From Rhodohalobacter barkolensis (lineage in GTDB: Bacteria; Bacteroidota; Rhodothermia; Balneolales; Balneolaceae), in contig NZ_PISP01000001.1 of NCBI RefSeq assembly GCF_002834295.1, positions 124,001 to 188,000 of the forward strand: a stretch of 64,000 nt of DNA, given 5' to 3'. The notes beneath the pieces are model-generated. The model was not told the DNA's origin. It searched no databases and worked only from the letters and a program-made list of their open reading frames with translations. The position numbers and the translations under genes were made by a program. Positions 1-64,000 of the stretch are shown piece after piece (position 1 is the first letter of the stretch; every line of letters begins with the position of its first letter).

Positions 1-498
1 GTGGATCAGAAGCGACCATTGGATCCCAACAAAACCATTTGGGAAGAGATATCCGGAGGTCATGATTTGATCAAGCTGGGAAGCCGTGAAATGAATTCTC
101 GTGCATACGTAGCACGATTCAACTTTAGCGGCAGTGATCAACAGAAGAAAGTGAGTGAAATTTCAGGTGGTGAACGCAATCGGGTACATCTTGCCAAAAT
201 GCTGAAGGAGGGAGCTAACGTGCTGCTTTTGGATGAGCCGACCAACGATCTGGATGTGAATACACTTCGTGCGCTTGAGGAAGCACTTCTGGAGTTTGCA
301 GGTTGTGTAGTGGTAATTTCGCATGATCGCTGGTTCCTGGACCGTGTGGCAACGCACATTCTTGCGTTTGAAGGAAACAGCCAGGTGTACTGGTTTGAAG
401 GGAATTATGAGGAGTATGAGGAGAATCGGCGTCAACGCCTTGGAATATCTGAAGACCAGCCACATAGAATTCAGTACAAAAAACTGATGCGCGATTGA
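1..498 (+). CDS. ettA: EttA, ABC-F translational throttle ATPase (C-terminal fragment)
   Basis: This is the last 165 residues of an ABC-F protein; the gene begins before the window and the first GTG is an internal Val codon. Visible in the second ATPase domain are the signature [14 protein letters not shown] (about residues 54-67), Walker [13 protein letters not shown] and the switch His in [11 protein letters not shown]. The tail [16 protein letters not shown] matches the EttA subgroup. EttA-family proteins bind the ribosomal E site and gate the first steps of elongation according to the ATP/ADP ratio. The next gene starts 7 bases after the stop, so the two are probably co-transcribed. The subgroup call is confident; the missing N-terminal half cannot be assessed. 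Confidence 0.93.
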
Positions 499-505
499 TC
501 TGAAT

Positions 506-1219
506 ATGCCACCCAAGCACATCATTCAACTCGATGATATTGAAATTGAAGTCACACGAAAGCGTGTGAAAAATCTCAATATTCGTATCTATCCGTCTGC
601 CGGAAGGGTAGCCATGTCTATACCTAAGAGAACAGATCTTTCGGTAGCAGAAGATTTTGCGCGGAAGAAGTTTTCATGGATCAAAAAGCATCTGCACAAG
701 AGAGCGATTCAAAAGGCAAAAAAAACAAGGAGTCTTTCTTATCGGGATGGTGAAATCCACCCGGTTTGGGGGCAGGAGATGGTTCTTACCGTGAATGAGG
801 TAAATGGCCCGCCCAATGTTGAATGCAGAGATGATACGCTAAGTTTGATGGTGCGGCCGGAGAGTTCATCCGAAAAACGAGAGTCTGTTTTAATTGAGTG
901 GTATCGCACAGAACTGAAGCGTGAGATTCCAAAACTGATTGAGAAGTGGGAAGGACCCATGGGAGTGGACGTTCGGGAGTTTGGGGTGAAGCGGATGAAA
1001 ACCCGTTGGGGAACTTGTAATACAAAAGCTCGGCGTATCTGGCTCAGTTTGGAGCTGGCAAAGAAAAATCCAAAATGTCTGGAATATGTAGTGGTTCATG
1101 AAATGGTACACCTGCATGAAAGGCTTCATAATAAAAGGTTCTACAGGTTGATGGATCAGTTTTTACCTGATTGGCGAGAGCGTGATCTGTTGCTGAAGGG
1201 TAAGAGGAAAACCTGCTAA
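506..1219 (+). CDS. YgjP-like (M48-type/DUF45) metal-dependent hydrolase
   Basis: A 237-residue protein of the YgjP family of small gluzincin-type metallopeptidases. The zinc motif HEMVH lies at residues 198-202, with a probable third ligand at His208 in the downstream ERLHNKRF. The family signature MKTRWGTC is at about 164-171. There is no signal peptide or membrane segment, so it should be cytosolic. Its substrate is unknown; relatives often sit near restriction or stress genes. The ATG at 506 follows the ettA stop by 7 bases, which suggests a two-gene unit. Confidence 0.88.
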   Translation: MPPKHIIQLDDIEIEVTRKRVKNLNIRIYPSAGRVAMSIPKRTDLSVAEDFARKKFSWIKKHLHKRAIQKAKKTRSLSYRDGEIHPVWGQEMVLTVNEVNGPPNVECRDDTLSLMVRPESSSEKRESVLIEWYRTELKREIPKLIEKWEGPMGVDVREFGVKRMKTRWGTCNTKARRIWLSLELAKKNPKCLEYVVVHEMVHLHERLHNKRFYRLMDQFLPDWRERDLLLKGKRKTC

Positions 1220-1239
1220 AATCATTATGACCAAAAAAA

Positions 1240-1270
1240 AGAGGATTTTGGGTGTCCGCCAAAATCCTCT
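1240..1270 (-). terminator. Hairpin with A-tract upstream (minus-strand terminator-like)
   Basis: Arms AGAGGATTTTGG (1240-1251) and CCAAAATCCTCT (1259-1270) pair perfectly around a 7-base loop. The run of A at 1233-1240 would be a U-tract only for minus-strand transcripts. On the plus strand no T-run follows, although the ettA/ygjP genes end just before it. Confidence 0.5.
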
Positions 1271-1521
1271 GTTGGTGTGTTGAGAAACGCTGCTCACACG
1301 TTTCTCAAATGCTCTCTAACTTTATCTCTGGTTAATCTGCTCTTAGAATGTTTTAGATTGCTCTATGTATATGGAACAAATAACTGCGATTCCTTACAAT
1401 GGTTTTTTAATTTATTTGTTTGAGCTAAAAATAAATAATAGAGTTCTCTAACTTCAGATAAAATAGTCGGATAAGGATTTGAGAAAATTAATTTTTTATC
1501 TGTATAGAGGGCTAAAACGGA

Positions 1522-1549
1522 AATAAAAAGACCTGTAGGCCTTTTTATT
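1522..1549. terminator. Bidirectional terminator-like hairpin
   Basis: Arms AATAAAAAG and CTTTTTATT flank an inner CC-TGTA-GG, giving an A/T-rich stem with T-runs on both strands. Confidence 0.5.
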
Positions 1550-1933
1550 CAGAGGTTTATGTTCGCGGGTGTGCGTAGTTGGGATTGAACGCACCTCTGA
1601 ATTTTTCGGATTCTGTCTCCTCTCGTTGATGAGATGTCATAGAACATCCCCTATTGAGAGGGGAAATGTAAAGGTGAGAATCCGTCAGCATGGCTCACTG
1701 TGCGAGGGGTGTGTACATTGATTGTAAAATTATTGCAATTCCGGTATAACATTTTTTGGTGTGCTGAATTTGGAGTGAATCGAAACGTTGAGGTTAGAAT
1801 TTAACCTGGAGTTAACACACCTCTGAAGTACCGCTGGACGATTGTACTTCTGTCTCCTCTTCAGAGGAGATTTCCATTTTCACTCCTCGATAAATTATTT
1901 GGCAGGCTTCGAGGAGTGGTCTATTTTCTTAAA

Positions 1934-2809
1934 CTACTGTTTATCCCGTTTAGGATTTACACTTAAGACGGCAGTGTTAACATGGCGGACCAGATTAGCC
2001 GTGGTACTTCCCATCATCAGATAGTTAATTCCGGTGCGACCGACGGTTGCCATTACGATGAGATTATAGTTGTTCTCCTTTACATGGTTGAATATTGCTT
2101 CGTGAGGAGAGTCCTGAGAAACGATCACCGTGGAGTTGACTTTTCCTTTCAGTGAGTGGAAATGTTCTTTTTCTAACACTTTGATTCGCTTCTCGCGTAA
2201 GTTTGAAAGTGAAATACTTCCCTCTTCCTCATCATCAAGCTGGTCGAAGCTTATAACATGAACGAGGTCGAGGTCTGCTCCGGCTTTTTCGGCAACTATT
2301 TTTGCATAAGGATATGCACTGGCAGCATTTTCGGAAAAATCGGTGGTAACCAGAATTTTCTTAAAGTCATCTACGTCTGATTCATCTTCAACAATCAAAA
2401 CCGGAGTGTGTGCGAGTCGTAGAACTTTTTCGGCAACGGAACCCAATAGAAAGCGAGTAAATCCCGTTCGACCGTGCGTACTCATCACAATGTAGTCGTA
2501 CTCTTCAGAAACATCGATGATGCTCTGAGCAGGATTTCCCATCATGATGATCGGTTTCTCAAGACGTTTCTTGTCAACTTTTTCTTCAGCCAGCTGGCTT
2601 AGGCGATCTGAAAGGGCATCTTCTATTTGGTCAAAATCCTGATACATTTGTGAGCTCATACCCAAAGCATACGGCTCATCCATTTCGGAAATGGGAATAT
2701 GGGAGTGGAATGGCGTAATCGTTCCATCCATTAATTTTGCAAATCTGTTGGCTACATCCAGTGCCTTTTCACTCAGTTCGGAAAAATCGGTAGGGACAAG
2801 TATTTTCAT
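1934..2809 (-). CDS. Tandem universal stress protein (two USP domains)
   Basis: A 291-residue protein with two UspA folds. The first opens with MKILVPTDFSE and carries the nucleotide-loop motif GRTGFTRFLLGS. The second opens with KKILVTTDFSE and carries GRTGINYLMMGS. Both loops fit the ATP-binding class of USPs. I place the start at 2809 because the family begins with exactly this M-K-I-L-V-P-T-D strand; the reading frame stays open upstream, but that extension looks non-coding. The protein is cytosolic and probably has a role in stress or energy limitation. It is transcribed leftward and appears to stand alone. Confidence 0.92.
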   Translation of the reverse strand: MKILVPTDFSELSEKALDVANRFAKLMDGTITPFHSHIPISEMDEPYALGMSSQMYQDFDQIEDALSDRLSQLAEEKVDKKRLEKPIIMMGNPAQSIIDVSEEYDYIVMSTHGRTGFTRFLLGSVAEKVLRLAHTPVLIVEDESDVDDFKKILVTTDFSENAASAYPYAKIVAEKAGADLDLVHVISFDQLDDEEEGSISLSNLREKRIKVLEKEHFHSLKGKVNSTVIVSQDSPHEAIFNHVKENNYNLIVMATVGRTGINYLMMGSTTANLVRHVNTAVLSVNPKRDKQ

Positions 2810-2960
2810 GACTCTGATGGATTTAGTTTGTTTACTATTAAGTTCAATAAAAAAGATGAAATTACAAAGGGGAGTAACGGGCGAGAAGCTGGTTGGAATG
2901 TAGCTTGTGAAGCAAAGATAAATTTTTGAGGGGAACAACCGCGACACACCTCTGAAATGT

Positions 2961-3731
2961 TCAATTCAAAAGTGCTTTTCGTATCCCAATAAAAATTAAA
3001 ATACCGACAGAGTACCAGATGAAAAACGGGAGAATCCACCCGATGAGTCCAACCGACAGGAAGATGGCAATGATCATTAACTGAAAGCCGAGACCGTAAA
3101 GGGAGAGAAGAGTCATAAACCATTTTGGGAAAGTATCACTCTCCGATGCATTTCGATCCAGAAAATAGATAATTCGATCAAAGAGTGTGTAGAATAGTAG
3201 ATAGGTATTAAAAAGAAGATTAACCGACCACTGTTTTTCTCCGGGCAGTGCTTTTGGGGTGTCGGTTTCAAAAATACGGCTGGTTTTATCCCCATGAGCC
3301 GATTTTTGTCTGAGTATGACGTAATAGTAGTTGTAGAGTGTTCCCTGAAGCTGGATCGATGCAAAGGCGAACAGCATCAGCCAAAGGGGTTGGCCGGTGA
3401 CCTGCTGAATGGTAAAAAGAATGATAAAATTGAGAATGATATCGAACACCGAATCGAGATATCGTCCGGTGTAGGAGGGAGTTCTTTTCATCCGTGCAAG
3501 TTCACCATCCGCAGCATCGAGAATAGATTTGAGGATCAGAAATAGTCCCGCGGGGGCATAATATCCTTTGATAATCAGCCAAGAAGCAGTTAAGCCGCTG
3601 ATGCCAAACATCAACGTTACATGAACCGGAGTTATTGAGGTGTTCGAAAAGGTCTGTGCGATCTTGATAGCAATCGGACGACCATAATCGGAAAGATCAA
3701 TAAATTTCTCTTCAGCAGAGAGTTTCGACAT
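2961..3731 (-). CDS. CDP-alcohol phosphatidyltransferase family protein
   Basis: A 256-residue integral membrane enzyme. The complete family signature is present: D72, D75, G76, A79, R80, G89, D93 and D97, within DAADGELAR and the following GRYLDSVFD. Several hydrophobic helices follow. Family members transfer a phosphoalcohol from a CDP-linked donor to a second alcohol in phospholipid synthesis. The acceptor (glycerol phosphate, inositol, serine or other) cannot be told from sequence alone. It lies 151 bases upstream of the universal stress gene on the same strand. Confidence 0.9.
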   Translation of the reverse strand: MSKLSAEEKFIDLSDYGRPIAIKIAQTFSNTSITPVHVTLMFGISGLTASWLIIKGYYAPAGLFLILKSILDAADGELARMKRTPSYTGRYLDSVFDIILNFIILFTIQQVTGQPLWLMLFAFASIQLQGTLYNYYYVILRQKSAHGDKTSRIFETDTPKALPGEKQWSVNLLFNTYLLFYTLFDRIIYFLDRNASESDTFPKWFMTLLSLYGLGFQLMIIAIFLSVGLIGWILPFFIWYSVGILIFIGIRKALLN

Positions 3732-3930
3732 AACGGCTTTTTCTATATCTATTGGTTACCGTGATAAATTAAGTACTCTGCAAAGATAATAACACCCAAT
3801 AACGTTCGATTTTTCACTAATTGTTTTGGACAGATTTGATATCACTCATGATTGAACTGTAGTACCTTTCTTCAAAAAACTGCATTTTCGGACAGACATA
3901 TTTTACGATTAATAATTCAGAACATGACAT

Positions 3931-3993
3931 AAAAAAACCTTTACCCGGTCGATCCGAACTTAAAAAAGTGCAAACCACACGGATAAAGGTTTT
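3931..3993 (-). terminator. Probable terminator of the 4016-4279 gene
   Basis: Arms AAACCTTTA (3935-3943) and TAAAGGTTT (3984-3992) flank a loop of about 40 bases. On the minus strand the second arm runs into seven T residues (complement of 3931-3937). Confidence 0.55.
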
Positions 3994-4015
3994 CTTTGCC
4001 AAAATACAGATCAAA

Positions 4016-4279
4016 TCAAGATTCGACCTCTTTTACTTTTTTATCCAGCTTTTTGAGCAGACGCTTCACATCTTTGTCATGCCCCAGCTCTTTCAATTTG
4101 AAAAGAACAATGGCCAATGCGAAAAATGTTTGTGGCCATAAACCTATAAAGATACCGCTGCGCTCGGCGTGTGCGTTTTCTTCAGCGTCTTCACTTTTTT
4201 CTGTGTACCAAGCTGCTACGCTTGCTGCGATTGATGTAATTCCAAGTCCTGTAGAGATATAAGCTAATTTGTCTAACAT
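4016..4279 (-). CDS. Small membrane protein, unknown function
   Basis: An 87-residue protein with two hydrophobic segments: about residues 5-23 (AYISTGLGITSIAASVAAW) and 45-62 (IGLWPQTFFALAIVLFK). A charged stretch of about 20 residues (EKSEDAEENAHAER) lies between them, and a Lys-rich tail (RLLKKLDKKVKEVES) follows. I do not recognise the family. Codon structure and a downstream terminator-like hairpin support a real gene. It lies between leftward membrane-protein genes, but the 123-base gap upstream argues against tight coupling. Confidence 0.6.
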   Translation of the reverse strand: MLDKLAYISTGLGITSIAASVAAWYTEKSEDAEENAHAERSGIFIGLWPQTFFALAIVLFKLKELGHDKDVKRLLKKLDKKVKEVES

Positions 4280-4402
4280 GGTCTGCCCTAAATTTTAAAT
4301 GTTTGTTATTTATGACGTTCACCTAAAGTAACGAAGCAGATCTTGTTACCGTTCGAACTAATTAGCTGCTGATCATTACAAATGTTACAGGATAAGGGTG
4401 GA

Positions 4403-5182
4403 CTAGAGAAATTTAAAAAGCGAATTGTTCGCAGGTGTGATTTCCAGGGTGATATGCCTCTTTGATTCATCTACTACATTCTCATTAATCACGCTTCCTT
4501 TTAGGATAATGGTAGAGTCTGTGGGGATCTCTTCAATGTTTAACTCAAAATCCGGGTGTTCAGGGGCATATGACTTGAGGTCGTTCAATGCTATAGATTG
4601 ATCATTATTCATGAAAAATGATCCATTTCCGCCACCGGCTTCTTCAGGCAGAATCCACGATTCGGTGGCATCAAAAGCAACGTGTGACATGTAAGATCGA
4701 AGCCGGTCCAAAGTACGGCTGGCTTCCATGCTTTGAATATTACTGCGCTCTACAGAATTGGAAGCAATTTGATTGATGCCGAAAATGGTTGGTAGAATAA
4801 TACCAAAACATAAAATGACAGTGCCGATGTACCAGGAAAGTGGATACTTTTGATTATCGGTGTTGGCTTTCAAAATCCCTCTCAGGAAAAACCAGGGAGC
4901 CAGAATAAACAGCACTACCATTCCGATAAGAATTACCGATGCAGACCTAAAGAATTCATAAAATGAAATTTGATCCCCGCCAAACCAATTGATGGATTCA
5001 AGGGTAATGAATTTCAGTATTTCAGCACCGGGAAGTGCAGTAGACATTAACAGAGAAAAAATCCATAAATTGTAAATGGAAAAATTGAAAACGGAGGTTA
5101 AAAGGTACACCAGAAGAAATAGAATCAGAATTATTAACCCTATATTGATCCAGGGAGTGTAATATTTAATTTTGGCGTTCAT
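4403..5182 (-). CDS. Membrane protein of unknown function (distal partner of 5166-5810)
   Basis: A 259-residue protein. It has four or so hydrophobic helices in the first 150 residues, then a soluble domain of about 110 residues (residues 150-259) with no recognisable catalytic motif. I chose the ATG at 5182 rather than the TTG two codons upstream. Its first 17 bases overlap the end of the upstream gene, so the pair is very likely translationally coupled. Both proteins share the same design, N-terminal helices followed by an extracytoplasmic-looking beta-rich tail, so they may form a hetero-complex. This is an inference. Confidence 0.7.
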   Translation of the reverse strand: MNAKIKYYTPWINIGLIILILFLLVYLLTSVFNFSIYNLWIFSLLMSTALPGAEILKFITLESINWFGGDQISFYEFFRSASVILIGMVVLFILAPWFFLRGILKANTDNQKYPLSWYIGTVILCFGIILPTIFGINQIASNSVERSNIQSMEASRTLDRLRSYMSHVAFDATESWILPEEAGGGNGSFFMNNDQSIALNDLKSYAPEHPDFELNIEEIPTDSTIILKGSVINENVVDESKRHITLEITPANNSLFKFL

Positions 5183-5810
5183 AAACAACTCCGTCTTTGG
5201 TTAAAATGGCTTGGGCTTCATACATGCCCCGGTTGCCGCTTATGTTCAAAAAATCCGCATCGTAACCGGGTGTGAAAACAGCAGAGACCTCCAGGATTAT
5301 GGAATCGGGAGATGCGATTTGGTAAGTGACCGGCATCTCCCTGTCTTGATCAGGAATTTCCGGATCAAATGTACCGTCTTCATTCAGGCGATCGGAAAAA
5401 AGTGTTCGAAATGATTCTTCAAGAGTGGTTTCAGAGTAATCAGTTTCCTGATAGTAGTGTCTTAAGGTTTGCTGAAGTGCTTTTTCCATCTCAATTTGAG
5501 AGATTGATTCAACAATTGTTGTACGAATGGTTCGTAAGTTCTCTCTTTGAAAGTCACTTCTCATATAGAAACGGACTGAAGCGAGTATCTGGGTGATGAG
5601 CAGCAGAACTACAAAAAACCGAAAGATTGGCTTGGCGGCCCGGTGTTTGCTTTTCGATACTATTTTTTGATCAATAATGACCAACCAAATGATCGCTGTG
5701 ACGAATGCTGCGGTGTAACCAATCCATAAATTCTGAAAAAGAAATGCCAGAGAAAATGCGATAATTACCGCAATGATCCCTCCATAAAGAAGTTTAATAT
5801 GATCTCTCAT
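5166..5810 (-). CDS. Membrane protein of unknown function (proximal partner)
   Basis: A 214-residue protein. It has two hydrophobic segments near the N terminus (LLYGGIIAVIIAFSLAFLF and AAFVTAIIWLVIID), a basic linker KSKHRAAK, a third helix, and a predicted extracytoplasmic tail of about 120 residues. I place the start at the ATG at 5810 (MRDHIKLLYGG). The longer open frame up to 5951 is not convincing because it has no membrane or signal character. No family is recognised. Confidence 0.68.
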   Translation of the reverse strand: MRDHIKLLYGGIIAVIIAFSLAFLFQNLWIGYTAAFVTAIIWLVIIDQKIVSKSKHRAAKPIFRFFVVLLLITQILASVRFYMRSDFQRENLRTIRTTIVESISQIEMEKALQQTLRHYYQETDYSETTLEESFRTLFSDRLNEDGTFDPEIPDQDREMPVTYQIASPDSIILEVSAVFTPGYDADFLNISGNRGMYEAQAILTKDGVVYERQN

Positions 5811-5951
5811 TAATCCCGAATTCGTTAATTTTAAAGTATTTACTGAAATTGATTGATAATGGCAAGGGGTGGATTGATTTACCTTTTTCTTTAATATTAA
5901 GGGATAAAGTTTGCAGTGTGTCAGAAGAGAAAATGAGATATTAATTCGCAT

Positions 5952-6000
5952 ATCGATTGACGAAACACCGAAGGATCGAACTGCGAATCACGATTTGGAT
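5952..6000. repeat. Heptamer array, GAAY type
   Basis: CG-A-A/T cores recur at spacings of 8, 8, 7 and 7 bases, with units such as CGAACTG, CGAATCA and CGATTTG. A related array is at 6508-6548 (GAATGAC, GAATCAC units). Confidence 0.7.
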
Positions 6001-6030
6001 CTTGATTCACGAAATGTACTAAAAACCCAA

Positions 6031-6150
6031 TCTCGTAGAGGTGGAATACCATTAGCCCCGGGTTTCAACCCGGGGATATAAATTAGACGTTCATTTCTCC
6101 GCCGAATAGAGAGATAGGTAAAGAGTGAGAATCAAAATAGAGGTGGTATT
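6031..6150 (-). repeat. E-element, half form (R, P1, P2)
   Basis: P2 stem is CTC-gta-GAG. P1 is CCCCGGG paired with CCCGGGG around TTTCAA. R begins GCCGAATAGAG and ends near GAGGTGG. Confidence 0.75.
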
Positions 6151-6180
6151 GCGGGGATCTTATTAAAAATGGAATGTTCT

Positions 6181-6455
6181 GTTACTTTTGGCTTGATCCG
6201 CCTAAGGTCGGACAGGCTCCAAAAGTAACCCGAAAATCAAGGCTGAGAAAAATTGACACCGTGTTCTGTTCGAATGAGTCACAAATTCAATGCCTGAATG
6301 TCATCCTGAACGCAGTGAAGGATCTCAAAATTTGTTGCTAGTATTTTGGAGACCCTTCGACAAGCTCAGGGTGACGCTAGAGGCTGGTGAATTTGTGTTT
6401 TCCTCATTCTCACATTTACACTTTCACCTGTCAATTTCTCAATGCCGGTTTTGTT
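6181..6455 (+). repeat. R2 palindrome with nested hairpin
   Basis: The outer inverted repeat is GAGAAAAATTGACA against TGTCAATTTCTC. The next pair is TCACAAATTCA against TGAATTTGTG. A GTCATCCTGAAC...GCTCAGGGTGAC hairpin (6301-6375) sits in the loop. Other R2 copies are: 13016-13212, 15830-15893 (half), 17327-17395 (half), 23560-23800, 27685-27955, 29715-29910, 38762-38995, 39190-39370, 41014-41245 and 47588-47657 (half). Confidence 0.75.
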
Positions 6456-6614
6456 CAGTTTACATAGTACAGTGTATCGATAGAGAAAAAAATTTGTGAA
6501 TAATATATTGCATATCGAATGACGAATCACTGAATGATCGAACTCTGTGAAGTGGTTATAACGAGGTGTCTATATTAAACCTCAGATTTCCCTCCTTAAA
6601 GACAACATCGTGTG

Positions 6615-6657
6615 CCATACAACGTACACCGCAAACCGTACAACGTATCACGTAAAA
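6615..6657. repeat. Heptamer array, CCGTA type
   Basis: Six consecutive 7-base units built on CCGTA/ACGTA, for example ACGTACA, CCGTACA and ACGTATC. It runs directly into the terminator of the dienelactone hydrolase gene. Confidence 0.75.
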
Positions 6658-6696
6658 AACCTGACATTGACAGGTGCTGTGCACGCTGTCAGGTCT
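6654..6696 (-). terminator. Intrinsic terminator of the 6726-7559 gene
   Basis: On the minus strand, ACCTGACA (6694-6687) pairs with TGTCAGGT (6666-6659) and is followed by six T residues. It lies 30 bases past the stop codon. Similar CTGTCAGG/CTGACAG hairpins occur near 11515-11555, 28095-28137, 30035-30077, 54318-54356, 55205-55243 and 55451-55487, several of them just past gene ends. Confidence 0.75.
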
Positions 6697-6725
6697 TTTG
6701 GATCATCAAAATGTATGGCAACAGG

Positions 6726-7559
6726 TTAAAACAATTCGTCAAAAAACTGCTTCATTCGCTCCCAAGACTGCTCATCAACATCGGCGTTGTAGGCGAGAGG
6801 GAGATCAAACTCCTGGCCAAGGCTGTCTGCTGCGGGATTGGTGTAGGCATGAGTAGCACCATCATAACTAACAAACTCATAAGAGGTACCTAATTCGTCG
6901 TAAGCAGATGTAAGGTTTTCGATATCCTCTTCAGAAACCATGGGATCGTCGGCGCCGTTGAGGATCAGGATTTCCGTGTCAATCTCTTCTTCCGGCATTA
7001 TGGGGAGTTGAAGTCCGGCATGAAATGCTACGATTCCATCCAGGTCGGCACCGGAGTGGGCCATTGCCAGAATTACACTTCCTCCAAAGCAGTAACCGAT
7101 AGCCCCGATCTGCTCTCCGTTTACCATCGAGTGGTTACGGAGTGTTTCCATTGCAGCGGTGAAACGTTCATTGGCATTCTCAAAATTTCCCATCACTTCA
7201 CCGGAGAACTGCATAGCATCTTCAGGGTGATCAGCCATTCGTCCATCACCGTACATATCGACAGCCAGGGCCACATAGCCCAGTTCGGCTAATTTTTCAG
7301 CACTGTTACGAGCGTGCTCATCATGTCCCCACCATTCGTGGACGACCAGAATTCCGGGACGCTCTCCCTCCAAATTGTCATCATAGGCGATATATCCGTT
7401 CATCGTCAGATCGCCGGCGCTGTAACTCACTTCTTCACCAACTACTGCAGGACTATCATCCATCTCCATCTTTTCTGACTGAGATTGTGATTCGGGCTGT
7501 CCACAAGCTGCCAGCATTAATATTGATCCAAATAAAAAAAGGTATTTCAAAGATTTCAT
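6726..7559 (-). CDS. Dienelactone hydrolase family lipoprotein
   Basis: A 277-residue alpha/beta hydrolase of the dienelactone hydrolase family. It begins with a lipoprotein signal peptide with lipobox LAAC and Cys19 as the lipid anchor, so it is membrane-attached outside the cytoplasm. The catalytic triad is visible: nucleophile Cys157 in GYCFGG, Asp205 in GADDPMV and His237 in GATHAYT. Classical members hydrolyse dienelactones in chlorocatechol breakdown. Exported lipoprotein versions are common in marine Bacteroidota, and their substrate is unknown. It is monocistronic, with a strong terminator 30 bases downstream. Confidence 0.92.
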   Translation of the reverse strand: MKSLKYLFLFGSILMLAACGQPESQSQSEKMEMDDSPAVVGEEVSYSAGDLTMNGYIAYDDNLEGERPGILVVHEWWGHDEHARNSAEKLAELGYVALAVDMYGDGRMADHPEDAMQFSGEVMGNFENANERFTAAMETLRNHSMVNGEQIGAIGYCFGGSVILAMAHSGADLDGIVAFHAGLQLPIMPEEEIDTEILILNGADDPMVSEEDIENLTSAYDELGTSYEFVSYDGATHAYTNPAADSLGQEFDLPLAYNADVDEQSWERMKQFFDELF

Positions 7560-7984
7560 AACTGTCGGGTTGGTTGAAATTGAAATGTCGTACTCTTAAC
7601 CGTGCTTTCAGGTTAAAAAATTCCACTGTTATGACAGTAGGTGATTTATGGTGTTCGGTGTACGGTATATACAATTCGATGTAAACTTTTCATTTACGTT
7701 AATAATCGAGAGCAAACCCCTGATATTTGAGCTAAACAGTTTTGCAATTTCAATTCAAGAATGTCTACACAAGCTGTTTCATTTATCACTTCCTATATGA
7801 GATCTATAGCTGTAAGTGTATGGGGGAGAATAAATTTATTTATCTGATGTAAACCTAAAAATTTCATTGGGATGCTGTATAAGTTTTCAGGTTAGCTCTA
7901 CCTGAATTTCCAAAAAAGTGAAACCGGAAGGTGTCTGAACCGTAGAGTGGAGTGAATTACAACCTACAATCGGATAGATAAAAG
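7560..7984. other. Divergent intergenic region, 425 bp
   Basis: It separates the leftward hydrolase from the rightward DUF5916 gene, so both promoters should lie here. It is AT-rich and unique, with no E-element or heptamer array, unlike most other gaps. I see no promoter that I can call with confidence. Confidence 0.5.
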
Positions 7985-10717
7985 ATGGAGTTTACAGCTA
8001 CAAAAAAGTTCACAATTTTACTATGTCTTTTTTGCATCCTGACCTGTGCACAGGCCGGATTTGCTTATGATAATGATAAGGTTTTGAAAATAGCTCAGGA
8101 ATTAGAAGAACAGTCGGATAGTATTAAAATCAAGAAGCCGGCTGAATACCAACTGCAGGCTCATCGTGTAGAACCCGGTGCTGTTTCAATTGATGGTTAC
8201 CTTGAAGAATCCATTTGGGAATCTGCACGCGTTGCCACAAACTTTACCCAACACACACCAGATACCGGAGAACCGGCCAGCCAGAAAACGGAAGTTCGGT
8301 TTCTCTATGATGATGATTACCTCTATATCGGGGCTCGAATGTACGATCAAAATCCGGACGAGATTGCGGCGACACTTTTTCGTCGGGACGGAAACGAGTA
8401 TAGTGACTGGTTTTTAGTTGGTATTGACAGCTATAATGACAACCGAACAGCGTTTGTGTTTGGGGTAAACCCGAGGGGAGTTCGTAAGGACTACCTGATT
8501 TATAATGATAATCAGGATGATATGAGCTGGGATGCTGTCTGGGAAGCTTCGGCATCTATTGATGACGATGGGTGGACTGCTGAACTCAGGATCCCGCTTT
8601 CCCAGCTGCGCTACAATGGTGAGGTTGGCAAGATGAAAAGTTGGGGGCTCAACTTCTCTCGTGCAATTGCCCGAAACGGTGAAGAATCTTTTTGGGCACC
8701 AACACTACCGGACGACTCCGGAATTGTATCAAACTTTGGAAGAGTTACTAACCTGCGAGAACTGCCCGAAAAAAATCGTTTAGAAGTACTGCCATATCTT
8801 TCCGGTCAGCTCGATCGATCGCCGGGAGATCATCAAAATCCATTTTACAAACAGCATGACCCTTCCTTTAATCTGGGCGGAGATATCAAGTACGGTTTGA
8901 GTTCGAATATGACGCTGACAGCAACGGTGAATCCAGATTTTGCACAGGTGGAAGTAGATCCGGCCGTGGTAAACCTTTCAGCTTTTGAGACTTTTTATCC
9001 GGAGCGCCGGCCATTTTTTCTTGAGGGTTCGGAAATCTTCAGTTTTGGGTTTAGCAGTAATATTGATCTTGGTGATACACCCCGTCTTTTCTACTCAAGA
9101 AGAATCGGGCGTGCACCACAGGGACCTGTGCCAGGCGATCCCCAATTTATCGATCGTCCATCTCAAACCCCCATAGCCGGGGCGATAAAGCTGAGTGGAA
9201 AAACGTCCGATGGATGGTCACTTGGATTACTAAACGCATTGACTTTGGAGCAGAGTGCAAGCTACAGCGCAGAGGGAGATGATATTCAGAACGTGAGTGT
9301 TGAACCACTCAGTAACTACACTGTAGGAAGGCTGCAGCGCGATTTTCGGGAAGGTCACACCGTAGTAGGACTAATGGCGAATAGTCTCTACCGTGACCTG
9401 TCGATACCCAGTCTTGAATCTACTCTGACAGATCAGGCATTTAGCGGCGGACTTGATTTTGAACACTCCTGGCAGGATAGAAAATATCGATTCAACGGCC
9501 GGTTTGCGGGAAGTCATGTAAGCGGTGATCCTGAGGTAATCAACCGGTTACAGCGATCGAGCGCTCGCTATTTTCAGCGTCCTGATGCTGGTCATCTGAA
9601 TCTTGATCCGGATCTGACCAGCCTCCAAGGGCTTTATGGAGACGTGATGTTTACTTCTCAAACCCGCCATTGGATGAGTCAGTTTCGTGCATATCAGATC
9701 ACGCCCGGATTTGAGGTGAATGACATGGGATTTCAGTCGGCCGCCGATCGCCGGGCTATGACGGGAATGCTGATTCATATGCAACCCAGTCCAATTGGGA
9801 TCCTTCGGAATTTCAATGTCTGGGCAGCCACTGCCAATAGCTGGAATACAGACGGTGACTATGTGATGAATTTGCACGGAACAGGTGGAAGTTTCCGATT
9901 TCAGAATTTCTGGAGCTTGAATTATGAACTACTTGGAGGCGTGCGCTCTCTTGATGATCGTCTGACAAGAGGAGGTCCGCTTGCTCAAAGTCCATCTTCC
10001 ATCCGGTTGAATATGAATGTAAGTACTGATTCCAGAAAAGATTTCAGAACAACTGTACAGTTCAACCAGGTGAGATCAGAATTGGGTGACTGGTCACAAC
10101 ATTTCGGACTAACATTACGATATCGGCCCCATCCTGCAGCCTCGATTTCACTTGTGCCTTCACTGTCCAGAAACTTTAATAAAACACAGTATATAGCAGC
10201 GATTTCTGACCCAAATGCCACAGCTACCTTTGGAAATCGATATGTTTTCGCTGAACTGGAGCAAACCACGCTGGCTACAGCTATCCGTCTGGAGTGGACG
10301 TTCACGCCTGATATCAGCCTGCAGATGTTTGCCCAGCCGTTTGTATCGGTTGGATCGTTCGACCGGTTTAAGCAGCTCGAACGCCCGAAGAGCATGGATT
10401 ATTCCGTATATGGAGAAGATATCGGAACGGTCAGTTATGATGATGTGTCCCGACGATATGAAATCGACCCGGATGGAAGCGGCGATGCAACGTTTGATTT
10501 TGGGAATCCGGACTTTAATTTCCGGTCCCTTCGTGGAAATGCCGTGGTTCGATGGGAGTTTCGACCGGGATCTACAATCTTCTTTGTATGGCAGCAAAAC
10601 CGTACCAGTCGTGAATCAATTGGTAGCCTGAATATGGGGCATGATTATGGAGAGTTGTTCCGCACTCCTGCGGATCACACCTTTATGGTGAAATTCTCGT
10701 ATTGGCTGGGGTATTAA
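7985..10717 (+). CDS. DUF5916 outer-membrane barrel protein with CBM9-like N-terminal domain
   Basis: A 910-residue exported protein. A signal peptide (residues 1-27, ending near AQAGFA) is followed by a CBM9-like beta-sandwich (about 55-215: SIDGYLEESIWE, then EVRFLYDDDYLYIGARMYD). The rest is a DUF5916 region rich in alternating strands, predicted to be an outer-membrane beta-barrel. The landmarks VNPDFAQVEVDP and FYPERRPFFLEGSEIF are typical of the family. The protein ends in an aromatic strand (KFSYWLGY), as barrel proteins do. Its role is not established; family members are common beside peptidase or carbohydrate genes in Bacteroidota. A terminator-like repeat lies 16 bases past the stop. 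Confidence 0.92.
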   Translation: MEFTATKKFTILLCLFCILTCAQAGFAYDNDKVLKIAQELEEQSDSIKIKKPAEYQLQAHRVEPGAVSIDGYLEESIWESARVATNFTQHTPDTGEPASQKTEVRFLYDDDYLYIGARMYDQNPDEIAATLFRRDGNEYSDWFLVGIDSYNDNRTAFVFGVNPRGVRKDYLIYNDNQDDMSWDAVWEASASIDDDGWTAELRIPLSQLRYNGEVGKMKSWGLNFSRAIARNGEESFWAPTLPDDSGIVSNFGRVTNLRELPEKNRLEVLPYLSGQLDRSPGDHQNPFYKQHDPSFNLGGDIKYGLSSNMTLTATVNPDFAQVEVDPAVVNLSAFETFYPERRPFFLEGSEIFSFGFSSNIDLGDTPRLFYSRRIGRAPQGPVPGDPQFIDRPSQTPIAGAIKLSGKTSDGWSLGLLNALTLEQSASYSAEGDDIQNVSVEPLSNYTVGRLQRDFREGHTVVGLMANSLYRDLSIPSLESTLTDQAFSGGLDFEHSWQDRKYRFNGRFAGSHVSGDPEVINRLQRSSARYFQRPDAGHLNLDPDLTSLQGLYGDVMFTSQTRHWMSQFRAYQITPGFEVNDMGFQSAADRRAMTGMLIHMQPSPIGILRNFNVWAATANSWNTDGDYVMNLHGTGGSFRFQNFWSLNYELLGGVRSLDDRLTRGGPLAQSPSSIRLNMNVSTDSRKDFRTTVQFNQVRSELGDWSQHFGLTLRYRPHPAASISLVPSLSRNFNKTQYIAAISDPNATATFGNRYVFAELEQTTLATAIRLEWTFTPDISLQMFAQPFVSVGSFDRFKQLERPKSMDYSVYGEDIGTVSYDDVSRRYEIDPDGSGDATFDFGNPDFNFRSLRGNAVVRWEFRPGSTIFFVWQQNRTSRESIGSLNMGHDYGELFRTPADHTFMVKFSYWLGY

Positions 10718-10732
10718 ATTAAAAAAGCGATC

Positions 10733-10784
10733 CTCGTCTGCCCGAATTCCGGCGTGCATTTCGCCGGTTCGTGCGACGAGTTTT
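10733..10784 (+). terminator. Terminator-like R4-end hairpin after the DUF5916 gene
   Basis: Outer arms CTCGTC and GACGAG are followed by TTTT. The inner stem CCGGCG-tgcattt-CGCCGG is perfect. The same CTCGTC/GACGAG unit recurs at 35385-35426, 37310-37403, 39540-39589, 41609-41654, 44639-44683 and 44998-45044. Confidence 0.65.
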
Positions 10785-10925
10785 CCAGGTTGCAGGCCAA
10801 AAGCCGGAGGTTTCCTTTCCTTGTCCAGAGCTCCGCTTCGGCGGTGATAAAACTGCAGCTCCGCAGCATATGTATATCTTCAACATCAATTTGAATTGTG
10901 ATGGTGAATAGACGATCTGTTGACA

Positions 10926-11041
10926 CCGCCTCAACAAGCCCTGAATACCAAACCAATCCCTCTGTTCGGCGGATTGTTGGTGATTACCTAAGAACCCATC
11001 CATGAATGGATGGGCTAGGATGTGTGTCATGGCTACGCCAT
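10926..11041 (+). repeat. E-element, half form
   Basis: R runs 10926-10972 (CCGCCTCAAC to TTCGGCGG). P1 has arms CCCATCCAT and ATGGATGGG (10995-11014). P2 is ATGGC-tac-GCCAT. These stems are unrelated in sequence to the GC-rich P1/P2 stems elsewhere, yet they hold the same positions. Confidence 0.8.
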
Positions 11042-11092
11042 TGAATTACTCATTGGTTATCATTCACAAATCGGTCGTTCGTCGTTTATTAC

Positions 11093-11128
11093 CCCGTCGG
11101 CATGCTGCTTTTGCAGGCTGACGGGTTT
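11093..11128 (+). repeat. R3 hairpin (CCCGTC/GACGGG) with T-tract
   Basis: CCCGTC and GACGGG flank GGCATGCTGC...GCAGGCT and are followed by TTTTT, so it could terminate rightward transcripts. Related copies are: 12764-12798, 23150-23184 (degenerate) and 27305-27334. More degenerate copies are near 17245-17280, 19593-19616, 24894-24912, 25184-25212 and 31268-31295. Confidence 0.6.
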
Positions 11129-11150
11129 TTCCAGGCTACAGATCGCAGGC

Positions 11151-11196
11151 CGCAAATCACAAATCGGCGTTCGTGATTCGTTATTCGCAGTTCAAA
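11151..11196. repeat. Heptamer array, GAAY type (minus strand)
   Basis: Read on the minus strand, six units follow at exactly 7-base spacing: GAACTGC, GAATAAC, GAATCAC, GAACGCC, GATTTGT, GATTTG. The same unit order recurs in the 45086-45132 array. Confidence 0.8.
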
Positions 11197-11319
11197 AAAG
11201 CTGTGCAATGGGTCGCCTGACGAGTGGAATGTATTTTTCCTCGTCCGGGAGCTCTGCTCCGGCGGTGATAAAACTGCAGCTCCGCTACATAAAACGTCTT
11301 AACCAGATTTCGAACGGGA

Positions 11320-11435
11320 CCGCCTCAACAATCCCTTAATTCCAAACCAATCCCTTTATTCGGCGGATTATTGGGGGTTACCTGAGAACCCATCAATGAA
11401 TTGATGGGCTAGGATGTGTGTCATAGCTACGCCAT
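11320..11435 (+). repeat. E-element, half form
   Basis: R runs 11320-11366. P1 arms are CCCATCAAT and ATTGATGGG (11389-11408), a compensated change from the copy at 10926. P2 is ATAGC-tac-GCCAT. Confidence 0.8.
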
Positions 11436-11567
11436 TGAATTACTAACTGGGTATCATTCGTAAACCTTACACCTTACACCTTATGCCGTAAACCGAATAT
11501 CATTCGCATCTCGACGCAGACAGGATCCATCAGCCGATGGAACGCTGTCAGGTCGCATGGATTCCCA

Positions 11568-12653
11568 CTAATTTTCAGGTACCTGATATACCATTGAATT
11601 GATATTCATTCCGGCACCGACGGAGGCGAAGATGATGGTATCACCGGGGTTTATGCTGTGGCCGTCCAGTTGTTTGCGGAGGATTAAATCGAGCAGGGTA
11701 GGTACGGTGGCCACGCTTGTGTTGCCGAGTTTGGAGATGGTCATCGGCATGATATCATTTGGCATCTCTTGCTTATCATAGAGCTTAAAGAGACGTTGGA
11801 GTATTGCTTCATCCATCTTCTCATTGGCCTGGTGAATCAGAACTTTATTGACATCCTTCAGATCGAGTCCCGCTTTTTCGATCGACTTTTTGACGAGTCC
11901 CGGAACGTTCGATAAGGCGTATTGGTAGAGTTTTCGACCATCCATTTTCAGGTAGAGAGTGTCATCGGCGCTCTCATCATAAGAACGATCCATATTCAGA
12001 TAGTGAACCTGAGTTTCTGTATCTGTACGTGCGGCATGGGATAGGATGCCTGAATCAGTTCCGGAGTTGTCCGCTTGTAAAACGGTAGCACCGGCACCAT
12101 CGGCATAAATCATGCTGTCGCGATCGTGGGGATCACAAACCCGCGAGAGGGTTTCAGTACCAATTACCAAAGCCGAGGTAGCATCTCCGCTACGAATAAA
12201 ATAATTAGCCTGAATCATTCCCTGAAGCCAGCCGGGACAACCAAACGGCAGGTCATATGCCACACAGTATGGATTTTTGATTCCCAGGTGATATTTTACT
12301 TTTGAGGCCAGGCTCGGAACCATATCCACTCTGCGGTTCTCAGCACGAACATCTCCAAAATTGTGGGCAACGATAATATAGTCGAGATTTTCACGGTCCA
12401 GTCCGGACATATCAAGCGCCTTTTCAGAGGCTTTTGCGCCCATATCGGAGGCAAGCATGTTGGCGTCGGCAAAACGGCGTTCCTCTATTCCCGTAATTTC
12501 CCGGAATTTTTCAATTGTCTCCTCATTCGATTTCTCAAATGGTGTTCCGTTTTTCTCCAGAAAGGTGTTTTTTAAAAAATTGCTATTGGGAACAACTCTG
12601 TTAGGAATGTAAGATCCGGTTCCTGTGATGACTGTTCGGATTTGAGGGGCCAT
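11568..12653 (-). CDS. Beta-ketoacyl-ACP synthase III family (FabH-like) protein
   Basis: A 361-residue thiolase-fold protein. The condensing-enzyme triad is visible: Cys139 in LPFGCPGW, His274 in LIHQAN and Asn311 in LGNTSV. FabH-type enzymes condense an acyl-CoA with malonyl-ACP to start fatty-acid synthesis. It is somewhat longer than a housekeeping FabH, and the long N-terminal extension before TGIEERRFA suggests a paralogue for a special acyl chain or secondary lipid. No other lipid-synthesis gene is adjacent. The ATG at 12653 begins MAPQIRTVITGTGSYIP, the normal family start. Confidence 0.9.
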   Translation of the reverse strand: MAPQIRTVITGTGSYIPNRVVPNSNFLKNTFLEKNGTPFEKSNEETIEKFREITGIEERRFADANMLASDMGAKASEKALDMSGLDRENLDYIIVAHNFGDVRAENRRVDMVPSLASKVKYHLGIKNPYCVAYDLPFGCPGWLQGMIQANYFIRSGDATSALVIGTETLSRVCDPHDRDSMIYADGAGATVLQADNSGTDSGILSHAARTDTETQVHYLNMDRSYDESADDTLYLKMDGRKLYQYALSNVPGLVKKSIEKAGLDLKDVNKVLIHQANEKMDEAILQRLFKLYDKQEMPNDIMPMTISKLGNTSVATVPTLLDLILRKQLDGHSINPGDTIIFASVGAGMNINSMVYQVPEN

Positions 12654-12825
12654 AAGAGTAACGTTTTGAGCTTTATTTGAGCCTAATTGGAGATATACGA
12701 AAAATGCTATTGAATGTCGAGTTGTTCAAGCTTCAAGTTTAAAGCCACAGGCTGCCATCGTATACCTGTCGGCATGTTGTAGTTGCAAGCTGACGGGGTT
12801 TTCCAGGCTACTAGTCGCAAGCTTC

Positions 12826-12866
12826 ACTTCGTAATTCGGTGTTCGAAATTCACAAATCGGAGTTCA
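12826..12866. repeat. Heptamer array, GAAY type (minus strand)
   Basis: Minus-strand units GAACTCC, GATTTGT, GAATTTC, GAACACC and GAATTAC are 7 bases apart. Sister arrays lie at 13252-13298 and 13719-13768. Confidence 0.75.
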
Positions 12867-13015
12867 AACCACAATTGCAGAACGGGTCGCCTGACCCGTT
12901 GGATTGACTGCACCTCTCTTTGCATTGTTTGGGAACTCCCCCCTTATTCCTCTCTTCATTTCGTTTTTAGAGAGGGGAGACGATGTTGCAAAGATCTTAT
13001 GTCAAACAAACTCCT

Positions 13016-13212
13016 TGTCTCTTTTGTCTTGATACAAAAGAGACATAAAAAATCAAGGCTGTGAGAAATTGACAGCGTGTTCTGTTCGAATGAGTCACAA
13101 ATTCATGGCTTGTCTAATTGATACTTCGCATCTCTGCTTATTGGAGGCTGGTGAATTTGTGATTTTCTCATTCTTACATTCACACTTGTTTCTGTCAATT
13201 TCTCAAGGCCGT
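13016..13212 (+). repeat. R2 palindrome, empty loop
   Basis: GAGAAATTGACAG (13052-13064) is inverted as CTGTCAATTTCTC near 13192-13204, and ATGAGTCACAAATTCA is inverted as TGAATTTGTGATTTTCTCAT. The loop lacks the GTCATCCTGA hairpin found in other copies. A separate TTTGTCTTGATACAAA hairpin precedes it. Confidence 0.75.
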
Positions 13213-13487
13213 TTTTACTCTGTCTGCAAGCGTAAGGCTAATAGATTTAGTAAGTCAATTCGTAAATCGTCGTTCGAAATTCGGAGTTCAAATCACAATT
13301 GCTAAACGGGTCGCCTGACCCGTTGGATTGACTGCGCCTCTCTTTGCATTGTTTGGGAACTCACCCCTTGTTCCCCTCTCTCTTTACTCTGTTCTCAGAG
13401 AGGGGCGATGTAAACTCTGATTTTCGTATGGTAATAAATCTTGGAGGAAGTGGGATATCTGATAAGATATAATCAAAATTTTGAGGG

Positions 13488-13608
13488 GCATCGCCTCAAC
13501 ATTATTATGATCGCTGAACCAGACTATCTTTTCGTCGATTGTTTTTTTGGATCCTCATTACCCCGAGTTGAAACCCGGGGCTAATCACATTTTGCACCGC
13601 TTGGGCAG
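13488..13608 (+). repeat. E-element, half form
   Basis: R is diverged (CGCCTCAAC to CGTCGATTG). P1 is CCCCGAGTTGAAACCCGGGG (13561-13580), with one mismatch. P2 is degenerate (GCACCGCTTGGGCAG). Confidence 0.65.
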
Positions 13609-14088
13609 GTACTTTTTCCCTTCTATATGCTGCATTTGCTGGTTTATCACATTGCAAGTTCTCAGTGCCTCGATGCAGTTAATTAGGGAACTTGTCGACA
13701 ACGAGGTTTCAGTCTTTAAGTCGCAAATCGTCGTTCGTGATTCGTTATTCGAAGTTCAAATCACCAATTTGCAATGATCTTATATCAATCAATTCGCTCT
13801 CTCTATTTGTAAGTACCAGTATATGATTCTCTCTCATCTTATTATTTCGGGAGAAGAATTGACAAAAACCTGACCTTTAAAATGATATCGAGTACTGATT
13901 TGGGTTAAGGGAGAGACTATTCGAGTCATAATATTAGATATAATTAATCATTCACACCTCTCAATTTACATTTCTTATAGTATATTTATGTACTACTTGT
14001 GTTTGGGTGTGTTGAATAAGTGAGAGAGAAAAAAAGATATAATTGATAAACACGATGTAGCAATTTTAATAAGGAGAGAATCAAAATC

Positions 14089-15801
14089 ATGAGAAAGTCA
14101 GGATACTTTATATTCTTCGCATTTCTTTTAATGGCTTTCAGTTGTGAATCCTACCAGGGAGAATTTGATGAATCTGTGCCCGATCTACACACGTTAACAA
14201 CGAATGTTTTACCTGAAGAAGGGGGCACTATTTTGCCATCGGGAGGTGAGTTTTTAGCCGGAGAAAGCAGACAGATTGTGGCACGTCCGGCAGATGGATA
14301 TGTGTTTGACGAGTGGACAGGCGACCTTTCCGGAGATTCGAATCCACATACTATTCAGTTTAATTCAAACAAATCAGTTACGGCACAGTTTTCACTGAGG
14401 GATTATGATCTCAATTTAGAGATTGTTGGAAATGGTGCCGTCAGCGAAACTGTCGTTGAACGCTCTACATCAGTTACCGTCAGGCTCGAAGCTGAAGCCG
14501 AGGAGGAGTGGTTTTTTGATCGTTGGGAGGGAGATCTGACCGGAAGCAGCAGTCCGGAGACCATCACCATAGAAGAGAACGAGGAGAAGAGTGTGAGAGC
14601 CGTTTTCGAACAAATTCCACCGGAAGAGTATACTGTTAAAATCAATACGCAAGGTTCCGGTACGGTTGAAAAAGATCCGGACAAGGAAATCTACATAGAA
14701 GGTGATGAAATTACCCTAACAGCAAAGGCAGCAAATGGCTGGAGATTCAGTGAGTGGCGAGGAGATTTATCCGGCAGCTCGAATCCTGTAAAGATTATTG
14801 CAGATGAGGATAAAGAGATTACGGCTGTATTTGAGCGGAGCAGATTGGATGAATATTCCGTAACCATCAGCACGGAAGGCTCGGGAACAGTTGAGAAAGA
14901 TCCGGACAAGAATGTCTATACGGAAGGAGAAGAGATCACTATGACTGCGAAACCGGCTGTAGGGTGGACATTCAGCGAGTGGAAGGGTGATCTGTCTGGA
15001 AGTACAAATCCGGCTTCAATTGTTGTTGATGATGATATGCAGATTACAGCTGTTTTTGATGAGATTATACAGAATGAATATACCCTAACTGTCAGTACAG
15101 AAGGCTCCGGATCTGTTAACATAGATCCGGATAAGGAGGACTATTCAGAGGGAGAAGAGGTCACCTTAACTGCGAATGCGGATCCCGGATGGACATTCAG
15201 CGAGTGGAGGGAAGATCTGTCCGGCAGTTCGAATCCGGAGACAATTACTGTGGATGAGGACAAACAGATTACAGCTCTTTTTGATGAGGAACCCGATTTT
15301 GGGATTTCTGTACAGGAAGTGAAATTTTACATCAGGGAGATGAGTCTTGAAGGGGCCCGTAGAACCGATGATTATAAAACCAAGGATTTTATACTGAATG
15401 TGCCTATCGATGGATCCCCTTTTGTGATTACACATGTTAACATTCCCTACGGATTTTATGAAGAACTCGAACTTGACATCAAAAAGCCCGATAGTAAAGC
15501 TGATATAGATGATTCTGATTTCAGAGATGGGTCCGGCAGCTATTCAGTGGTTGTTAAGGGGGTGTTTAATGGTGTCGACTTTACATATCGATCATCGGAA
15601 GATTTTGATATTGAAGTAGAGCTCAGTCCGCATCTTGAAATTAAGAGTGGTCAGACTGAGATCATCGCCTTAACGCTTGATTTTGATGGGTGGTTTATGA
15701 AAAGTGATGGCGGATTTCTTGATCCCAACGACTCCGGGGATAGGAAGCAAATCGAAAAAAATATTGAAGATTCCTTCAGTGATTTTGAGGATGGATTTTA
15801 G
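14089..15801 (+). CDS. Lipoprotein with five InlB-type B-repeats
   Basis: A 570-residue surface lipoprotein. The signal peptide has a lipobox ending AFSC. It is followed by five tandem beta-repeat modules of about 70-75 residues (about 34-400), each ending in a variant of EWxGDLSGSSNPxxI and an acidic DEDKxITAVF strand. These resemble the divergent InlB B-repeat/bacterial repeat family of adhesins. A unique domain of about 170 residues follows (403-570: FILNVPIDGSPFVITHVNIPYGFYE), of DUF4382-like appearance (tentative). AAGGAG at 14071-14076 supports the ATG. Repeats 3-5 are also similar at DNA level, so unit number may change by recombination. Its role is probably surface adhesion or binding, by inference. 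Confidence 0.85.
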   Translation: MRKSGYFIFFAFLLMAFSCESYQGEFDESVPDLHTLTTNVLPEEGGTILPSGGEFLAGESRQIVARPADGYVFDEWTGDLSGDSNPHTIQFNSNKSVTAQFSLRDYDLNLEIVGNGAVSETVVERSTSVTVRLEAEAEEEWFFDRWEGDLTGSSSPETITIEENEEKSVRAVFEQIPPEEYTVKINTQGSGTVEKDPDKEIYIEGDEITLTAKAANGWRFSEWRGDLSGSSNPVKIIADEDKEITAVFERSRLDEYSVTISTEGSGTVEKDPDKNVYTEGEEITMTAKPAVGWTFSEWKGDLSGSTNPASIVVDDDMQITAVFDEIIQNEYTLTVSTEGSGSVNIDPDKEDYSEGEEVTLTANADPGWTFSEWREDLSGSSNPETITVDEDKQITALFDEEPDFGISVQEVKFYIREMSLEGARRTDDYKTKDFILNVPIDGSPFVITHVNIPYGFYEELELDIKKPDSKADIDDSDFRDGSGSYSVVVKGVFNGVDFTYRSSEDFDIEVELSPHLEIKSGQTEIIALTLDFDGWFMKSDGGFLDPNDSGDRKQIEKNIEDSFSDFEDGF

Positions 15802-16016
15802 GGAACTCACCTTTCCGACCAAAGTCGTCGAGAGAGGCTGGTGAGTTTTTCTTTTCGTCTACCTGTTGCTCACATTTCCGCTGATTTCTCATGACCAAGT
15901 TTACAGAATTCAGTTAGGCAGAAATTCTAAACTAGTACAGTCTATGCCTTTTATTTAATTACCAAAATACGATTGGTGATTTGAATTTTAAACTACTGAA
16001 TTTGTAAATGGTCAAA

Positions 16017-16343
16017 CCTCGTAGAGGTGAAACACGAATAGCCACAGGTGAAGTGAAACGAAACCTGGGGTTTAGGAAGCACAATAATTTACCCGCTGAA
16101 TAGAGGGATTTGTTTGGATTTTAAAGCTGTATTGATGTGGTTTAACACTGATTATGGAATGTAATATTTCATCAACAAAATTGTGGATTGATGATTTATT
16201 GAATGGCGGATTAGATATAAACGCATTCTGTGGGTCAACGCCTCTACGTTTTCCGGAGCTCTGAACTTTTCTCTCTGTTCGGCGATATTATTATCGCATT
16301 GCTATATCCCCGGGGCTAATTACATTTTGCCCCGTTAGGGCTG
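16017..16343. repeat. E-element, full-length inverted form
   Basis: Two half elements point away from each other, so P2-P1-R is followed by R-P1-P2 across a central spacer of about 90 bases. Left P2 is CCTC-gta-GAGG. Left P1 is CCA-CAGGTGAAG...CCTGGGG. Right P1 is reduced to CCCCGGGG, and right P2 is GCCCC-gtt-AGGGC. Confidence 0.8.
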
Positions 16344-16412
16344 GGGTCGTGAATCACGGTAGGCCCACGCAACCGTCGCCTCCAGTTTGATCTGCGAACG
16401 GAATCATTAATT

Positions 16413-16756
16413 GTCCCGGAGGGATAACATGTTGGTAGCCCCAAGCGCCAGCTTGGGGTGTGAGTGAGTGAGAATTCAAAATCACCCGCCGAATTGAGGG
16501 ATTGTGTTGGAGTGACGAATTGAATAGAGGCGGTTCAACTCAGATTATGGAATGAAATATTTCGTCAACAAAATTGTGGATTTATGATTTGTTGAATGGC
16601 GGATTAGGTATAAACGCATGCTGAGGGTCATCGCCTCTACGTTTTCCGGAGCTCTGAACATTTCTCTCTGTTCGGCGATATTATTATCGCATTGCTATAT
16701 CCCCGGGTTCCGCTACGCTATACCCGGGGCTAATCACATTTTGCCCCTCCGGGGCA
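16413..16756. repeat. E-element, full-length inverted form
   Basis: Left P2 is TCCC-gg-AGGGA. Left P1 is CCCCAAGC-gcca-GCTTGGGG. Right P1 is CCCGGGTTCC...ATACCCGGGG. Right P2 is GCCCC-tcc-GGGGC. It forms a tandem pair with the copy at 16017. Confidence 0.82.
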
Positions 16757-16924
16757 GGGGTGTATGTATACTTGGTAGCTGCTATAGTTGCAGAATAACG
16801 GTTTATTCGAGGTCATAGTTTTCAAGCTTCAAATCGAAGTTCTGTGATTTAAAATTCATTATTCTGAGTTCAAATCCCCTCTGTTTAATGAGACGCATGC
16901 TCAATGATTCTCAAATCACATAAA

Positions 16925-17233
16925 GCTCCGTAGGAGCGAAACGATGGTAGCCCCAAGCGTCAGCTTGGGGTTGTGAGTGACACAACAGAATTTTCCGCCG
17001 AACAGAGGGGTTCGTCTGGAGTATAAATCAGAAAAGAGGCGGTTTAACCCAGGTTGTGGAGTGAAATATACCGGCATAAAATTGTGGATTCGTGATTTTT
17101 TGTAGGACTGATTGGATATAAACAGATTCTGAGAATCATCGCCTCAATGTAATCCGGAGTTCTGGAGCAATCTCTCTGTTCGGCGGGGATGGGATTTCAC
17201 TCAGGGCTAATTACATTCTACCCCTTTGGGGTA
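16925..17233. repeat. E-element, full-length inverted form
   Basis: Left P2 is GCTCC-gta-GGAGC and left P1 is CCCCAAGC-gtca-GCTTGGGG. Right P1 is eroded (TTTCACTCAGGGCTA). Right P2 is ACCCC-ttt-GGGGT, again compensated. Confidence 0.8.
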
Positions 17234-17451
17234 GGGGATTCCGTCTGCATGCTATATTTGCAGATTGATTGGTTAACATCAAGCCGCAAGGTACTGGTGG
17301 CAGGCTTTCTGTTGTTTGTGGGTGACGGTGGAGGCTGGTGAGTTTTTCTTTTCGTCTTCTGACAGCTCACTTATCCCTTCGATTAATCAAGGCCAGATTT
17401 TATCAGTGTTAGAATGGATCAGATATTGTGGAATAACAAAACCGCACACCT

Positions 17452-17500
17452 CATTCCTTATCGCGTAAACCGTATAACGTACGCCGTTCAAACCCATATA
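17452..17500. repeat. Heptamer array, CCGTA type
   Basis: Units CCTTATC, GCGTAAA, CCGTATA, ACGTACG and CCGTTCA follow at 7-base spacing, about 50 bases beyond the 3' end of the CNNM gene. Confidence 0.75.
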
Positions 17501-17551
17501 CTGTAAAGATTTGACGTGTGTGAAACGCTGATAGGGAATATCCCAAAAATA

Positions 17552-18613
17552 TCACTCCTTCAGTTTATCGGGCAATACGATGCCGAGACGTCCGGCGCGT
17601 TCACGCCACTTTTGGCGGGCTAGTTTCTGCATATCTTCTATGGTATCGATCTCGTCCACAATCTCCATACCGAGCAATGTCTCCACAGCGTCTTCCATGG
17701 TCACCACACCCGAAAATCCGCCGTACTCATCCACGGCAACGGCAATATGCTCCTGTTTTTCGAGCAGTCTCTCAAACAGCTCCTTGAGCGAAGCGGTCTC
17801 GGGAACAATCATCACATCGCGGCGGATATCCTTTAGTTTTTTGTCGCCATTTCCTTCCGAGAGATTGTAATAAAGATCGTTCTTTAGAATATAGCCGGTA
17901 ATATCCTCTTCGTTATCGCCATAGACTGGAATTCTAGAAACGTGTAACTGCTCTTTCTTTTCCAGGGTTTCGTTGATGGTCAGATTCTCGCGAAACTTGA
18001 TGACCACAATACGCGGCGTCATTACATCCCGCACTTTCAGTGATCGGAACTTAATCAGGTTTTTGAAGATCTTTGATTCACCCTCCTCAAATACTCCCTC
18101 CTCGAAACCGAGTTCGGCCATGGCACTAAATTCCTCACGACTTACGGTCGGTTCATTATCATTCCGGGAGAGCATCCGGGTAATGCCCATTGAAAGGAGT
18201 ACCAGCGGGTAGGTCACATAGATCAAACCTTTGGTGGTGTAAGCGGAAAAACCGGAGAGCTCCTTCCAATAGGTTGCGCCGAGCGTTTTTGGGATGATCT
18301 CTGAAAAGATCAGAATGGCGAGAGTCAGAATGGCGGATGTGATACTCACGTATGCATTGCCAAAAACAACCTGTGCCTGGGCACCCACGCCGGCCGCACC
18401 GACGGTATGGGCAATGGTGTTGAGACTTAAAATAGCCGAGAGGGGTCGGTCGATATTGGTTTTGAGATCCTTGAGGATTCCACCTACGCGTGGATTTTTC
18501 TTCTGAAGAACTGTTACGAACGATGAGTTCATGGAGAGCAGCACCGCCTCCAGAATAGAACATAAAAAAGAGACTCCAATTGCCAGAGCCAGATAAAAAA
18601 TCAGTAACGTCAT
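17552..18613 (-). CDS. CNNM/HlyC-type membrane protein with CBS pair
   Basis: A 353-residue protein. The N-terminal CNNM/DUF21 membrane domain covers about residues 1-165, with about four hydrophobic segments and conserved SEIIPKTLGATY. A tandem CBS pair follows (about 195-320, starting at VRDVMTPR and containing AVAVDEYGGFSGVVTMEDAVE). The C-terminal CorC/HlyC transporter-associated domain of many homologues is absent. Members are implicated in Mg2+ or other divalent-cation efflux, with the CBS pair binding nucleotide. The ATG at 18613 begins directly with a hydrophobic helix, as expected. It is a single gene inside repeat DNA. Confidence 0.9.
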   Translation of the reverse strand: MTLLIFYLALAIGVSFLCSILEAVLLSMNSSFVTVLQKKNPRVGGILKDLKTNIDRPLSAILSLNTIAHTVGAAGVGAQAQVVFGNAYVSITSAILTLAILIFSEIIPKTLGATYWKELSGFSAYTTKGLIYVTYPLVLLSMGITRMLSRNDNEPTVSREEFSAMAELGFEEGVFEEGESKIFKNLIKFRSLKVRDVMTPRIVVIKFRENLTINETLEKKEQLHVSRIPVYGDNEEDITGYILKNDLYYNLSEGNGDKKLKDIRRDVMIVPETASLKELFERLLEKQEHIAVAVDEYGGFSGVVTMEDAVETLLGMEIVDEIDTIEDMQKLARQKWRERAGRLGIVLPDKLKE

Positions 18614-18853
18614 AAATAGTAGTTGATATAAAATGGTCGCGGTACACGAAACGAATGCTAAGATACGAGAAATGATAACAAATCTCTTAAAGTGGTTTTT
18701 TACAGTTTAGAATGTACAATTAGACAGGGCAGTACACAGAATTTCTTAAAACATATATCGCATATTGAAAATCACATATCAGCATGAATATCGAATTTCA
18801 GAAGGATAAACTACGATTTGAATTATGAACTACTGAATATGCAAATGGCCAAA

Positions 18854-19193
18854 CCTCGTAGAGGTGAAACACGAATAGCCCCAGGTGAAGTGAAACGAAA
18901 CCTGGGGTTTGGGAAGCCCATTAATTTACCCGCCGAATAGAGGGATTGGTGTGGAGTATAAAACTGTATTGAGGCGGTTCAACTCAGTTTATGGAATGAA
19001 TTGGCTCAAAGATGAGGAATGATGATTTATTATGTGACAGATTAGATATAAACACATTTTGAGGATCATCGCCTCAATTTTATTCGGAGCTCTGAACTTT
19101 TCTCTTTGTTCGGCGATATTATTATCGTATTGCTATATCCCCGGGTTCCGCTACACTATACCCGGGGCTAATCACATTTTGCCCCGTTGGGGA
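18854..19193. repeat. E-element, full-length inverted form
   Basis: Left P2 is CCTC-gta-GAGG. Left P1 is CCCCAGG...CCTGGGG with the loop TGAAGTGAAACGAAA. Right P1 is CCCGGGTTCCG...TACCCGGGG. Right P2 is CCCC-gtt-GGGG. Confidence 0.82.
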
Positions 19194-19265
19194 AGGGGTA
19201 GTGAATCACGGTAGGCCCACGCTACCGTCGCCTCCAGTCTGATCTGCGAACGAATCATTAATTGA

Positions 19266-19586
19266 CCCGGAGGGACAGCATGTTGGTAGCCCCAAGCGTC
19301 AGCTTGGGGTTATGAATAGCACAACAGAATTTCCGCCGAACAGATGGATTTGTTTGGAATATAGAACAGTATTGAGGCGGTTCAACTCAGGTTATGGAAT
19401 GAATTGGCTCAAAGATGAGGAATGATGATTTATTGAGTGACAGATTAGATATAAACACATTTTGAGGATCATCGCCTCAATTTTATTCGGAGCTCTGAAC
19501 TTTTCTCTTTGTTCGGCGATTGTTTTTGTCATCCACGTTACCCCGGGTTGAAACCCGGGGCTAATTATATTTTGCCCCGTTGGGGC
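19266..19586. repeat. E-element, full-length inverted form
   Basis: Left P2 is CCC-gga-GGG. Left P1 is CCCCAAGC-gtca-GCTTGGGG. Right P1 is CCCCGGGTT-ga-AACCCGGGG. Right P2 is GCCCC-gtt-GGGGC. Its central 150 bases are nearly identical to those of the copy at 18854. Confidence 0.82.
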
Positions 19587-19799
19587 AGTGGATGACCGGA
19601 TGCATGCTGACGGGTTCATTCCAAGCCTCAAGCTGCAGGCCTAAGGCAGCCGATCACAAATTGGTGATTCATAGTTCAATCAAAAGCTGTGCAACGGGTT
19701 GCAGATCCGTCGATTATTAGACTCACTCCTAGCCCCCTCTCTGTTCTCTTCCTTTCACAAAGAGAGGTAAGGAACTAAATAGGTATGGGGAGTACACCA

Positions 19800-20166
19800 A
19801 CCCTGTTGGGGTGGAACACTAATAGCCCCGGGTTTCAACCTGGGGTATGATGCGATTATCACGAAATGCCGCCGAAGAGAGGGATTTGTTTGGATTTTAA
19901 AGCTGTATTGAGGTGGTTTAACACAGGTTTTGGAATGAAATGAATTGGTTCAAAATAGAGGATTGATGATTTATTGAAAGGCGGATTAGATATAAACGCA
20001 TTCTGAGGGTCAACGCCTCTACGTTTTCCGGAGCTCTGAACTTTTCTCTCTGTTCGGCGATTGATTATTATCGCATTGCTATATCCCCGGGTTCCGCTGT
20101 GCTTCACCCAGCCTGTCCCGACGTTTTTGGTCGGGAGGGCTAATCATATGCTTCCCCGCTGGGGCA
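19800..20166. repeat. E-element, full-length, with nested hairpin in P1
   Basis: Left P2 is ACCC-tgtt-GGGGT. Left P1 is CCCCGGGTT...AACCTGGGG. In right P1 the 3' arm is interrupted by an extra hairpin (GTCCCGAC-gttttt-GGTCGGGAG, about 20114-20138). The same insertion is found in the elements at 22992, 23382 and 42949. Confidence 0.78.
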
Positions 20167-20234
20167 GGGGTAGTGAATCACGATAGGCTCAAGCTACCGT
20201 CGCCTCCCTTCTGATCTGGGAACGAATGATTAAT

Positions 20235-20548
20235 TGTCCCGGAGGGACAGCATGTTGGTAACCCCAAGCGTCAGCTTGGGGTAAAAGGGATGAACAGATT
20301 CACCCGCCGAACAGAGGGTTTTGTTTGAAATGACAAATTGAATTTAGGCGGTTCCAATCAGTTTGTGGAATGAAATGAATCGGTTCAACAATGAGGAATG
20401 AAGGTATGTTGAATGACATTATGAGGATCATCGCCTCAAGGTAGTCGAGTACCCGGAACCACACTCTCTGTTCGGCGATTAATGGTTGTCATTATTCTTT
20501 ACCCCGGGTTAAAACCCGGGGCTATTTATATGCTGCCCCTTTGGGGCA
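20235..20548. repeat. E-element, full-length inverted form
   Basis: Left P2 is TGTCCC-gga-GGGACA. Left P1 is CCCCAAGC-gtca-GCTTGGGG. Right P1 is CCCCGGGTT-aa-AACCCGGGG. Right P2 is GCCCC-ttt-GGGGC. Confidence 0.82.
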
Positions 20549-20685
20549 GGGATGGATTAGAAATGGACAGTAATTCTCAGTTCAAAAATCGATCATCGTA
20601 TCATAATTGCCGTAGTCCGTACACCGTATAAACCTCTACGCTAACAGAATTCGCCTATCATTTCGAAAACGCTGTCAGGTCTCAC

Positions 20686-20742
20686 ATCTCATATCTAGCA
20701 TCTCAAGTCTCATATCTCATATCTAGCATCTCAAATCTGAAT
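20686..20742. repeat. Heptamer array, ATCT type
   Basis: Eight units at strict 7-base spacing, including CATCTCA, TATCTAG, AGTCTCA and AATCTGA. The last unit ends about 12 bases before the TTG start of the SLC13 gene, so it occupies its promoter or leader. Confidence 0.82.
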
Positions 20743-20754
20743 AATTCCCCGTCA

Positions 20755-22587
20755 TTGTGTAGATTACTTAAATCTACAGTGCTGCTGTACTTATCAATCC
20801 TTATAACAGATTTTATTTTGGCCGATCAAATCATTCTGGGTGCTATTCTATTTATCATGCTGATCTTTTTTGTGATCGGTAAGCCCCGCTACGATATTGT
20901 GGCAATTTTTGGATTGATTGCCGCTACTCTCTTTGGCTTGGTTCCGGGTGAGGAGGCGTTTCGGGGATTCGCGCATCCTGCAGTGATTACCATCGCGGCC
21001 GTACTGATTTTAAGCCGGGGACTCATTAACGCGGGCGTGGTGGATATTGTCTCAAATCGCCTTGAAACCCTTGGCAGCAACATCACACTGCAAACGGCGG
21101 CTATTACCACGCTGGTTGCGGTCTGTTCTGCATTTATGAATAATGTGGGAGCAGTTGCCCTTCTCATGCCGGTCGCCATTCAGCTTGCCCGCAAATACGA
21201 TCGGCCTCCATCCATGCTGCTGATGCCGCTGGCTTTTGGCTCGCTGTTGGGCGGACTCATCACACTGATAGGTACACCGCCTAACATCATTGTGGCCGGG
21301 TTCAGGGAAACTGCGAATGCGTCACCGTTTGGGATGCTCGATTTTGCATGGGTGGGTATTCCTGTAGCGATTGGGGGTATACTTTTTATCACCTTTTTCA
21401 GCCGTTTTCTGGTTCCGCGTCGGGAGGGACAGACTAGCCGCGAGGATGTGTTCCATATAGAAGATTATACAACCGAAGTGAGAGTGCCGGCCGACAGCAA
21501 ACTTGCCGGACTCAATCTGGAAGAGTTCAAACATCAAAAAGATAGGGAAGTGGTGATTGCCGGGATCATCCGGGACAAACACCGGATTCTCTCTCCCTCT
21601 CGAAATGAAAAAATTGAGGCCGGCGATACGTTGATAGTGGAAGCCGGAACCGAGGATCTGGAAAGATTTCTACTGCAGAACGGCCTGGAGCTGAAGGGGA
21701 CCCAGAAGATGGGCGAGGCTCATTTCGGTTCGGATATTGTTCGTATGGTAGAAACTGTAATCATGCCCGATTCCGTACTGGAGTCGAAAACGGTTCGGGA
21801 GATGGATCTGCGATGGCGGTATGGCGTCAACCTGCTTGCGGTTGCCCGGAAAGGAAAACGCATCAACGAGCGGCTGGCCAAAATCCGTTTTCAGGCGGGG
21901 GATATGCTTCTTCTTCAAATACAAAAAGGGAATTTGCACGACACCTTTCAGCAGCTGAATCTGGTGATGTTGAATGAACGGGAGATCTTTTTAAGTAAAA
22001 AGCGGAATTTACTGGGAGCGATGGCCATTTTTGCCCTGGCAGTTGGGCTTTCCACCTTCAACCTGATGCGGATTGAAATTGCATTGGCCGGAGCAGCCGC
22101 CACATTTGCCCTATTCCGGTTTGTAAAACTTCGCGAGCTGTATCAGTCTGTCGACTGGCCCATTGTGGTTTTTTTGGGTGCGATTATTCCGGTTGCCGAA
22201 GCACTTGAACCTACCGGAACGGCAGACCTGATCTCATCGCTGTTGCTGGATCAGAGCGACCGGATGGCACCTTTTATGATTGTAGGTTCGGTTTTGATTA
22301 CCACCATGCTGTTGGCAAACCTGGTCAACAAGGTGTCTGCCGTTTTGATGGCGCCGATTGCGATCAACATGGCGCAGCAACTGGATGTTTCGGCCGACCC
22401 GCTGCTGATGGCGGTGGCCATTGGGGCAACTTGCGCATTTTTAACCCCGCTCGGTCACCAGTCGAACATTCTGGTATTGGGTCCGGGTGGATACGATTTT
22501 ACCGACTATTGGAAACTTGGGTTACCACTCTCCATTATTGTTATCCTCATTTCCGTACCGGCGATCCTCTGGGCGTGGCCGTTTTGA
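20755..22587 (+). CDS. SLC13-family permease with two RCK_C (TrkA-C) domains
   Basis: A membrane transporter of up to 610 residues, of the SLC13/DASS-like ion transporter class. Two clusters of about six hydrophobic helices flank a cytoplasmic insert (about 215-420). The insert has two TrkA-C-like domains; the first contains ADSKLAGLNLEEF and the second PDSVLESKTVREMD. Substrate-loop motifs are GTPPNIIVAG and, near the C terminus, GHQSNILVLG. Members move sulfate, carboxylates or other anions with Na+. The start is uncertain: TTG 20755, GTG 20779 and TTG 20818 (which gives MADQIILGAILF) are all possible, and there is no strong ribosome site. A second, divergent paralogue lies at 25369-27153. 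Confidence 0.9.
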   Translation: MCRLLKSTVLLYLSILITDFILADQIILGAILFIMLIFFVIGKPRYDIVAIFGLIAATLFGLVPGEEAFRGFAHPAVITIAAVLILSRGLINAGVVDIVSNRLETLGSNITLQTAAITTLVAVCSAFMNNVGAVALLMPVAIQLARKYDRPPSMLLMPLAFGSLLGGLITLIGTPPNIIVAGFRETANASPFGMLDFAWVGIPVAIGGILFITFFSRFLVPRREGQTSREDVFHIEDYTTEVRVPADSKLAGLNLEEFKHQKDREVVIAGIIRDKHRILSPSRNEKIEAGDTLIVEAGTEDLERFLLQNGLELKGTQKMGEAHFGSDIVRMVETVIMPDSVLESKTVREMDLRWRYGVNLLAVARKGKRINERLAKIRFQAGDMLLLQIQKGNLHDTFQQLNLVMLNEREIFLSKKRNLLGAMAIFALAVGLSTFNLMRIEIALAGAAATFALFRFVKLRELYQSVDWPIVVFLGAIIPVAEALEPTGTADLISSLLLDQSDRMAPFMIVGSVLITTMLLANLVNKVSAVLMAPIAINMAQQLDVSADPLLMAVAIGATCAFLTPLGHQSNILVLGPGGYDFTDYWKLGLPLSIIVILISVPAILWAWPF

Positions 22588-22863
22588 ATTGGTGTTCGGT
22601 TTACGGTATAGGGTGTACGGTGTGCGCCTCCTTCTTCTGAAATTCTCCGCCTGCATTCTGCATGACAACCCACCCCCAGCCCCTCCCTCTCACGCAAATG
22701 CACGTGACATGGATGGGGGCTATTTAGCTTCAGATAATTCATGTTTGGGAATTGCTTTCCCAAGGGACAGTATGTAGGTAGTTCCCCCAACCTTGTCCAT
22801 AGCGGCAGGATTAGTTTTAACCTGCGGTGTACAGATCAGGTCTCAGGGTTCTGGCAGCAGGAA

Positions 22864-22912
22864 GTCAATTCATAATTCACAATTCGGCATTCAACATTCT
22901 ACATTCATCCCA
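22864..22912. repeat. Heptamer array, ATTC type
   Basis: Seven units with a constant ATTC core: AATTCAT, AATTCAC, AATTCGG, CATTCAA, CATTCTA, CATTCAT. ATTC is the complement of the GAAT core seen elsewhere. Confidence 0.82.
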
Positions 22913-22991
22913 CTCCCTCCTCCCTGAGCTCGGCTCCGGAAACGAGAAACGTGCAGCTCTGCTGCGTTAAATAACTCTGCTCAGATTAGCA

Positions 22992-23144
22992 CCGCCTCAT
23001 CAAGACCAAGCACTCTGAACGGCTCTCTCTATTCGGCGGGGATGTGAGGTATACTTCATATACCCCGGGTTTCACTTTGTTACACCCAGCCTGTCCCGAC
23101 GTTTTTGGTCGGGAGGGCTAATTATATTTTGCCCCGTTGGGGCA
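22992..23144 (+). repeat. E-element, half form with nested hairpin
   Basis: R runs from CCGCCTCATC to TTCGGCGG. P1 is interrupted by GTCCCGAC-gttttt-GGTCGGGAG. P2 is GCCCC-gtt-GGGGC. Confidence 0.78.
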
Positions 23145-23312
23145 GTGGATGACCGGATGCATGCTGAAGTTGCAGGCTGAAGGATTATTTCAAGGCCTTT
23201 TGGAACTCACCCCCCTGCCCCTCTCTACTCTCTTTGTTCGTAAAGAGGGGGGCGTTTTAAATAGCATTTTGTTCTGGATACTTCGTAGATCGTACTCGGT
23301 TTATTTGATTGA

Positions 23313-23372
23313 CGAATCACCGAATGACCGAACTGAGAACTACGATTTGAATTTTGAAAGATGGAATATGCG
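23313..23372. repeat. Heptamer array, GAAY type
   Basis: CGAATCAC and CGAATGAC (8 bases) are followed by 7-base units ending in GATTTGA. The same phrase recurs at about 27465-27515 and 29495-29550, each time just before a CCTCGTAGAGG E-element. Confidence 0.75.
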
Positions 23373-23381
23373 AATGCAGAA

Positions 23382-23523
23382 CCTCGTAGAGGTGAAACAC
23401 TAATAGCCCTCCCGACTAAAAGCATCGGGGCAGGCTGGGTTTTAACCCGGGGTAAAGAATAAAAACCTCATTTGTCCGACGAAGCGAGGGATTGGTTTGG
23501 AGTTGATAACAGAATTGAGGCGG
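23382..23523 (-). repeat. E-element, half form with nested hairpin
   Basis: P2 is CCTC-gta-GAGG. P1 contains the inserted CCCGAC...GGGG hairpin (degenerate). The segment from about 23440 to 23610 is nearly identical to 27563-27738. Confidence 0.78.
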
Positions 23524-23559
23524 TTTTGCGATGATCATATTTCAAACGCAATTCCTGTT

Positions 23560-23800
23560 CATTTTGTCTTGATCCGCCGGTGGTCGGACAGGTACAAAAC
23601 GAACCAAAAAATCAAGCCTGCCTGCGCTGAAGCTTCGGAAGGCAGGGCTGTGAGAAATTATCGGCGTTCACAGCCAGGGGCCGGAAAAACTCAAGGCCTG
23701 ATATCTTTCAATTATACTTCTAAATTCGTTGGAGGCTGGTGAGTTTTTCTTTTCGTCTCCTGTCTGCTCACTTTACCCGCTGATTTCTCTAGGCCGTTTT
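23560..23800 (+). repeat. R2 palindrome, second variant
   Basis: It starts CTTGATCCGCCGG and ends CTGATTTCTCTAGGCCG. The right half is the GAGTTTTTCTTTTCGTCTCC variant. An extra GCCTGCC...GGCAGG hairpin is inserted near 23620-23648. Confidence 0.65.
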
Positions 23801-23987
23801 GACTCATCGCTTTGTTTTGGAACTCACCCCCCAATCCCATTCTTCCGCCAGCCGGCGGATCGTAAAGAGGGGAGTGTTTTAGATCATATTTGTTCTGCGT
23901 GCATCGTAGATTGTACTTCTTATTTTGATTGATGAATGACCGAACTGCGATTTGAATATTGAATAATTATATAGGTTAATGACCTAA

Positions 23988-24317
23988 CCTCGTAGAGGTG
24001 AAACACTAATAGCCCCGGGTTTTAACCCGGGGTATGATGCGATTATTACGAATTGCCGCCGAATAGAGGGTTTTGTTTAGAATGACAAATTGAATAGAGG
24101 CGGTTCCAATCAGATTGTGGGATGAAATGAATCGGTTCAAAATTATGAATTGATGATTTATTGAAAGTCTGATTAGATATAAACGCATTCTTTGGGTCAA
24201 CGCCTCAACGTTGACCGGAGCTTTGAACCAATCTCTCTGTTCGGCGATTGATTATTGTCATACACATTACCCTGGGTTGAAACCCAGGGCTAAAAATATA
24301 CTGCTGCACTAGGGCAG
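23988..24317. repeat. E-element, full-length inverted form
   Basis: Left P2 is CCTC-gta-GAGG. Left P1 is CCCCGGGTT-tt-AACCCGGGG. Right P1 is CCCTGGGTT-ga-AACCCAGGG, a compensated stem change. Right P2 is weak (CTGCACTAGGGCAG). Confidence 0.82.
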
Positions 24318-24557
24318 GGATGGATTAGAAATGGTAAGTTATTGTTGCCAATCATATTGATGTTGTACTCCAAACTTCAGGTTACAAGTTGCAGGCCTCA
24401 GGCAGCCGATCACAAATTGGTGATTCATAGTTCAATCAAAAGCTGTGCAACGGGTTGCAAAATCTGTCGATAATAAGACTTACTCCGAGCCCCCCTCTCT
24501 GTTCTCTTCCGTTCACAAAGAGAGGTAAGGAACTAAATAGATATGGGGAGTACACCA

Positions 24558-24888
24558 ACCCCGTAGGGGTGAAACACTAATAGCCCCGGGTTTCAACCCG
24601 GGGTATGATGCGATTAACACGAATTGCCACCGAACAGAGGGGTTGGTTTAGAATGACAAATTGAATAGAGGCGGTTCTGCTTAGATTGTGGAATGAAATA
24701 AATCGGTTCAAAATTGTGGATTGATGATTTGTTGAACGGCGGATTAGATATATACACATTCTTCGGATTTTCGCCTCTACGTTTTCCGGAGCTCTGAACT
24801 TTTCTCTCTGTTCGGCGATGTTTTACTGTCTACCTCGTTACCCTGGGTTGAAACCCAGGGCTAATCATATTCTGCCCCGCCGGGGCAG
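24558..24888. repeat. E-element, full-length inverted form
   Basis: Left P2 is ACCCC-gta-GGGGT. Left P1 is CCCCGGGTT...AACCCGGGG. Right P1 is CCCTGGGTT-ga-AACCCAGGG. Right P2 is CTGCCCC-gcc-GGGGCAG. Confidence 0.82.
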
Positions 24889-25075
24889 TGGATTACCGGC
24901 TGCATGCTGCCGATCACAAATCGGTGATTCGAAATTCAAAAAACCTGTTCAACGGGTTAATGGGGAACTCATTCCTCCGATCAAAATCAATGTGAAAGGT
25001 TCTATATCCATACTCACTGTTCTCTTCCGATTACAATGAGTGGCGATATAAATTTCATATTTCGTTTGATAATTA

Positions 25076-25150
25076 ACTCCGTAGGAGTGTCCAAAATTAT
25101 AGCTCCGGGTTGAAACCCGGGGCTATTTATATGCTGCCCCTTTGGGGCAG
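25076..25150 (+). repeat. E-element, reduced: P2-P1-P2 without R
   Basis: ACTCC-gta-GGAGT, then a CCGGGTTGAAACCCGG P1, then GCCCC-ttt-GGGGC. It looks like a deletion of the central R parts that left only the outer hairpins. Confidence 0.75.
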
Positions 25151-25368
25151 GAGGGTTGCAAATACTGCATGATTTCGTTGCCAACTGTCTGCATGCCGTA
25201 CTACAAGCTACAGGCCTTAGGTTGCCTTTTGTAAATCAGAGATTTGAAATTCAACGATTCATTATTTTAAACTAAATCTGTGCTTAGGGTCGCGTGGACC
25301 GCTGATTTTCAACTCGTGTCTCCGGCCTGGAGAAGGCAGTGGTACACCGTAAACCGAACACCACCGGC

Positions 25369-27153
25369 CTAAAACGGCCAAACAATCGGAATCAGGAGGG
25401 TGGCGATGATCCAGAAAATGATATTGATGGGCAGCCCGAGTTTGGTGAAGTCGGTAAATTTATACTGTCCGGCGCCAAAAACCAGGGTATTGGCATGATG
25501 ACCAAACGGAGTCAGGAACGTGAGGGATGCCGCGTAGGAGACACTGATCAGAAATGGCTCCGGGTTCACCCCGATAGAATCGGCAATCTGTATGGCAAGG
25601 GGAGCGACGAGGGCTGCTGACGCATTAGTAGACATAATGGCCGACATCAACATGGTAAGCAGGTAAAAACCGGCAAGCATGGCATGGGGGCCAAAGTCCG
25701 ACAGGGAATCAATCAGAGTTTCGGCCATCAGGGTGGCAGCTCCCGTTTTATCCATTGCAAGACCCAGCGGGATCACCCCGGCAAGCAGAATGATGATTTT
25801 CCAGTTGATGGCTTCGTACGCTTCCTCTGTGGTGATACAACCGGTCAGGATCATCAGGATCACGCCGGAACCTGCGCTGATGGCAATCGGCAGCAGTTCG
25901 AGAGCGGCTACAATAACCACACTCAATAAAATGCCCAGCGCAATAAAGGTTTTGTCGCTTCTTTTATCCATTACACCCAATTTGGACGCAACAATAAACG
26001 CAGAACCCTTTTCAACCTCCTGGATACGATCGGAACTGAGGCTAAGCAGCAGGGTGTCGCCTCCGGAGATCTTCATTTTCTTAAGATCATCTTTTTTAAT
26101 TTCACCTTTCTGCCGGACGGCCAGGGGAATCGCACCATATCGCTCATAGAAATCGATGCTGTCGAGCGTGCTGCCATCCAGGGGGGAGTCCGGTGTAACA
26201 ACCGCTTCGATGAGTGCATCGCGCCCCTGTTCAAGGTCAACATCTTCCCAATCCTTTGCCACCACGGGAGAAAAACCTTTTTTCAGAAGCAGCTTGTTCA
26301 GATCGGCCGGATTTCCCCTAATCCGTAAAATATCACCGGCCTCAATTTGAACTTTTGATCGCTGTGCCGACCGGCTGCCGTCTGATTTGATAATTCGAAG
26401 AACATCCAGGTCAAACTGTTCGGTGAGCCGATCCTTATCGAACGTGTTGCCTACCAGCGTACAGTTGGGTTCGATGACCACATCGGTGAGATATCCCTCC
26501 AGTTCATAATCTTTGGTGAGTTCCTCCTTCTTTTCAGACCGCCGGGAGGGCAGCATTTTAAAACCAAACAGGAACAGAAACAGGTAGCCGGCAATGAGCA
26601 GTACAATGCCGATGGGGGCGAAATCGAACATTCCGAACGATGCGACTTCTCTCTCATCAGCGATAGAAGCAACCAGCAGGTTGGTGGACGTCCCGATCAG
26701 GGTTGAAATTCCGCCCATGATGGCCGCAAAAGAGACAGGCATCAGCAGTTTGGAGGCACTCACCCCAATTTTTGAAGCCACCCCGATCAGAATGGGAATA
26801 AATATCACCACGACGGCCGTATTATTCATGATTGCAGACATCGCGCTGATAAAGAGCATCATCACAAACATCCAGAAATAGAAATTTTCCTGAAGCCGTT
26901 CGGAAAAATAGTCGCCCGCCTTATTCAGAATGCCGGTACGCCGCAGACCTTCACTCAGTACAAACATCGATGCGATAGCCACCGTAGCCGGGTGACTGAT
27001 TCCGGAGAATCCCTCTTCAAACGTGAGAATGCCGGAGACCAGGAGGGAGAAGAGCAGGATCATTGCGGCAACATCAAACGAGACGTAGTCTGTAGCAAAA
27101 AGGATGAATGCAGCAATGAGGAGAATAAAAACAAAAACAATCTCAAACGTCAT
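25369..27153 (-). CDS. SLC13-family permease with RCK_C domains
   Basis: A 594-residue permease with the same architecture as the 20755 gene: helices, a cytoplasmic insert with TrkA-C-like repeats (LEGYLTDVVIEPNCTLVGNTF and VVTPDSPLDGSTLDSIDFYE), then helices. The substrate-loop motifs are GTSTNLLVAS and GHHANTLVFG; they differ from GTPPNIIVAG in the paralogue, so the substrates may differ. The ATG at 27153 begins MTFEIVFVFILLIAAF, a proper first helix. The two genes converge on the 2.8-kb repeat field. Confidence 0.9.
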   Translation of the reverse strand: MTFEIVFVFILLIAAFILFATDYVSFDVAAMILLFSLLVSGILTFEEGFSGISHPATVAIASMFVLSEGLRRTGILNKAGDYFSERLQENFYFWMFVMMLFISAMSAIMNNTAVVVIFIPILIGVASKIGVSASKLLMPVSFAAIMGGISTLIGTSTNLLVASIADEREVASFGMFDFAPIGIVLLIAGYLFLFLFGFKMLPSRRSEKKEELTKDYELEGYLTDVVIEPNCTLVGNTFDKDRLTEQFDLDVLRIIKSDGSRSAQRSKVQIEAGDILRIRGNPADLNKLLLKKGFSPVVAKDWEDVDLEQGRDALIEAVVTPDSPLDGSTLDSIDFYERYGAIPLAVRQKGEIKKDDLKKMKISGGDTLLLSLSSDRIQEVEKGSAFIVASKLGVMDKRSDKTFIALGILLSVVIVAALELLPIAISAGSGVILMILTGCITTEEAYEAINWKIIILLAGVIPLGLAMDKTGAATLMAETLIDSLSDFGPHAMLAGFYLLTMLMSAIMSTNASAALVAPLAIQIADSIGVNPEPFLISVSYAASLTFLTPFGHHANTLVFGAGQYKFTDFTKLGLPINIIFWIIATLLIPIVWPF

Positions 27154-27533
27154 GGTCTATAAATAGTCTGTTTCCGGATTATATAGGATGCCAGGAATAA
27201 TGAAACCGCTCTAATTGTACGAATAGCAACAATTAAAGTCGATAACGGATTTCTTTTGCAGGAGGCAGGCTTCAGGCCACAAGTCACCACCGGGAGCTCC
27301 GCTTCCCGTCTGCATGCTGCAGTTGCAGGCTGACGGGTTGATTTCAAGGTCGTTTTGCAACTCCCACCTGTCCCCCCTCTCTGTTCACTATCGTTCACAA
27401 AGAGGGGGAACGTATAAATCAGTTTTGCTCTGCGTACATCGTAGAAGGTACTTCGCATTTTGATTGACGAATGACCGAACTGTGAACTACGATTTGGACT
27501 TTGATTTGAGTCGCGAAAAGTGATTTTGCCAAA

Positions 27534-27650
27534 CCTCGTAGAGGTGTAATACAATTAGCCCCGGGTTTTAACCCGGGGTAAAGAATAAAAACCTCATTTG
27601 TCCGACGAAGCGAGGGATTGGTTTGGAGTTGATAACAGAATTGAGGCGGT
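27534..27650 (-). repeat. E-element, half form
   Basis: P2 is CCTC-gta-GAGG. P1 is CCCCGGGTT-tt-AACCCGGGG. R is diverged at its left end (TCCGACGAAGCGAGG) exactly as in the copy at 23382, so the two share a recent ancestor. Confidence 0.78.
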
Positions 27651-27684
27651 TTTGCGATGATCATATTTCAAACGCAATTCCTGT

Positions 27685-27955
27685 TCATTTTGGCTTGATC
27701 CGCCGGTAGTCGGACAGGTACAAAACGAACCAAAAAATTCCCGAAGTTTCGGGATGAGAAATTGACAGCGTGTTCTGCTCGAATGAGGCACAAACTCAAG
27801 GCCGGAATGTCATCCTGAACGTAGTGAAGGATCTCTACATTTGTTGCTATTATTTTGGAGACCCTTCGACAAGCTCAGGGTGACGGTGGAGGCTGGTGAG
27901 TTTTTCTTTTCGTCTCCTGTCTGTTCACCTTACCCGCTGATTTCTCTAGGCCGTT
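27685..27955 (+). repeat. R2 palindrome with nested hairpin
   Basis: The left half is the GAGAAATTGACAG variant and the right half the GAGTTTTTCTTTTCGTCTCC variant. A GTCATCCTGA...TCAGGGTGAC hairpin (27809-27884) is in the loop, so this copy looks like a recombinant. Confidence 0.68.
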
Positions 27956-28040
27956 TTGGAACTCACCCCTCGGTCTCCTCTCTTCCGCCAGCTGGCGGAT
28001 CGTAAAGAGGGGAGGCGTTTTAAATCCGTTTTGCACTGCG

Positions 28041-28090
28041 TACACCTTACTCCGTACCCCGTACCCCGTACCCCGTACACCGTATGAAAC
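28041..28090. repeat. Heptamer array, CCGTA type
   Basis: Seven units at 7-base spacing, with CGTACCC occurring three times in a row and CGTACAC at both ends. This is the most homogeneous array seen. Confidence 0.82.
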
Positions 28091-28190
28091 CCGACGCTGT
28101 CAGGATTCGTCTGCCGACGAAACGCTTACAGGTCTTCATCAGAGACCGTCCACCATATCCCGTAATCCGTACGCCTAACTAATAAATTCA

Positions 28191-29273
28191 TCACTCAACT
28201 AGAAGATCATACAGCTTAATGTTCACAAACAAATTTTCGCGGCCCACCTGTTTACTTCTGAGGATGCCGGCATCTTCGAGTTCGCGGAGGTATTCGGCAG
28301 CGGTCTGGCGTTTGGCGATTCCGCGATCTACCAAATACTTCACCTTGCAGTAGGGCTGCTCAAACAGGAGCTCAATCAGCTCTTTGGAATAGACCCGGTT
28401 TGGAAGCTTCTCTTTAGCCAGTTCCAGGGTCTCATGGAGCAGATCCAGAATTTGCCCAATCCGTGCCATCGTGGAATTGGATGTTTTTTCCACCGCATCC
28501 AGGATAAAAAGAATCCACGGTTCCCACTCTTGTTCTTCGGTTACGCCGCGTAGCAGTTTATAGTAGTCCTGTTTTTGAGTGATAATGGCGTTACTCAGAT
28601 ATAGAACCGGATGCAACAGCAGCTCTTTTTTCATCAGGTAGAGGATGTTGAGAAGCCGTCCCGTTCGTCCGTTGCCATCATCGAAAGGGTGAATGGCCTC
28701 AAACTGATAGTGCATGACCGCCATTTTGATGAGCGGATCAACACCGTCTTCTGTGCGGATGTAATCCTCCAGGTTTACCAAATGATTCCGGATCAGCTCT
28801 TCCCCCTCGGGCGGCCAGTAGATAATTTTGCGCGTATTGGGATTGGCAATCACCGTGCCGGGATCTGTCCGGATGCCCTCATCGGTCTCCTTAATTATCT
28901 GCATCAAACGGATGAAGAGATCTGTGGAGAGCGAATCTTTTTCGATGTGATCGACACCTTTCCAGAGCGCCTGACGGTAGCGAAGCACTTCCTTGGTTTG
29001 CAGATCTACCCGGCTGTCATCGGCGGAAAGCGCGGTAAAGAGTTTGTCGTTGGTGGTCACCACGTTCTCAATTTCAGAGCTCGACTTTGCCTCCTGCAGC
29101 ACAATGCTGTTGATCAGAATCGACGGGTTGGGCAGACTTTCTGATTTTCCCTTCAGCTCGGCAAGGGCGCGGTTTGCGGCAATGGCTGATTTTAACACAG
29201 CGGGTGACTCTATCTCCGCATCGGGCGGCAGCGGAGGCAGGTGGTTGTACGGTTTATCAGGGCTGAATGACAT
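28191..29273 (-). CDS. Fic family protein (class II, wHTH C-terminus)
   Basis: A 360-residue Fic protein. It has a Fic_N-type start (PYNHLPPLPP), then the class II autoinhibitory motif SSEIEN at residues 65-70, whose Glu blocks ATP gamma-phosphate binding. The catalytic loop HPFDDGNGRTGR follows at 195-206, and a winged-helix-like C-terminus contains LVDRGIAKRQTAAEYLRELEDAGIL. Fic enzymes add AMP from ATP to Ser/Thr/Tyr of targets. I set the start at the ATG at 29273 because the N-terminal Pro-rich motif follows directly; an upstream in-frame codon at 29330 would overlap a likely operator. Target unknown. Confidence 0.92.
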   Translation of the reverse strand: MSFSPDKPYNHLPPLPPDAEIESPAVLKSAIAANRALAELKGKSESLPNPSILINSIVLQEAKSSSEIENVVTTNDKLFTALSADDSRVDLQTKEVLRYRQALWKGVDHIEKDSLSTDLFIRLMQIIKETDEGIRTDPGTVIANPNTRKIIYWPPEGEELIRNHLVNLEDYIRTEDGVDPLIKMAVMHYQFEAIHPFDDGNGRTGRLLNILYLMKKELLLHPVLYLSNAIITQKQDYYKLLRGVTEEQEWEPWILFILDAVEKTSNSTMARIGQILDLLHETLELAKEKLPNRVYSKELIELLFEQPYCKVKYLVDRGIAKRQTAAEYLRELEDAGILRSKQVGRENLFVNIKLYDLLVE

Positions 29274-29348
29274 GTCGATGATTTCGATACGTTTTATAGA
29301 TATGTCGAAATATAGGTAATATATCGACATGAATGAAAAATGTGTCGA
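29272..29348 (-). promoter_or_regulatory. Candidate operator cluster for the 28191-29273 fic gene
   Basis: ATGTCGA (29302-29308) and TCGACAT (29324-29330) form an inverted repeat with a 15-base spacer upstream of fic. A third half-site (29272-29278) overlaps the start codon, and a fourth TGTCGA lies at 29343-29348. The arrangement resembles that of the other fic gene, though the bases differ. Confidence 0.6.
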
Positions 29349-29390
29349 TGTTATCTACCTAGTGGGATTTTTTGGAACTCACCCCTCGGT

Positions 29391-29425
29391 CCCCTCTCTA
29401 ATCTCTCCGTTCTCAGAGAGGGGGG
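29391..29425. repeat. CCCCTCT/AGAGGGG hairpin
   Basis: CCCCTCTCTAATCTCTCCG...AGAGAGGGG, followed by GGGCGTTTTAAATC. The family usually sits after AACTCACCCC and before GCGTTTTAAAT. Other copies are at: 12945-12982, 13370-13407, 19732-19768, 23216-23252, 23830-23875, 24488-24525, 27374-27410, 27975-28016 and 29930-29965. Confidence 0.65.
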
Positions 29426-29566
29426 CGTTTTAAATCAGATTTGCTCTGCGTACATCGTAGAAAGTACACCCTATACCGTACACCGTATTTTAATTGACGA
29501 ATCACCGATTGACCGAATTGTGAACTGCGATTTGAATATTGAATAATTAATAGGTTAATGACCTAA

Positions 29567-29681
29567 CCTCGTAGAGGTGAGGCACATATAGCCCCGGGTT
29601 TTAACCCGGGGTAAAGAAGAGGCCATCATTTTATCGCCGAAAAGGGGGATTTATTTGGAGTGGATAACAGCATTGAGGCGG
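29567..29681 (-). repeat. E-element, half form
   Basis: P2 is CCTC-gta-GAGG. P1 is CCCCGGGTT-tt-AACCCGGGG. R runs from TCGCCGAAAAGG to TTGAGGCGG. Confidence 0.78.
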
Positions 29682-29714
29682 TGTTGCGATGATCTTATTT
29701 CAAACGCAATTCCT

Positions 29715-29910
29715 GTTCATTTTGGCTTGATCCAAAACGAACCAAAAAATCAAGGCTGTGAGAAATTGACAGCGTGTTCTGTTCGAATGAGGCACAAATT
29801 CAAGGCCTGATAAATTGGATTTTCTACCTCGATATTTAGAGGAGGCTGGTGAATTTGTGATTTCCTCATTCTCACATTACACTTTTTACTGTCAATTTCT
29901 CTAGGCCGAT
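29715..29910 (+). repeat. R2 palindrome, empty loop
   Basis: GAGAAATTGACAG and CTGTCAATTTCTC form the outer pair, with CACAAATTCA/TGAATTTGTG inside. The loop has no GTCATCCTGA hairpin. Confidence 0.72.
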
Positions 29911-30084
29911 TTTTAACTCACCCCTCAATCCCCTCTCTATTCACTCCGTTCATAAAGAGGGGAGGCGTTTTAAATAGCATTTTGATCTGCGACCACTTTA
30001 CTCCGTATACCGTACCCCATACACCGTTTAAAACCCGACGCTGTCAGGGTCAGCTGTCGATGAACGCTGACAGGTCTCGAATCC

Positions 30085-30130
30085 AACCCGTACCTCGTAC
30101 CCCGTAAACCGTACGCCGTACGCCGTAAAC
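30085..30130. repeat. Heptamer array, CCGTA type, abutting a stop codon
   Basis: Six units at 7-base spacing (TCGTACC, CCGTAAA, CCGTACG and similar) end exactly where the reverse-strand gene's stop codon begins. Confidence 0.82.
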
Positions 30131-31153
30131 CTATCGTAACATCACGTGTTGGCCGGCGGTCATCAGGTCGCGCCAGGTGCGGTTGAGGCGGGTGGTGCGG
30201 TCGAGGACCCGCATCCCGGAGTGCTGATAGAGCTCAAAGGCGATCTGTCTGCAGACCACAGCCAGCTCTTTCGAGGCGATATCTACCGACTGCTTCTCTT
30301 GGTCCGAAATCTCTGCCCCGCGTTCGCACTTCTCCCAAACGGCTTGAACCGCACGGTGCAGGCGTTCCCGCTGTTCCATCACCGGCTCTTCTGCTGAGTG
30401 CTCCCCATCCGGATCGGCCTCTCGGATAAATGCCCGGGTGATGCCGAGCAGGGAGGAGGCCAGGGTGGCCGGGGCAAACTGCATGAACGGAAACCGGTAG
30501 AGGGGTCGCCCGGCATACCTGGGTTGAGGCTCCATGGTAAATGATCTGCGGCGGGGCACCCGGATGTTACTCACCTCAAAATCGTGACTGGCCGTGGCGG
30601 TCAGCCCATAGCTGTTCCAGGTGTGGAGTCTGTTCACCTCGTTGGGGTAGAACGCCAGGGCGATCATTTTGGGATTATCCGGCGTGGATTCGGGGAGCAG
30701 ACAGCTGGCTGTAAATAGCGTGGCGTAGGGCGAGCCGCTGGCGTACTTCCACCGTCCGCTGACTACAAAGGTGTCGGGATCGTCATCTGTGGGCTCAGCC
30801 TTGCCGGCGGGATAGCCCGAACCGGTGATAAACGCCTCGGGATTGGAAAAGACCTCCTCCGCAAAACCGGGATCCATATAGGCGCCAAACACTCCGGCGC
30901 CCGCGCCCAGCGTCAGGTTCCAGCCAAAACTTCCGTTCATGGAGGAGGCGTCCTCAAAAATTTTCATCAGGGAGAGAACCGGAAGTTCCGCTCCGCCGAG
31001 ATCCTTCGGCACCGCCAGGTGATAGAGCTTTTTTTTCCGGCGGGCCAGCTCCAGCAGATCCGGGGTGAGCGTTCCCATCTCCTCAGACGTCTGCTCCCGC
31101 GTGAGCAGCAGACGCTTTTCATCATCCGTAAATTGAACCGTTGTGTCAGACAT
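30131..31153 (-). CDS. Acyl-CoA dehydrogenase-like flavoprotein
   Basis: A 340-residue protein of the acyl-CoA dehydrogenase/flavin-dependent monooxygenase superfamily. Visible are the N-terminal helical part (KKLYHLAVPKDLGGAELPVL), the central beta-domain loop GRWKYASGSPYATLFTASC, typical of the HpaH/HsaA-like subgroup, and a C-terminal four-helix region (KELAVVCRQIAFELYQHSGMRVLD). Its substrate and partner reductase are not nearby. It is visibly more GC-rich than its neighbours. The ATG at 31153 fits. Confidence 0.82.
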   Translation of the reverse strand: MSDTTVQFTDDEKRLLLTREQTSEEMGTLTPDLLELARRKKKLYHLAVPKDLGGAELPVLSLMKIFEDASSMNGSFGWNLTLGAGAGVFGAYMDPGFAEEVFSNPEAFITGSGYPAGKAEPTDDDPDTFVVSGRWKYASGSPYATLFTASCLLPESTPDNPKMIALAFYPNEVNRLHTWNSYGLTATASHDFEVSNIRVPRRRSFTMEPQPRYAGRPLYRFPFMQFAPATLASSLLGITRAFIREADPDGEHSAEEPVMEQRERLHRAVQAVWEKCERGAEISDQEKQSVDIASKELAVVCRQIAFELYQHSGMRVLDRTTRLNRTWRDLMTAGQHVMLR

Positions 31154-31385
31154 GTACGATGTTTTTGATCATGACCATTGAATAGAAACCCATTTCGCAG
31201 GAAGGTAGGATGTATATTGGCTAGATGCCAAATGATTCAAGCTGCAGGCTGCAAGCTTCCGTCGGGCCACCCGTCTGCATGCTGTATACAGGCTTCAGGC
31301 CCCAGGCCTCAAATCGCAGTTCGGTGTACGTTCTCGTCAGCCGTACGCCATCCCATTCGGCATTCTATATCCATATATTCAAACT

Positions 31386-31718
31386 TCATGGTTCCACCTG
31401 TGTCTCCCAGCCGTCGTAGGCTACATCGTAACGGCCGGCGATTTCATTGAAATATGTACAGAGATTGTTCATCATTTCGATTTTTGGACGTAATCGCTTT
31501 ATGGAAATCAGAATGTATTTGTGTGTATCGCTACATGACTTTCCGCAATATCCGATCTTCATACTCAACTCCTGCAGATGGTGAGCCAAGCGATAGATAT
31601 TTTCTTCTGAATTTGAATAGAACCAGAAAGTTATAATCCGTTCGACATCCGGATCAGAATCCAGCTGTTCGATAAACTCCAGTATCTCTCTGTTTATGTT
31701 TGTTATTATTGGGTCCAT
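31386..31718 (-). CDS. RraB-like (RNase E inhibitor family) protein
   Basis: A 110-residue protein resembling the RraB family. It has an alpha/beta fold with WFYSNSEENIYRLAHHLQELSMKIGYC, a central KYILISIKRLRP strand and the family-typical ending YDVAYDGWETQV. In gamma-proteobacteria RraB binds RNase E and limits RNA decay; relatives in this lineage have no assigned partner. The start is decided by the ribosome site: GGAG precedes the ATG at 31718 at good spacing, whereas the ATG five codons upstream has none. It lies 232 bases from the flavoprotein gene. Confidence 0.72.
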   Translation of the reverse strand: MDPIITNINREILEFIEQLDSDPDVERIITFWFYSNSEENIYRLAHHLQELSMKIGYCGKSCSDTHKYILISIKRLRPKIEMMNNLCTYFNEIAGRYDVAYDGWETQVEP

Positions 31719-31987
31719 TGGGCTCTCCTTCATTTTTAATAGCGCTCATCGAATCATGAACTCTTACATCAAAATTTAAACTTTCATTATTCGACATTCG
31801 GTGTTCGATATTCGAATCATCTCTTTTCTATATGAAAGGAAAAAAAGCAAATCCTTACAGTATTTTTTGCCAGTGATTTTAGCCTTCCTCTACAGATGTT
31901 TCTTTTTTGATCTGAAATGGTATCTTAGAAATACAATTATTCATCACTAATCAGCTGGGCAGAACACCAGTCTATATCATCCAGATA
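31719..31987. other. Divergent intergenic region with heptamers
   Basis: A GAAT/ATTC-type array (31780-31816: CATTATT, CGACATT, CGGTGTT, CGATATT) is followed by AT-rich unique DNA that should hold the promoter of the HNH-HIT pair. Another loose array lies at 31297-31380, between the RraB-like and flavoprotein genes. Confidence 0.6.
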
Positions 31988-33112
31988 TTGAATACGCAGA
32001 TTCTTACGGCTATTCTTTCTAAAGACAGCAAGGACTCTACTTACAAGTATGCTCTGCTGCGTGCAATGGTGCAGTGTGTTACGGATCAAAATCCCCATAA
32101 AGGAAAAGCCGAAAATGGTTGGATATCATATCCTTTTGGTCTTCTGGTTTACTACTGGATTCTCTATTACTACCCGATCTTCTCCTCTGATATTTTCATT
32201 CCACAAAAAAATGGGGAAAGCCCCAAACTCAAACAGGGCAATACGATCGCTATTCGCCGGGAATTTAATACGGTGATTAAATTTTACCTAGACAAAGGCG
32301 GCCTACCCCAATTTAGGTTTGATTTGATCCATGGAGGGATACCAGAACCGATTCATCGTGATGTCATCCTATTATTAAGAAAGCTTCAGCAAAAAATTAA
32401 AAACATGCCCATGAAGCATCTCGGTTTTTATGAGTTTGGAAAGCATTATAGTCTGGTGAATTTCAACACTGAAACCATCAAAACGCCATCTTATTACGGA
32501 CTGATTCAGGAAGCCGGTCAATTTTATATTCTGCCTGAACTCCATCATCTTTTGGATGAAATTGGCCCTTTGATTATCGGACAGGATTCGATTATTGATG
32601 GATGGGCGGAGTTTACATCGCAGGCCTCCCTGCGGGTTGAGGGAATTGATCCGATCCCAAAAGAGAAAATCCTAACGGTACTGACGAAGGCGGTGCAGGT
32701 ACCGAGGGATATTACCCAAGTGAAAAAAATCCTTAGAGGAACAGACAGCGACAAGATTCGTTGTATCTGGACGGGTGTTCGTTTGTCCAACAAATATCAT
32801 ATCGATCATGCCGTTCCGTTTAGTTTGTGGCAGAACAACAATTTGTGGAATCTTGTGCCGGTTAAATCCTCAATCAACCTGAGCAAAAGTGACAGGATAC
32901 CTTCACCAAAACTTATCAATGAAAGCTCAGACAGGATTAAGGAAGTCTGGAAGCTCTATGCCGGGAAATTCGGCAAGCAGTTTGAACAGGAGATTTACGA
33001 AGGGCTTGGCACCGGGCTTGATAATAATATGGATGACGCGATTCATGCATTGATGAACAAAAGTGAATATCTAATTGAGAAGCGTGGATTTCAGAAATTT
33101 GAACCGAAATAA
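31988..33112 (+). CDS. HNH endonuclease domain protein (paired with HIT protein)
   Basis: A 374-residue protein with a C-terminal HNH nuclease motif: CIWTG (259-263), HIDH (271-274), NLWNLVPVKSSINLSK (285-300). The first 250 residues are unfamiliar, with an aromatic-rich stretch (FGLLVYYWILYYYPIF). The likely start is the TTG at 31988; there is no better upstream start. The HIT gene starts 16 bases after the stop, so the two are very probably one operon. Codon use is AT-rich compared with the flavoprotein gene. Fixed HNH+HIT pairing suggests a nucleic-acid-cutting enzyme with a nucleotide-processing partner, perhaps in defence. This is an inference. Confidence 0.82.
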   Translation: MNTQILTAILSKDSKDSTYKYALLRAMVQCVTDQNPHKGKAENGWISYPFGLLVYYWILYYYPIFSSDIFIPQKNGESPKLKQGNTIAIRREFNTVIKFYLDKGGLPQFRFDLIHGGIPEPIHRDVILLLRKLQQKIKNMPMKHLGFYEFGKHYSLVNFNTETIKTPSYYGLIQEAGQFYILPELHHLLDEIGPLIIGQDSIIDGWAEFTSQASLRVEGIDPIPKEKILTVLTKAVQVPRDITQVKKILRGTDSDKIRCIWTGVRLSNKYHIDHAVPFSLWQNNNLWNLVPVKSSINLSKSDRIPSPKLINESSDRIKEVWKLYAGKFGKQFEQEIYEGLGTGLDNNMDDAIHALMNKSEYLIEKRGFQKFEPK

Positions 33113-33127
33113 ATCGAATTCTGCAAG

Positions 33128-33499
33128 ATGAGATCATCCGTCTTTTCAAAAATACCGGTAACAGAATGGCTCCATAACAATGAGCACTTCTTCATCGTGA
33201 AGGACAAATATCCCGTAAGCGAAGGACATCTTTTGATTGTGTCGAAAAAACTTTGCCCTGATTTTTTTGGTCTTACTACTGAGGAAAAAGCAGAGCTTCC
33301 GGCAATGATCACACAGGCAAAATCACTGATTGAAAAGCATCATAGCCCGGACGGTTATAATATTGGCATAAACTGCGGAGAAGCGGCCGGTCAAACGGTT
33401 TTCCATTTTCATTGCCACGTGATTCCGCGATATGAAGGAGATATGGAAAATCCAAAGGGTGGTATTAGAAATGTAATTCCGGGGATGGGGGATTATTGA
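33128..33499 (+). CDS. HIT family nucleotide hydrolase/transferase
   Basis: A 123-residue protein with the HIT catalytic triad H-F-H-C-H-V at 93-98 (His93, His95, His97) and the usual helix/sheet order (FFIVKDKYPVSEGHLLIVSKK). HIT enzymes hydrolyse or transfer nucleotides such as Ap4A or nucleoside phosphoramidates through a histidine. The ATG at 33128 follows the HNH stop by 16 bases, implying co-translation. It is slightly shorter than free-standing HIT proteins. Confidence 0.88.
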   Translation: MRSSVFSKIPVTEWLHNNEHFFIVKDKYPVSEGHLLIVSKKLCPDFFGLTTEEKAELPAMITQAKSLIEKHHSPDGYNIGINCGEAAGQTVFHFHCHVIPRYEGDMENPKGGIRNVIPGMGDY

Positions 33500-33603
33500 A
33501 AAAAATGGATTTTAACTGAGATAACTAAAAGTAGTATATCGGACATATTATTTAAGATTGAATAGAACCTTCGGTAAATTATGGCTGACTTGGTAATTAC
33601 CAT

Positions 33604-34512
33604 TCAATAAGTACTAGACTGAAACTGTTCTTGGTGCTTTCTCAAATAAACCTTGTTACCGTCATGTAATCTCTGCAATTTTTCATTTCCGTTAACACCA
33701 ATTTTCAGAAAAGAGTCTCTCATTATTTGATCAGATAATAAAATCTTACCTTTTTCGTCGAACGTAATCAAATGTCTATCAAATAAAGCATCATAAGTTG
33801 GGGATAAGAGAATTCCATTATCAACATCCAAACGCTCTTCATCAGTCGAATTTTTCCATGGCACGATATGCGAAGCAATTAATATTCTAGGATCATCAAA
33901 TTTTGTAACTGCGCACTTGTATCTCCATCTGTGAAGTATGCTTTTGCGGTAAGCCCCTTGCCCTACTCTACTTGTCACTAGTCCTTTACGTTCAGTTGTA
34001 TCAGGTAAATCAAACTCTTGTACGAATAACGGCTCAGTATAAGTTCTAAAACTATCATCCAATTTAGGAAGATTTAGATCTACTCCTGCTCTTTTGAAAA
34101 AGAACTTAATAGCTTCCCTTTGTTTTCCTTTTCTATCATGTGTGGTAAAAAAATCCACATCGAGTAGTTCAAGTTCTGTTTCAAAACGAACGTAACCTTT
34201 TTTAACATACTCAAATAAAAAAACTCGTTTACCATTTTCGAGGTGGTTTTTGAGGGCTAAATTACCTCTCGTAAAGTCCATGTCACCTACTTGACCTTCC
34301 CCCGTGTAACTAAACACATCCTCATTTTCCCAAGCATCACGGTAACCATGTTTTTTACCCTTAGAGCCACTGAAGATAAATATATAGGGATAATTGGCAC
34401 AAGGTGAAATGCCGCTTTGTCGGCTACCTCCATATTCGTCATGAATGGTAGATCTTTTATAATTAACTCCTGGTATGAAAGGTAGTTTTTGCAGAAGGTT
34501 TAAAACTATTTT
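33604..34512 (-). pseudogene. HNH endonuclease with no canonical start (possibly broken 5' end)
   Basis: The open frame (about 303 codons) encodes a family with an N-terminal module (KRSTIHDEYGGSRQSGISP, IFIFSG, YTGEGQVGDMDF, GNLALKNHLENGKRVFLF) and a C-terminal HNH_2 nuclease (SHIVPWK, then NGILLSPTYDALFDRHLITF). The frame opens right after a stop at 34513-34515, but there is no ATG, GTG or TTG upstream of the conserved YKRSTIHDEYGG. The first canonical start, GTG at 34317, lies inside the conserved module. Either a rare start (ATA, CTG or ATT) is used or the 5' end is damaged. Codon use is clearly AT-rich. Confidence 0.75.
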
Positions 34513-34854
34513 TTAAAGTTTGACTGAATGTAATTCTAGGACTTATGCATTCCAAATGATTTTATTTCATTTAAGTACGAAAAAAGCATTTATAAAATAA
34601 TTAGCCTTTTGCGTTTTCAGTAAGAGATTAGGGTGATGATATGAAAAGCCTAAAGACTAAAATTTCGTTTTGTAATTCAAAAATCTCTCAAGAGGTACAT
34701 AAATGGGGAAGAAAATACCTCATAACATTAGATTATTATTTTTCTTTTAAGAAGAACTATTTTTAACTAAAATTAACAGCAAAAAGTCATTATTAAAGAC
34801 TTATAAAACACTATCACCAAACATTACCCATACATCACCCACTCATCACAAATC

Positions 34855-34968
34855 AGATTTGATGCGGATAGGGGTTTCCTCGTATATTAAAAGTGTTATT
34901 CTAAAATCAAAGCCCACCTGACGAATAACGCTCCACAAAAACTGATTCCGGGGATAGCTGTGTCTGCC
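34855..34968 (+). repeat. Two-copy element (with 40573-40690)
   Basis: The shared core includes AAGTGTTATTC, then AAAATCAAAGCCCACCTG, then CTGATTCCGGGGAT. The copies differ at scattered positions. In both cases AT-rich DNA precedes it and R4 material follows. Confidence 0.7.
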
Positions 34969-35111
34969 TTTAGAGTGAAATGTGAAAAGGACCTACTTCG
35001 CTGAAGCTTCGTTGGCCTGGCAAAAGGCAAAAATTTAAATAATGGATGTGTATGTATGACAGATGACCCGGAAATGGTGAATTTTGATTTTGGTACATAA
35101 AAGGTTCTCGA

Positions 35112-35222
35112 CAGTCTCGACCTGATGAGTATTGGAAATGGAATTTGGTGCTTGGTATTTGGAGATTGGGATTTGGAACTTGTGGCCTGTGGCCTGCAAC
35201 CTGGAGCCTGTAGCTTGTGACC
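35112..35222. repeat. Heptamer array, TTGG type passing into CYTG type
   Basis: About seven units with a TTGG core (TTGGTGC, TTGGTAT, TTGGAGA, TTGGGAT, TTGGAAC) pass without break into about seven units with CCTG/CTTG (CCTGTGG, CCTGCAA, CCTGGAG, CCTGTAG). The 7-base phase is kept through the change of core. Confidence 0.85.
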
Positions 35223-35302
35223 TGGTTGATAGAGAAATCAATACGCAGCGGAGCTGCGGGGGCTGTCGTCTTCGGAGCAGAGCTCCGGACGAGGAGATGG
35301 TT

Positions 35303-35372
35303 TGAATATCGAATGATGAATGTTGAATTTCGAATTGTGACTTGTTGCCTGCGGCCTGCCGCTTGAGGCTTG
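35303..35372. repeat. Heptamer array, GAAT type passing into CYTG type
   Basis: GAATATC, GAATGAT, GAATGTT, GAATTTC, GAATTGT, then GCCTGCG, GCCTGCC, GCTTGAG, GCTTGG, all in one phase. Confidence 0.85.
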
Positions 35373-35445
35373 GAAAGAACTCGTCAGGCGAACCGTCGCA
35401 AAAAACACGACGGAATTCGACAGACGAGGGTAGCCGCTTAACCTG

Positions 35446-35578
35446 AACTACGAATGACCGATGGACGAACGACCGAATCACCGATTTTTTTGAATATCGA
35501 ATATCGAATATCGAACGCCGAATTTTGAAGTTGGGATTGCTGCCTGCAACCTGAAACTTGCCGCTTGCTAAGCGAATA
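35446..35578. repeat. Long heptamer array, GAAY type
   Basis: More than twelve units, including GAATATC three times, GAACGCC, GAATTTT and GAAGTTG, then CYTG units (CCTGCAA, CCTGAAA, CTTGCCG). Units containing ACC are 8 bases long. The array ends about 15 bases from the 3' end of the ATP-grasp gene. Confidence 0.85.
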
Positions 35579-35592
35579 GCCGTTTCTTTTTA

Positions 35593-36762
35593 TTATACCT
35601 TTATAAATTCATTCAAATCTGATTTTAGGATGTATTCAATTTCTCTAAAATTAGATCTATCCGTTTCGCAAAAGAGAAAACCGAACATATGATAGTCCGC
35701 AACGTTCATTTTCCTCAGCTCAATGGGATGTTCGAAATGTTGAAGCAGCTGATCGTAGTCAAATGATTTTATTTCGTCCGGTTCATACCCGGTTGTATTG
35801 TCTAATACTATGATGCTGTAAAGTTTGTCGTCCCTGCCGCTTAAAATGGTTTTCCAATCCGGCTTTTGCTGGTTGAAGAAATATTCAATGGAATTAAAAC
35901 CATACGAAAGATACGTTGAGTCTGCCGTAGTACACCAGCCACCGAATCGCATTGGATTAACTTCTATAGGAAAGAGTTTTCCGTCTTTTGTAATTCTTAC
36001 TTCAACGTGAAGGGGGACGTTTTTCAAATCGGCAGAATTGCCAAGCATGTCAAGAAACTCCGTGAATGGTCGTAATTTTTTATTGATTATTTCGCCCGAA
36101 GAGAGATAAACTCTATCGCTAACATCATCCTCACTTGAAAAAAAATGTTTGAAAATATTCAATACCACCGGTTCACCGTTGCTGCCGAAATACGCATCAA
36201 ATGCATATTCATCCCCTTCAATGTATTTTTCAACAATAAAAGCCCCGGCATTTAAAACAGAAGCCGGATATAATCTGCTTACTTTTTCAATTTCGTTCTC
36301 AACCTTTCGTACTTTTTTATTCCACTCTTCAACCGAATAAATCTTATGAACGCCCACGCTTAAGAAACCGACCTTTGGTTTTAATACTACAGGAAATGGA
36401 TAACCGGAAGCATCCACTGTAAGGAGATCCTCCAGTTTAATTTCTTCAAAAAAGTAGTCCGGATAATATTTATTCAAAAAGCGGCGGAAGCGTACTTTGT
36501 CTTTAAAGAGATCAATGATATCGGGGAGTTTCGTTTTTTGCAGATTTTTTTCGATCCAATCAATGGAGTTTTCCGAATTTGTGTAAACCTTGGGAAACTC
36601 GTTCCTCTTAATAATGTCCTTTGCTTCTTCACTATTCATGAGAGGCAACCTGCCGCCCAGATTCAATTCCTCTTTCGATGAAAGTGCTAATGCCGGATAG
36701 CCGTTTTCCAGGATCGTATGTTGAAGGAAATCGGAAACGTAAGGTTTGTCAAGAAGTATCAT
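35593..36762 (-). CDS. ATP-grasp domain protein
   Basis: A 389-residue ATP-grasp enzyme. The N-terminal part is a small Rossmann-like domain. The ATP-binding lysine strand is PFPVVLKPKVGFLSVGV (about 122-138). The hinge-region strand FIVEKYIEGDEYAFDAYF follows, and the metal-binding part is PLHVEVRITKDGKLFPIEVNPMRFGGW. These enzymes ligate a carboxylate to an amine or thiol with ATP. No peptide-precursor or transporter gene is adjacent, so the product is unknown. It is AT-rich and flanked by heptamer arrays, like the HNH genes. Confidence 0.85.
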   Translation of the reverse strand: MILLDKPYVSDFLQHTILENGYPALALSSKEELNLGGRLPLMNSEEAKDIIKRNEFPKVYTNSENSIDWIEKNLQKTKLPDIIDLFKDKVRFRRFLNKYYPDYFFEEIKLEDLLTVDASGYPFPVVLKPKVGFLSVGVHKIYSVEEWNKKVRKVENEIEKVSRLYPASVLNAGAFIVEKYIEGDEYAFDAYFGSNGEPVVLNIFKHFFSSEDDVSDRVYLSSGEIINKKLRPFTEFLDMLGNSADLKNVPLHVEVRITKDGKLFPIEVNPMRFGGWCTTADSTYLSYGFNSIEYFFNQQKPDWKTILSGRDDKLYSIIVLDNTTGYEPDEIKSFDYDQLLQHFEHPIELRKMNVADYHMFGFLFCETDRSNFREIEYILKSDLNEFIKV

Positions 36763-36950
36763 TAAAAACGATTTAAATGGGTAAAAAGTAACCTGTTCGT
36801 ATTTAGATAAAATTATGAATTAATTATCACTTTATATGAATAGGTTTCTGGGTTCAGGGTTCAAGGTCTAAGGTGTAGATGTTGATGCCTAAATACGGTT
36901 GGGCAAAATTCCCCTCCTCTGGAGGAGAGGTCTGAGGGGTGGTGGTTTTT

Positions 36951-37006
36951 TGAATCGTAAATCGTAAATCGGATATCGGATATCAAAAATCGCATATCCT
37001 ATATCG
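36951..37006. repeat. Heptamer array, ATCG type
   Basis: Eight units in strict phase: AATCGTA twice, AATCGGA, TATCGGA, TATCAAA, AATCGCA, TATCCTA, TATCGTC. Confidence 0.85.
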
Positions 37007-37249
37007 TCTTTCAGGGTTTCTCGCGGAGTTGCACTGAGTACGTCGCCGAGTTTCGCTGAGGAATTTATGAGTCAATCTGCTTACGAAGATCTGCCTGCGG
37101 CGCGGTGGGGAGCAGGGTTCGATCTCAATACTTTATACGCTGCGCTTTCCTATCAGGAATCCTGTCATCAGTCGGTGAGCGGAGACAGGGTCCTGACCGA
37201 AGGCCGTGTCTTTCGGCCGGAGCAGAAGGATCTGGAGCAGACGTTGATG

Positions 37250-37312
37250 TTTGAATGGCGAATTACGATGGACGAATTTCGAATTGTGATTTGTTGCCTG
37301 AGGCTTGGAAAA
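37250..37312. repeat. Heptamer array, GAAT type passing into CYTG type
   Basis: Eight units in perfect phase: GAATGGC, GAATTAC, GATGGAC, GAATTTC, GAATTGT, GATTTGT, TGCCTGA, GGCTTGG. An R4-end hairpin (CTCGTCGGG...ACGAGG) follows. Confidence 0.85.
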
Positions 37313-37488
37313 ACTCGTCGGGTCTATCCTCAGTATCCCGAAAACCTTCGGGAGAAGGAGGACTAGAACCGTCGCCAAAACATGCCGGAATTCGACAGAC
37401 GAGGGTTCTTGGCAAGCTCCCCGATGTGAACTGCGATTGACCGAACGACGAACGACCGATTTGAGAATGAGTGCCAGTTATTGAGTAA

Positions 37489-37604
37489 TGGCATAGCCAT
37501 GAAACATATTATAGCCCATCAATTCATTGATGGGTTTAATGGCAACCCCCATTTCCCCGCCGAACAGAGAGTGTGGCTTGAAATATTGGTTTTTGTTGAG
37601 GCGT
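37489..37604 (-). repeat. E-element, half form
   Basis: P2 is ATGGC-ata-GCCAT (37487-37501 region). P1 arms are CCCATCAAT and ATTGATGGG (37515-37534). R is CCGCCGAACAGAG...TTGAGGCG. It is the inverted relative of the copies at 10926 and 11320, with the same AT-rich stem class. Confidence 0.75.
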
Positions 37605-37716
37605 TTCCATCACGTTTTGGATTTGACCAAATCCCGTTCAAAAAGTGGTTAAGACGTATTGTGCAGCGGAGCTGCAGGGCTGTCGGCGGAGCAGAGCTCC
37701 GGACGAGGGGATGGTT

Positions 37717-37792
37717 TGAATATCGAATGATGAACGCCGGATTTCGAATTATGACTTGTTGCCTGCAACTTGAAACCTGCAAACCGCTTGTT
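37717..37792. repeat. Heptamer array, GAAT type passing into CYTG type
   Basis: GAATATC, GAATGAT, GAACGCC, GGATTTC, GAATTAT, then GACTTGT, TGCCTGC, AACTTGA, AACCTGC, all 7 bases apart. Confidence 0.83.
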
Positions 37793-37994
37793 ATCGGAAT
37801 AGCCAGCTGTTATCTTCCATTCAGCATCAAGAAACCCCGATAATCGGGGTTGCCAACCGACCTGCTCGGGCACGGTGGTTCAAACGATGTGGGATCACGG
37901 ATCCAAAGCAACGAGTCCCGTCTTTTCCGCATCTGATCTTGATGTACGTATCACACAACCGAACCGAAACCGTACATCAAACGATACAGATCTT

Positions 37995-38474
37995 ATGAAA
38001 CAGTCAAAAAATAACCATAACGGAGAATCGTCCGGCAATCAGACCAATGACCCTCTGAGTTCTACACTTTCTGAAAGAGAGCGAAAAACCCTTCATAGCT
38101 CCTATGTTCAGGCGGGCATCAAATGGATGGGGATGTTGCACGGAATTTCATCAGCCGTGGCAGAGATGAAGAACGGCCTGCTGGTGGTCACCGTCACCCT
38201 GCCGGAGAGCTATTCAAAACCGGTGAAGGATGAGATGTTCATCCGAATTCTGAAGAACTGCCGGGAATGGAACTGCCTGGAGATGGAACGCCGGATGCGC
38301 CGACTCTACCTGATCGTGTATAGCGATAAGGGCAAGGCGGGGTTTATGGTCAGATCCGATGAAATGGACAACGAAGAGTTCGTACAGCGTGCACGCGAAA
38401 TCCGCGAGTTTGGCAAAACCCGAAAGCTGCTCTACGACAGGATTTATGAGAGGGAAGAGGTGATGGGGATGTGA
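37995..38474 (+). CDS. Hypothetical protein
   Basis: A 159-residue protein from the ATG at 37995; the frame also opens at a GTG at 37875, but the added 40 residues look non-coding. It is hydrophilic, with an Asn/Ser-rich start (KQSKNNHNGESSGNQTND) and a folded-looking core with strands (NGLLVVTVTLPE, RRLYLIVYS). The C-terminal part is charged and helical (EEFVQRAREIREFGKTRKLL). No family is recognised. GC content and codon pattern look coding. It is isolated within repeat DNA. Confidence 0.6.
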   Translation: MKQSKNNHNGESSGNQTNDPLSSTLSERERKTLHSSYVQAGIKWMGMLHGISSAVAEMKNGLLVVTVTLPESYSKPVKDEMFIRILKNCREWNCLEMERRMRRLYLIVYSDKGKAGFMVRSDEMDNEEFVQRAREIREFGKTRKLLYDRIYEREEVMGM

Positions 38475-38640
38475 TGATAACGGCGAGATGCTAGATGCAA
38501 AAAGTGAGAGGGAAGCGTGAGACGTTGGTGTTTGAATGTCGAATAACGATGGACGAACGCCGAATTGTGATTTTTTTGGTTAACCCTCGTCCGGAGCTCT
38601 GCTCCGCGGACGACAACTGGCAGCTCTGCTGCATGATAGT

Positions 38641-38735
38641 CCGCCTCAATTCTGATTTGCACTCCAAACAAGGCACTCTGTTCGGCGGTTGAGATGTTTG
38701 GATCTGTTTACATTGGTGTCTCACCCCTCCGAGGT
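38641..38735 (+). repeat. E-element, half form with eroded P1
   Basis: R is intact (38641-38688, CCGCCTCAATT to TTCGGCGG). P1 has lost its stem (CATTGGTGTCTCA). P2 is weak (ACCCCTCCGAGGTT). Confidence 0.7.
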
Positions 38736-39368
38736 TGTTTATTTTTTATAAGTAGATCAAAAACGGCCTTGAGAAATCAGCGGAAAAAGTGAGCAGACAG
38801 AAGGCGAAAAGAAAAACTCACCTGCCTCCACCGTCACCCTGAGCCCGCCTGCACCGTGGTTTCGGAGGGCAGGCTTGTCGAAGGGTCTCCAAAATAATAG
38901 CAACAAATGTAGAGATCCTTCACTACGTTCAGGATGACATTCAGGGCTTAATTTTTGGGTTGCTTTTGTACCTGTCCGACTACCGGCGGATCAAGCCAAA
39001 AGTAACAGGGGGATGAGTTTGAAATAAGATTTTAAGTCTATCGCCTCAATTCTGTTTTGTAATCCAAACCAAGCTCTCTGTTCGGCGAGGAGATGTGTGT
39101 CTCTGTTTACCCTGGGTTTCGCGAAGCTCCACCCAGGGCTATTGATATTCCACCCCCTCCGGGGTTGTTTATTTTTTATAAGTAGATCAAAAACGGCCTT
39201 GAGAAATCAGCGGAAAAAGTGAGCAGACAGAAGGCGAAAAGAAAAACTCACCAGCCTCCACCGTCACCCTGAGCCCGCCTGCACCGTGGTTTCGGAGGGC
39301 AGGCTTGTCGAAGGGTCTCCAAAATAATAGCAACAAATGTAGAGATCCTTCACTACGTTCAGGATGAC
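38733..39368. repeat. 206-bp direct duplication (38733-38938 and 39163-39368)
   Basis: The two copies, 430 bases apart, differ at one position only (CACCTGCC against CACCAGCC). They carry an R2 palindrome with the nested GTCACCCTGAG...CAGGATGAC hairpin, which itself contains a GCCTGC...GGCAGGC insertion. Confidence 0.85.
39042..39165 (+). repeat. E-element, half form
   Basis: R runs CGCCTCAATT to TTCGGCGAGG. P1 is CCCTGGGTTTCGCG...CACCCAGGG. P2 is CCCC-tcc-GGGG. Confidence 0.77.
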
Positions 39369-39489
39369 CATATCGTCATTCTTCTCCTTAATGCTTTCGG
39401 GAGAAGAATCTCCCGGTGTTGACTTAATGGGATGGAGATCCTTCACTACGTTCCCCGAAAAAGAGTCGGGACGCAACAGGATGACATTC

Positions 39490-39538
39490 AGGCCTTGCCT
39501 GCGACCTGCTGCCTGCGACTTGCCGCTTGAGGCTTGAA
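39490..39538. repeat. Heptamer array, CYTG type
   Basis: TTGCCTG, CGACCTG, CTGCCTG, CGACTTG, CCGCTTG, AGGCTTG: six units in strict phase. Confidence 0.85.
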
Positions 39539-39593
39539 AAACTCGTCAGGCGAACCGACGCAAAAGCACGCCTGGATTCGACAGACGAGGAGA

Positions 39594-39642
39594 TTTGAAT
39601 ATCGAATGTCGAATAACGAATGACGAATTTTGAATAGTTTAT
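39594..39642. repeat. Heptamer array, GAAT type
   Basis: GAATATC, GAATGTC, GAATAAC, GAATGAC, GAATTTT, GAATAGT: constant GAAT followed by six different triplets. Confidence 0.87.
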
Positions 39643-39773
39643 CCTGATTAAATGGAAAAGGCAATTCCGGTATGTCAATTCTGTTCAGCTAAGTAGCTCC
39701 CCTCCATGTCACGTGCATTTTCGTGAAAGGGAGGGGCTGGGGGTGGGTTGTCCGAACTGATGGTGGGCTGTTT

Positions 39774-40430
39774 TTGTTGAGCTCTCAATACGATACGAAT
39801 GGAAACTCAACAAAGAAACCCTTGCCTACTACTACAACATCCATCCTTTTAACCAGTTTGTTATTTGCTATGCTCTTTCCAGGTTTTGGGGCAGAGCTAA
39901 AGAGTTCTGATACTGAAAAGAACGATACAGAACAGGTCCTAATAGATTTCAGTGACACATCGGTGGCCGCTTGGCGGATTGTAAATGACAGCGTAATGGG
40001 AGGGATTTCAAGAAGCACACTTGAGCTGCATCCAGACGGATATGCCCTGTTCAGGGGCACGGTATCCCTGGAGAATAATGGTGGATTTGCATCAGTCCGC
40101 ACACGGGCACAAACACCGGTGGACCTGTCAGGCTTTGAGGGATTGTCTGTTCACGTGTTGGGGGATGGAAAAATATACAGCTTGAGGCTCAGAACCGTAA
40201 AAAACGGACGGCTGACGCGCTACTCCTACGAGGCGCGTTTTGCGACCACGGCAGGGGAGTGGGAGACTCACGAAATGGCATATAGCGATTTCAAGCCGGT
40301 ATTTAGAGGGAATGCAGTTCGCGGCAATCCGGAGTTGAACCCGGATGCGATTCTGGAGATCGGGTTTATGATTCAGGATGGACAAGAGGGTCCTTTTCGT
40401 CTGGGGGTGCAAAGGCTGAGCGTGTATTAA
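39774..40430 (+). CDS. CIA30 family exported protein
   Basis: A protein of about 218 residues with a CIA30/galactose-binding-like beta-sandwich (WRIVNDSVMGGISRS, FRGTVSLENNGGFASVR, then FRLGVQRLSVY at the end). A probable signal peptide (KKPLPTTTTSILLTSLLFAMLFPGFGA) precedes it. In eukaryotes CIA30 helps complex I assembly; bacterial exported members have no known role. There is no in-frame ATG before the signal peptide. TTG 39774 is my choice, with GTG 39723 as an alternative that would start inside a CCCCTCC/GGAGGGG repeat hairpin. The gene's 5' end therefore adjoins repeat DNA directly. Confidence 0.8.
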   Translation: MLSSQYDTNGNSTKKPLPTTTTSILLTSLLFAMLFPGFGAELKSSDTEKNDTEQVLIDFSDTSVAAWRIVNDSVMGGISRSTLELHPDGYALFRGTVSLENNGGFASVRTRAQTPVDLSGFEGLSVHVLGDGKIYSLRLRTVKNGRLTRYSYEARFATTAGEWETHEMAYSDFKPVFRGNAVRGNPELNPDAILEIGFMIQDGQEGPFRLGVQRLSVY

Positions 40431-40864
40431 TGGGGGGGGCGGATCAGCATTAATGATCAAATAATCTTTTGTGAAGAATTTTTTTGAATGATATGAAGCA
40501 GTCATTGGGTAGCTATAAACTAATATTATGTTATATCATCAAACATTAGTTGTATATAAAATAGCCATTCTCAAATTCATTTGATCTGAATAGGGTAATC
40601 ATCGTACATTGAAAGTGTTATTCAAAAATCAAAGCCCACCTGACGAATAACGATCCACAAAAAACTGATTCCGGGGATTGCTGTTTCTGATCCAAGCGTT
40701 TGCCCGGCAGATTGAGTTTGTCTCAATCCAGAATTCCTCGTTCGGAGCTCCGATCCGCCGACGAAAGTGAGTAGCTCCGCTGCATATAATATCCGGTCTG
40801 ACCTTGTGCAAAGGGATGCCTGACTCGTTGATGTTTGTTTTTGAATAATGAATATGTGTGAGAA

Positions 40865-40990
40865 CCGCCTCAATTCTGGTTTGTCCTCCAAACTATTCTC
40901 TCTGTTCGGCGGGGAATGTATGGTGCCCTGTTTCCCCGGGTTTCGCTTTGCTACACCCGAGGCTATTGATATGTCACCTCTGCGGGGTTG
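40865..40990 (+). repeat. E-element, half form
   Basis: R runs CCGCCTCAATT to TTCGGCGG. P1 is CCCCGGGTTTCGC...ACACCCGAGG, with one mismatch. P2 is CACCTC-tg-CGGGGTTG, imperfect. Confidence 0.72.
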
Positions 40991-41013
40991 TTCTTTTTTG
41001 ATAAGCAGATGAA

Positions 41014-41245
41014 AAACGGCCTTGAGAAATCAGCGGAAAAAGTGAGCAGACAGTAGACGAAAAGAAAAACTCACCAGCCTCCAACAGAATCTGAAATCGG
41101 AATAAGGGATTAACAGGCCTTGAGTTTTTCCGGATCTAGGCTGAGAACGTCGATGATTTCTCACAGCCCTGCCTTCCGAAGCTTCAGCGCAGGCAGGCTT
41201 GATTTTTTGGTTCGTTTTGTTTCAAGACAAAATGAACAGTGGATA
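41014..41245 (-). repeat. R2 palindrome, second variant
   Basis: It reads from CGGCCTTGAGAAATCAGC to TTTGTTTCAAGACAAAATGA. The CTGCCTTCCGAAG...GGCAGG insertion matches the one in the copy at 23560, in opposite orientation. Confidence 0.65.
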
Positions 41246-41270
41246 GAGGTTTGAAATGAGATTTTAAAAC

Positions 41271-41390
41271 AAGCGTCCCAATTCTGTTTTGCACTCCAAA
41301 CAACGCACTCTGTTCGGTGAGGAGGCTTGTTGATCTATTTACCCCGGGTTAAAAACCGGGGCTATTTGTGTGCTGACCCTGTGGGACAGT
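41271..41390 (+). repeat. E-element, half form
   Basis: R lost its first GC pair (GCGTCCCAATT). P1 is CCCCGGGTTAAAAACCGGGG. P2 is GACCC-tgt-GGGAC. Confidence 0.72.
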
Positions 41391-41481
41391 TTAATAATTT
41401 GCAGCAATTGTGCAGGTAAATAGCTCCCCTCCATGTCACGTGCATTTGCGTGAGAGGGAGGGGCTGGGGGTGGGTTATGAT

Positions 41482-41654
41482 GCAGCGGAGCTGCAGGTTG
41501 TCGTCGACGGAGCTGAGCTCCGGGACGAGGAGATGGTTTGAATGCCGAATTTCGAATTATGAATGTCGAATTGTGATTTGTTGCATGCCGCTTGAGGCTT
41601 GGAAATACTCGTCAGGCGAGCCGTCGTAAAAACACGCCGGAATTCGACAGACGA
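41482..41654 (-). repeat. R4 composite unit (reference copy)
   Basis: In plus-strand order: GCAGC-gga-GCTGC hairpin, a CGGAGC-tga-GCTCCG type hairpin with flanking GTCGTC/GACGAG, a heptamer array (41538-41604) and the CTCGTC...GACGAG hairpin (41609-41654). On the minus strand the last hairpin lies just after the stop of the 41661-42776 gene and could terminate it. Other R4 hairpin pairs are at: 10830-10866, 11249-11288, 22925-22975, 35240-35298, 37669-37708, 38583-38632, 40737-40790, 44520-44565, 44928-44970, 45399-45443, 48031-48075, 48384-48430, 50282-50330, 50597-50645, 51257-51303 and 51680-51736. Confidence 0.72.
41538..41604. repeat. Heptamer array, GAAT type
   Basis: GAATGCC, GAATTTC, GAATTAT, GAATGTC, GAATTGT, GATTTGT, then CYTG units. 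It is nested inside the R4 unit. Confidence 0.85.
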
Positions 41655-41660
41655 GGGTTT

Positions 41661-42776
41661 TCAACGGTTGGTGGCTTTAAAATATCCATCCGGGCGGTAT
41701 TCGCGCGGGGTGAGATCGGCCAGCCGGTGGAAACCGAGATATCCCTGCTGAATGGCGCCATAGGGTTCTACAACTTCGCCGGATGGGTCAACAGTGATGG
41801 ATCGTTCATTGAGTTCCAACCAGGAAACCTGCGACCAACCCGGACCCCTGTTCCGTTCGTTTGTCCACTCCAGATAGCGCCAATCTTCCTCCTCACGCAT
41901 ATAAACGATCTCCAGTGATCCTGAAAACCGCACCTCTTTCAGGTACTCCTTTTCAGCCGGGCGGACAATGTCCTCAGCGGTTACCTTAAATAGATTATTC
42001 GTATCCCCGGGAAACATCGGTTCCCAAACTCTGTACATGTGAAAGCCCTCTTCTTCAACGCGGTCTTCCAGCACCGACAGCCAGAAATGCCTCATCGACC
42101 CGTGAAATGCCTTCAGCCTGTTGAATTCCCATAGAAATTTTTGTGTGGGATCGGATGGGGTCATCTCTTTAAACAGCGGTTCTCCATCCCAGTAAGTGGT
42201 ATGTCCTGTGTGTTTGAACTCGAACAAGTAGTAGGTTATCTCATAACCCAATGATTTATTTACAATCTCAAGGGGTGCCAGCGCCTCCGCTTTTAATCGT
42301 CCCCAGAAGTTGGTATCAAAGCGTAAGACATCTGGATTGAGGATGAACACCGAATCGGCATTTTCGCTCATGCCGAGGAATAATTCTTCAAACCGAGCCA
42401 GGTTTCTCCGCCATTTTTTACCCAGGTCATCCACATTAATTTCATCCATTTCATACACTACAGGTTTCAGGTTCAGGTCGATGGTTAACTGATCTCCCGG
42501 CTCAACATCCACATTGTAGACCATCCGTTCATACCCGATCATGGTGACAATAATCCGAAAGGAACCGATTGGAATACGCCTCAAGGTATATTGGCCTGAA
42601 CGATCCGAATAGGTGCCGAGCTTGGTGCCTGATAAGAAGACGTGCGCTCCCTGCAGTGGCTGTCCGGTATCGGTATCAACGACCTCTCCCTTAACAATAG
42701 CCTGGGCGCGCAGCAGATCTGTCAATCCAAAAAAGAAAAGAGTGGTGGTTAGAAATATGAAAATGACACGGCGCAT
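41661..42776 (-). CDS. CarboxypepD_reg-like exported protein
   Basis: A 371-residue exported protein. A signal peptide (1-25, ending LLRAQA) is followed by a carboxypeptidase-regulatory-like beta-sandwich (27-115: VKGEVVDTDTGQPLQGAHVFLSG, then GYERMVYNVDVEPGDQLTIDLNL). A domain of about 250 residues follows, rich in Trp/Tyr/Glu. This architecture, a regulatory-like domain without a TonB barrel, is common in the Bacteroidota surface proteome and has no assigned function. A terminator-like R4-end hairpin follows the stop. A lone gene. Confidence 0.85.
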   Translation of the reverse strand: MRRVIFIFLTTTLFFFGLTDLLRAQAIVKGEVVDTDTGQPLQGAHVFLSGTKLGTYSDRSGQYTLRRIPIGSFRIIVTMIGYERMVYNVDVEPGDQLTIDLNLKPVVYEMDEINVDDLGKKWRRNLARFEELFLGMSENADSVFILNPDVLRFDTNFWGRLKAEALAPLEIVNKSLGYEITYYLFEFKHTGHTTYWDGEPLFKEMTPSDPTQKFLWEFNRLKAFHGSMRHFWLSVLEDRVEEEGFHMYRVWEPMFPGDTNNLFKVTAEDIVRPAEKEYLKEVRFSGSLEIVYMREEEDWRYLEWTNERNRGPGWSQVSWLELNERSITVDPSGEVVEPYGAIQQGYLGFHRLADLTPREYRPDGYFKATNR

Positions 42777-43309
42777 GGCATGAACTCCGTATAATCCGGC
42801 ATTGATTCCTGAACGGCAACATTCATAAATAAACGATCGGTGTTATCATTTTCAATAGGGAGTTTTTGATAGTTTTTGTACCTGTCCGACTACCGGCGGA
42901 TTAAGACAAATAGTAGATTGAATATTTTTAGATGAGATTTTTGAAGCACCGCCTCAATTTTGTTTTGAATTTCAAACCGATCCCTCTGTTCGGCGTGTAT
43001 ATGGGCGCTTCATTCTTACCCGGGTTAAAACCCAGCCTGTCCCGACGTATTTGGTCGGGAGGGCTATTCATGTCCTGTCCCTTTGGGACAGGGTTGTTAT
43101 GCAGCGGAGCTCTGGGACGAGGTAATGGTCGGAATTCGGCAGGTGAGGATGTCGTATATCGTAAACCTAATGCTGTATAACGCATCCAGGGTTTTTAAGG
43201 CCGTTTTAATAACCATACATTAAAAATCACAATAATTAATGTATGTTTGGTTTTGTTACCCTATTTTAAGGTCGGATTTGCTATCATATATTAAAAAACA
43301 AAGAAATTA
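42777..43309. other. Divergent intergenic region, 533 bp: E-element and fic operators
   Basis: A short R2 remnant (42868-42910, CCTGTCCGACTACCGGCGG), an E-element (42949-43090), an incomplete R4 trace (43097-43125), then the AT-rich fic promoter with two operator sites (43214-43316). Confidence 0.78.
42949..43090 (+). repeat. E-element, half form with nested hairpin
   Basis: R runs CCGCCTCAATT to TTCGGCG. P1 carries the inserted GTCCCGAC-gtattt-GGTCGGGAG hairpin. P2 is TGTCCC-ttt-GGGACA. Confidence 0.78.
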
Positions 43310-43316
43310 ATGCCAA
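43214..43316 (+). promoter_or_regulatory. Two-site operator of the second fic gene, one site over the start codon
   Basis: Site 1 has perfect arms CATACATTAA (43214-43223) and TTAATGTATG (43236-43245) with a 12-base spacer. Site 2, 71 bases downstream, has CATATATTAA (43285-43294), again a 12-base spacer, and TTAATG (43307-43312), whose ATG is the fic start codon. Identical spacing and near-identical arms imply one dimeric regulator that could block both transcription and translation initiation. Confidence 0.75.
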
Positions 43317-44446
43317 AAGAGCAGCTCTACCCGGTCAACCCCGATCGTACAAAACCCTGGAATGATCTTCCGGAACTCCCGATTGCCCCGACTCTCTACC
43401 GGGATGTGGATATTTATGAGCAGCTGGGCTTGGCAAAGGAGGCCCTGGCGCTGCTGGCTGGACGAAGTATTGCAATTCCCAACCCCGGTATGCTCATCAA
43501 CTCCATCACCCTGCAGGAGGCGAAGGTATCGAGTGCCATTGAGAATGTGTTTACGACCGATGATGATCTCTACAAGGCGCTCAGTGATTCCAAAGCGGAT
43601 GGTAAAGCACCGGCCCCGGCGAAGGAGGTGCTGCGCTACCGTGAGGCTTTGTGGGAGGGATATCACTATTTGGAGGAGAACGGTGCATTTGACCGGGACT
43701 ATTTTATCCGGCTCTATCAGATTATCCAAGAGAGCGGCGATGAAATCCGTCCGCCATTTGCCAGAACTTTTATACGGATGGGGGGTACCGGTCCGAACAC
43801 AGGAAAGCCAGCCTACACCCCGCCCCGGGGCCAAGGGATAGTGGAGGCCAGGCTCGACAACCTTATCGATTTCCTGAATGATGAGCAGTCACAGCCCGAT
43901 GATGTTCTGCTGAAGATGTGCATTGCCCATTACCAGTTTGAGGTGATTCACCCGTTCCGGGACGGCAACGGACGTGTCGGCCGTATCATGAACCTGCATA
44001 TTATTACGCGGCATCATCAGTTGGATCTGCCCATTCTCTATTTGAGCCGTTATATCCTGGAGCACAAACAGGATTATTATGAATACCTGGCGGGGGTATC
44101 TCAGCAGGGCGACTGGAAGAGCTGGTTTCTCTATATGCTGAAAGCTGTGGAGTGGACTTCACGGCTCACCCTGCGCAAGGTGAATGATATCATCGAAAGC
44201 AAGGAGGAGATACTTGACGTGCTGCGCAGTCAGACGGATGTCCGCCGGCCGGAGGATCTCGCCGAAGCGATCTTTACCCAACCCTATATTAAGGTTAACC
44301 ATCTGACCGATAAAGGCGTTTATGCAGAAAATACAGCGCGAAATTACTTGAATGAATTGGCGGATTTACAAATTCTGGAGAAAAAAGAGATCAAGGGAAA
44401 GCACTACTATATTAACCCGGCATTGGTGGAAATTCTGTCGTATTGA
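43310..44446 (+). CDS. Fic family protein (class II, wHTH C-terminus)
   Basis: A 378-residue paralogue of the 28191-29273 protein. It has the Fic_N-type start (PWNDLPELP), the inhibitory motif SSAIEN at 74-79, the catalytic motif HPFRDGNGRVGR at 214-225 and a C-terminal winged helix (VNHLTDKGVYAENTARNYLNELADLQIL). The ATG at 43310 sits inside the right arm of a palindromic operator. With its own DNA-binding-like domain and no separate regulator gene, autoregulation is plausible. The overall design matches the SoFic-type single-chain AMP transferases; the target protein is unknown. Confidence 0.93.
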   Translation: MPKEQLYPVNPDRTKPWNDLPELPIAPTLYRDVDIYEQLGLAKEALALLAGRSIAIPNPGMLINSITLQEAKVSSAIENVFTTDDDLYKALSDSKADGKAPAPAKEVLRYREALWEGYHYLEENGAFDRDYFIRLYQIIQESGDEIRPPFARTFIRMGGTGPNTGKPAYTPPRGQGIVEARLDNLIDFLNDEQSQPDDVLLKMCIAHYQFEVIHPFRDGNGRVGRIMNLHIITRHHQLDLPILYLSRYILEHKQDYYEYLAGVSQQGDWKSWFLYMLKAVEWTSRLTLRKVNDIIESKEEILDVLRSQTDVRRPEDLAEAIFTQPYIKVNHLTDKGVYAENTARNYLNELADLQILEKKEIKGKHYYINPALVEILSY

Positions 44447-44739
44447 GCAAACTGTCATATTATTCAAAAAGGTGAATCGTCAATTAGTAATTACATCATT
44501 CATTCGGTAATGGTAATTGTAGCGGAGCTGCTGGGGTGTCGTCGCTGGAGCGGAGCTCCGGGACGAGGATATGGGAATGATGAATTGGGCGAGTTTGGGA
44601 TTTGCTGTTTTGGTGCTTGCGTCCTGCGGCTTGAAAACTCTTCAGGCGAACAGCCGCAACTGCACGCCGGAATTCGACAAACGAGGAATAATCGAATAAT
44701 GAATTGTGAAGTGTAATATTCAGATGGGTTAGAGCCGAC

Positions 44740-44866
44740 TATCCCGGAGGGATAGAATGTGATTAGCCCTGGGTGAAGTGAAACGAAACCCAGGGAATAG
44801 AGGCCAACCAAAATTTTCCGCCGAATAGAGGGATTGGTTTGAAATACTGGGTTTTGTTGAGGCGGT
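44740..44866 (-). repeat. E-element, half form
   Basis: P2 is TATCCC-gga-GGGATA. P1 is CCCTGGG...CCCAGGG with the loop TGAAGTGAAACGAAA. R is CCGCCGAATAGAG...TTGAGGCGG. Confidence 0.8.
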
Positions 44867-45085
44867 TCCATAACGAATTGGGTTTGACTAAATACCGTTC
44901 GAAATGTGGTTAAGACATTTTGAACAGCAGAGCTGCAGGTTGTCGTCACCGAAGCAGAGCCCCGGGACGAGAAATGAGGAATGAAACTTGAAAAAACTTG
45001 TCAGGCGAACCGCCGCAAAAGCGCGTCGGAATTCGACAGACGAGGGAGAATCAACGGTTCAGACGAACCGTTGCATAGTGACGAA

Positions 45086-45132
45086 TTGAACTGCGAATGA
45101 CGAATCACGAACGCCGATATGCGATTTGGGGC
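45086..45132. repeat. Heptamer array, GAAY type
   Basis: GAACTGC, GAATGAC, GAATCAC, GAACGCC, GATATGC, GATTTGG. Unit order matches the minus-strand array at 11151-11196, implying copying of whole arrays. Confidence 0.85.
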
Positions 45133-45240
45133 ATAGCTTATAGCCTGGATATACCCTCCAACTCCCAATCGCTATCTAGTGTGCAAAATCTTCGAAAAGC
45201 AAGCCCTGTAAAACAGAATGCCGACAGGTGATTTACACCC

Positions 45241-45366
45241 TGCCCCAGCGGGGTAGCATGTTGGTAGCCCCGGATGAAGTGAAACGAAATCCGGGGGATA
45301 TTAGGCTGGCCAAAATAACCGCCGAATAGAGGGATTGGATTGGAGTACTGGATTTAATTGAGGCGG
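45241..45366 (-). repeat. E-element, half form
   Basis: P2 is TGCCCC-agc-GGGGTA. P1 is CCCCGGAT...ATCCGGGG, a compensated change (GGAT/ATCC instead of GGGT/ACCC). R is intact. Confidence 0.8.
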
Positions 45367-45545
45367 TTCCCTTTAAATTTGGTTAATACGATTTGTGCAG
45401 CTGAGCTGCGGTTTGTCGTCTTCGGAGCGGAGCACTGGGACGAGGAGAGTGCAATTGAATGTCGAATATCGAATGACGAACGCTGAGCTGTGAAGTGACT
45501 TCCTGCTGCCTGAAACTTGCGGCTTGGATAAACCCGTCAGTCTGC

Positions 45546-45588
45546 ATCGTATGCCGTAAAACGAATTCCGTACGCCGTCAACCTCAGC
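45546..45588. repeat. Heptamer array, CCGTA type, abutting a stop codon
   Basis: CGTATGC, CGTAAAA, CGAATTC, CGTACGC, CGTCAAC in strict phase, ending next to the DUF4153 gene stop. Confidence 0.82.
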
Positions 45589-47430
45589 TTACTCTTCAAA
45601 TGAGAAATAGAGTCCGAAGTTTGCATTCAGGCTTGTGATCTCACCGTTTTGCCGTTGACCGGTTATCGAATTGAAGACAAGTTTTACCTTCAGGGATTCA
45701 TTCTGCTGTTCGAGGGTCATCCTCTCAATAGATAAAGCTTCTATTTTCATCGCACCGGTTTCAGGCAGCTCTTCGATAAAGGGTTTAAGTTCAAATACCA
45801 ACGAACGCCCGGTCGCTTTCTCTGTGATATGGATTTCAAGATTTTCGTCTTTCAGTGAAATCGTGTAAACCCGTTCTCCAATGGTTGTCTCAAACTCTTG
45901 TGAACTCAGCCACATCTCAATTTCACCGACATAATGGTCATAACCCTGCAAAGGTACAGGATCTGTCCTGCGCTTTTGCACCTGGAACGTGGCAAAGCCT
46001 GAGCCATCTCCCTCTTCCATCTCCCAGTTACTCACATAATCAATACCGATTAGGCCCGTAATGACTTGAGCATCTGAAACAACATTCATAGTGTCTTTAT
46101 TTGCAAGTACCTCTTTTAGGTCTTCCTCAAAATAGGGCTGAATGGATTGAACACCCTTCAGATCGAGCAGGTACGTAATTCCCGAACTGATCTGCTTTCG
46201 ATCGTTAAATGGGATTTCATTTTCGGTCTTGATGACGGTTCCGTTTTCAGAAAACAGACCGTGTTCTTCTAAATGATATTCCAGTCTGCTTAGCTGACTT
46301 CTTTCAGAGACCTCGAATGCACTCAGCGGACCAAATGAGATCAGTATCATAATCAGAAACAGGGAGGTTGGGATCACTCTGATATCTTTCACTTTACTGA
46401 TCAGGAAATAGATCACCACTCCGGTCAGCCATACGGCCAGGGTTGCAACATAGTATCGATTCACCGTTACACCGTATTCAGAAATCCGGACCCAAATGGA
46501 GAGCATGAGGAGAATGATCAGCGGTATAAGAGCAATATAGTATCCTTTCGAAAACAGGCGTACCCATTTGTGATCATCTTCGTCCTGAATAGGGTAGAGT
46601 AAGAGTAGCCCCAATATTCCCGCGATCGAAAAATTGAGCACAAGGTGAGCCACCCAGCCGTTCGGCCACTGCCACTCGATGATGATCTTGCCCGTGTAGA
46701 GATAGAGAATTACTATGTATACGACGATCAGGGGAATGAGAACATACTGAACAAAAATTCTCAAACCTTTCGGATAGGCTTTCTCTTCGTCCGTTAATTG
46801 ATTGGGATGGGGAACTCCTGATAGAAAGAACCAGGTACCAAAAATTCCGATCAAAAATATAGCTAGCTGCCCATATCGTTTCCCTTCAATGTCGAATTCG
46901 AGAAGTACTTCTAACGAATACATGGCAATCGTTAATCCAACGTACAAAACACCAACATACAGAACGGAGAGTAGAATTCTGAGGAACAGGGTTTTATTGT
47001 AGGCCCAGAAGTCCTGAACACTTTTATCCCCTAAATAAGGTGCAAACGAAACCAAAAGATGAGATGACAGAAACAGCAAGGAGTATCGGTAAAACGCTTC
47101 AGAATTTGAGGGCTCAAAATCTTCGGGCAGAAACAGGTAATAAACGGCAAGCAGAAGAACGGCCGCACCACTGGAAAGGTATCGTTTGATGGGATTCCAA
47201 CTTCTGCTTTCGCTTAAAACGCTGATTGCGAGGAGCAGTGAAATGGATAGTGCAGAGACCCAGCTAAAATTCCGGACCCAATAGTATCCATCCCGCTGAT
47301 CCCACGGTAAATCTACCAGCAAGATGACACCCAAAGTACCCAGAATGGCGAAGGTTAAAACGAAGGGGAATCTGCGAATTGTAGCTGAGGCATTTGAGGT
47401 AATTTGCTGAATAGACGGCAGCCGTATCAT
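45589..47430 (-). CDS. DUF4153 family membrane protein
   Basis: A 613-residue protein. About twelve hydrophobic helices cover the first 400 residues, including FPFVLTFAILGTLGVILLV and FVQYVLIPLIVVYIVILYLY. A soluble C-terminal region of about 200 residues follows. The family landmark WFFLSGVPHP and the helix following YPKGLRIFVQYVLIPL support DUF4153. Function is unknown; some relatives occur near cell-envelope genes. Single gene, ATG at 47430. Confidence 0.85.
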   Translation of the reverse strand: MIRLPSIQQITSNASATIRRFPFVLTFAILGTLGVILLVDLPWDQRDGYYWVRNFSWVSALSISLLLAISVLSESRSWNPIKRYLSSGAAVLLLAVYYLFLPEDFEPSNSEAFYRYSLLFLSSHLLVSFAPYLGDKSVQDFWAYNKTLFLRILLSVLYVGVLYVGLTIAMYSLEVLLEFDIEGKRYGQLAIFLIGIFGTWFFLSGVPHPNQLTDEEKAYPKGLRIFVQYVLIPLIVVYIVILYLYTGKIIIEWQWPNGWVAHLVLNFSIAGILGLLLLYPIQDEDDHKWVRLFSKGYYIALIPLIILLMLSIWVRISEYGVTVNRYYVATLAVWLTGVVIYFLISKVKDIRVIPTSLFLIMILISFGPLSAFEVSERSQLSRLEYHLEEHGLFSENGTVIKTENEIPFNDRKQISSGITYLLDLKGVQSIQPYFEEDLKEVLANKDTMNVVSDAQVITGLIGIDYVSNWEMEEGDGSGFATFQVQKRRTDPVPLQGYDHYVGEIEMWLSSQEFETTIGERVYTISLKDENLEIHITEKATGRSLVFELKPFIEELPETGAMKIEALSIERMTLEQQNESLKVKLVFNSITGQRQNGEITSLNANFGLYFSFEE

Positions 47431-47785
47431 ACTCTATCCTATAAATTTATGCTTAATTGAATGTAGCACTATTTGGGTTTATAAAAAGAAAAAAGCTCCA
47501 CTCTCTTTGTCATGTGCTTTTGTATTAGAGGAAGGATTACGGTATACGATTTGAGATTATCTGGGAAGCTGGACTCTAGAAATAATGGCCTAGAGAAATC
47601 AGCGGAGAAAAGTGAGCAGCCGGGAGACGAAAAGAAAAACTTACCAGCCTCTCGTCGCCGGCGCAGAGCACCGGGACGAGGAGGGGGATTTTGAATGTCG
47701 AATATCGAATGACGAACGCTGAATGTCGATTTGAAGCCTGTTGCCTGTAAACTGCAAATACCGCATGTGTATACTGAATCGGAAA

Positions 47786-47912
47786 TGCCCCAGAGGGGCA
47801 AAATGTGATTAGCCTCGGGTGAAACGCAGTGAAACCCGGGGTTTAGATGAGCCCATTAACATGTCGCCGATCAGAGGGAATGGTTCGAAGTGTAAAGAAA
47901 ATTAGAGGCGGT
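47786..47912 (-). repeat. E-element, half form
   Basis: P2 is TGCCCC-aga-GGGGCA. P1 is CCTCGGGTGAAACG...AACCCGGGG. R begins CGCCGATCAGAGGG and ends TAGAGGCGG. Confidence 0.8.
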
Positions 47913-48178
47913 CACCTCACGAATTTGATGTTACTGTTGAGTCAGGCAATCCCGGTATGTGAATTATGTGAAACTAAAAAACTCCGCTTCTTGTCACGTT
48001 CATTTTTGTGAGAGGGATGGGTTGTCCTGCAGCAGAGCTGCAGACTCTCGTCGCCGGAGTAGAGAACCGGGACGAGGTGATGGTTCGAATATCGAATATC
48101 AAATGACGAACGCTGAATGACGATTTGAAGCCTGTTGCCTGCAACCTGCAAATACAGCATGTGGATGCGGAACCGAAA

Positions 48179-48306
48179 ATGCCCCAACGGGGCATAATAT
48201 GATTAGCCCCGGGTGAAACGCAGTGAAACCCGGGGTTTAGATGAGCCCATTAAAAAGTCGCCGATCAGAGGGCATGGTTCGAAGAGTAAAAAAAATTAGA
48301 GGCGAT
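48179..48306 (-). repeat. E-element, half form
   Basis: P2 is ATGCCCC-aac-GGGGCAT. P1 is CCCCGGGTGAAACG...AACCCGGGG. R is as in the copy at 47786. Confidence 0.8.
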
Positions 48307-48436
48307 CACCTCACGAATTCGATTTTACTTTTGGGACTCCATGTCACGTGTATATGCGTGAGAGTGAGGGGCTGGGTTTTCATACAGCGGAGCTGTGGGT
48401 TGTCGTCGTCGGAGCAGAGCTCCGGACGAGGAATAG

Positions 48437-48491
48437 ACCTGCCGCTTGTCGCCTGCGACCTGCAACTTGAAACCTGCGGCTTGTGACCTGA
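48437..48491. repeat. Heptamer array, CYTG type, abutting a stop codon
   Basis: Eight units in perfect phase: GACCTGC twice, CGCTTGT, CGCCTGC, AACTTGA, AACCTGC, GGCTTGT, GACCTG. It ends at the stop codon of the K+ channel gene. Further arrays at 47692-47757 and 48082-48160 are of GAAT/CYTG type. Confidence 0.87.
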
Positions 48492-50126
48492 TTATGAATT
48501 GCTCAAATATTTCTCCTCAAAAAGGTAGATGCTTTCATCGGTTCCGGCAAGTATTACCTGGTCATTTTCTTTGAATTTGAAGGTCTGAGGGTCAACCGTA
48601 ATAATTTTTTTATCATTTCGGATGGCCATTAAAATAGTGCACCCAGTCTCTTGTCGTACATCACTTTCAGCGAGTGTAGTTCCGACCAGCTGTCCGGCAG
48701 GAAGTTGTTTCAGATTTATCTGCTTTTCTACTGCCAGGGAATCTTCATCTTCAAAGACAGAGGCGGCGAGCATCCGTCCGCTTACCGTGGTAACGGCCTG
48801 TACATAATCGGCCCCGGCATCGAAGATTTTACGAATATTGCCTTTGTTGTTAGCTCGTACAATAATATGTGCTTTAGGATTCAGATGTCTGGCCATAAGC
48901 GTGGCATAAATCGCTTTTGTATCATCCTGAATTGTGACAATTAACGACATGACATCCTCAATATCGGCTTTCTTCAGCGTCTCTGTTTTCGTGATATCTC
49001 CAACAATATCCACGCCCTCTTTCTCCTGAATATCGATCACTTGTACGTCTACGCTTCTGCTTTTTAGAAACCGGGCTGCAGCATCTCCAGACTGCCCGTA
49101 GCCCAGTATCAGAACTTTACTTCGCCTAAATTGTCGAGTAGTGGATTCCGCTTTTTTGCTGAGTTCATCGATCTCCGCTTTTTCTCCGGCAACCAACAGC
49201 CGAATCTTTGAATCCAGAATTAAATCGGGAGAGACAGGACTGTTAAATTCATCTTTTTGCCATGCTCCAATGATGTTCACATGATGATTGTCCAAAAGTT
49301 TAGCCGATTTTACCGACCGATTACAAAGTTCACTTCCCTCTTCAATGTCGATCTCAATTAACTCGATATTATTATCAATTTCTACGCTGTCGATAATTGA
49401 AATTGCAGGGACCTGTTTGGCCAGGCTTTCACCGATAAGTTGCCGTGGGAGGATGGTGACATCGGCACCGGCCAATTTGTAGTACACCTCTTCCTCTTCC
49501 TGGTCCAACACCGCAATGATATTGATTGTTTCAGATGCATTTCTTGCTGTAAGTATGGTACTAATGGATTTTTCAACGGTGGATTGCAGAACCAGGGTAG
49601 ATGCTGAACCGATACAGGCATTGAGTAGAATTGCATCCGACTCAGGGTTACCGACAATCACATTCATGCCTGATAGGTGAAGCTGTGATACCAGCTGATC
49701 ATCCTGTTCAATAATTACATAATCTTTACCGCGCGAGTCTAACTCCTGAATTAAAACATCCGCATGGTTCGAGTAACCACATATAATTACATGGTCGGAT
49801 TTGGAAATTTTTTGAGGCGGGCTTTTTTCAATAGCACGTTTTAGAATCGGGACAATCAACACCGGAAAAGCGAAAAAAACGAGTGCGACACCGGTCACAT
49901 TCATGATTACAATAAAGTAGTTCATAAAATCGCTCTGCCAGGGCGCATAACCGCCGTATCCGCTTGTGGTTAAGGATTCAACGACTACCTGAAGTGACTG
50001 TGAAAAAGTTACATGCTGATCTTCAAAATAGAGCATCGACCACGAAAAGAGGATGGAATAGCTGATGATAATCCCCAATACAGTAAGTATGGAGAAGAAT
50101 ATTCTGTTTGAAAAGTTTTTATCCAT
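48492..50126 (-). CDS. K+ channel-like protein with two RCK (TrkA) modules
   Basis: A 544-residue protein. Two transmembrane helices (about 9-31 and 67-94) flank a pore loop with filter TTSGYGG (53-59), a variant of the usual TVGYG. Two cytoplasmic TrkA-N/TrkA-C modules follow: HVIICGYSNHADVLIQEL near 112, then VLILGYGQSGDAAARFLKS near 343. The Gly-rich GYGQSG loop fits NAD(H)/nucleotide binding; the first loop is weaker (GYSNHA). The C-terminal TrkA-C ends KENDQVILAGTDESIYLFEEKYL. The likely role is regulated K+ conduction. The unusual filter could change selectivity, which sequence alone cannot settle. Confidence 0.88.
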   Translation of the reverse strand: MDKNFSNRIFFSILTVLGIIISYSILFSWSMLYFEDQHVTFSQSLQVVVESLTTSGYGGYAPWQSDFMNYFIVIMNVTGVALVFFAFPVLIVPILKRAIEKSPPQKISKSDHVIICGYSNHADVLIQELDSRGKDYVIIEQDDQLVSQLHLSGMNVIVGNPESDAILLNACIGSASTLVLQSTVEKSISTILTARNASETINIIAVLDQEEEEVYYKLAGADVTILPRQLIGESLAKQVPAISIIDSVEIDNNIELIEIDIEEGSELCNRSVKSAKLLDNHHVNIIGAWQKDEFNSPVSPDLILDSKIRLLVAGEKAEIDELSKKAESTTRQFRRSKVLILGYGQSGDAAARFLKSRSVDVQVIDIQEKEGVDIVGDITKTETLKKADIEDVMSLIVTIQDDTKAIYATLMARHLNPKAHIIVRANNKGNIRKIFDAGADYVQAVTTVSGRMLAASVFEDEDSLAVEKQINLKQLPAGQLVGTTLAESDVRQETGCTILMAIRNDKKIITVDPQTFKFKENDQVILAGTDESIYLFEEKYLSNS

Positions 50127-50385
50127 AGAATTTTAAACGATCACAATTGCGCGTGGACATAAAATCAGCGTATTTATCAAAATAGATGAATTACGGCAAA
50201 TCATAAATGTTTAATTGGAGAATGCAATTTTATTAAATGTGGTCAGAGCATTGTCACCTCAAATATATTGTGATTTTTTCCCGTCCTAGTGCTTAGTTCC
50301 GGGGACGACAATTCTGCAGCTCTACTGCATGAAATATCCGGACCAGCTTTTGAATGTTTTGTCGGTAATGTTATTCGGATACCGA

Positions 50386-50504
50386 CCGCCTCTATTTTGA
50401 TTTGTACTCCAAACCGATCTCTCTTTTCGGCGGGGGAGATGTATGGCTCATATTTACCCCACGCTGACGCGTGGGGCTACCAACATATTGTCCCTCCGGG
50501 ACAG
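50386..50504 (+). repeat. E-element, half form
   Basis: P1 is CCCACGC-tga-CGCGTGGG, a different but still complementary stem. P2 is TGTCCC-tcc-GGGACA. R runs CCGCCTCTATT to TTCGGCGG. Confidence 0.82.
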
Positions 50505-50833
50505 TCAATTCCGGGTAGTGAATTGTGTGCAAGTAAATAGCTCCTATCCATGTCACGCGCTTTTTGCGTGAGAGAGGAAGGGGTGGGTTGTCATACAGCA
50601 GAGCTGCAGGGTTGTCGTCAACGGAGCAGAGCACCGGGACGAGGAGATGGTTTGAATGTCGAATATCGAACGCCGAATAACGATCGGTTGCCCTGAAACT
50701 TATAGTCGGTGTAGTGAGTTATCGACAAGCTCCCCGATTAACTGCATCGGGGCACTGCGCACTGACGTTGGCCTGAAGCCTGCAGCTTGAATCCTGTAAC
50801 TTGTATATACAGCATGTGGATGCGGAACCGAAA

Positions 50834-50960
50834 ATGCCCCAACGGGGCATAATATGATTAGCCTCGGGTGAAACGCAGTGAAACCCGGGGTAAAGAGGAT
50901 GACAATCATGAATCGCCGAATAGGGAGAGTACTTCAGGACCCCGGACAGCGTTGAGGCGA
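50834..50960 (-). repeat. E-element, half form
   Basis: P2 is ATGCCCC-aac-GGGGCAT. P1 is CCTCGGG...CCCGGGG. R is diverged (TCGCCGAATAGGGAG...TTGAGGCGA). Confidence 0.78.
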
Positions 50961-51059
50961 TAATCCTTTGGATGTGTTTATATCTAAATTATAACTCAGC
51001 TAATCTAAAACCCTCATTTTTGTTGGGAGATACTTTATTTCGGCATTATTAAAAAAAAA

Positions 51060-51178
51060 CCGCCTCAATTCTGTTTTGCACCCCAAACTCATCCCACTGT
51101 TCGGCGGGTGGAATGTGTTGATCTGTTTACCCCGGGTTAAAACCCGGGGCTATTCATGTGCTGTCCCTCTGGGACAGG
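51060..51178 (+). repeat. E-element, half form
   Basis: R runs CGCCTCAATTC to TTCGGCGG. P1 is CCCCGGGTT-aa-AACCCGGGG. P2 is TGTCCC-tct-GGGACA. Confidence 0.82.
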
Positions 51179-51308
51179 GTTGATTTGTAGTAAAAGTGAA
51201 GAGAAAATTCCCCTCCATGTCGTGTGCGTTTGCGTAAGAGGGAGGGTTGTCATACAGCGGAGCTGCAGGCTCTCGTCACCGGAGCAGAGCACCGGGACGA
51301 GGAGATGG

Positions 51309-51372
51309 TTAGAATGTCGAATATTGAATGAAGAACACCGAATGTCGATTTGATGCTTGTTCCATGTAATTT
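51309..51372. repeat. Heptamer array, GAAY type
   Basis: GAATGTC, GAATATT, GAATGAA, GAACACC, GAATGTC, GATTTGA, then CTTG units. A partner array lies at 51740-51815 (GAATGAC, GAATTTC, GAATATC, GAACACC, GAATGAC, GATTTGT). Confidence 0.83.
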
Positions 51373-51403
51373 GTATATACAGCATGTGGATGCGGAACCG
51401 AAA

Positions 51404-51520
51404 ATGCCCCAACGGGGCATAATATGATTAGCCCTGGGTGAAACCCGGGGTTTAGATGAGCCCATTAAAATGTCGCCGAATAGAGGGAATAGTTTGGAGA
51501 GAAAAACAAATTAGAGGCGA
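51404..51520 (-). repeat. E-element, half form
   Basis: P2 is ATGCCCC-aac-GGGGCAT. P1 is shortened (CCCTGGGTGAAACCCGGGG). R runs CGCCGAATAGAGGG to TAGAGGCGA. Confidence 0.78.
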
Positions 51521-51843
51521 TCATCTCAGGAATTCGATTTTACTTTGGGACAGTCAATTCCGGTCGTGAATTGTGTGGAACAAAATAGCTCCCCTCCATG
51601 TCACGCGCTTTTTGCGAGAGAGAGGCTGGGCCTGCCTTCTGAATCCCGAATGATTTCGGGAGAAGGAAGGGGTGGCTTGTTCTGCAGCAGAGCTGCTGGT
51701 TGTCGTCACCGAAGCTGAGCTCCGGGACGAGGAGGGAGAATTTGAATGACGAATTTCGAATATCGAACACCGAATGACGATTTGTGGCTTGCTACCTGAG
51801 GCCTGAAACCCGGAAGTATTAATGACGAGTAGTTAGAACTACG

Positions 51844-54231
51844 TTAATTCTCATCATCTTTGGTGATTCCCAACTTTCTCCCAATCCTTTTAAAAATATT
51901 CCCTTTTTTATCATCATCGTCGGTTTCACCAATAACGCGGGGCTCATCACTGCTTTTTCCGGTGAAAAAATCCCGGATTCTATCGGTGAACTTGTCATTT
52001 CGTGTGTCGGTGCATGCCAGTGAGTAGGGCGTGTCGATCTGGTTAGGGCGAAAGGCGTTCGGCACGGCAGGCAGATCATCGGTCTGTGTCATGTTTTGCA
52101 AAAAGGTTCCGGCAATGGGCAGTGCGGTCTGAGAAGCATAGGCAGGATACTCGCGAAATCTTACACGATGATTCCACCCGCCCACACGGGTTCCAAATAC
52201 CATATCTGGGGTAAACCCGATAAACCAGCCGTCAGTGAAATTCTGAGTGGTTCCTGTTTTTCCACCCAATGCATGACTGATTTGAAATTGTGATCGCAGA
52301 GGTACACCGGTTCCTTCATTAACGGTTTTTTCGAGCATCGTGACCATTGTGGCCGCGGTCTCGTCTGTGATTCTGTCCGAAGATGTAGAAGAGAACGGGG
52401 TTTCAATTTCTAGTCCGCCGGATACAGGTAGATGAATCTGATTGGATTCAACATTTTCATCCCCGGCTTCGTAGATAAGTTCTCCCTCATCAGTATAGAT
52501 TTTGGTGATGAAAATCGGTTCTACAGGTTTGCCTTCGTTCAAAAATGCAGTGTATGCCGTTGTCAACTCCATCAGGGACATTTCTGCAGTACCCAAAGCT
52601 ACAGACGGTCCGTCGGGGAGAGGCGCGGTTATACCCATATTCCAGGCTGTGTTTCGAATCGTTTCTATACCGGTTTCACCGGCAAGCTGGACGGCTACTG
52701 TGTTGACCGATTGTGCCAATGCCGCCTGCAAGGAGAATCGCCCACCATATTCCTGATCGTTGTTCCGGGGAGTCCAGTCATCATACTCGGCATACTGAGC
52801 CAACATATTTCTTTGGTAGTCGCACGGAGTTCTGCCCGACTCAATGGCAGCCGCATAGAGAATGGGTTTAAACGCGGAACCCGGCTGACGAGATGCCAGC
52901 ACCTGGTCGTATGGAAAATGTCGATAATCAATTCCACCAACCCAGGCCAACACGTGACCGTTTTCGGGGTGAATGGCGTAAAAACCGGCGTTTAAAAAGG
53001 AGAGGTAATAACGGATTTCATCATATGGGGAGATTTCCGTTTTTCGATAACCGTCCCAGCTGTAGAGGAGTGATGGCACAGGCTCATGAAGGATCTGCTC
53101 AATCTCCTCTTCTGAAATACCCTCTGCTTGTAGTCGCTGATACGACTCGCTCCGGCGCCAAACCTGCAGCACTTCCGGATCCTCTTCCCCAAAAATGGGT
53201 CGGTTATCAATTTCTCTGTCAAAGATCGCCTGCAGTTGTTTCATCTGATTTTTCACAGCTACTTCAGCAGCCCGTTGGATTCGGGTATCGAGGGATGTGT
53301 GCACCGTTAAACCGTTATTCGACAGATCATTGCCAAGCTCCTGTTTTGTACCCAGAGTGTCCAGAATGGATTCCAGCTCTTTTTGAATCTGAACTTTGAA
53401 ATAGGGAGCGATATTCTGAATGCCTGCCGATCGGTCGTAGTCAACCGGTAGTTCTCTGTTGATCCATTCTGATACCTGATCGGACTCAATCAATCCGTAT
53501 TTTTCCATCTGAAGGAGAACCAGGTTCCTTCTGGTTTGGGCCCGGTCTGGATTTCTGTGCGGATTGTAGTAAGTGGTAGCCTTTAGAACACCGGCTAAGG
53601 TTGCAGCTTCATTCAGGTTCAGGTCAGCCGATGACTTACTAAAAAATCGATAGGAGGCCATCTCAATTCCGAAGGTGTCCTCACCAAAAGAGACATTGTT
53701 AAGATAGAGTTCCAGAATTTCATCTTTGGAGTAGACCGATTCAATTCGGTTAGCGATGATCATCTCCCGCAGTTTATCAGTGACGAGCATCAATCCACCG
53801 TTGCCTTCCCGCGGATAGAGATTTTTTGCCAGCTGCTGAGTCAGCGTGCTTCCTCCGCCGGTATTTTGTCCCATTAAAATGGTTTTGACGAATACACGGG
53901 CAAGCGCGCGATAATCCACGCCGTTGTGTGATCTGAACCGAATATCTTCAATGGCCAGGAGGGCATCCACCATGTTCGGACTGATCTCATCCAGTGGAAC
54001 GTATACACGGTTTTGATCCCGGAAACTACCCATCTGAACGCCATCGGACGAGATCAAAACGGTGGCATTGTCAAGATCGAGTTGGCTGAGTTCCTTTGTA
54101 CCCGGTACCGGACCGAAAACACCGGAGAGTGTCAGCAGAAAAATGAATAAAAAGATGACTACAGGTGCTAATACAGCTGCCGAGAGTACTTTTTTCCAAA
54201 GTGGAAAGGATGCGTAACTGTTTGATTTCAA
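51844..54231 (-). CDS. Class A penicillin-binding protein (PBP1A-like)
   Basis: A 795-residue bifunctional murein synthase. One N-terminal membrane helix (about 18-38) precedes a GT51 glycosyltransferase domain with catalytic Glu95 in AIEDIRFRSHNG and the motif GGGSTLTQQLAKNL (125-138). The transpeptidase domain has S452-A-F-K455, S508-V-N510 and K658-T-G660. The tail is hydrophilic and charged. It polymerises lipid II and cross-links peptides outside the inner membrane. The likely start is a TTG at 54231; no ATG lies between it and the membrane helix. Confidence 0.95.
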   Translation of the reverse strand: MKSNSYASFPLWKKVLSAAVLAPVVIFLFIFLLTLSGVFGPVPGTKELSQLDLDNATVLISSDGVQMGSFRDQNRVYVPLDEISPNMVDALLAIEDIRFRSHNGVDYRALARVFVKTILMGQNTGGGSTLTQQLAKNLYPREGNGGLMLVTDKLREMIIANRIESVYSKDEILELYLNNVSFGEDTFGIEMASYRFFSKSSADLNLNEAATLAGVLKATTYYNPHRNPDRAQTRRNLVLLQMEKYGLIESDQVSEWINRELPVDYDRSAGIQNIAPYFKVQIQKELESILDTLGTKQELGNDLSNNGLTVHTSLDTRIQRAAEVAVKNQMKQLQAIFDREIDNRPIFGEEDPEVLQVWRRSESYQRLQAEGISEEEIEQILHEPVPSLLYSWDGYRKTEISPYDEIRYYLSFLNAGFYAIHPENGHVLAWVGGIDYRHFPYDQVLASRQPGSAFKPILYAAAIESGRTPCDYQRNMLAQYAEYDDWTPRNNDQEYGGRFSLQAALAQSVNTVAVQLAGETGIETIRNTAWNMGITAPLPDGPSVALGTAEMSLMELTTAYTAFLNEGKPVEPIFITKIYTDEGELIYEAGDENVESNQIHLPVSGGLEIETPFSSTSSDRITDETAATMVTMLEKTVNEGTGVPLRSQFQISHALGGKTGTTQNFTDGWFIGFTPDMVFGTRVGGWNHRVRFREYPAYASQTALPIAGTFLQNMTQTDDLPAVPNAFRPNQIDTPYSLACTDTRNDKFTDRIRDFFTGKSSDEPRVIGETDDDDKKGNIFKRIGRKLGITKDDEN

Positions 54232-54411
54232 ACTGTGGTACGAAGGTTAGTGATTATAGGATGGTGTTCAATTTATCATAAACTTTAGGCCGGGTGAAAT
54301 GTTTCGTGAGGATTAAAAGACCTGTCAGCGTTTTGCGGAGCAAATCCTGACAGCGTCTGGGTAATGTTTATTTGATTCGTTTTGATTTTTTTTAAAACAA
54401 CTCTGTGTGTT

Positions 54412-54530
54412 ACGCCTCTGTTATATTTTATACTTCGAACCCATCACACTTTTCGGCGTTTGTTTTTGCGTTCATATCTTACCCCGCACTCACGTACGGG
54501 GCTATTGTCTTCTCATCCCTTCGGGATTCA
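54412..54530 (+). repeat. E-element, half form
   Basis: R is shortened (CGCCTCTGTTA to TTCGGCG). P1 is CCCCGCACTCACGTACGGGG. P2 is ATCCC-ttc-GGGAT. Confidence 0.75.
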
Positions 54531-55014
54531 TTACACCTCCAAGTCCGACCACAAATGTTTTTTGTACTATGGCAGCACACATTTATAAAAAACGTGAGTT
54601 TGAAATAAGAATCTTGAAAATGATTCTCCCCTCCTGTGTAAGGAGGGGTTGGGGGAGGTAGCCCTAATGATTTCAGGCTATAAATCTGATCTGATATTGG
54701 TTTCAACCACTCCTAAATCACTTCGTGGGAATCGCTTCGCTCGGAGCCTCTCCTTGGATAAGGAGGGGACTTTTTATATGCTTTTACATTCATTGTATAT
54801 CGAACTCACGTTAAATATAAATTCAAGAAATTCCGTAGGAATATTCTGTTTATAGAAATCCTGGGCCAATGTTAAAAACGCTCCGTAGGTGCGTCCTGTT
54901 TATGCTCACTAGTTCTCGTACTGCATCATTAAGGAGGGCCTAACCGAGCCTGACAGAGTCTGGGTAATGATTGCATAAGGTCGTTTAGATTTGTTTAAAT
55001 AACTCTGTGTGTTC

Positions 55015-55130
55015 CGCCTTTGTGATATTTTGTAATTCGAAAGATTCTCTTTGATCGGCGGGGAATGCTGTGCTTTGATTTTTCCCCGCGCTGACGCACG
55101 GGGCTATATGCTGATCATCCCTTCGGGATT
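55015..55130 (+). repeat. E-element, half form
   Basis: R is CCGCCTTTGTG to ATCGGCGG. P1 is CCCCGCGC-tga-CGCACGGGG. P2 is ATCCC-ttc-GGGAT. Confidence 0.77.
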
Positions 55131-55497
55131 GGGGTGACATCATATTTTTGTGAGGAGAGGTATTATCCCTGTGAATTAACTCAGCGAAACTCAGCGTACT
55201 TATCCTGACGCTGTCAAATCCGGTTGGTGTTGACAGGTCATGTTATCAAATACCCATTTATGGGTTAAACATACGAGCGCGGGATTTATCCCTGCGGGAA
55301 TAAATCATATCATGGTTGTGACCGGCCATAAATGACCGGCTCGTATATCAAGCCCCAAAATAGGGCTTCTGCTTATGTGGTCAATTTATTTGAAAACGCC
55401 ACGAAATCGGTAAGACTCTAAAATGCACAAAGCTTACTCTGCGAGAAACCAGACGCTGTCAAATCCGGTTGGTGTTGACAGGTCGTTTAAAATCTAA

Positions 55498-55590
55498 ACA
55501 TGGTATTTCTATAAAGTGGACTCTCCGTGTATCAGACTAAATTGAGTTGGGTGTAAAGTCCAAGATTTGAAAGAGACAGAAATACCATGT
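55498..55590. repeat. 93-bp inverted-repeat element
   Basis: ACATGGTATTTCT (55498-55510) and AGAAATACCATGT (55578-55590) are perfect 13-base inverted ends. TGGACT (55517-55522) and AGTCCA (55557-55562) form a second nested pair. It could be a MITE remnant or a structured 3' end of the fetAB transcript. Confidence 0.6.
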
Positions 55591-55606
55591 TTTCTATGGT
55601 CAAAAT

Positions 55607-56398
55607 TTAATTTTTAAGAATCGATTCATCCAGCATATCGTTTTCAAAAAAGACCGCACGGTTAGATAGTTTAATGGCCAGATAAACGGAGAGAATCGTA
55701 CCGGAGAAGATGGCCAGCATAATCATAATCTGATACTGAATGGCGGTCATCGGTGAACTTCCGCTCAGAATCTGACCGGTCATCATTCCCGGCAGCGAAA
55801 CCAGCCCGATCGTTGCCATAGAAGCCAGAGTTGGATTGGCAGACTTTTTAAGGGCCGTCTGAAAAAACGGGTAGAGCGCTTCACTTCGGCTTGCTCCGCA
55901 TGACAGGAAAAACTGAAACCGCTCCCGGTTATCCTTCAGGCTGTAGTAAAAGTCGTTGATACCAATCACATTGCTACGCAGGCAGTTTCCCAGAACCATT
56001 CCGGTAATGGGGATGGCGTACTGTGCTTCAAGCAGCGAGGGCAGCTGAATTACCAGTTCAAGGAAAAAGAAATTGATGAGCACAATACCAAAGAACGTCG
56101 CGGCAAATACCGGAATCAGAAGCTCTTTTTTACGGCTGAGTTCACTGCGGTCGATCGTGGCAAAGTCGGCAACAATTACCATCACCATGATCCAAGCTAG
56201 ATTAATCCAGGCATTATCCAGTTCAAAAAGGTATTCGAGATAGTACCCGACAAAAATCAGCTGCAACGTCATCCGAATGGTGGCAATTACCATTTTGCTG
56301 TTGAGTCCGGTTCTGTAGTAGCCCAGGATGGCAGCCGGAATGAGCAGACTAATGAATGCGATGGAGAGTTGGAGCCAGCTGAGTTGAATGATTTCCAT
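55607..56398 (-). CDS. fetB: FetB-type ABC transporter permease (UPF0014)
   Basis: A 263-residue permease with about seven hydrophobic helices. The family landmarks MVLGNCLRSNVIGINDFY and SLPGMMTGQILSGSSPMTAIQYQIMIM are clear. In E. coli FetAB exports iron and protects against oxidative stress. It starts 4 bases after the stop of the ATPase gene, so the two form one operon. Two hydrophobic C-terminal helices are followed by a short charged tail. Confidence 0.88.
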   Translation of the reverse strand: MEIIQLSWLQLSIAFISLLIPAAILGYYRTGLNSKMVIATIRMTLQLIFVGYYLEYLFELDNAWINLAWIMVMVIVADFATIDRSELSRKKELLIPVFAATFFGIVLINFFFLELVIQLPSLLEAQYAIPITGMVLGNCLRSNVIGINDFYYSLKDNRERFQFFLSCGASRSEALYPFFQTALKKSANPTLASMATIGLVSLPGMMTGQILSGSSPMTAIQYQIMIMLAIFSGTILSVYLAIKLSNRAVFFENDMLDESILKN

Positions 56399-56402
56399 GC
56401 GG

Positions 56403-57053
56403 TTATTTTCCTTTGTTCAGATCGATAACAGTATCGCAACGCTCCACCCAGAACGGATCGTGCGAAGTGGAAAGAACGGTTTTTTCGGGTTGATCCAGTA
56501 GCTGTTTTGCTGCCCGCTTTTTAGAATCCAGATCCAGTGCGGAAGTGGGTTCATCCAACAGAATAAATGGCTGATCCAGCAGTATGCAGAGAGACAACCC
56601 GATTCGCTGGCGCTGCCCTGTGGAGAGGTCGGCAAACGGTTTCTCCAGAACTTCATCGGGCAACAGGCCAAAACTCTTTAGGATCTCTTCGATTCCGGAT
56701 CGATTCGGTCTTTTCTCTTTGTGAGCCTGAAAGGTGAATGGAAATAAGATTACATCCGTAACTGAGCCGGTTCCGATATTCAAATCTTGAGGAAGCCAGG
56801 AGGAGTTTTTCCTGAGTCGCTTTATAATCTCGGGATTCCCTTTAATCGATTCTCCCCGGAATGTAATATCTCCCTGCTGGAGCTTTTCAAACCCGAGGAT
56901 TAACCGAAAGAGGGTGGTTTTGCCACTGCCCGAATCCCCCTTCAAAACAACCCGGTCTCCTTCATTGATCTGAAACGAAAAGTCCCTGAAAACGACCTCA
57001 TCACCATAACGGAATGAGATCTTTTTTCCTTCAATCAACGGGGTTTGGCTCAT
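56403..57053 (-). CDS. fetA: FetA-type ABC transporter ATPase
   Basis: A 216-residue ATPase. Walker A is GDSGSGKTT (39-47), the signature is LSTGQRQRIGLSL, Walker B is FILLDEPTSALD and the switch His is in STSHDPFWVE. It is small, as expected for FetA. It precedes the permease gene by 4 bases and is read leftward. Together they should form an iron (or other metal) exporter in the inner membrane. Confidence 0.88.
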   Translation of the reverse strand: MSQTPLIEGKKISFRYGDEVVFRDFSFQINEGDRVVLKGDSGSGKTTLFRLILGFEKLQQGDITFRGESIKGNPEIIKRLRKNSSWLPQDLNIGTGSVTDVILFPFTFQAHKEKRPNRSGIEEILKSFGLLPDEVLEKPFADLSTGQRQRIGLSLCILLDQPFILLDEPTSALDLDSKKRAAKQLLDQPEKTVLSTSHDPFWVERCDTVIDLNKGK

Positions 57054-57105
57054 AGATCAGGTTGCTCTGTTGAGTTGGGAATATGTTAATATTGATATGG
57101 ATTTT

Positions 57106-58674
57106 TTAGTCGTTGAACTCAGGAACAAATCGATGATTGGTTGCCTGTTCAAATGCATAGGCAATTTCCAGCAGTACGGGTTCACTCCAGGCTCGTCCGA
57201 AGAAAGAGACACCCACGGGCAGACCGTCCAGTTGCCCCATCGGCAGGGTGACAATCGGATATCCGGCCCGGGCAGATGGAGAGCTGGATGAGAGAGCAAA
57301 ATTATCGCCAAGGGTCAAATCCGTTTTCCATGCCGGTGAACCGGTAGGGGAGACAAAGGCATCCAGGTTTTCTTCATCCATCACCTTGTCAATCCCTTCA
57401 TCGCGACTGTGCAGGAGCATATTTTCAAGTGCTTCCCGGTACTCTTCCGAATCGAGATCTCCTTTCTCAGCAGCCATAAAAATTAAATTTCGATCAAACC
57501 GTTCTGTCTCCTCCGGATTTTCACGAGTAAGTTCGGCAAGCTCCTCAATACTGGAAACTGGTGCATTCTCGCCCAGCGATTCGAAGTATTTGTTCAGCCC
57601 GTCTTTAAACTCATAGAGAAGTACCTGAAAGGCATCACCACCAACATTCGTTTCAGAAATTTGGTCTATTTCAATCACTTCCGCTCCTAGCTCTTCAAGT
57701 TTACGAACGGTTTGGTTCATCAAGGTATCTACCCGGAAATGACTTCCCATCGGTTGTGTAAAAAATCCAATTCTTTTTCCTTCAAGACCGTTTTCATTTA
57801 GGAACTGTGTATAATCTTCATGAATGTGCTCTTCACTATCGGCTGTTTTGTCATCATTGGGATCAACCCCGGTGGCATAACTTAACAAAATGGCTGCATC
57901 CCGAACGGTTCGCACCATAGGTCCGGCACTGTCGGTTGTATGGGAAATCGGGATGATGCCGGATCGGCTCCACAAACCAATCGTAGGCTTAAGCCCGACA
58001 ATTCCGTTGGCGTTTGATGGACATACAATGGATCCGTTGGTTTCGGTACCGATCGTTAATGTGGCGAGATTCGCAGATGCTGCCACCCCTGAGCCGGCGC
58101 TTGAACCGCACGGGTTTCGGGTAATATCGTAAGGGTTATTGACCTGGCCGCCCAATCCACTCCATCCGCTTGAGGACATGTTACTGTGGAAGTTTGCCCA
58201 CTCACTCAGGTTTGCTTTTGCAATGATGATGGCTCCGGCATCTTTAAGCTTTTTCACTATGAATGCATCCTCAGGCGGGACTGAGCCTTCCATAAATCGT
58301 GAGCCGGCTGTCGTCTGCATATCTGCAGTGTTGATGTTGTCTTTCAAAATGATGGGTACCCCGTGCAGCGGACCGCGTACATTACCGTCGCGACGTTCAC
58401 GATCCAGTGAATCGGCGATTTCCAGCGCATTGGGATTAATGGTGAGGATCGCGTTCAATCCGGGGCCATTTTTATCAATCTCCTCAATCCTGTCGAGGTA
58501 AGCACGAACAACCTGAGATGCGTTCAAATTTCCATTGTCATATCGTTCTTGCAGTTGGTCAACCGTAATCTCTTCCAGGTCGAGTAGTTCATAAAGGGAT
58601 TCATCCCCGGATTGTGAACAGGCAGATATAAAAAGGAGGGCGAGTACCGAATAAATGAGCAGTTTTGTATTCAT
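57106..58674 (-). CDS. Amidase-signature family lipoprotein
   Basis: A 522-residue exported hydrolase. The lipoprotein signal ends ISAC (Cys19). The amidase-signature triad is visible: Lys111 in PIILKDNI, the cis-Ser pair 191-192 in CGSSAGSG and nucleophile Ser215 in ETNGSIVCP. The usual Gly-rich strand LHGVPIILKDNI and the C-terminal LPMGQLDGLPVGVSFFGR are present. Members split amides or amidated peptides; the substrate is unknown. Its stop is 52 bases from the start of fetA, so the three leftward genes may share a transcript. Confidence 0.92.
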   Translation of the reverse strand: MNTKLLIYSVLALLFISACSQSGDESLYELLDLEEITVDQLQERYDNGNLNASQVVRAYLDRIEEIDKNGPGLNAILTINPNALEIADSLDRERRDGNVRGPLHGVPIILKDNINTADMQTTAGSRFMEGSVPPEDAFIVKKLKDAGAIIIAKANLSEWANFHSNMSSSGWSGLGGQVNNPYDITRNPCGSSAGSGVAASANLATLTIGTETNGSIVCPSNANGIVGLKPTIGLWSRSGIIPISHTTDSAGPMVRTVRDAAILLSYATGVDPNDDKTADSEEHIHEDYTQFLNENGLEGKRIGFFTQPMGSHFRVDTLMNQTVRKLEELGAEVIEIDQISETNVGGDAFQVLLYEFKDGLNKYFESLGENAPVSSIEELAELTRENPEETERFDRNLIFMAAEKGDLDSEEYREALENMLLHSRDEGIDKVMDEENLDAFVSPTGSPAWKTDLTLGDNFALSSSSPSARAGYPIVTLPMGQLDGLPVGVSFFGRAWSEPVLLEIAYAFEQATNHRFVPEFND

Positions 58675-59132
58675 ACAATTTTTTTCTGTTAAAGTATGGT
58701 AGGAATAAAGTGATAATCGGGCTTTGTAGCAACATTTGATAAGGAGAGATGCATAAAAAACCTAATCATTCATGTTGAGTGCCGGGTTCTTCATACTGAT
58801 TAAATCACGGTTTTCAGGTTTTTTTATTTGGTCATCAGAGTGAAAGTGTGGCTTATTTTAATAACGGATTTAAATTTATCGTAAATATTCGCATTATTCA
58901 TTCAGTTCATACTGTCATTCTGAGCGGCAGCGAAGAATCTTCTTTTTTGGACGACTTAGCCCAGAGATCCTTCACTCTGTTCAGGATGACAATCTTGTCA
59001 TTCTGAGTGGCAGCGAAGAATCTTTCTGTTTGGACTACCTAGCCGGGAGATCCTTCACTACGTTAAGGATGACAACATTGACAGTATGACTACTAACCGA
59101 CAAAAACAATTCATCAGAATAAACAATCCGAT
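58675..59132. other. Divergent intergenic region, 458 bp, with two tandem palindromes
   Basis: Two direct copies of a palindromic unit lie at 58913-58991 and 58996-59074 (83-base offset): TGTCATTCTGAG...AGGATGACA. The rest is unique and AT-rich. It holds the promoters of the amidase gene (left) and the lacI-type gene (right). Confidence 0.78.
58913..59074. repeat. Tandem GTCATTCTGAG/CAGGATGAC palindromes
   Basis: Each copy has TGTCATTCTGAG and an inner CAGCGAAGAATCTT. Each ends GAGATCCTTCACT, then AGGATGACA (copy 2 has ACGTTAAGGATGACA). The ends GTCATTCTGA and TCAGGATGAC form the stem. The same family occurs nested in R2 copies at 6301-6375, 27809-27884, 38833-38938 and 39263-39368. Confidence 0.8.
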
Positions 59133-60152
59133 TTGGGAAAACAGGTAACCTTAAAAAACATTGCCGACGCTTTGGGAGTCTCTACAATGACCGTCTCCCG
59201 GGCATTGAATGATCGATCCAATGTCGATAAAAAGACAAAAGAGAAGATTATTCAAAAAGCGAAAAGTATGGGTTACACTCCAAATCGGGTAGCGAAAAGC
59301 CTGGTTTCCAGAAAGACACAGACGATTGGAGTAGTAATTCCTGAAATTACACACGCTTTTTTTCCTGAAGTGGTCCGGGGAATTGAAGAGGTGACCTACC
59401 GCTCGGATTATCAGCTGATCTTGACAAACGCCAATGAACAGTTTGAACGGGAACAGCACGCCGTAAATACCCTGCGCTCACAGCAGGTAGACGGTATTTT
59501 GATCTCATCATCACAAACAGTGGAGGACTACGCTTTTTACAAGGAGATCGTAAACTCGAAGACTCATCTGGTCTTTTTTGACCGCTGTATTCAGGGAATA
59601 GGGGCCAGTTGTGTACATGTGAACGATAGGGAGAGTTCGGAACTGATTACCCGTCATTTGATCGAAGTACATCAGTATGAAAAGATTGCCCACTTAAGCG
59701 GCCCCAGGGAAGTAACCATTGGACGTGAACGGTATATGGGATATCAAGAGGCGCTTGAAAAAAGTAATCTGACCGAGAATAGAGATTGGATTGTTGAAGC
59801 GGGTTTTAAAGAGGAGGGAGGATATCAGGCAATGAAAAAAATCCTGGAGCTTCCCCAATCGGATCAACCCAGGGCGATTGTTTGTGTGAATGATCCCGTT
59901 GCCTTTGGTGCTATGGAAGCGATTAAGGAGGCCGGACGAAAGATACCTGACGATTTTGCGATCACCGGATTTTCGGACGAGATTCGAGCACCTCTTGTGG
60001 AGGTTCCGCTGACAACCGTTCACCAGCCGGCATACGAAGTTGGGCGTCGGGCAGCAGAAAAACTTTTGAAATTGATCGACGGTGAGAGCGAGCAGCCTGA
60101 GGATATCGAAATTACTGCTACGATTCAGATTCGAAAATCGTGCGGTTGCTAA
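59133..60152 (+). CDS. LacI-family transcriptional regulator of the galactan locus
   Basis: A 339-residue repressor. Its N-terminal helix-turn-helix is at residues 5-25 (LKNIADALGVSTMTVSRALN), with the hinge VAKSLVSRK. A periplasmic-binding-like effector domain follows from IGVVIPEITHAFFPEVV to the conserved TGFSDEIRAPLVEVPLTTVHQPAYEVGRRA. The likely start is the TTG at 59133, since no in-frame ATG precedes the HTH. It is followed 126 bases later by GH53 and GH2 genes, with a matching operator between. Confidence 0.93.
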   Translation: MGKQVTLKNIADALGVSTMTVSRALNDRSNVDKKTKEKIIQKAKSMGYTPNRVAKSLVSRKTQTIGVVIPEITHAFFPEVVRGIEEVTYRSDYQLILTNANEQFEREQHAVNTLRSQQVDGILISSSQTVEDYAFYKEIVNSKTHLVFFDRCIQGIGASCVHVNDRESSELITRHLIEVHQYEKIAHLSGPREVTIGRERYMGYQEALEKSNLTENRDWIVEAGFKEEGGYQAMKKILELPQSDQPRAIVCVNDPVAFGAMEAIKEAGRKIPDDFAITGFSDEIRAPLVEVPLTTVHQPAYEVGRRAAEKLLKLIDGESEQPEDIEITATIQIRKSCGC

Positions 60153-60202
60153 GGCAATCATTAAAAAGTAGCTGAAGCCTATTGCAATATTTTGAATTTG
60201 TT

Positions 60203-60236
60203 CTATCTTGATAGTGAAATGTTATCGTTAACATTT
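60203..60236 (+). promoter_or_regulatory. LacI-type operator and -7 region before the GH53 gene
   Basis: AAATGTTA-TCGT-TAACATTT (60217-60236) is a palindrome with central CG, the hallmark of LacI/PurR-type sites; only the central T/T pair is unpaired. TATCTTG at 60204-60210 fits the Bacteroidota -7 element TAnnTTTG, one base short, and TTG at 60182-60184 could be part of -33. The operator lies just downstream of the predicted -7 element, where a bound repressor would block initiation. Confidence 0.75.
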
Positions 60237-60278
60237 GATCGTTAGGTTCCGGTTGGGTGCGCTTTAAACCATTGTAAA

Positions 60279-61499
60279 ATGAGCTACTTAAAAACGATTT
60301 TTCTACTTCTCTTACTATTTACATCCTGTTCATCCGATTCTTCCATCGGGCCGCGTGTAAATCAGGATGATGACCTGCCGGATGATTCAGATCCGGTTTA
60401 CTATTCAGCCGATGAATTTGTAATGGGCGCCGATCTCTCGTACGTGAATCAAATTCTGGATCATGGCGGAATCTACTCTGTAGATGGTGAGATTCAGAAT
60501 CCCTATAAAATTTTTGCTGATCATGGAACCAATACGGTTCGCCTTCGTCTGTGGCACAATCCGGAGTGGATTCAAACCGAAGTTTACGAAGATCCGGCCA
60601 AGCCGCTTTACAGCGGATTTGAAGATGTGAAACGAAGTATGGAGGAAGCGAAAGCACAGGGGATGGCGGTCAATCTCGATTTTCACTACTCCGATATCTG
60701 GGCTGATCCGTCGCATCAGGATATTCCGGCTGCCTGGCTGGAGATTACGGAATTGGAGGTGCTGAAAGATTCCGTTTACAACTATACGTACGAAACTCTT
60801 TCAAAACTGGACGCTGATGGAATAATGCCGGAATTTGTGCAGGTGGGGAATGAAACTAACTGCGGGATGATGTATACCAACGCTCCTGTTGATTTTCCTC
60901 CTTTGAACGGCTGTGATGGTCATTGGGAGAATCTGGGTGAGGTGATCAACAGCGGAATAGAGGCGGTTCGGGATGCAGGGGTAAATTCAGATATCCAACC
61001 AAAAATTATTCTCCATATTGCTCAGCCTGAAAATACCGAATGGTGGTTTGAAAATATCATGAGCGAAGGGGGCGTCAGTGATTTTGACATCATCGGAATT
61101 TCATACTACAGCCACTTTTCAGATACACCGCTGAGTGAACTCGATGAATATATATCAACATTTCGAGAGAAATTTGATCGCGAGGTGATGGTTGTGGAAA
61201 CGGCCTATTCCTGGACAACCGAAAACGCAGATCAGTACAACAATATCTTTGGCGAAAGTGCCATCGAATCCAACTATCCCGCTACGAAAGAGGGGCAGCT
61301 TCAATATCTGATCGATTTGACACAAGCTGTAATGGATGGCGGCGGAAGCGGCGTGATGGTTTGGGAGCCGGCCTGGATCACATCCGACATGAAAGACCTT
61401 TGGGGAACCGGATCGTCCTGGGAAAACAACGCTTTCTTTGACTACGATGGAGATCTCCATCAGGGCATCAATTTTATGACAACCGACTACGAACTGTAA
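60279..61499 (+). CDS. GH53 endo-beta-1,4-galactanase lipoprotein
   Basis: A 406-residue glycoside hydrolase. It is a lipoprotein with Cys17 in FTSCSS. The GH53 (beta/alpha)8 fold shows MGADLSYVNQILDHGG, then GTNTVRLRLWHNP, the acid/base Glu192 in QVGNETNCG, and the nucleophile Glu307 in MVVETAYSW. GH53 enzymes cut beta-1,4-galactan side chains of pectin. Probably displayed on the outer membrane, it makes oligosaccharides for import. It is under the LacI operator at 60217, and the GH2 gene starts 11 bases downstream. Confidence 0.95.
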   Translation: MSYLKTIFLLLLLFTSCSSDSSIGPRVNQDDDLPDDSDPVYYSADEFVMGADLSYVNQILDHGGIYSVDGEIQNPYKIFADHGTNTVRLRLWHNPEWIQTEVYEDPAKPLYSGFEDVKRSMEEAKAQGMAVNLDFHYSDIWADPSHQDIPAAWLEITELEVLKDSVYNYTYETLSKLDADGIMPEFVQVGNETNCGMMYTNAPVDFPPLNGCDGHWENLGEVINSGIEAVRDAGVNSDIQPKIILHIAQPENTEWWFENIMSEGGVSDFDIIGISYYSHFSDTPLSELDEYISTFREKFDREVMVVETAYSWTTENADQYNNIFGESAIESNYPATKEGQLQYLIDLTQAVMDGGGSGVMVWEPAWITSDMKDLWGTGSSWENNAFFDYDGDLHQGINFMTTDYEL

Positions 61500-61510
61500 C
61501 CAGATAATTT

Positions 61511-63895
61511 ATGCGATACTTCACCTTATTTTTTACTCTCCTGCTACTTTTTGCCGGATGCAGTGCAGAAACGGAGCCTTCAGAATTTGACGACCCAACG
61601 ACTCTAAATTTTAACAAAGGGTGGGAGTTTGTAAAAGATATAGATCCGAATGTGTCGGACGAATACTTTGATCGAAACAGCTCAATTGAATGGGAAATGG
61701 TATCTCTTCCGCATACCGCAAATATTGAACCCCTGGTGATTTCTGATCAGCAGTGGCAGGGTGACGTGTTCTATCGCAAGTTTTTTGAGATCGATCGGGA
61801 TCAAGCCGGCAAACAGTTTGCACTTCGATTTCATGGGGCGATGCATGAAGCCGATGTATGGCTGAATGGGGAGATGATCCAAAAACATAAGGGTGGTTAT
61901 CTTCCATTTGTGGTAGACATTACTGATCAGGTGGAAGTTGATCGTGAAAATGTATTGCTGGTAAAACTGAATAATGAGAACAACCCAACCATTCCGCCCG
62001 GTAAACCCATAGAAACGCTCGACTTTAACTGGTTCAGCGGACTCTACCGGAATGTGGATCTGCTGGTGAATGAGAAGCTGCAGATCTCCGATCCGATTGC
62101 AGCCGATCGAGTTTCAGCCGGTGGTGTTCTCGTCAACTACACGGATGTTACTGATGAATCCGCAACCATTAACATTCAAACCGATATCGAAAATTTTGAT
62201 TCAACTTCCCGAAATGCGGTACTAAAAACGGTTTTGAGAGATCATTCGGGTATGAAGATTGCAGAACGATCAACGGATGAACAACCGATTTCTGCGGGTG
62301 ATCATCATCTGTTTCAACACGAGATCGAGGTGGAAGAACCAAATTTATGGTCACCCGACTCCCCTTATCTCTACGAGTTGACGATAGAGCTGCATGAAAA
62401 CGGTGAAGCAATCGATTTCTGGCAAAAGCGAATCGGTATCAGAACGATGTCCTTTACCGAAGATCATCAGTTTGTGTTGAATGGAAAGCCGCTTCAGCTG
62501 CGCGGGACGAATCGTCATCAATCCTATCCTTACATCGGGTATGCGCTTTCGGAAAATGCTCAATTCCGGGATGCGTATAAAATCAAAGAGGCCGGGTTCA
62601 ATTTTATCAGGATTGCTCACTATCCGCCGGACCCGGCTTTTTTGGAAGCTGCGGATGAACTTGGGCTTCTGTTCATGAACGCGATTCCCGGCTGGCAGTT
62701 TTTCGGGGATGAGGAGTTCCAGGAGCTCGCTCTTCGTGATGTGAGGGAGATGATTCGCCGCGACCGCAATCACCCGAGCATCGTGATCTGGGAAGCTTCG
62801 CTGAATGAGTCTGATATGCCGGAAAGTTTTATGGAGCGTGCTCACGATATTGTGCACGAAGAGCTGCCGTTTGAGGGTATCTACAGCAGCGGATGGATCG
62901 ATCACGCCTACGATATTTTTATTCCGGCGCGGCAGCACGCCTCACCACCGGAGTATTGGGCGAGTTATCCGCAGGAGAAACCACTTTTTATCGCGGAGTA
63001 TGGCGACTGGGAATACTATGCTCACAATGCCGGGTTCAATCAGGACGCATATGAAGATCTGCAGGAAGAGGAGCGTAACTCTCGTCAGTTGCGGGGCGAC
63101 GGACAGGTGCGGATGGCTCAACAGGCTCTCAACTTTCAGGAAGCGCACAACAGCAACCTTCAGGGTTGGGCGTTTGGTGATGCCAATTGGGTGATGTACG
63201 ACTACAACCGCGGATACGATGTGAATCTGGAAGCGTCCGGAATTCGGGATATTTTCAGGCTGCCCAAGTTCACAAACTACTTTTATCAGAGTCAGGGCGG
63301 GCCAAATCCGGATCCCAATGCGGAGTTCAATCGCCCGATGATTTACATCGCCAATTTCTGGTCCGATCCCGATTTTAAAACAGTCAAAATATACAGCAAT
63401 ACAGAAGAGGTGGAACTGTTTTTGAATGGCAAATCTCTCGGACGAAAAAATCCGGACATCGATCGGGTTTCTACACATCTGAATCATCCGCCATTTACTT
63501 TTGATATTGAGGAGTTCGAGCCGGGCATCTTACGGGCAGTGGGTTACATCAATGGTGAAGTTGTTACCGAAGCGGAGCGAACCACGCCGGGAGAGGCGGC
63601 CGCCATAGAATTGGAGTACGATCGAAGCGGCAGAGAACTGGAAGCCGGTCAGAATGATGTCGTGTTTGTGTACGCTTCCATTGTGGATGAAAATGGCACA
63701 ACTATTCCCAACGCAGAACCGGACGTACAATTTGAGGTGGAGGGAGACGGTGAGTTGATCGGTTACAACCCTATTGAAGCTGAAGCCGGTATTGCAACCG
63801 TACTTCTGAAAGTAGGGGAGAGCGATGGGGAGATTACGCTTCGAGCCTTTTCAGACGGGTTGAGATCAGATGAGTATCAAGTCATTGTTAATTAG
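61511..63895 (+). CDS. GH2 family beta-galactosidase-like lipoprotein
   Basis: A 794-residue protein, a lipoprotein with Cys17 in FAGCSA. GH2 domains run in order: N-terminal jelly-roll sugar-binding domain (about 30-190), Ig-like domain (190-312), the TIM barrel (about 313-600), then a C-terminal region with Ig-like/DUF4982-type repeats (650-794). The acid/base is Glu433 in the SLNESD motif and the nucleophile is Glu496 in LFIAEYGDW. It would complete degradation of galacto-oligosaccharides released by the GH53 enzyme. Co-transcribed with it (11-base gap). Confidence 0.92.
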   Translation: MRYFTLFFTLLLLFAGCSAETEPSEFDDPTTLNFNKGWEFVKDIDPNVSDEYFDRNSSIEWEMVSLPHTANIEPLVISDQQWQGDVFYRKFFEIDRDQAGKQFALRFHGAMHEADVWLNGEMIQKHKGGYLPFVVDITDQVEVDRENVLLVKLNNENNPTIPPGKPIETLDFNWFSGLYRNVDLLVNEKLQISDPIAADRVSAGGVLVNYTDVTDESATINIQTDIENFDSTSRNAVLKTVLRDHSGMKIAERSTDEQPISAGDHHLFQHEIEVEEPNLWSPDSPYLYELTIELHENGEAIDFWQKRIGIRTMSFTEDHQFVLNGKPLQLRGTNRHQSYPYIGYALSENAQFRDAYKIKEAGFNFIRIAHYPPDPAFLEAADELGLLFMNAIPGWQFFGDEEFQELALRDVREMIRRDRNHPSIVIWEASLNESDMPESFMERAHDIVHEELPFEGIYSSGWIDHAYDIFIPARQHASPPEYWASYPQEKPLFIAEYGDWEYYAHNAGFNQDAYEDLQEEERNSRQLRGDGQVRMAQQALNFQEAHNSNLQGWAFGDANWVMYDYNRGYDVNLEASGIRDIFRLPKFTNYFYQSQGGPNPDPNAEFNRPMIYIANFWSDPDFKTVKIYSNTEEVELFLNGKSLGRKNPDIDRVSTHLNHPPFTFDIEEFEPGILRAVGYINGEVVTEAERTTPGEAAAIELEYDRSGRELEAGQNDVVFVYASIVDENGTTIPNAEPDVQFEVEGDGELIGYNPIEAEAGIATVLLKVGESDGEITLRAFSDGLRSDEYQVIVN

Positions 63896-63912
63896 AATAA
63901 TTTGGAGGAGTG

Positions 63913-64000
63913 ATGAATGTAATGATTTTAAGAAATAGTCTACTATCAATAATCATATTCTTGCTGATCGGAAAAGTTGGATTATCCCAGGAAACGCCGG
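63913..64000 (+). CDS. Exported protein, N-terminal fragment
   Basis: The first 29 codons of a gene running off the window. The start is ATG at 63913, with GGAGGAG at 63904-63910 close upstream. The fragment MILRNSLLSIIIFLLIGKVG followed by LSQETP is a signal peptide with a Q-E after the predicted cleavage site. In such loci the next gene is often another glycosidase or a TonB-linked receptor, but the visible part does not decide this. Confidence 0.72.
   Translation, partial: MNVMILRNSLLSIIIFLLIGKVGLSQETP

Follow-up and report, generated by a model that had tools for sequence, protein, structure and literature searches.

Bacterial genomes are enriched in seven-base repeats, although the literature, in the portions available to us, itself describes detailed work on heptamers as scarce. 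Among the closest described systems, as given in the excerpts of the two reports at hand, are the heterogeneous heptamers of Xanthomonas, GGGNATC or (GGGANTN)n, and Nostoc, GGGGAYT (PMC4692102), and elements of four to five tandem heptanucleotides, GGGACCG and MTYCTGA, in Geobacter metallireducens (PMC2700814). An earlier note on the DNA analyzed here knew of no described variable-triplet system in this lineage, but heptamers with fixed and variable positions appear in these excerpts for both Xanthomonas, (GGGANTN)n, and G. metallireducens (MTYCTGA, five units). Heterogeneous heptamer arrays themselves are thus already published, and the new point at this locus is the contrast between core and variable positions in copies found through their flanking hairpins.

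The 7-base period reported in the earlier note proved both strong and specific. Across the 64-kb stretch of DNA analyzed (hereafter the window), which comes from a Rhodohalobacter genome (Balneolaceae), self-matching at lag 7 yielded 694, 336, and 175 42-nt scoring windows with ≥24, ≥26, and ≥28 matches, respectively, compared to 0.2, 0, and 0 in dinucleotide shuffles. The same scan of the window returned no scoring windows at lags 4, 8, 10, and 13, while those at lags 14 (252) and 21 (156) are harmonics of lag 7. The arrays are intergenic, as had been claimed, although the lag-7 scan counted 33 segments instead of "about 40", none of them inside the 19 named genes. Seven arrays were located ≤60 nt from gene 3′ ends, where 1.7 would be expected (p ~0.001). 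Like simple heptamer microsatellites (STRR-type), the arrays consist of 7-nt units placed head-to-tail in intergenic DNA, but their units are not near-identical, with lag-7 mismatches of 18–46% in the window arrays. G tracts, as in G-rich quadruplex-forming repeats, were absent from GAAY, CYTG, CCGTA, and ATCT units.

The arrays span the same extent as a 46-kb block. At the syntenic site of the sister genome, Rhodohalobacter halophilus (G235), this block is missing, as expected of a genomic island and as one window alone could not reveal, and its flanks (≤5842 and ≥51844) lie 78 nt apart; the difference is compatible with either an insertion here or a loss in the sister. Other genomic-island features, i.e., an integrase of its own, a tRNA target, or conjugation genes, were not recognized in the window, and a tRNA integration site was rejected as the window holds no tRNA. 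The block contains 31 arrays vs 21 in 1.01 Mb outside, or 67 vs 2.1 per 100 kb, making arrays 32 times denser in the block, with the genome-wide rate an estimate from this ~1.01 Mb sample of the same genome. Since the empty site in R. halophilus carries no array, simple recombination between the end arrays cannot have made it exactly. The main features are as follows, in window coordinates.

5843–51843, no strand: array-rich 46-kb block, about 19 recognizable genes with long repeat-filled spacers between them
5945–6010, plus: degenerate heptads of the GAAT type at the block's left end, from direct sequence reading and under the lag-7 threshold
6616–6654, plus: CGTANNN heptad array
11151–11193, minus: GAAT-type array GAACTGC GAATAAC GAATCAC GAACGCC GATTTGT
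13718–13775, minus: GAAT-type array
20671–20741, plus: ATCTCAN heptad array, immediately before a DASS-type transporter gene
22836–22957, minus: GAAT-type array with hairpin A
28033–28084, plus: CCGTANN heptad array
30085–30131, plus: CCGTANN array that abuts the 3′ end of an acyl-CoA dehydrogenase-like gene
31751–31815, minus: GAAT-type array
35131–35224, plus: TTGG heptads, then CYTG heptads, in phase
35258–35430, plus: full composite of hairpin A (to 35294), GAAT then CYTG heptads (35302–35372), and hairpin B (35380–35428)
35488–35568, plus: GAAT then CYTG array, with the stop of an ATP-grasp gene 25 nt away
36927–37012, plus: ATCG-core heptad array
37244–37307, plus: GAAT then CYTG array
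37716–37787, plus: GAAT then CYTG array; orthologous to G235 C34:464 on its right, unrelated on its left
38483–38575, plus: GAAT array, 9 nt past a gene; G235 homology stops at the array end
39498–39635, plus: CYTG heptads, hairpin B (39543–39589), and GAAT array, in that order
41490–41655, plus: full composite of hairpin A, GAAT/CYTG heptads (41540–41601), and hairpin B (41609–41655)
45088–45146, plus: GAAT array, unit order common with the minus-strand array at 11193
45411–45526, plus: hairpin A and GAAT/CYTG array; orthologous to G235 C34:2995 on its right, unrelated on its left
47652–47758, plus: hairpin A and array; orthologous G235 spacer without hairpin A
48043–48151, plus: hairpin A and array
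48398–48490, plus: hairpin A and CYTG-only array, touching the stop of a K+ channel gene
50610–50700, plus: hairpin A and GAAT array
51268–51378, plus: hairpin A and GAAT array
51698–51815, plus: hairpin A and GAAT/CYTG array at the block's right end, with the stop of a PBP1A gene 29 nt away

The sole Rfam family match was a SAM-I/IV riboswitch at 37819–37920, and a known structured RNA was otherwise rejected.

About 25 GAAT-array copies share one composite with a recognizable unit order: hairpin A, five to six GAAYDNY heptads, CYTG heptads, and hairpin B. The GAAT arrays thus did not arise independently of one another. The unit order GAACTGC GAATRAC GAATCAC GAACGCC GAT, which the earlier note saw as shared between distant arrays, was recovered at 11151–11196 (minus strand) and 45088–45132 (plus strand), and the core switches without loss of phase were confirmed at 35131–35224, 35302–35372, and 37244–37307. 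Its proposal that whole arrays were copied and then diversified holds, because hairpin-anchored copies combine a slow core with fast positions 5–7. The opposing possibility that it named, decayed fragments of one longer repeat, applies in part, because GAAT/CYTG arrays are pieces of a longer dispersed composite with flanking hairpins. Gap lengths between copies displayed a local peak at 7 (77, against 41 for length 6 and 11 for length 8), which is suggestive only, because the alignment of periodic DNA favors gaps in multiples of 7. A plasmid origin of the composite and a viral source were both rejected: one full composite had no match in 72,556 plasmids, and the hairpin B motif was not found in IMG/VR contigs.

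This organization invites the reading that composites are a family of miniature mobile elements, resembling REP/BIME or MITE, that is mobilized by a transposase such as a REP-associated Y1 transposase, with heptads as passive cargo between hairpins. The copies are dispersed, hairpins A and B are conserved, with the stem of hairpin B preserved across copies, the genome holds 17 Y1_Tnp matches, and CGTC-tagged REPs have been reported from Bacteroidetes (PMC3733652). However, heptad or hairpin modules were found at none of the 12 Y1_Tnp loci examined, which led us to reject RAYT/IS200 mobilization, and no transposase was recognized in the window. In addition, both hairpins contain CTCGTC/GACGAG arms in which CGTC lies within the paired stem and is not an unpaired tag, and copies lack constant ends, some being tandem or truncated pieces. 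We thus consider a mobile element family unlikely, if still the strongest of the alternatives.

Next, we evaluated the design of the unit itself. The earlier note described four fixed and three variable bases: units are indeed variable, but the GAAT-type unit is rather GAAYDNY, nearly free at position 6 only. Its information content for positions 1–7 is 2.0, 2.0, 1.34, 0.95, 0.32, 0.06, and 0.60 bits, the first two values being fixed by how units were collected. While this unit combines fixed and variable positions as in Xanthomonas, mismatches were not significantly concentrated by phase within arrays compared to random decay (52 arrays, Fisher χ2 118, 104 df), and the contrast between core and variable positions therefore rests on anchored copies. 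Indeed, it was clear only when homologous copies were compared. Since the core was itself the search key for core-found arrays, estimates of its conservation from these would be biased, and we opted for copies anchored by hairpins with unit-gapped alignment. In these close copies, differences at heptad positions 1–7 were 0.013, 0.019, 0.052, 0.091, 0.341, 0.227, and 0.295, i.e., 1–9% for positions 1–4 and 23–34% for positions 5–7, the latter inflated by unit misalignment; hairpin A differed by ~26%. The heptad core is thus kept between copies. Selective pairing and binding are both candidate causes, each unproven.

Binding would be expected if the arrays were recognized by a DNA- or RNA-binding protein with sequence specificity, in a nucleoid, regulatory, or partition role, with the GAAY core as the site and the other bases as spacer. 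A core that in hairpin-anchored copies changes more slowly than positions 5–7, by a factor of several to about twenty, and a rather constant unit number (5–6) are consistent with this, and a similar proposal was made for the heptanucleotide sites of G. metallireducens in the available part of that report (PMC2700814). Nonetheless, the unrelated cores GAAY, CYTG, CCGTA, ATCT, and ATCG share the same period, including across in-phase switches, the arrays lie mostly in one accessory block and near gene 3′ rather than 5′ ends, and a candidate protein was not identified, all of which make this explanation improbable, and slightly more so than a mobile element.

Comparison with the sister genome then indicated where gene content changes. 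Across six orthologous spacers, homology starts or stops at an array or hairpin in at least four, with breakpoints in the window at 37716, 38530, and 45455 and an array replaced at ~43130. On sister contig C34, three block genes lie beside segments mapping to 1546 kb and 43 kb of contig C1 in the genome studied here, and both joins are located at composites. Breakpoints occur on either side of an array, with no single crossover point seen. Taken together, this suggests that composites behave as joints, and gene blocks appear from these alignments to have been gained, lost, and moved at the repeats.

Elsewhere in the genus there are heptads built on other cores, which makes 7-bp slippage the likely source. 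Lag 7 was the commonest period in the 1.01 Mb sampled outside the window, by a small excess over lag 6 (21 vs 18), and it was also the commonest in 379 kb of relatives. Perfect heptamers are present in the same genome (L182) and in related genera of the family, and one orthologous spacer carries heptads with related cores and differing unit numbers in four species. The verdict "not simple slippage" is hence right insofar as the arrays are not fresh simple slippage, but slippage still contributes. One might go further and regard the arrays as ordinary, roleless decayed microsatellites, the block as an old repeat graveyard, and the breakpoint coincidence as poor spacer alignment. The perfect heptamers, the fit of per-array mismatches to random decay, and the generally fast divergence of spacers would suit such decay; conversely, the conserved core, the 32-fold concentration in a block missing from the sister's site, the common composite order, and junctions within or at an array while homology on one side is intact do not, and we see this as improbable.

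Finally, an integron cassette array (CALIN) with hairpins as attC sites was rejected as barely credible: in the genus, all four genomes encode a true integron integrase (406–443 bits, the cut-off being 265), and sister loci differ in the presence of single genes, but this integrase lies on another contig (C6:270659) with none in the window, the genuine attC beside intI (~90 nt, GTATAAC/GTTATAC ends) has no counterpart in the block, where sites whose AAC/GTT ends pair stay at background level (14, with 10.6 expected), the sequences around intI have no module in common with the block, genes occupy both strands, and junctions can lie to one or the other side of arrays.

With moderate confidence, we instead interpret the arrays as slippage-born heptad spacer DNA, whose copied composites act as recombination joints for gene blocks. 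Slipped-strand duplication between genes, common in the genus, would make 7-base runs that subsequently mutate, and one such run, of five to six GAAYDNY and then CYTG units, would have become fixed between two hairpins in this lineage. This composite may then have been copied many times, mainly inside the 46-kb block, which holds single accessory genes. Neighboring genes are separated by similar composites, which could therefore serve as joints, with ectopic recombination or template switching between copies adding, dropping, or relocating gene blocks, a route drawn from two genomes plus fragments. Slippage alone does not account for the strong conservation of positions 1–4, which may be kept if only core-pairing units join slippage or conversion, or if something binds the core. 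A bolder and distinctly speculative extension, which we hold to be improbable, is integrase-free gene capture: composites would be dedicated joints whose core is a pairing anchor, kept because slippage or strand exchange can copy only units with an intact core, and the arrays would be self-selecting recombination tracts building a cassette-like block without attC or a site-specific recombinase.

Overall, the locus is a natural test bed: sister species carry homologous copies, one sister lacks the block at this site, the contrast between core and variable positions can be measured, and gene-block junctions lie at the repeats. If the joints are confirmed, they would show how a bacterium can gather and rearrange individual accessory genes with no need of an integrase. 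Chromosomal integrons and CALINs similarly hold single-gene segments split by structured repeats and gained or lost between sisters, but here the block has no attC and no fixed recombination point, its genes are on both strands, and the integrase is on another contig. GTAG- and CGTC-tagged REP/BIME (PMC3733652) are likewise mosaics of short palindromes that occur outside genes in many copies, close to gene 3′ ends, yet their palindromes, of 20–40 nt, carry an unpaired tag and come without 7-base arrays, whereas CGTC is paired here. The TAACTGA repeats of Beggiatoaceae, Cyanobacteria, and Bacteroidetes (PMC4679880) are also intergenic heptamer direct repeats found in several lineages, although with identical units mostly immediately upstream of start codons. 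The G. metallireducens elements (PMC2700814), as far as the available part of that report goes, differ in sequence, in being proposed regulator or RNA elements, and in having no reported link to gene-block junctions, but share the short, dispersed format of 4–5 heptads with a degenerate consensus. The Xanthomonas and Nostoc heptamers (PMC4692102), within the same limit on the source, are G-rich quadruplex formers with one core per genome, spread chromosome-wide and not gathered in one variable block, and no hairpin-bounded composite or core switching is described for them; what they have in common with the arrays of this block is the seven-base period, the intergenic location, the combination of fixed and variable positions, and a length that varies between close species.

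The array-rich stretch (5843-51843) is a 46-kb block missing from this site in the sister species Rhodohalobacter halophilus JZ3C29 (one contig equals NZ_MDWE01000004.1), as homology to its contig C45 ends at 5842 and restarts with the PBP1A gene at 51844, the two flanks being 78 nt apart in R. halophilus. Correspondingly, segments C1:110256-129842 and C1:175935 onward (contig coordinates) adjoin on C45. GAAT-type 7-base repeats (heptads) lie in the same orientation at each end of the block, and none were found at the R. halophilus empty site. Neighbours beside PBP1A differ in two other genus members, and the block may have been either gained here or lost in the sister. Coding density is ~0.5-0.58 in the block versus mostly 0.8-0.95 elsewhere. 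With one threshold inside and outside, 31 arrays were counted in these 46 kb versus 21 in a 1.01-Mb sample of the rest of the genome (32-fold). A search of the 3.6-Mb genome for GAATNNCGAATNNCGAAT gave nine exact matches, eight within the window, all on the same strand.

To score periodicity, we counted 42-nt stretches with ≥24 self-matches at a given lag. Across the window, lag 7 yielded 694 such stretches versus 0.2 in dinucleotide shuffles, with harmonics at lags 14 (252) and 21 (156) and ≤29 at every other lag. The 7-base period claimed in the earlier note is thus real and specific. A segment finder delineated 33 arrays in the window rather than the ~40 proposed, none overlapping any of the 19 named genes, consistent with the intergenic placement described. 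The core types, in-phase core switches, and shared unit order reported there are likewise present in the sequence.

Spacers in the block are mosaics of repeated modules, most commonly ordered as hairpin A (CGTC..CGGAGC-AGA-GCTCCG..GACG), GAGGAG, 5-6 GAAY heptads, CYTG heptads, and hairpin B (CTCGTC..CCG..CGG..GACGAG), in some places in tandem; CCGTA, ATCT, and ATCG cores form arrays outside this composite. About 25 copies from this genome, R. halophilus, and a second congeneric genome, LKNA01 (LKNA01000048.1), share a recognizable unit order, roughly GAATGTC GAATATC GAATGAC GAACGCC GAATTTC GATTTGT TGCCTGC. The 18-base motif of hairpin B was found in only 4 of 84,980 genomes (a collection perhaps lacking the window's own genome), three with the label Balneolaceae and a fourth, labelled Chitinophagaceae, that a genome tool places in Rhodohalobacter. 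This motif was not found in viral contigs, nor was one full composite found among plasmids.

The proposed constant core with variable bases did not emerge array by array, where mismatches were not significantly concentrated in certain heptad phases, but it did in close pairs of copies found through their hairpins and aligned one unit at a time. There, positions 1-4 differed by 1.3, 1.9, 5.2, and 9.1%, and positions 5-7 by 34, 23, and 30% (values that residual unit misalignment can inflate), against ~26% for hairpin A, so positions 1-4 are conserved and positions 5-7 behave like flank. Misalignment cannot account for near-invariant positions 1-3 beside diverging flank; setting each copy's register by its first four units adds one degree of freedom mildly favouring the core.

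Other features in the window are as follows.
31988-33499: 374-aa protein in which a Cas9-type HNH (Pfam HNH_4) is the sole recognized domain; its partner is a HIT protein
37819-37920: SAM-I/IV riboswitch that overlaps the start annotated for a 199-aa ORF (37875-38474)
23554-23800, 27680-27963, 38754-39368, 41013-41220: separate repeat family of 66-110 nt
58913-59075: 83-nt tandem repeat TGTCATTCTGAGCGGCAGCGAAGAATCT..., outside the block
The HNH_4 and HIT proteins form a stand-alone pair; diverged pairs exist on R. halophilus C23 and, probably, on LKNA01 C225. Because of the riboswitch overlap, the 199-aa ORF probably starts further downstream than annotated. Inverted copies of the 66-110 nt family are 88-100% identical (27809-27874 equals 39303-39368), and this family is much younger than the heptad composites.

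We tested ALTERNATIVES integron, transposase (including Y1), integrase, tRNA, and RNA-family readings of the block, none of which accounted for it. Y1 transposases are numerous (17 matches), yet none of 12 examined loci carried heptad or hairpin modules. The genus does encode genuine integron integrases (TIGR02249, 406-443 bits, cut-off 265) with adjoining attC sites, so an integron reading needed testing; it was rejected, as the block held no attC sites above background and shared no modules with intI flanks. Such integrases lie at L130:15653-16615 and L132:4712-5710 (sampled Rhodohalobacter stretches), with attC sites GTATAACCAGCAATT...AATTGCCAAACCGTTATAC nearby.

Composites coincide with joints between gene blocks. 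Counterparts of the block's 199-aa protein, Fic, and DUF4153 genes, 85-91% identical, occur on R. halophilus C34 with their order unchanged, although the intervening CIA30 and carboxypeptidase-regulatory genes are missing (the Fic counterpart, L094:1576-2710, appears frame-shifted, with two overlapping matches). Beyond them, C34 runs into segments mapping to C1:1546 kb and C1:43 kb, both joins sitting at a composite. On LKNA01 C225, the order ACAD, HIT, carboxypeptidase-regulatory is kept while intervening genes differ. In at least four of six aligned orthologous spacers (this genome versus R. halophilus), homology starts or stops at an array or hairpin. Breakpoints lie to either side of the array, a pattern that template switching, or recombination among dispersed copies, would explain better than a site-specific enzyme.

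The simplest source of the heptads is a 7-nt slippage process. In 379 kb from relatives, lag 7 is the most frequent period (23 arrays; runner-up lag 8, 10), and it narrowly leads in the rest of this genome beyond the window as well (21 versus 18 at lag 6); own DNA outside the block has other cores and perfect runs, e.g., (AATCGGC)n and (ACCAAAT)n, and perfect GAATAAC runs occur in other genera of the family. One orthologous spacer (C1:1202870) contains heptads in each of the four species examined; their cores are related and their unit numbers differ. Earlier work, as cited in PMC4692102, proposed a polymerase-footprint reason for a 7-nt period. A second, smaller heptad-rich spot (C1:940001-960000) has six arrays, these perfect runs among them, and a hairpin-B-like motif; in a Balneolaceae MAG (SKKO01000179.1; L167:330-600), hairpin-B-like palindromes precede heptads with core CGGTCNN.

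On our best reading, heptad spacers would arise by slippage, become fixed inside a copied hairpin composite, and the composite may then serve as a joint for gene-block turnover, a scheme that does not account for the conserved core. Overall, the feature is real, structured, and unusual, and it joins a variation on known heptamer repeats to mosaic repeats.
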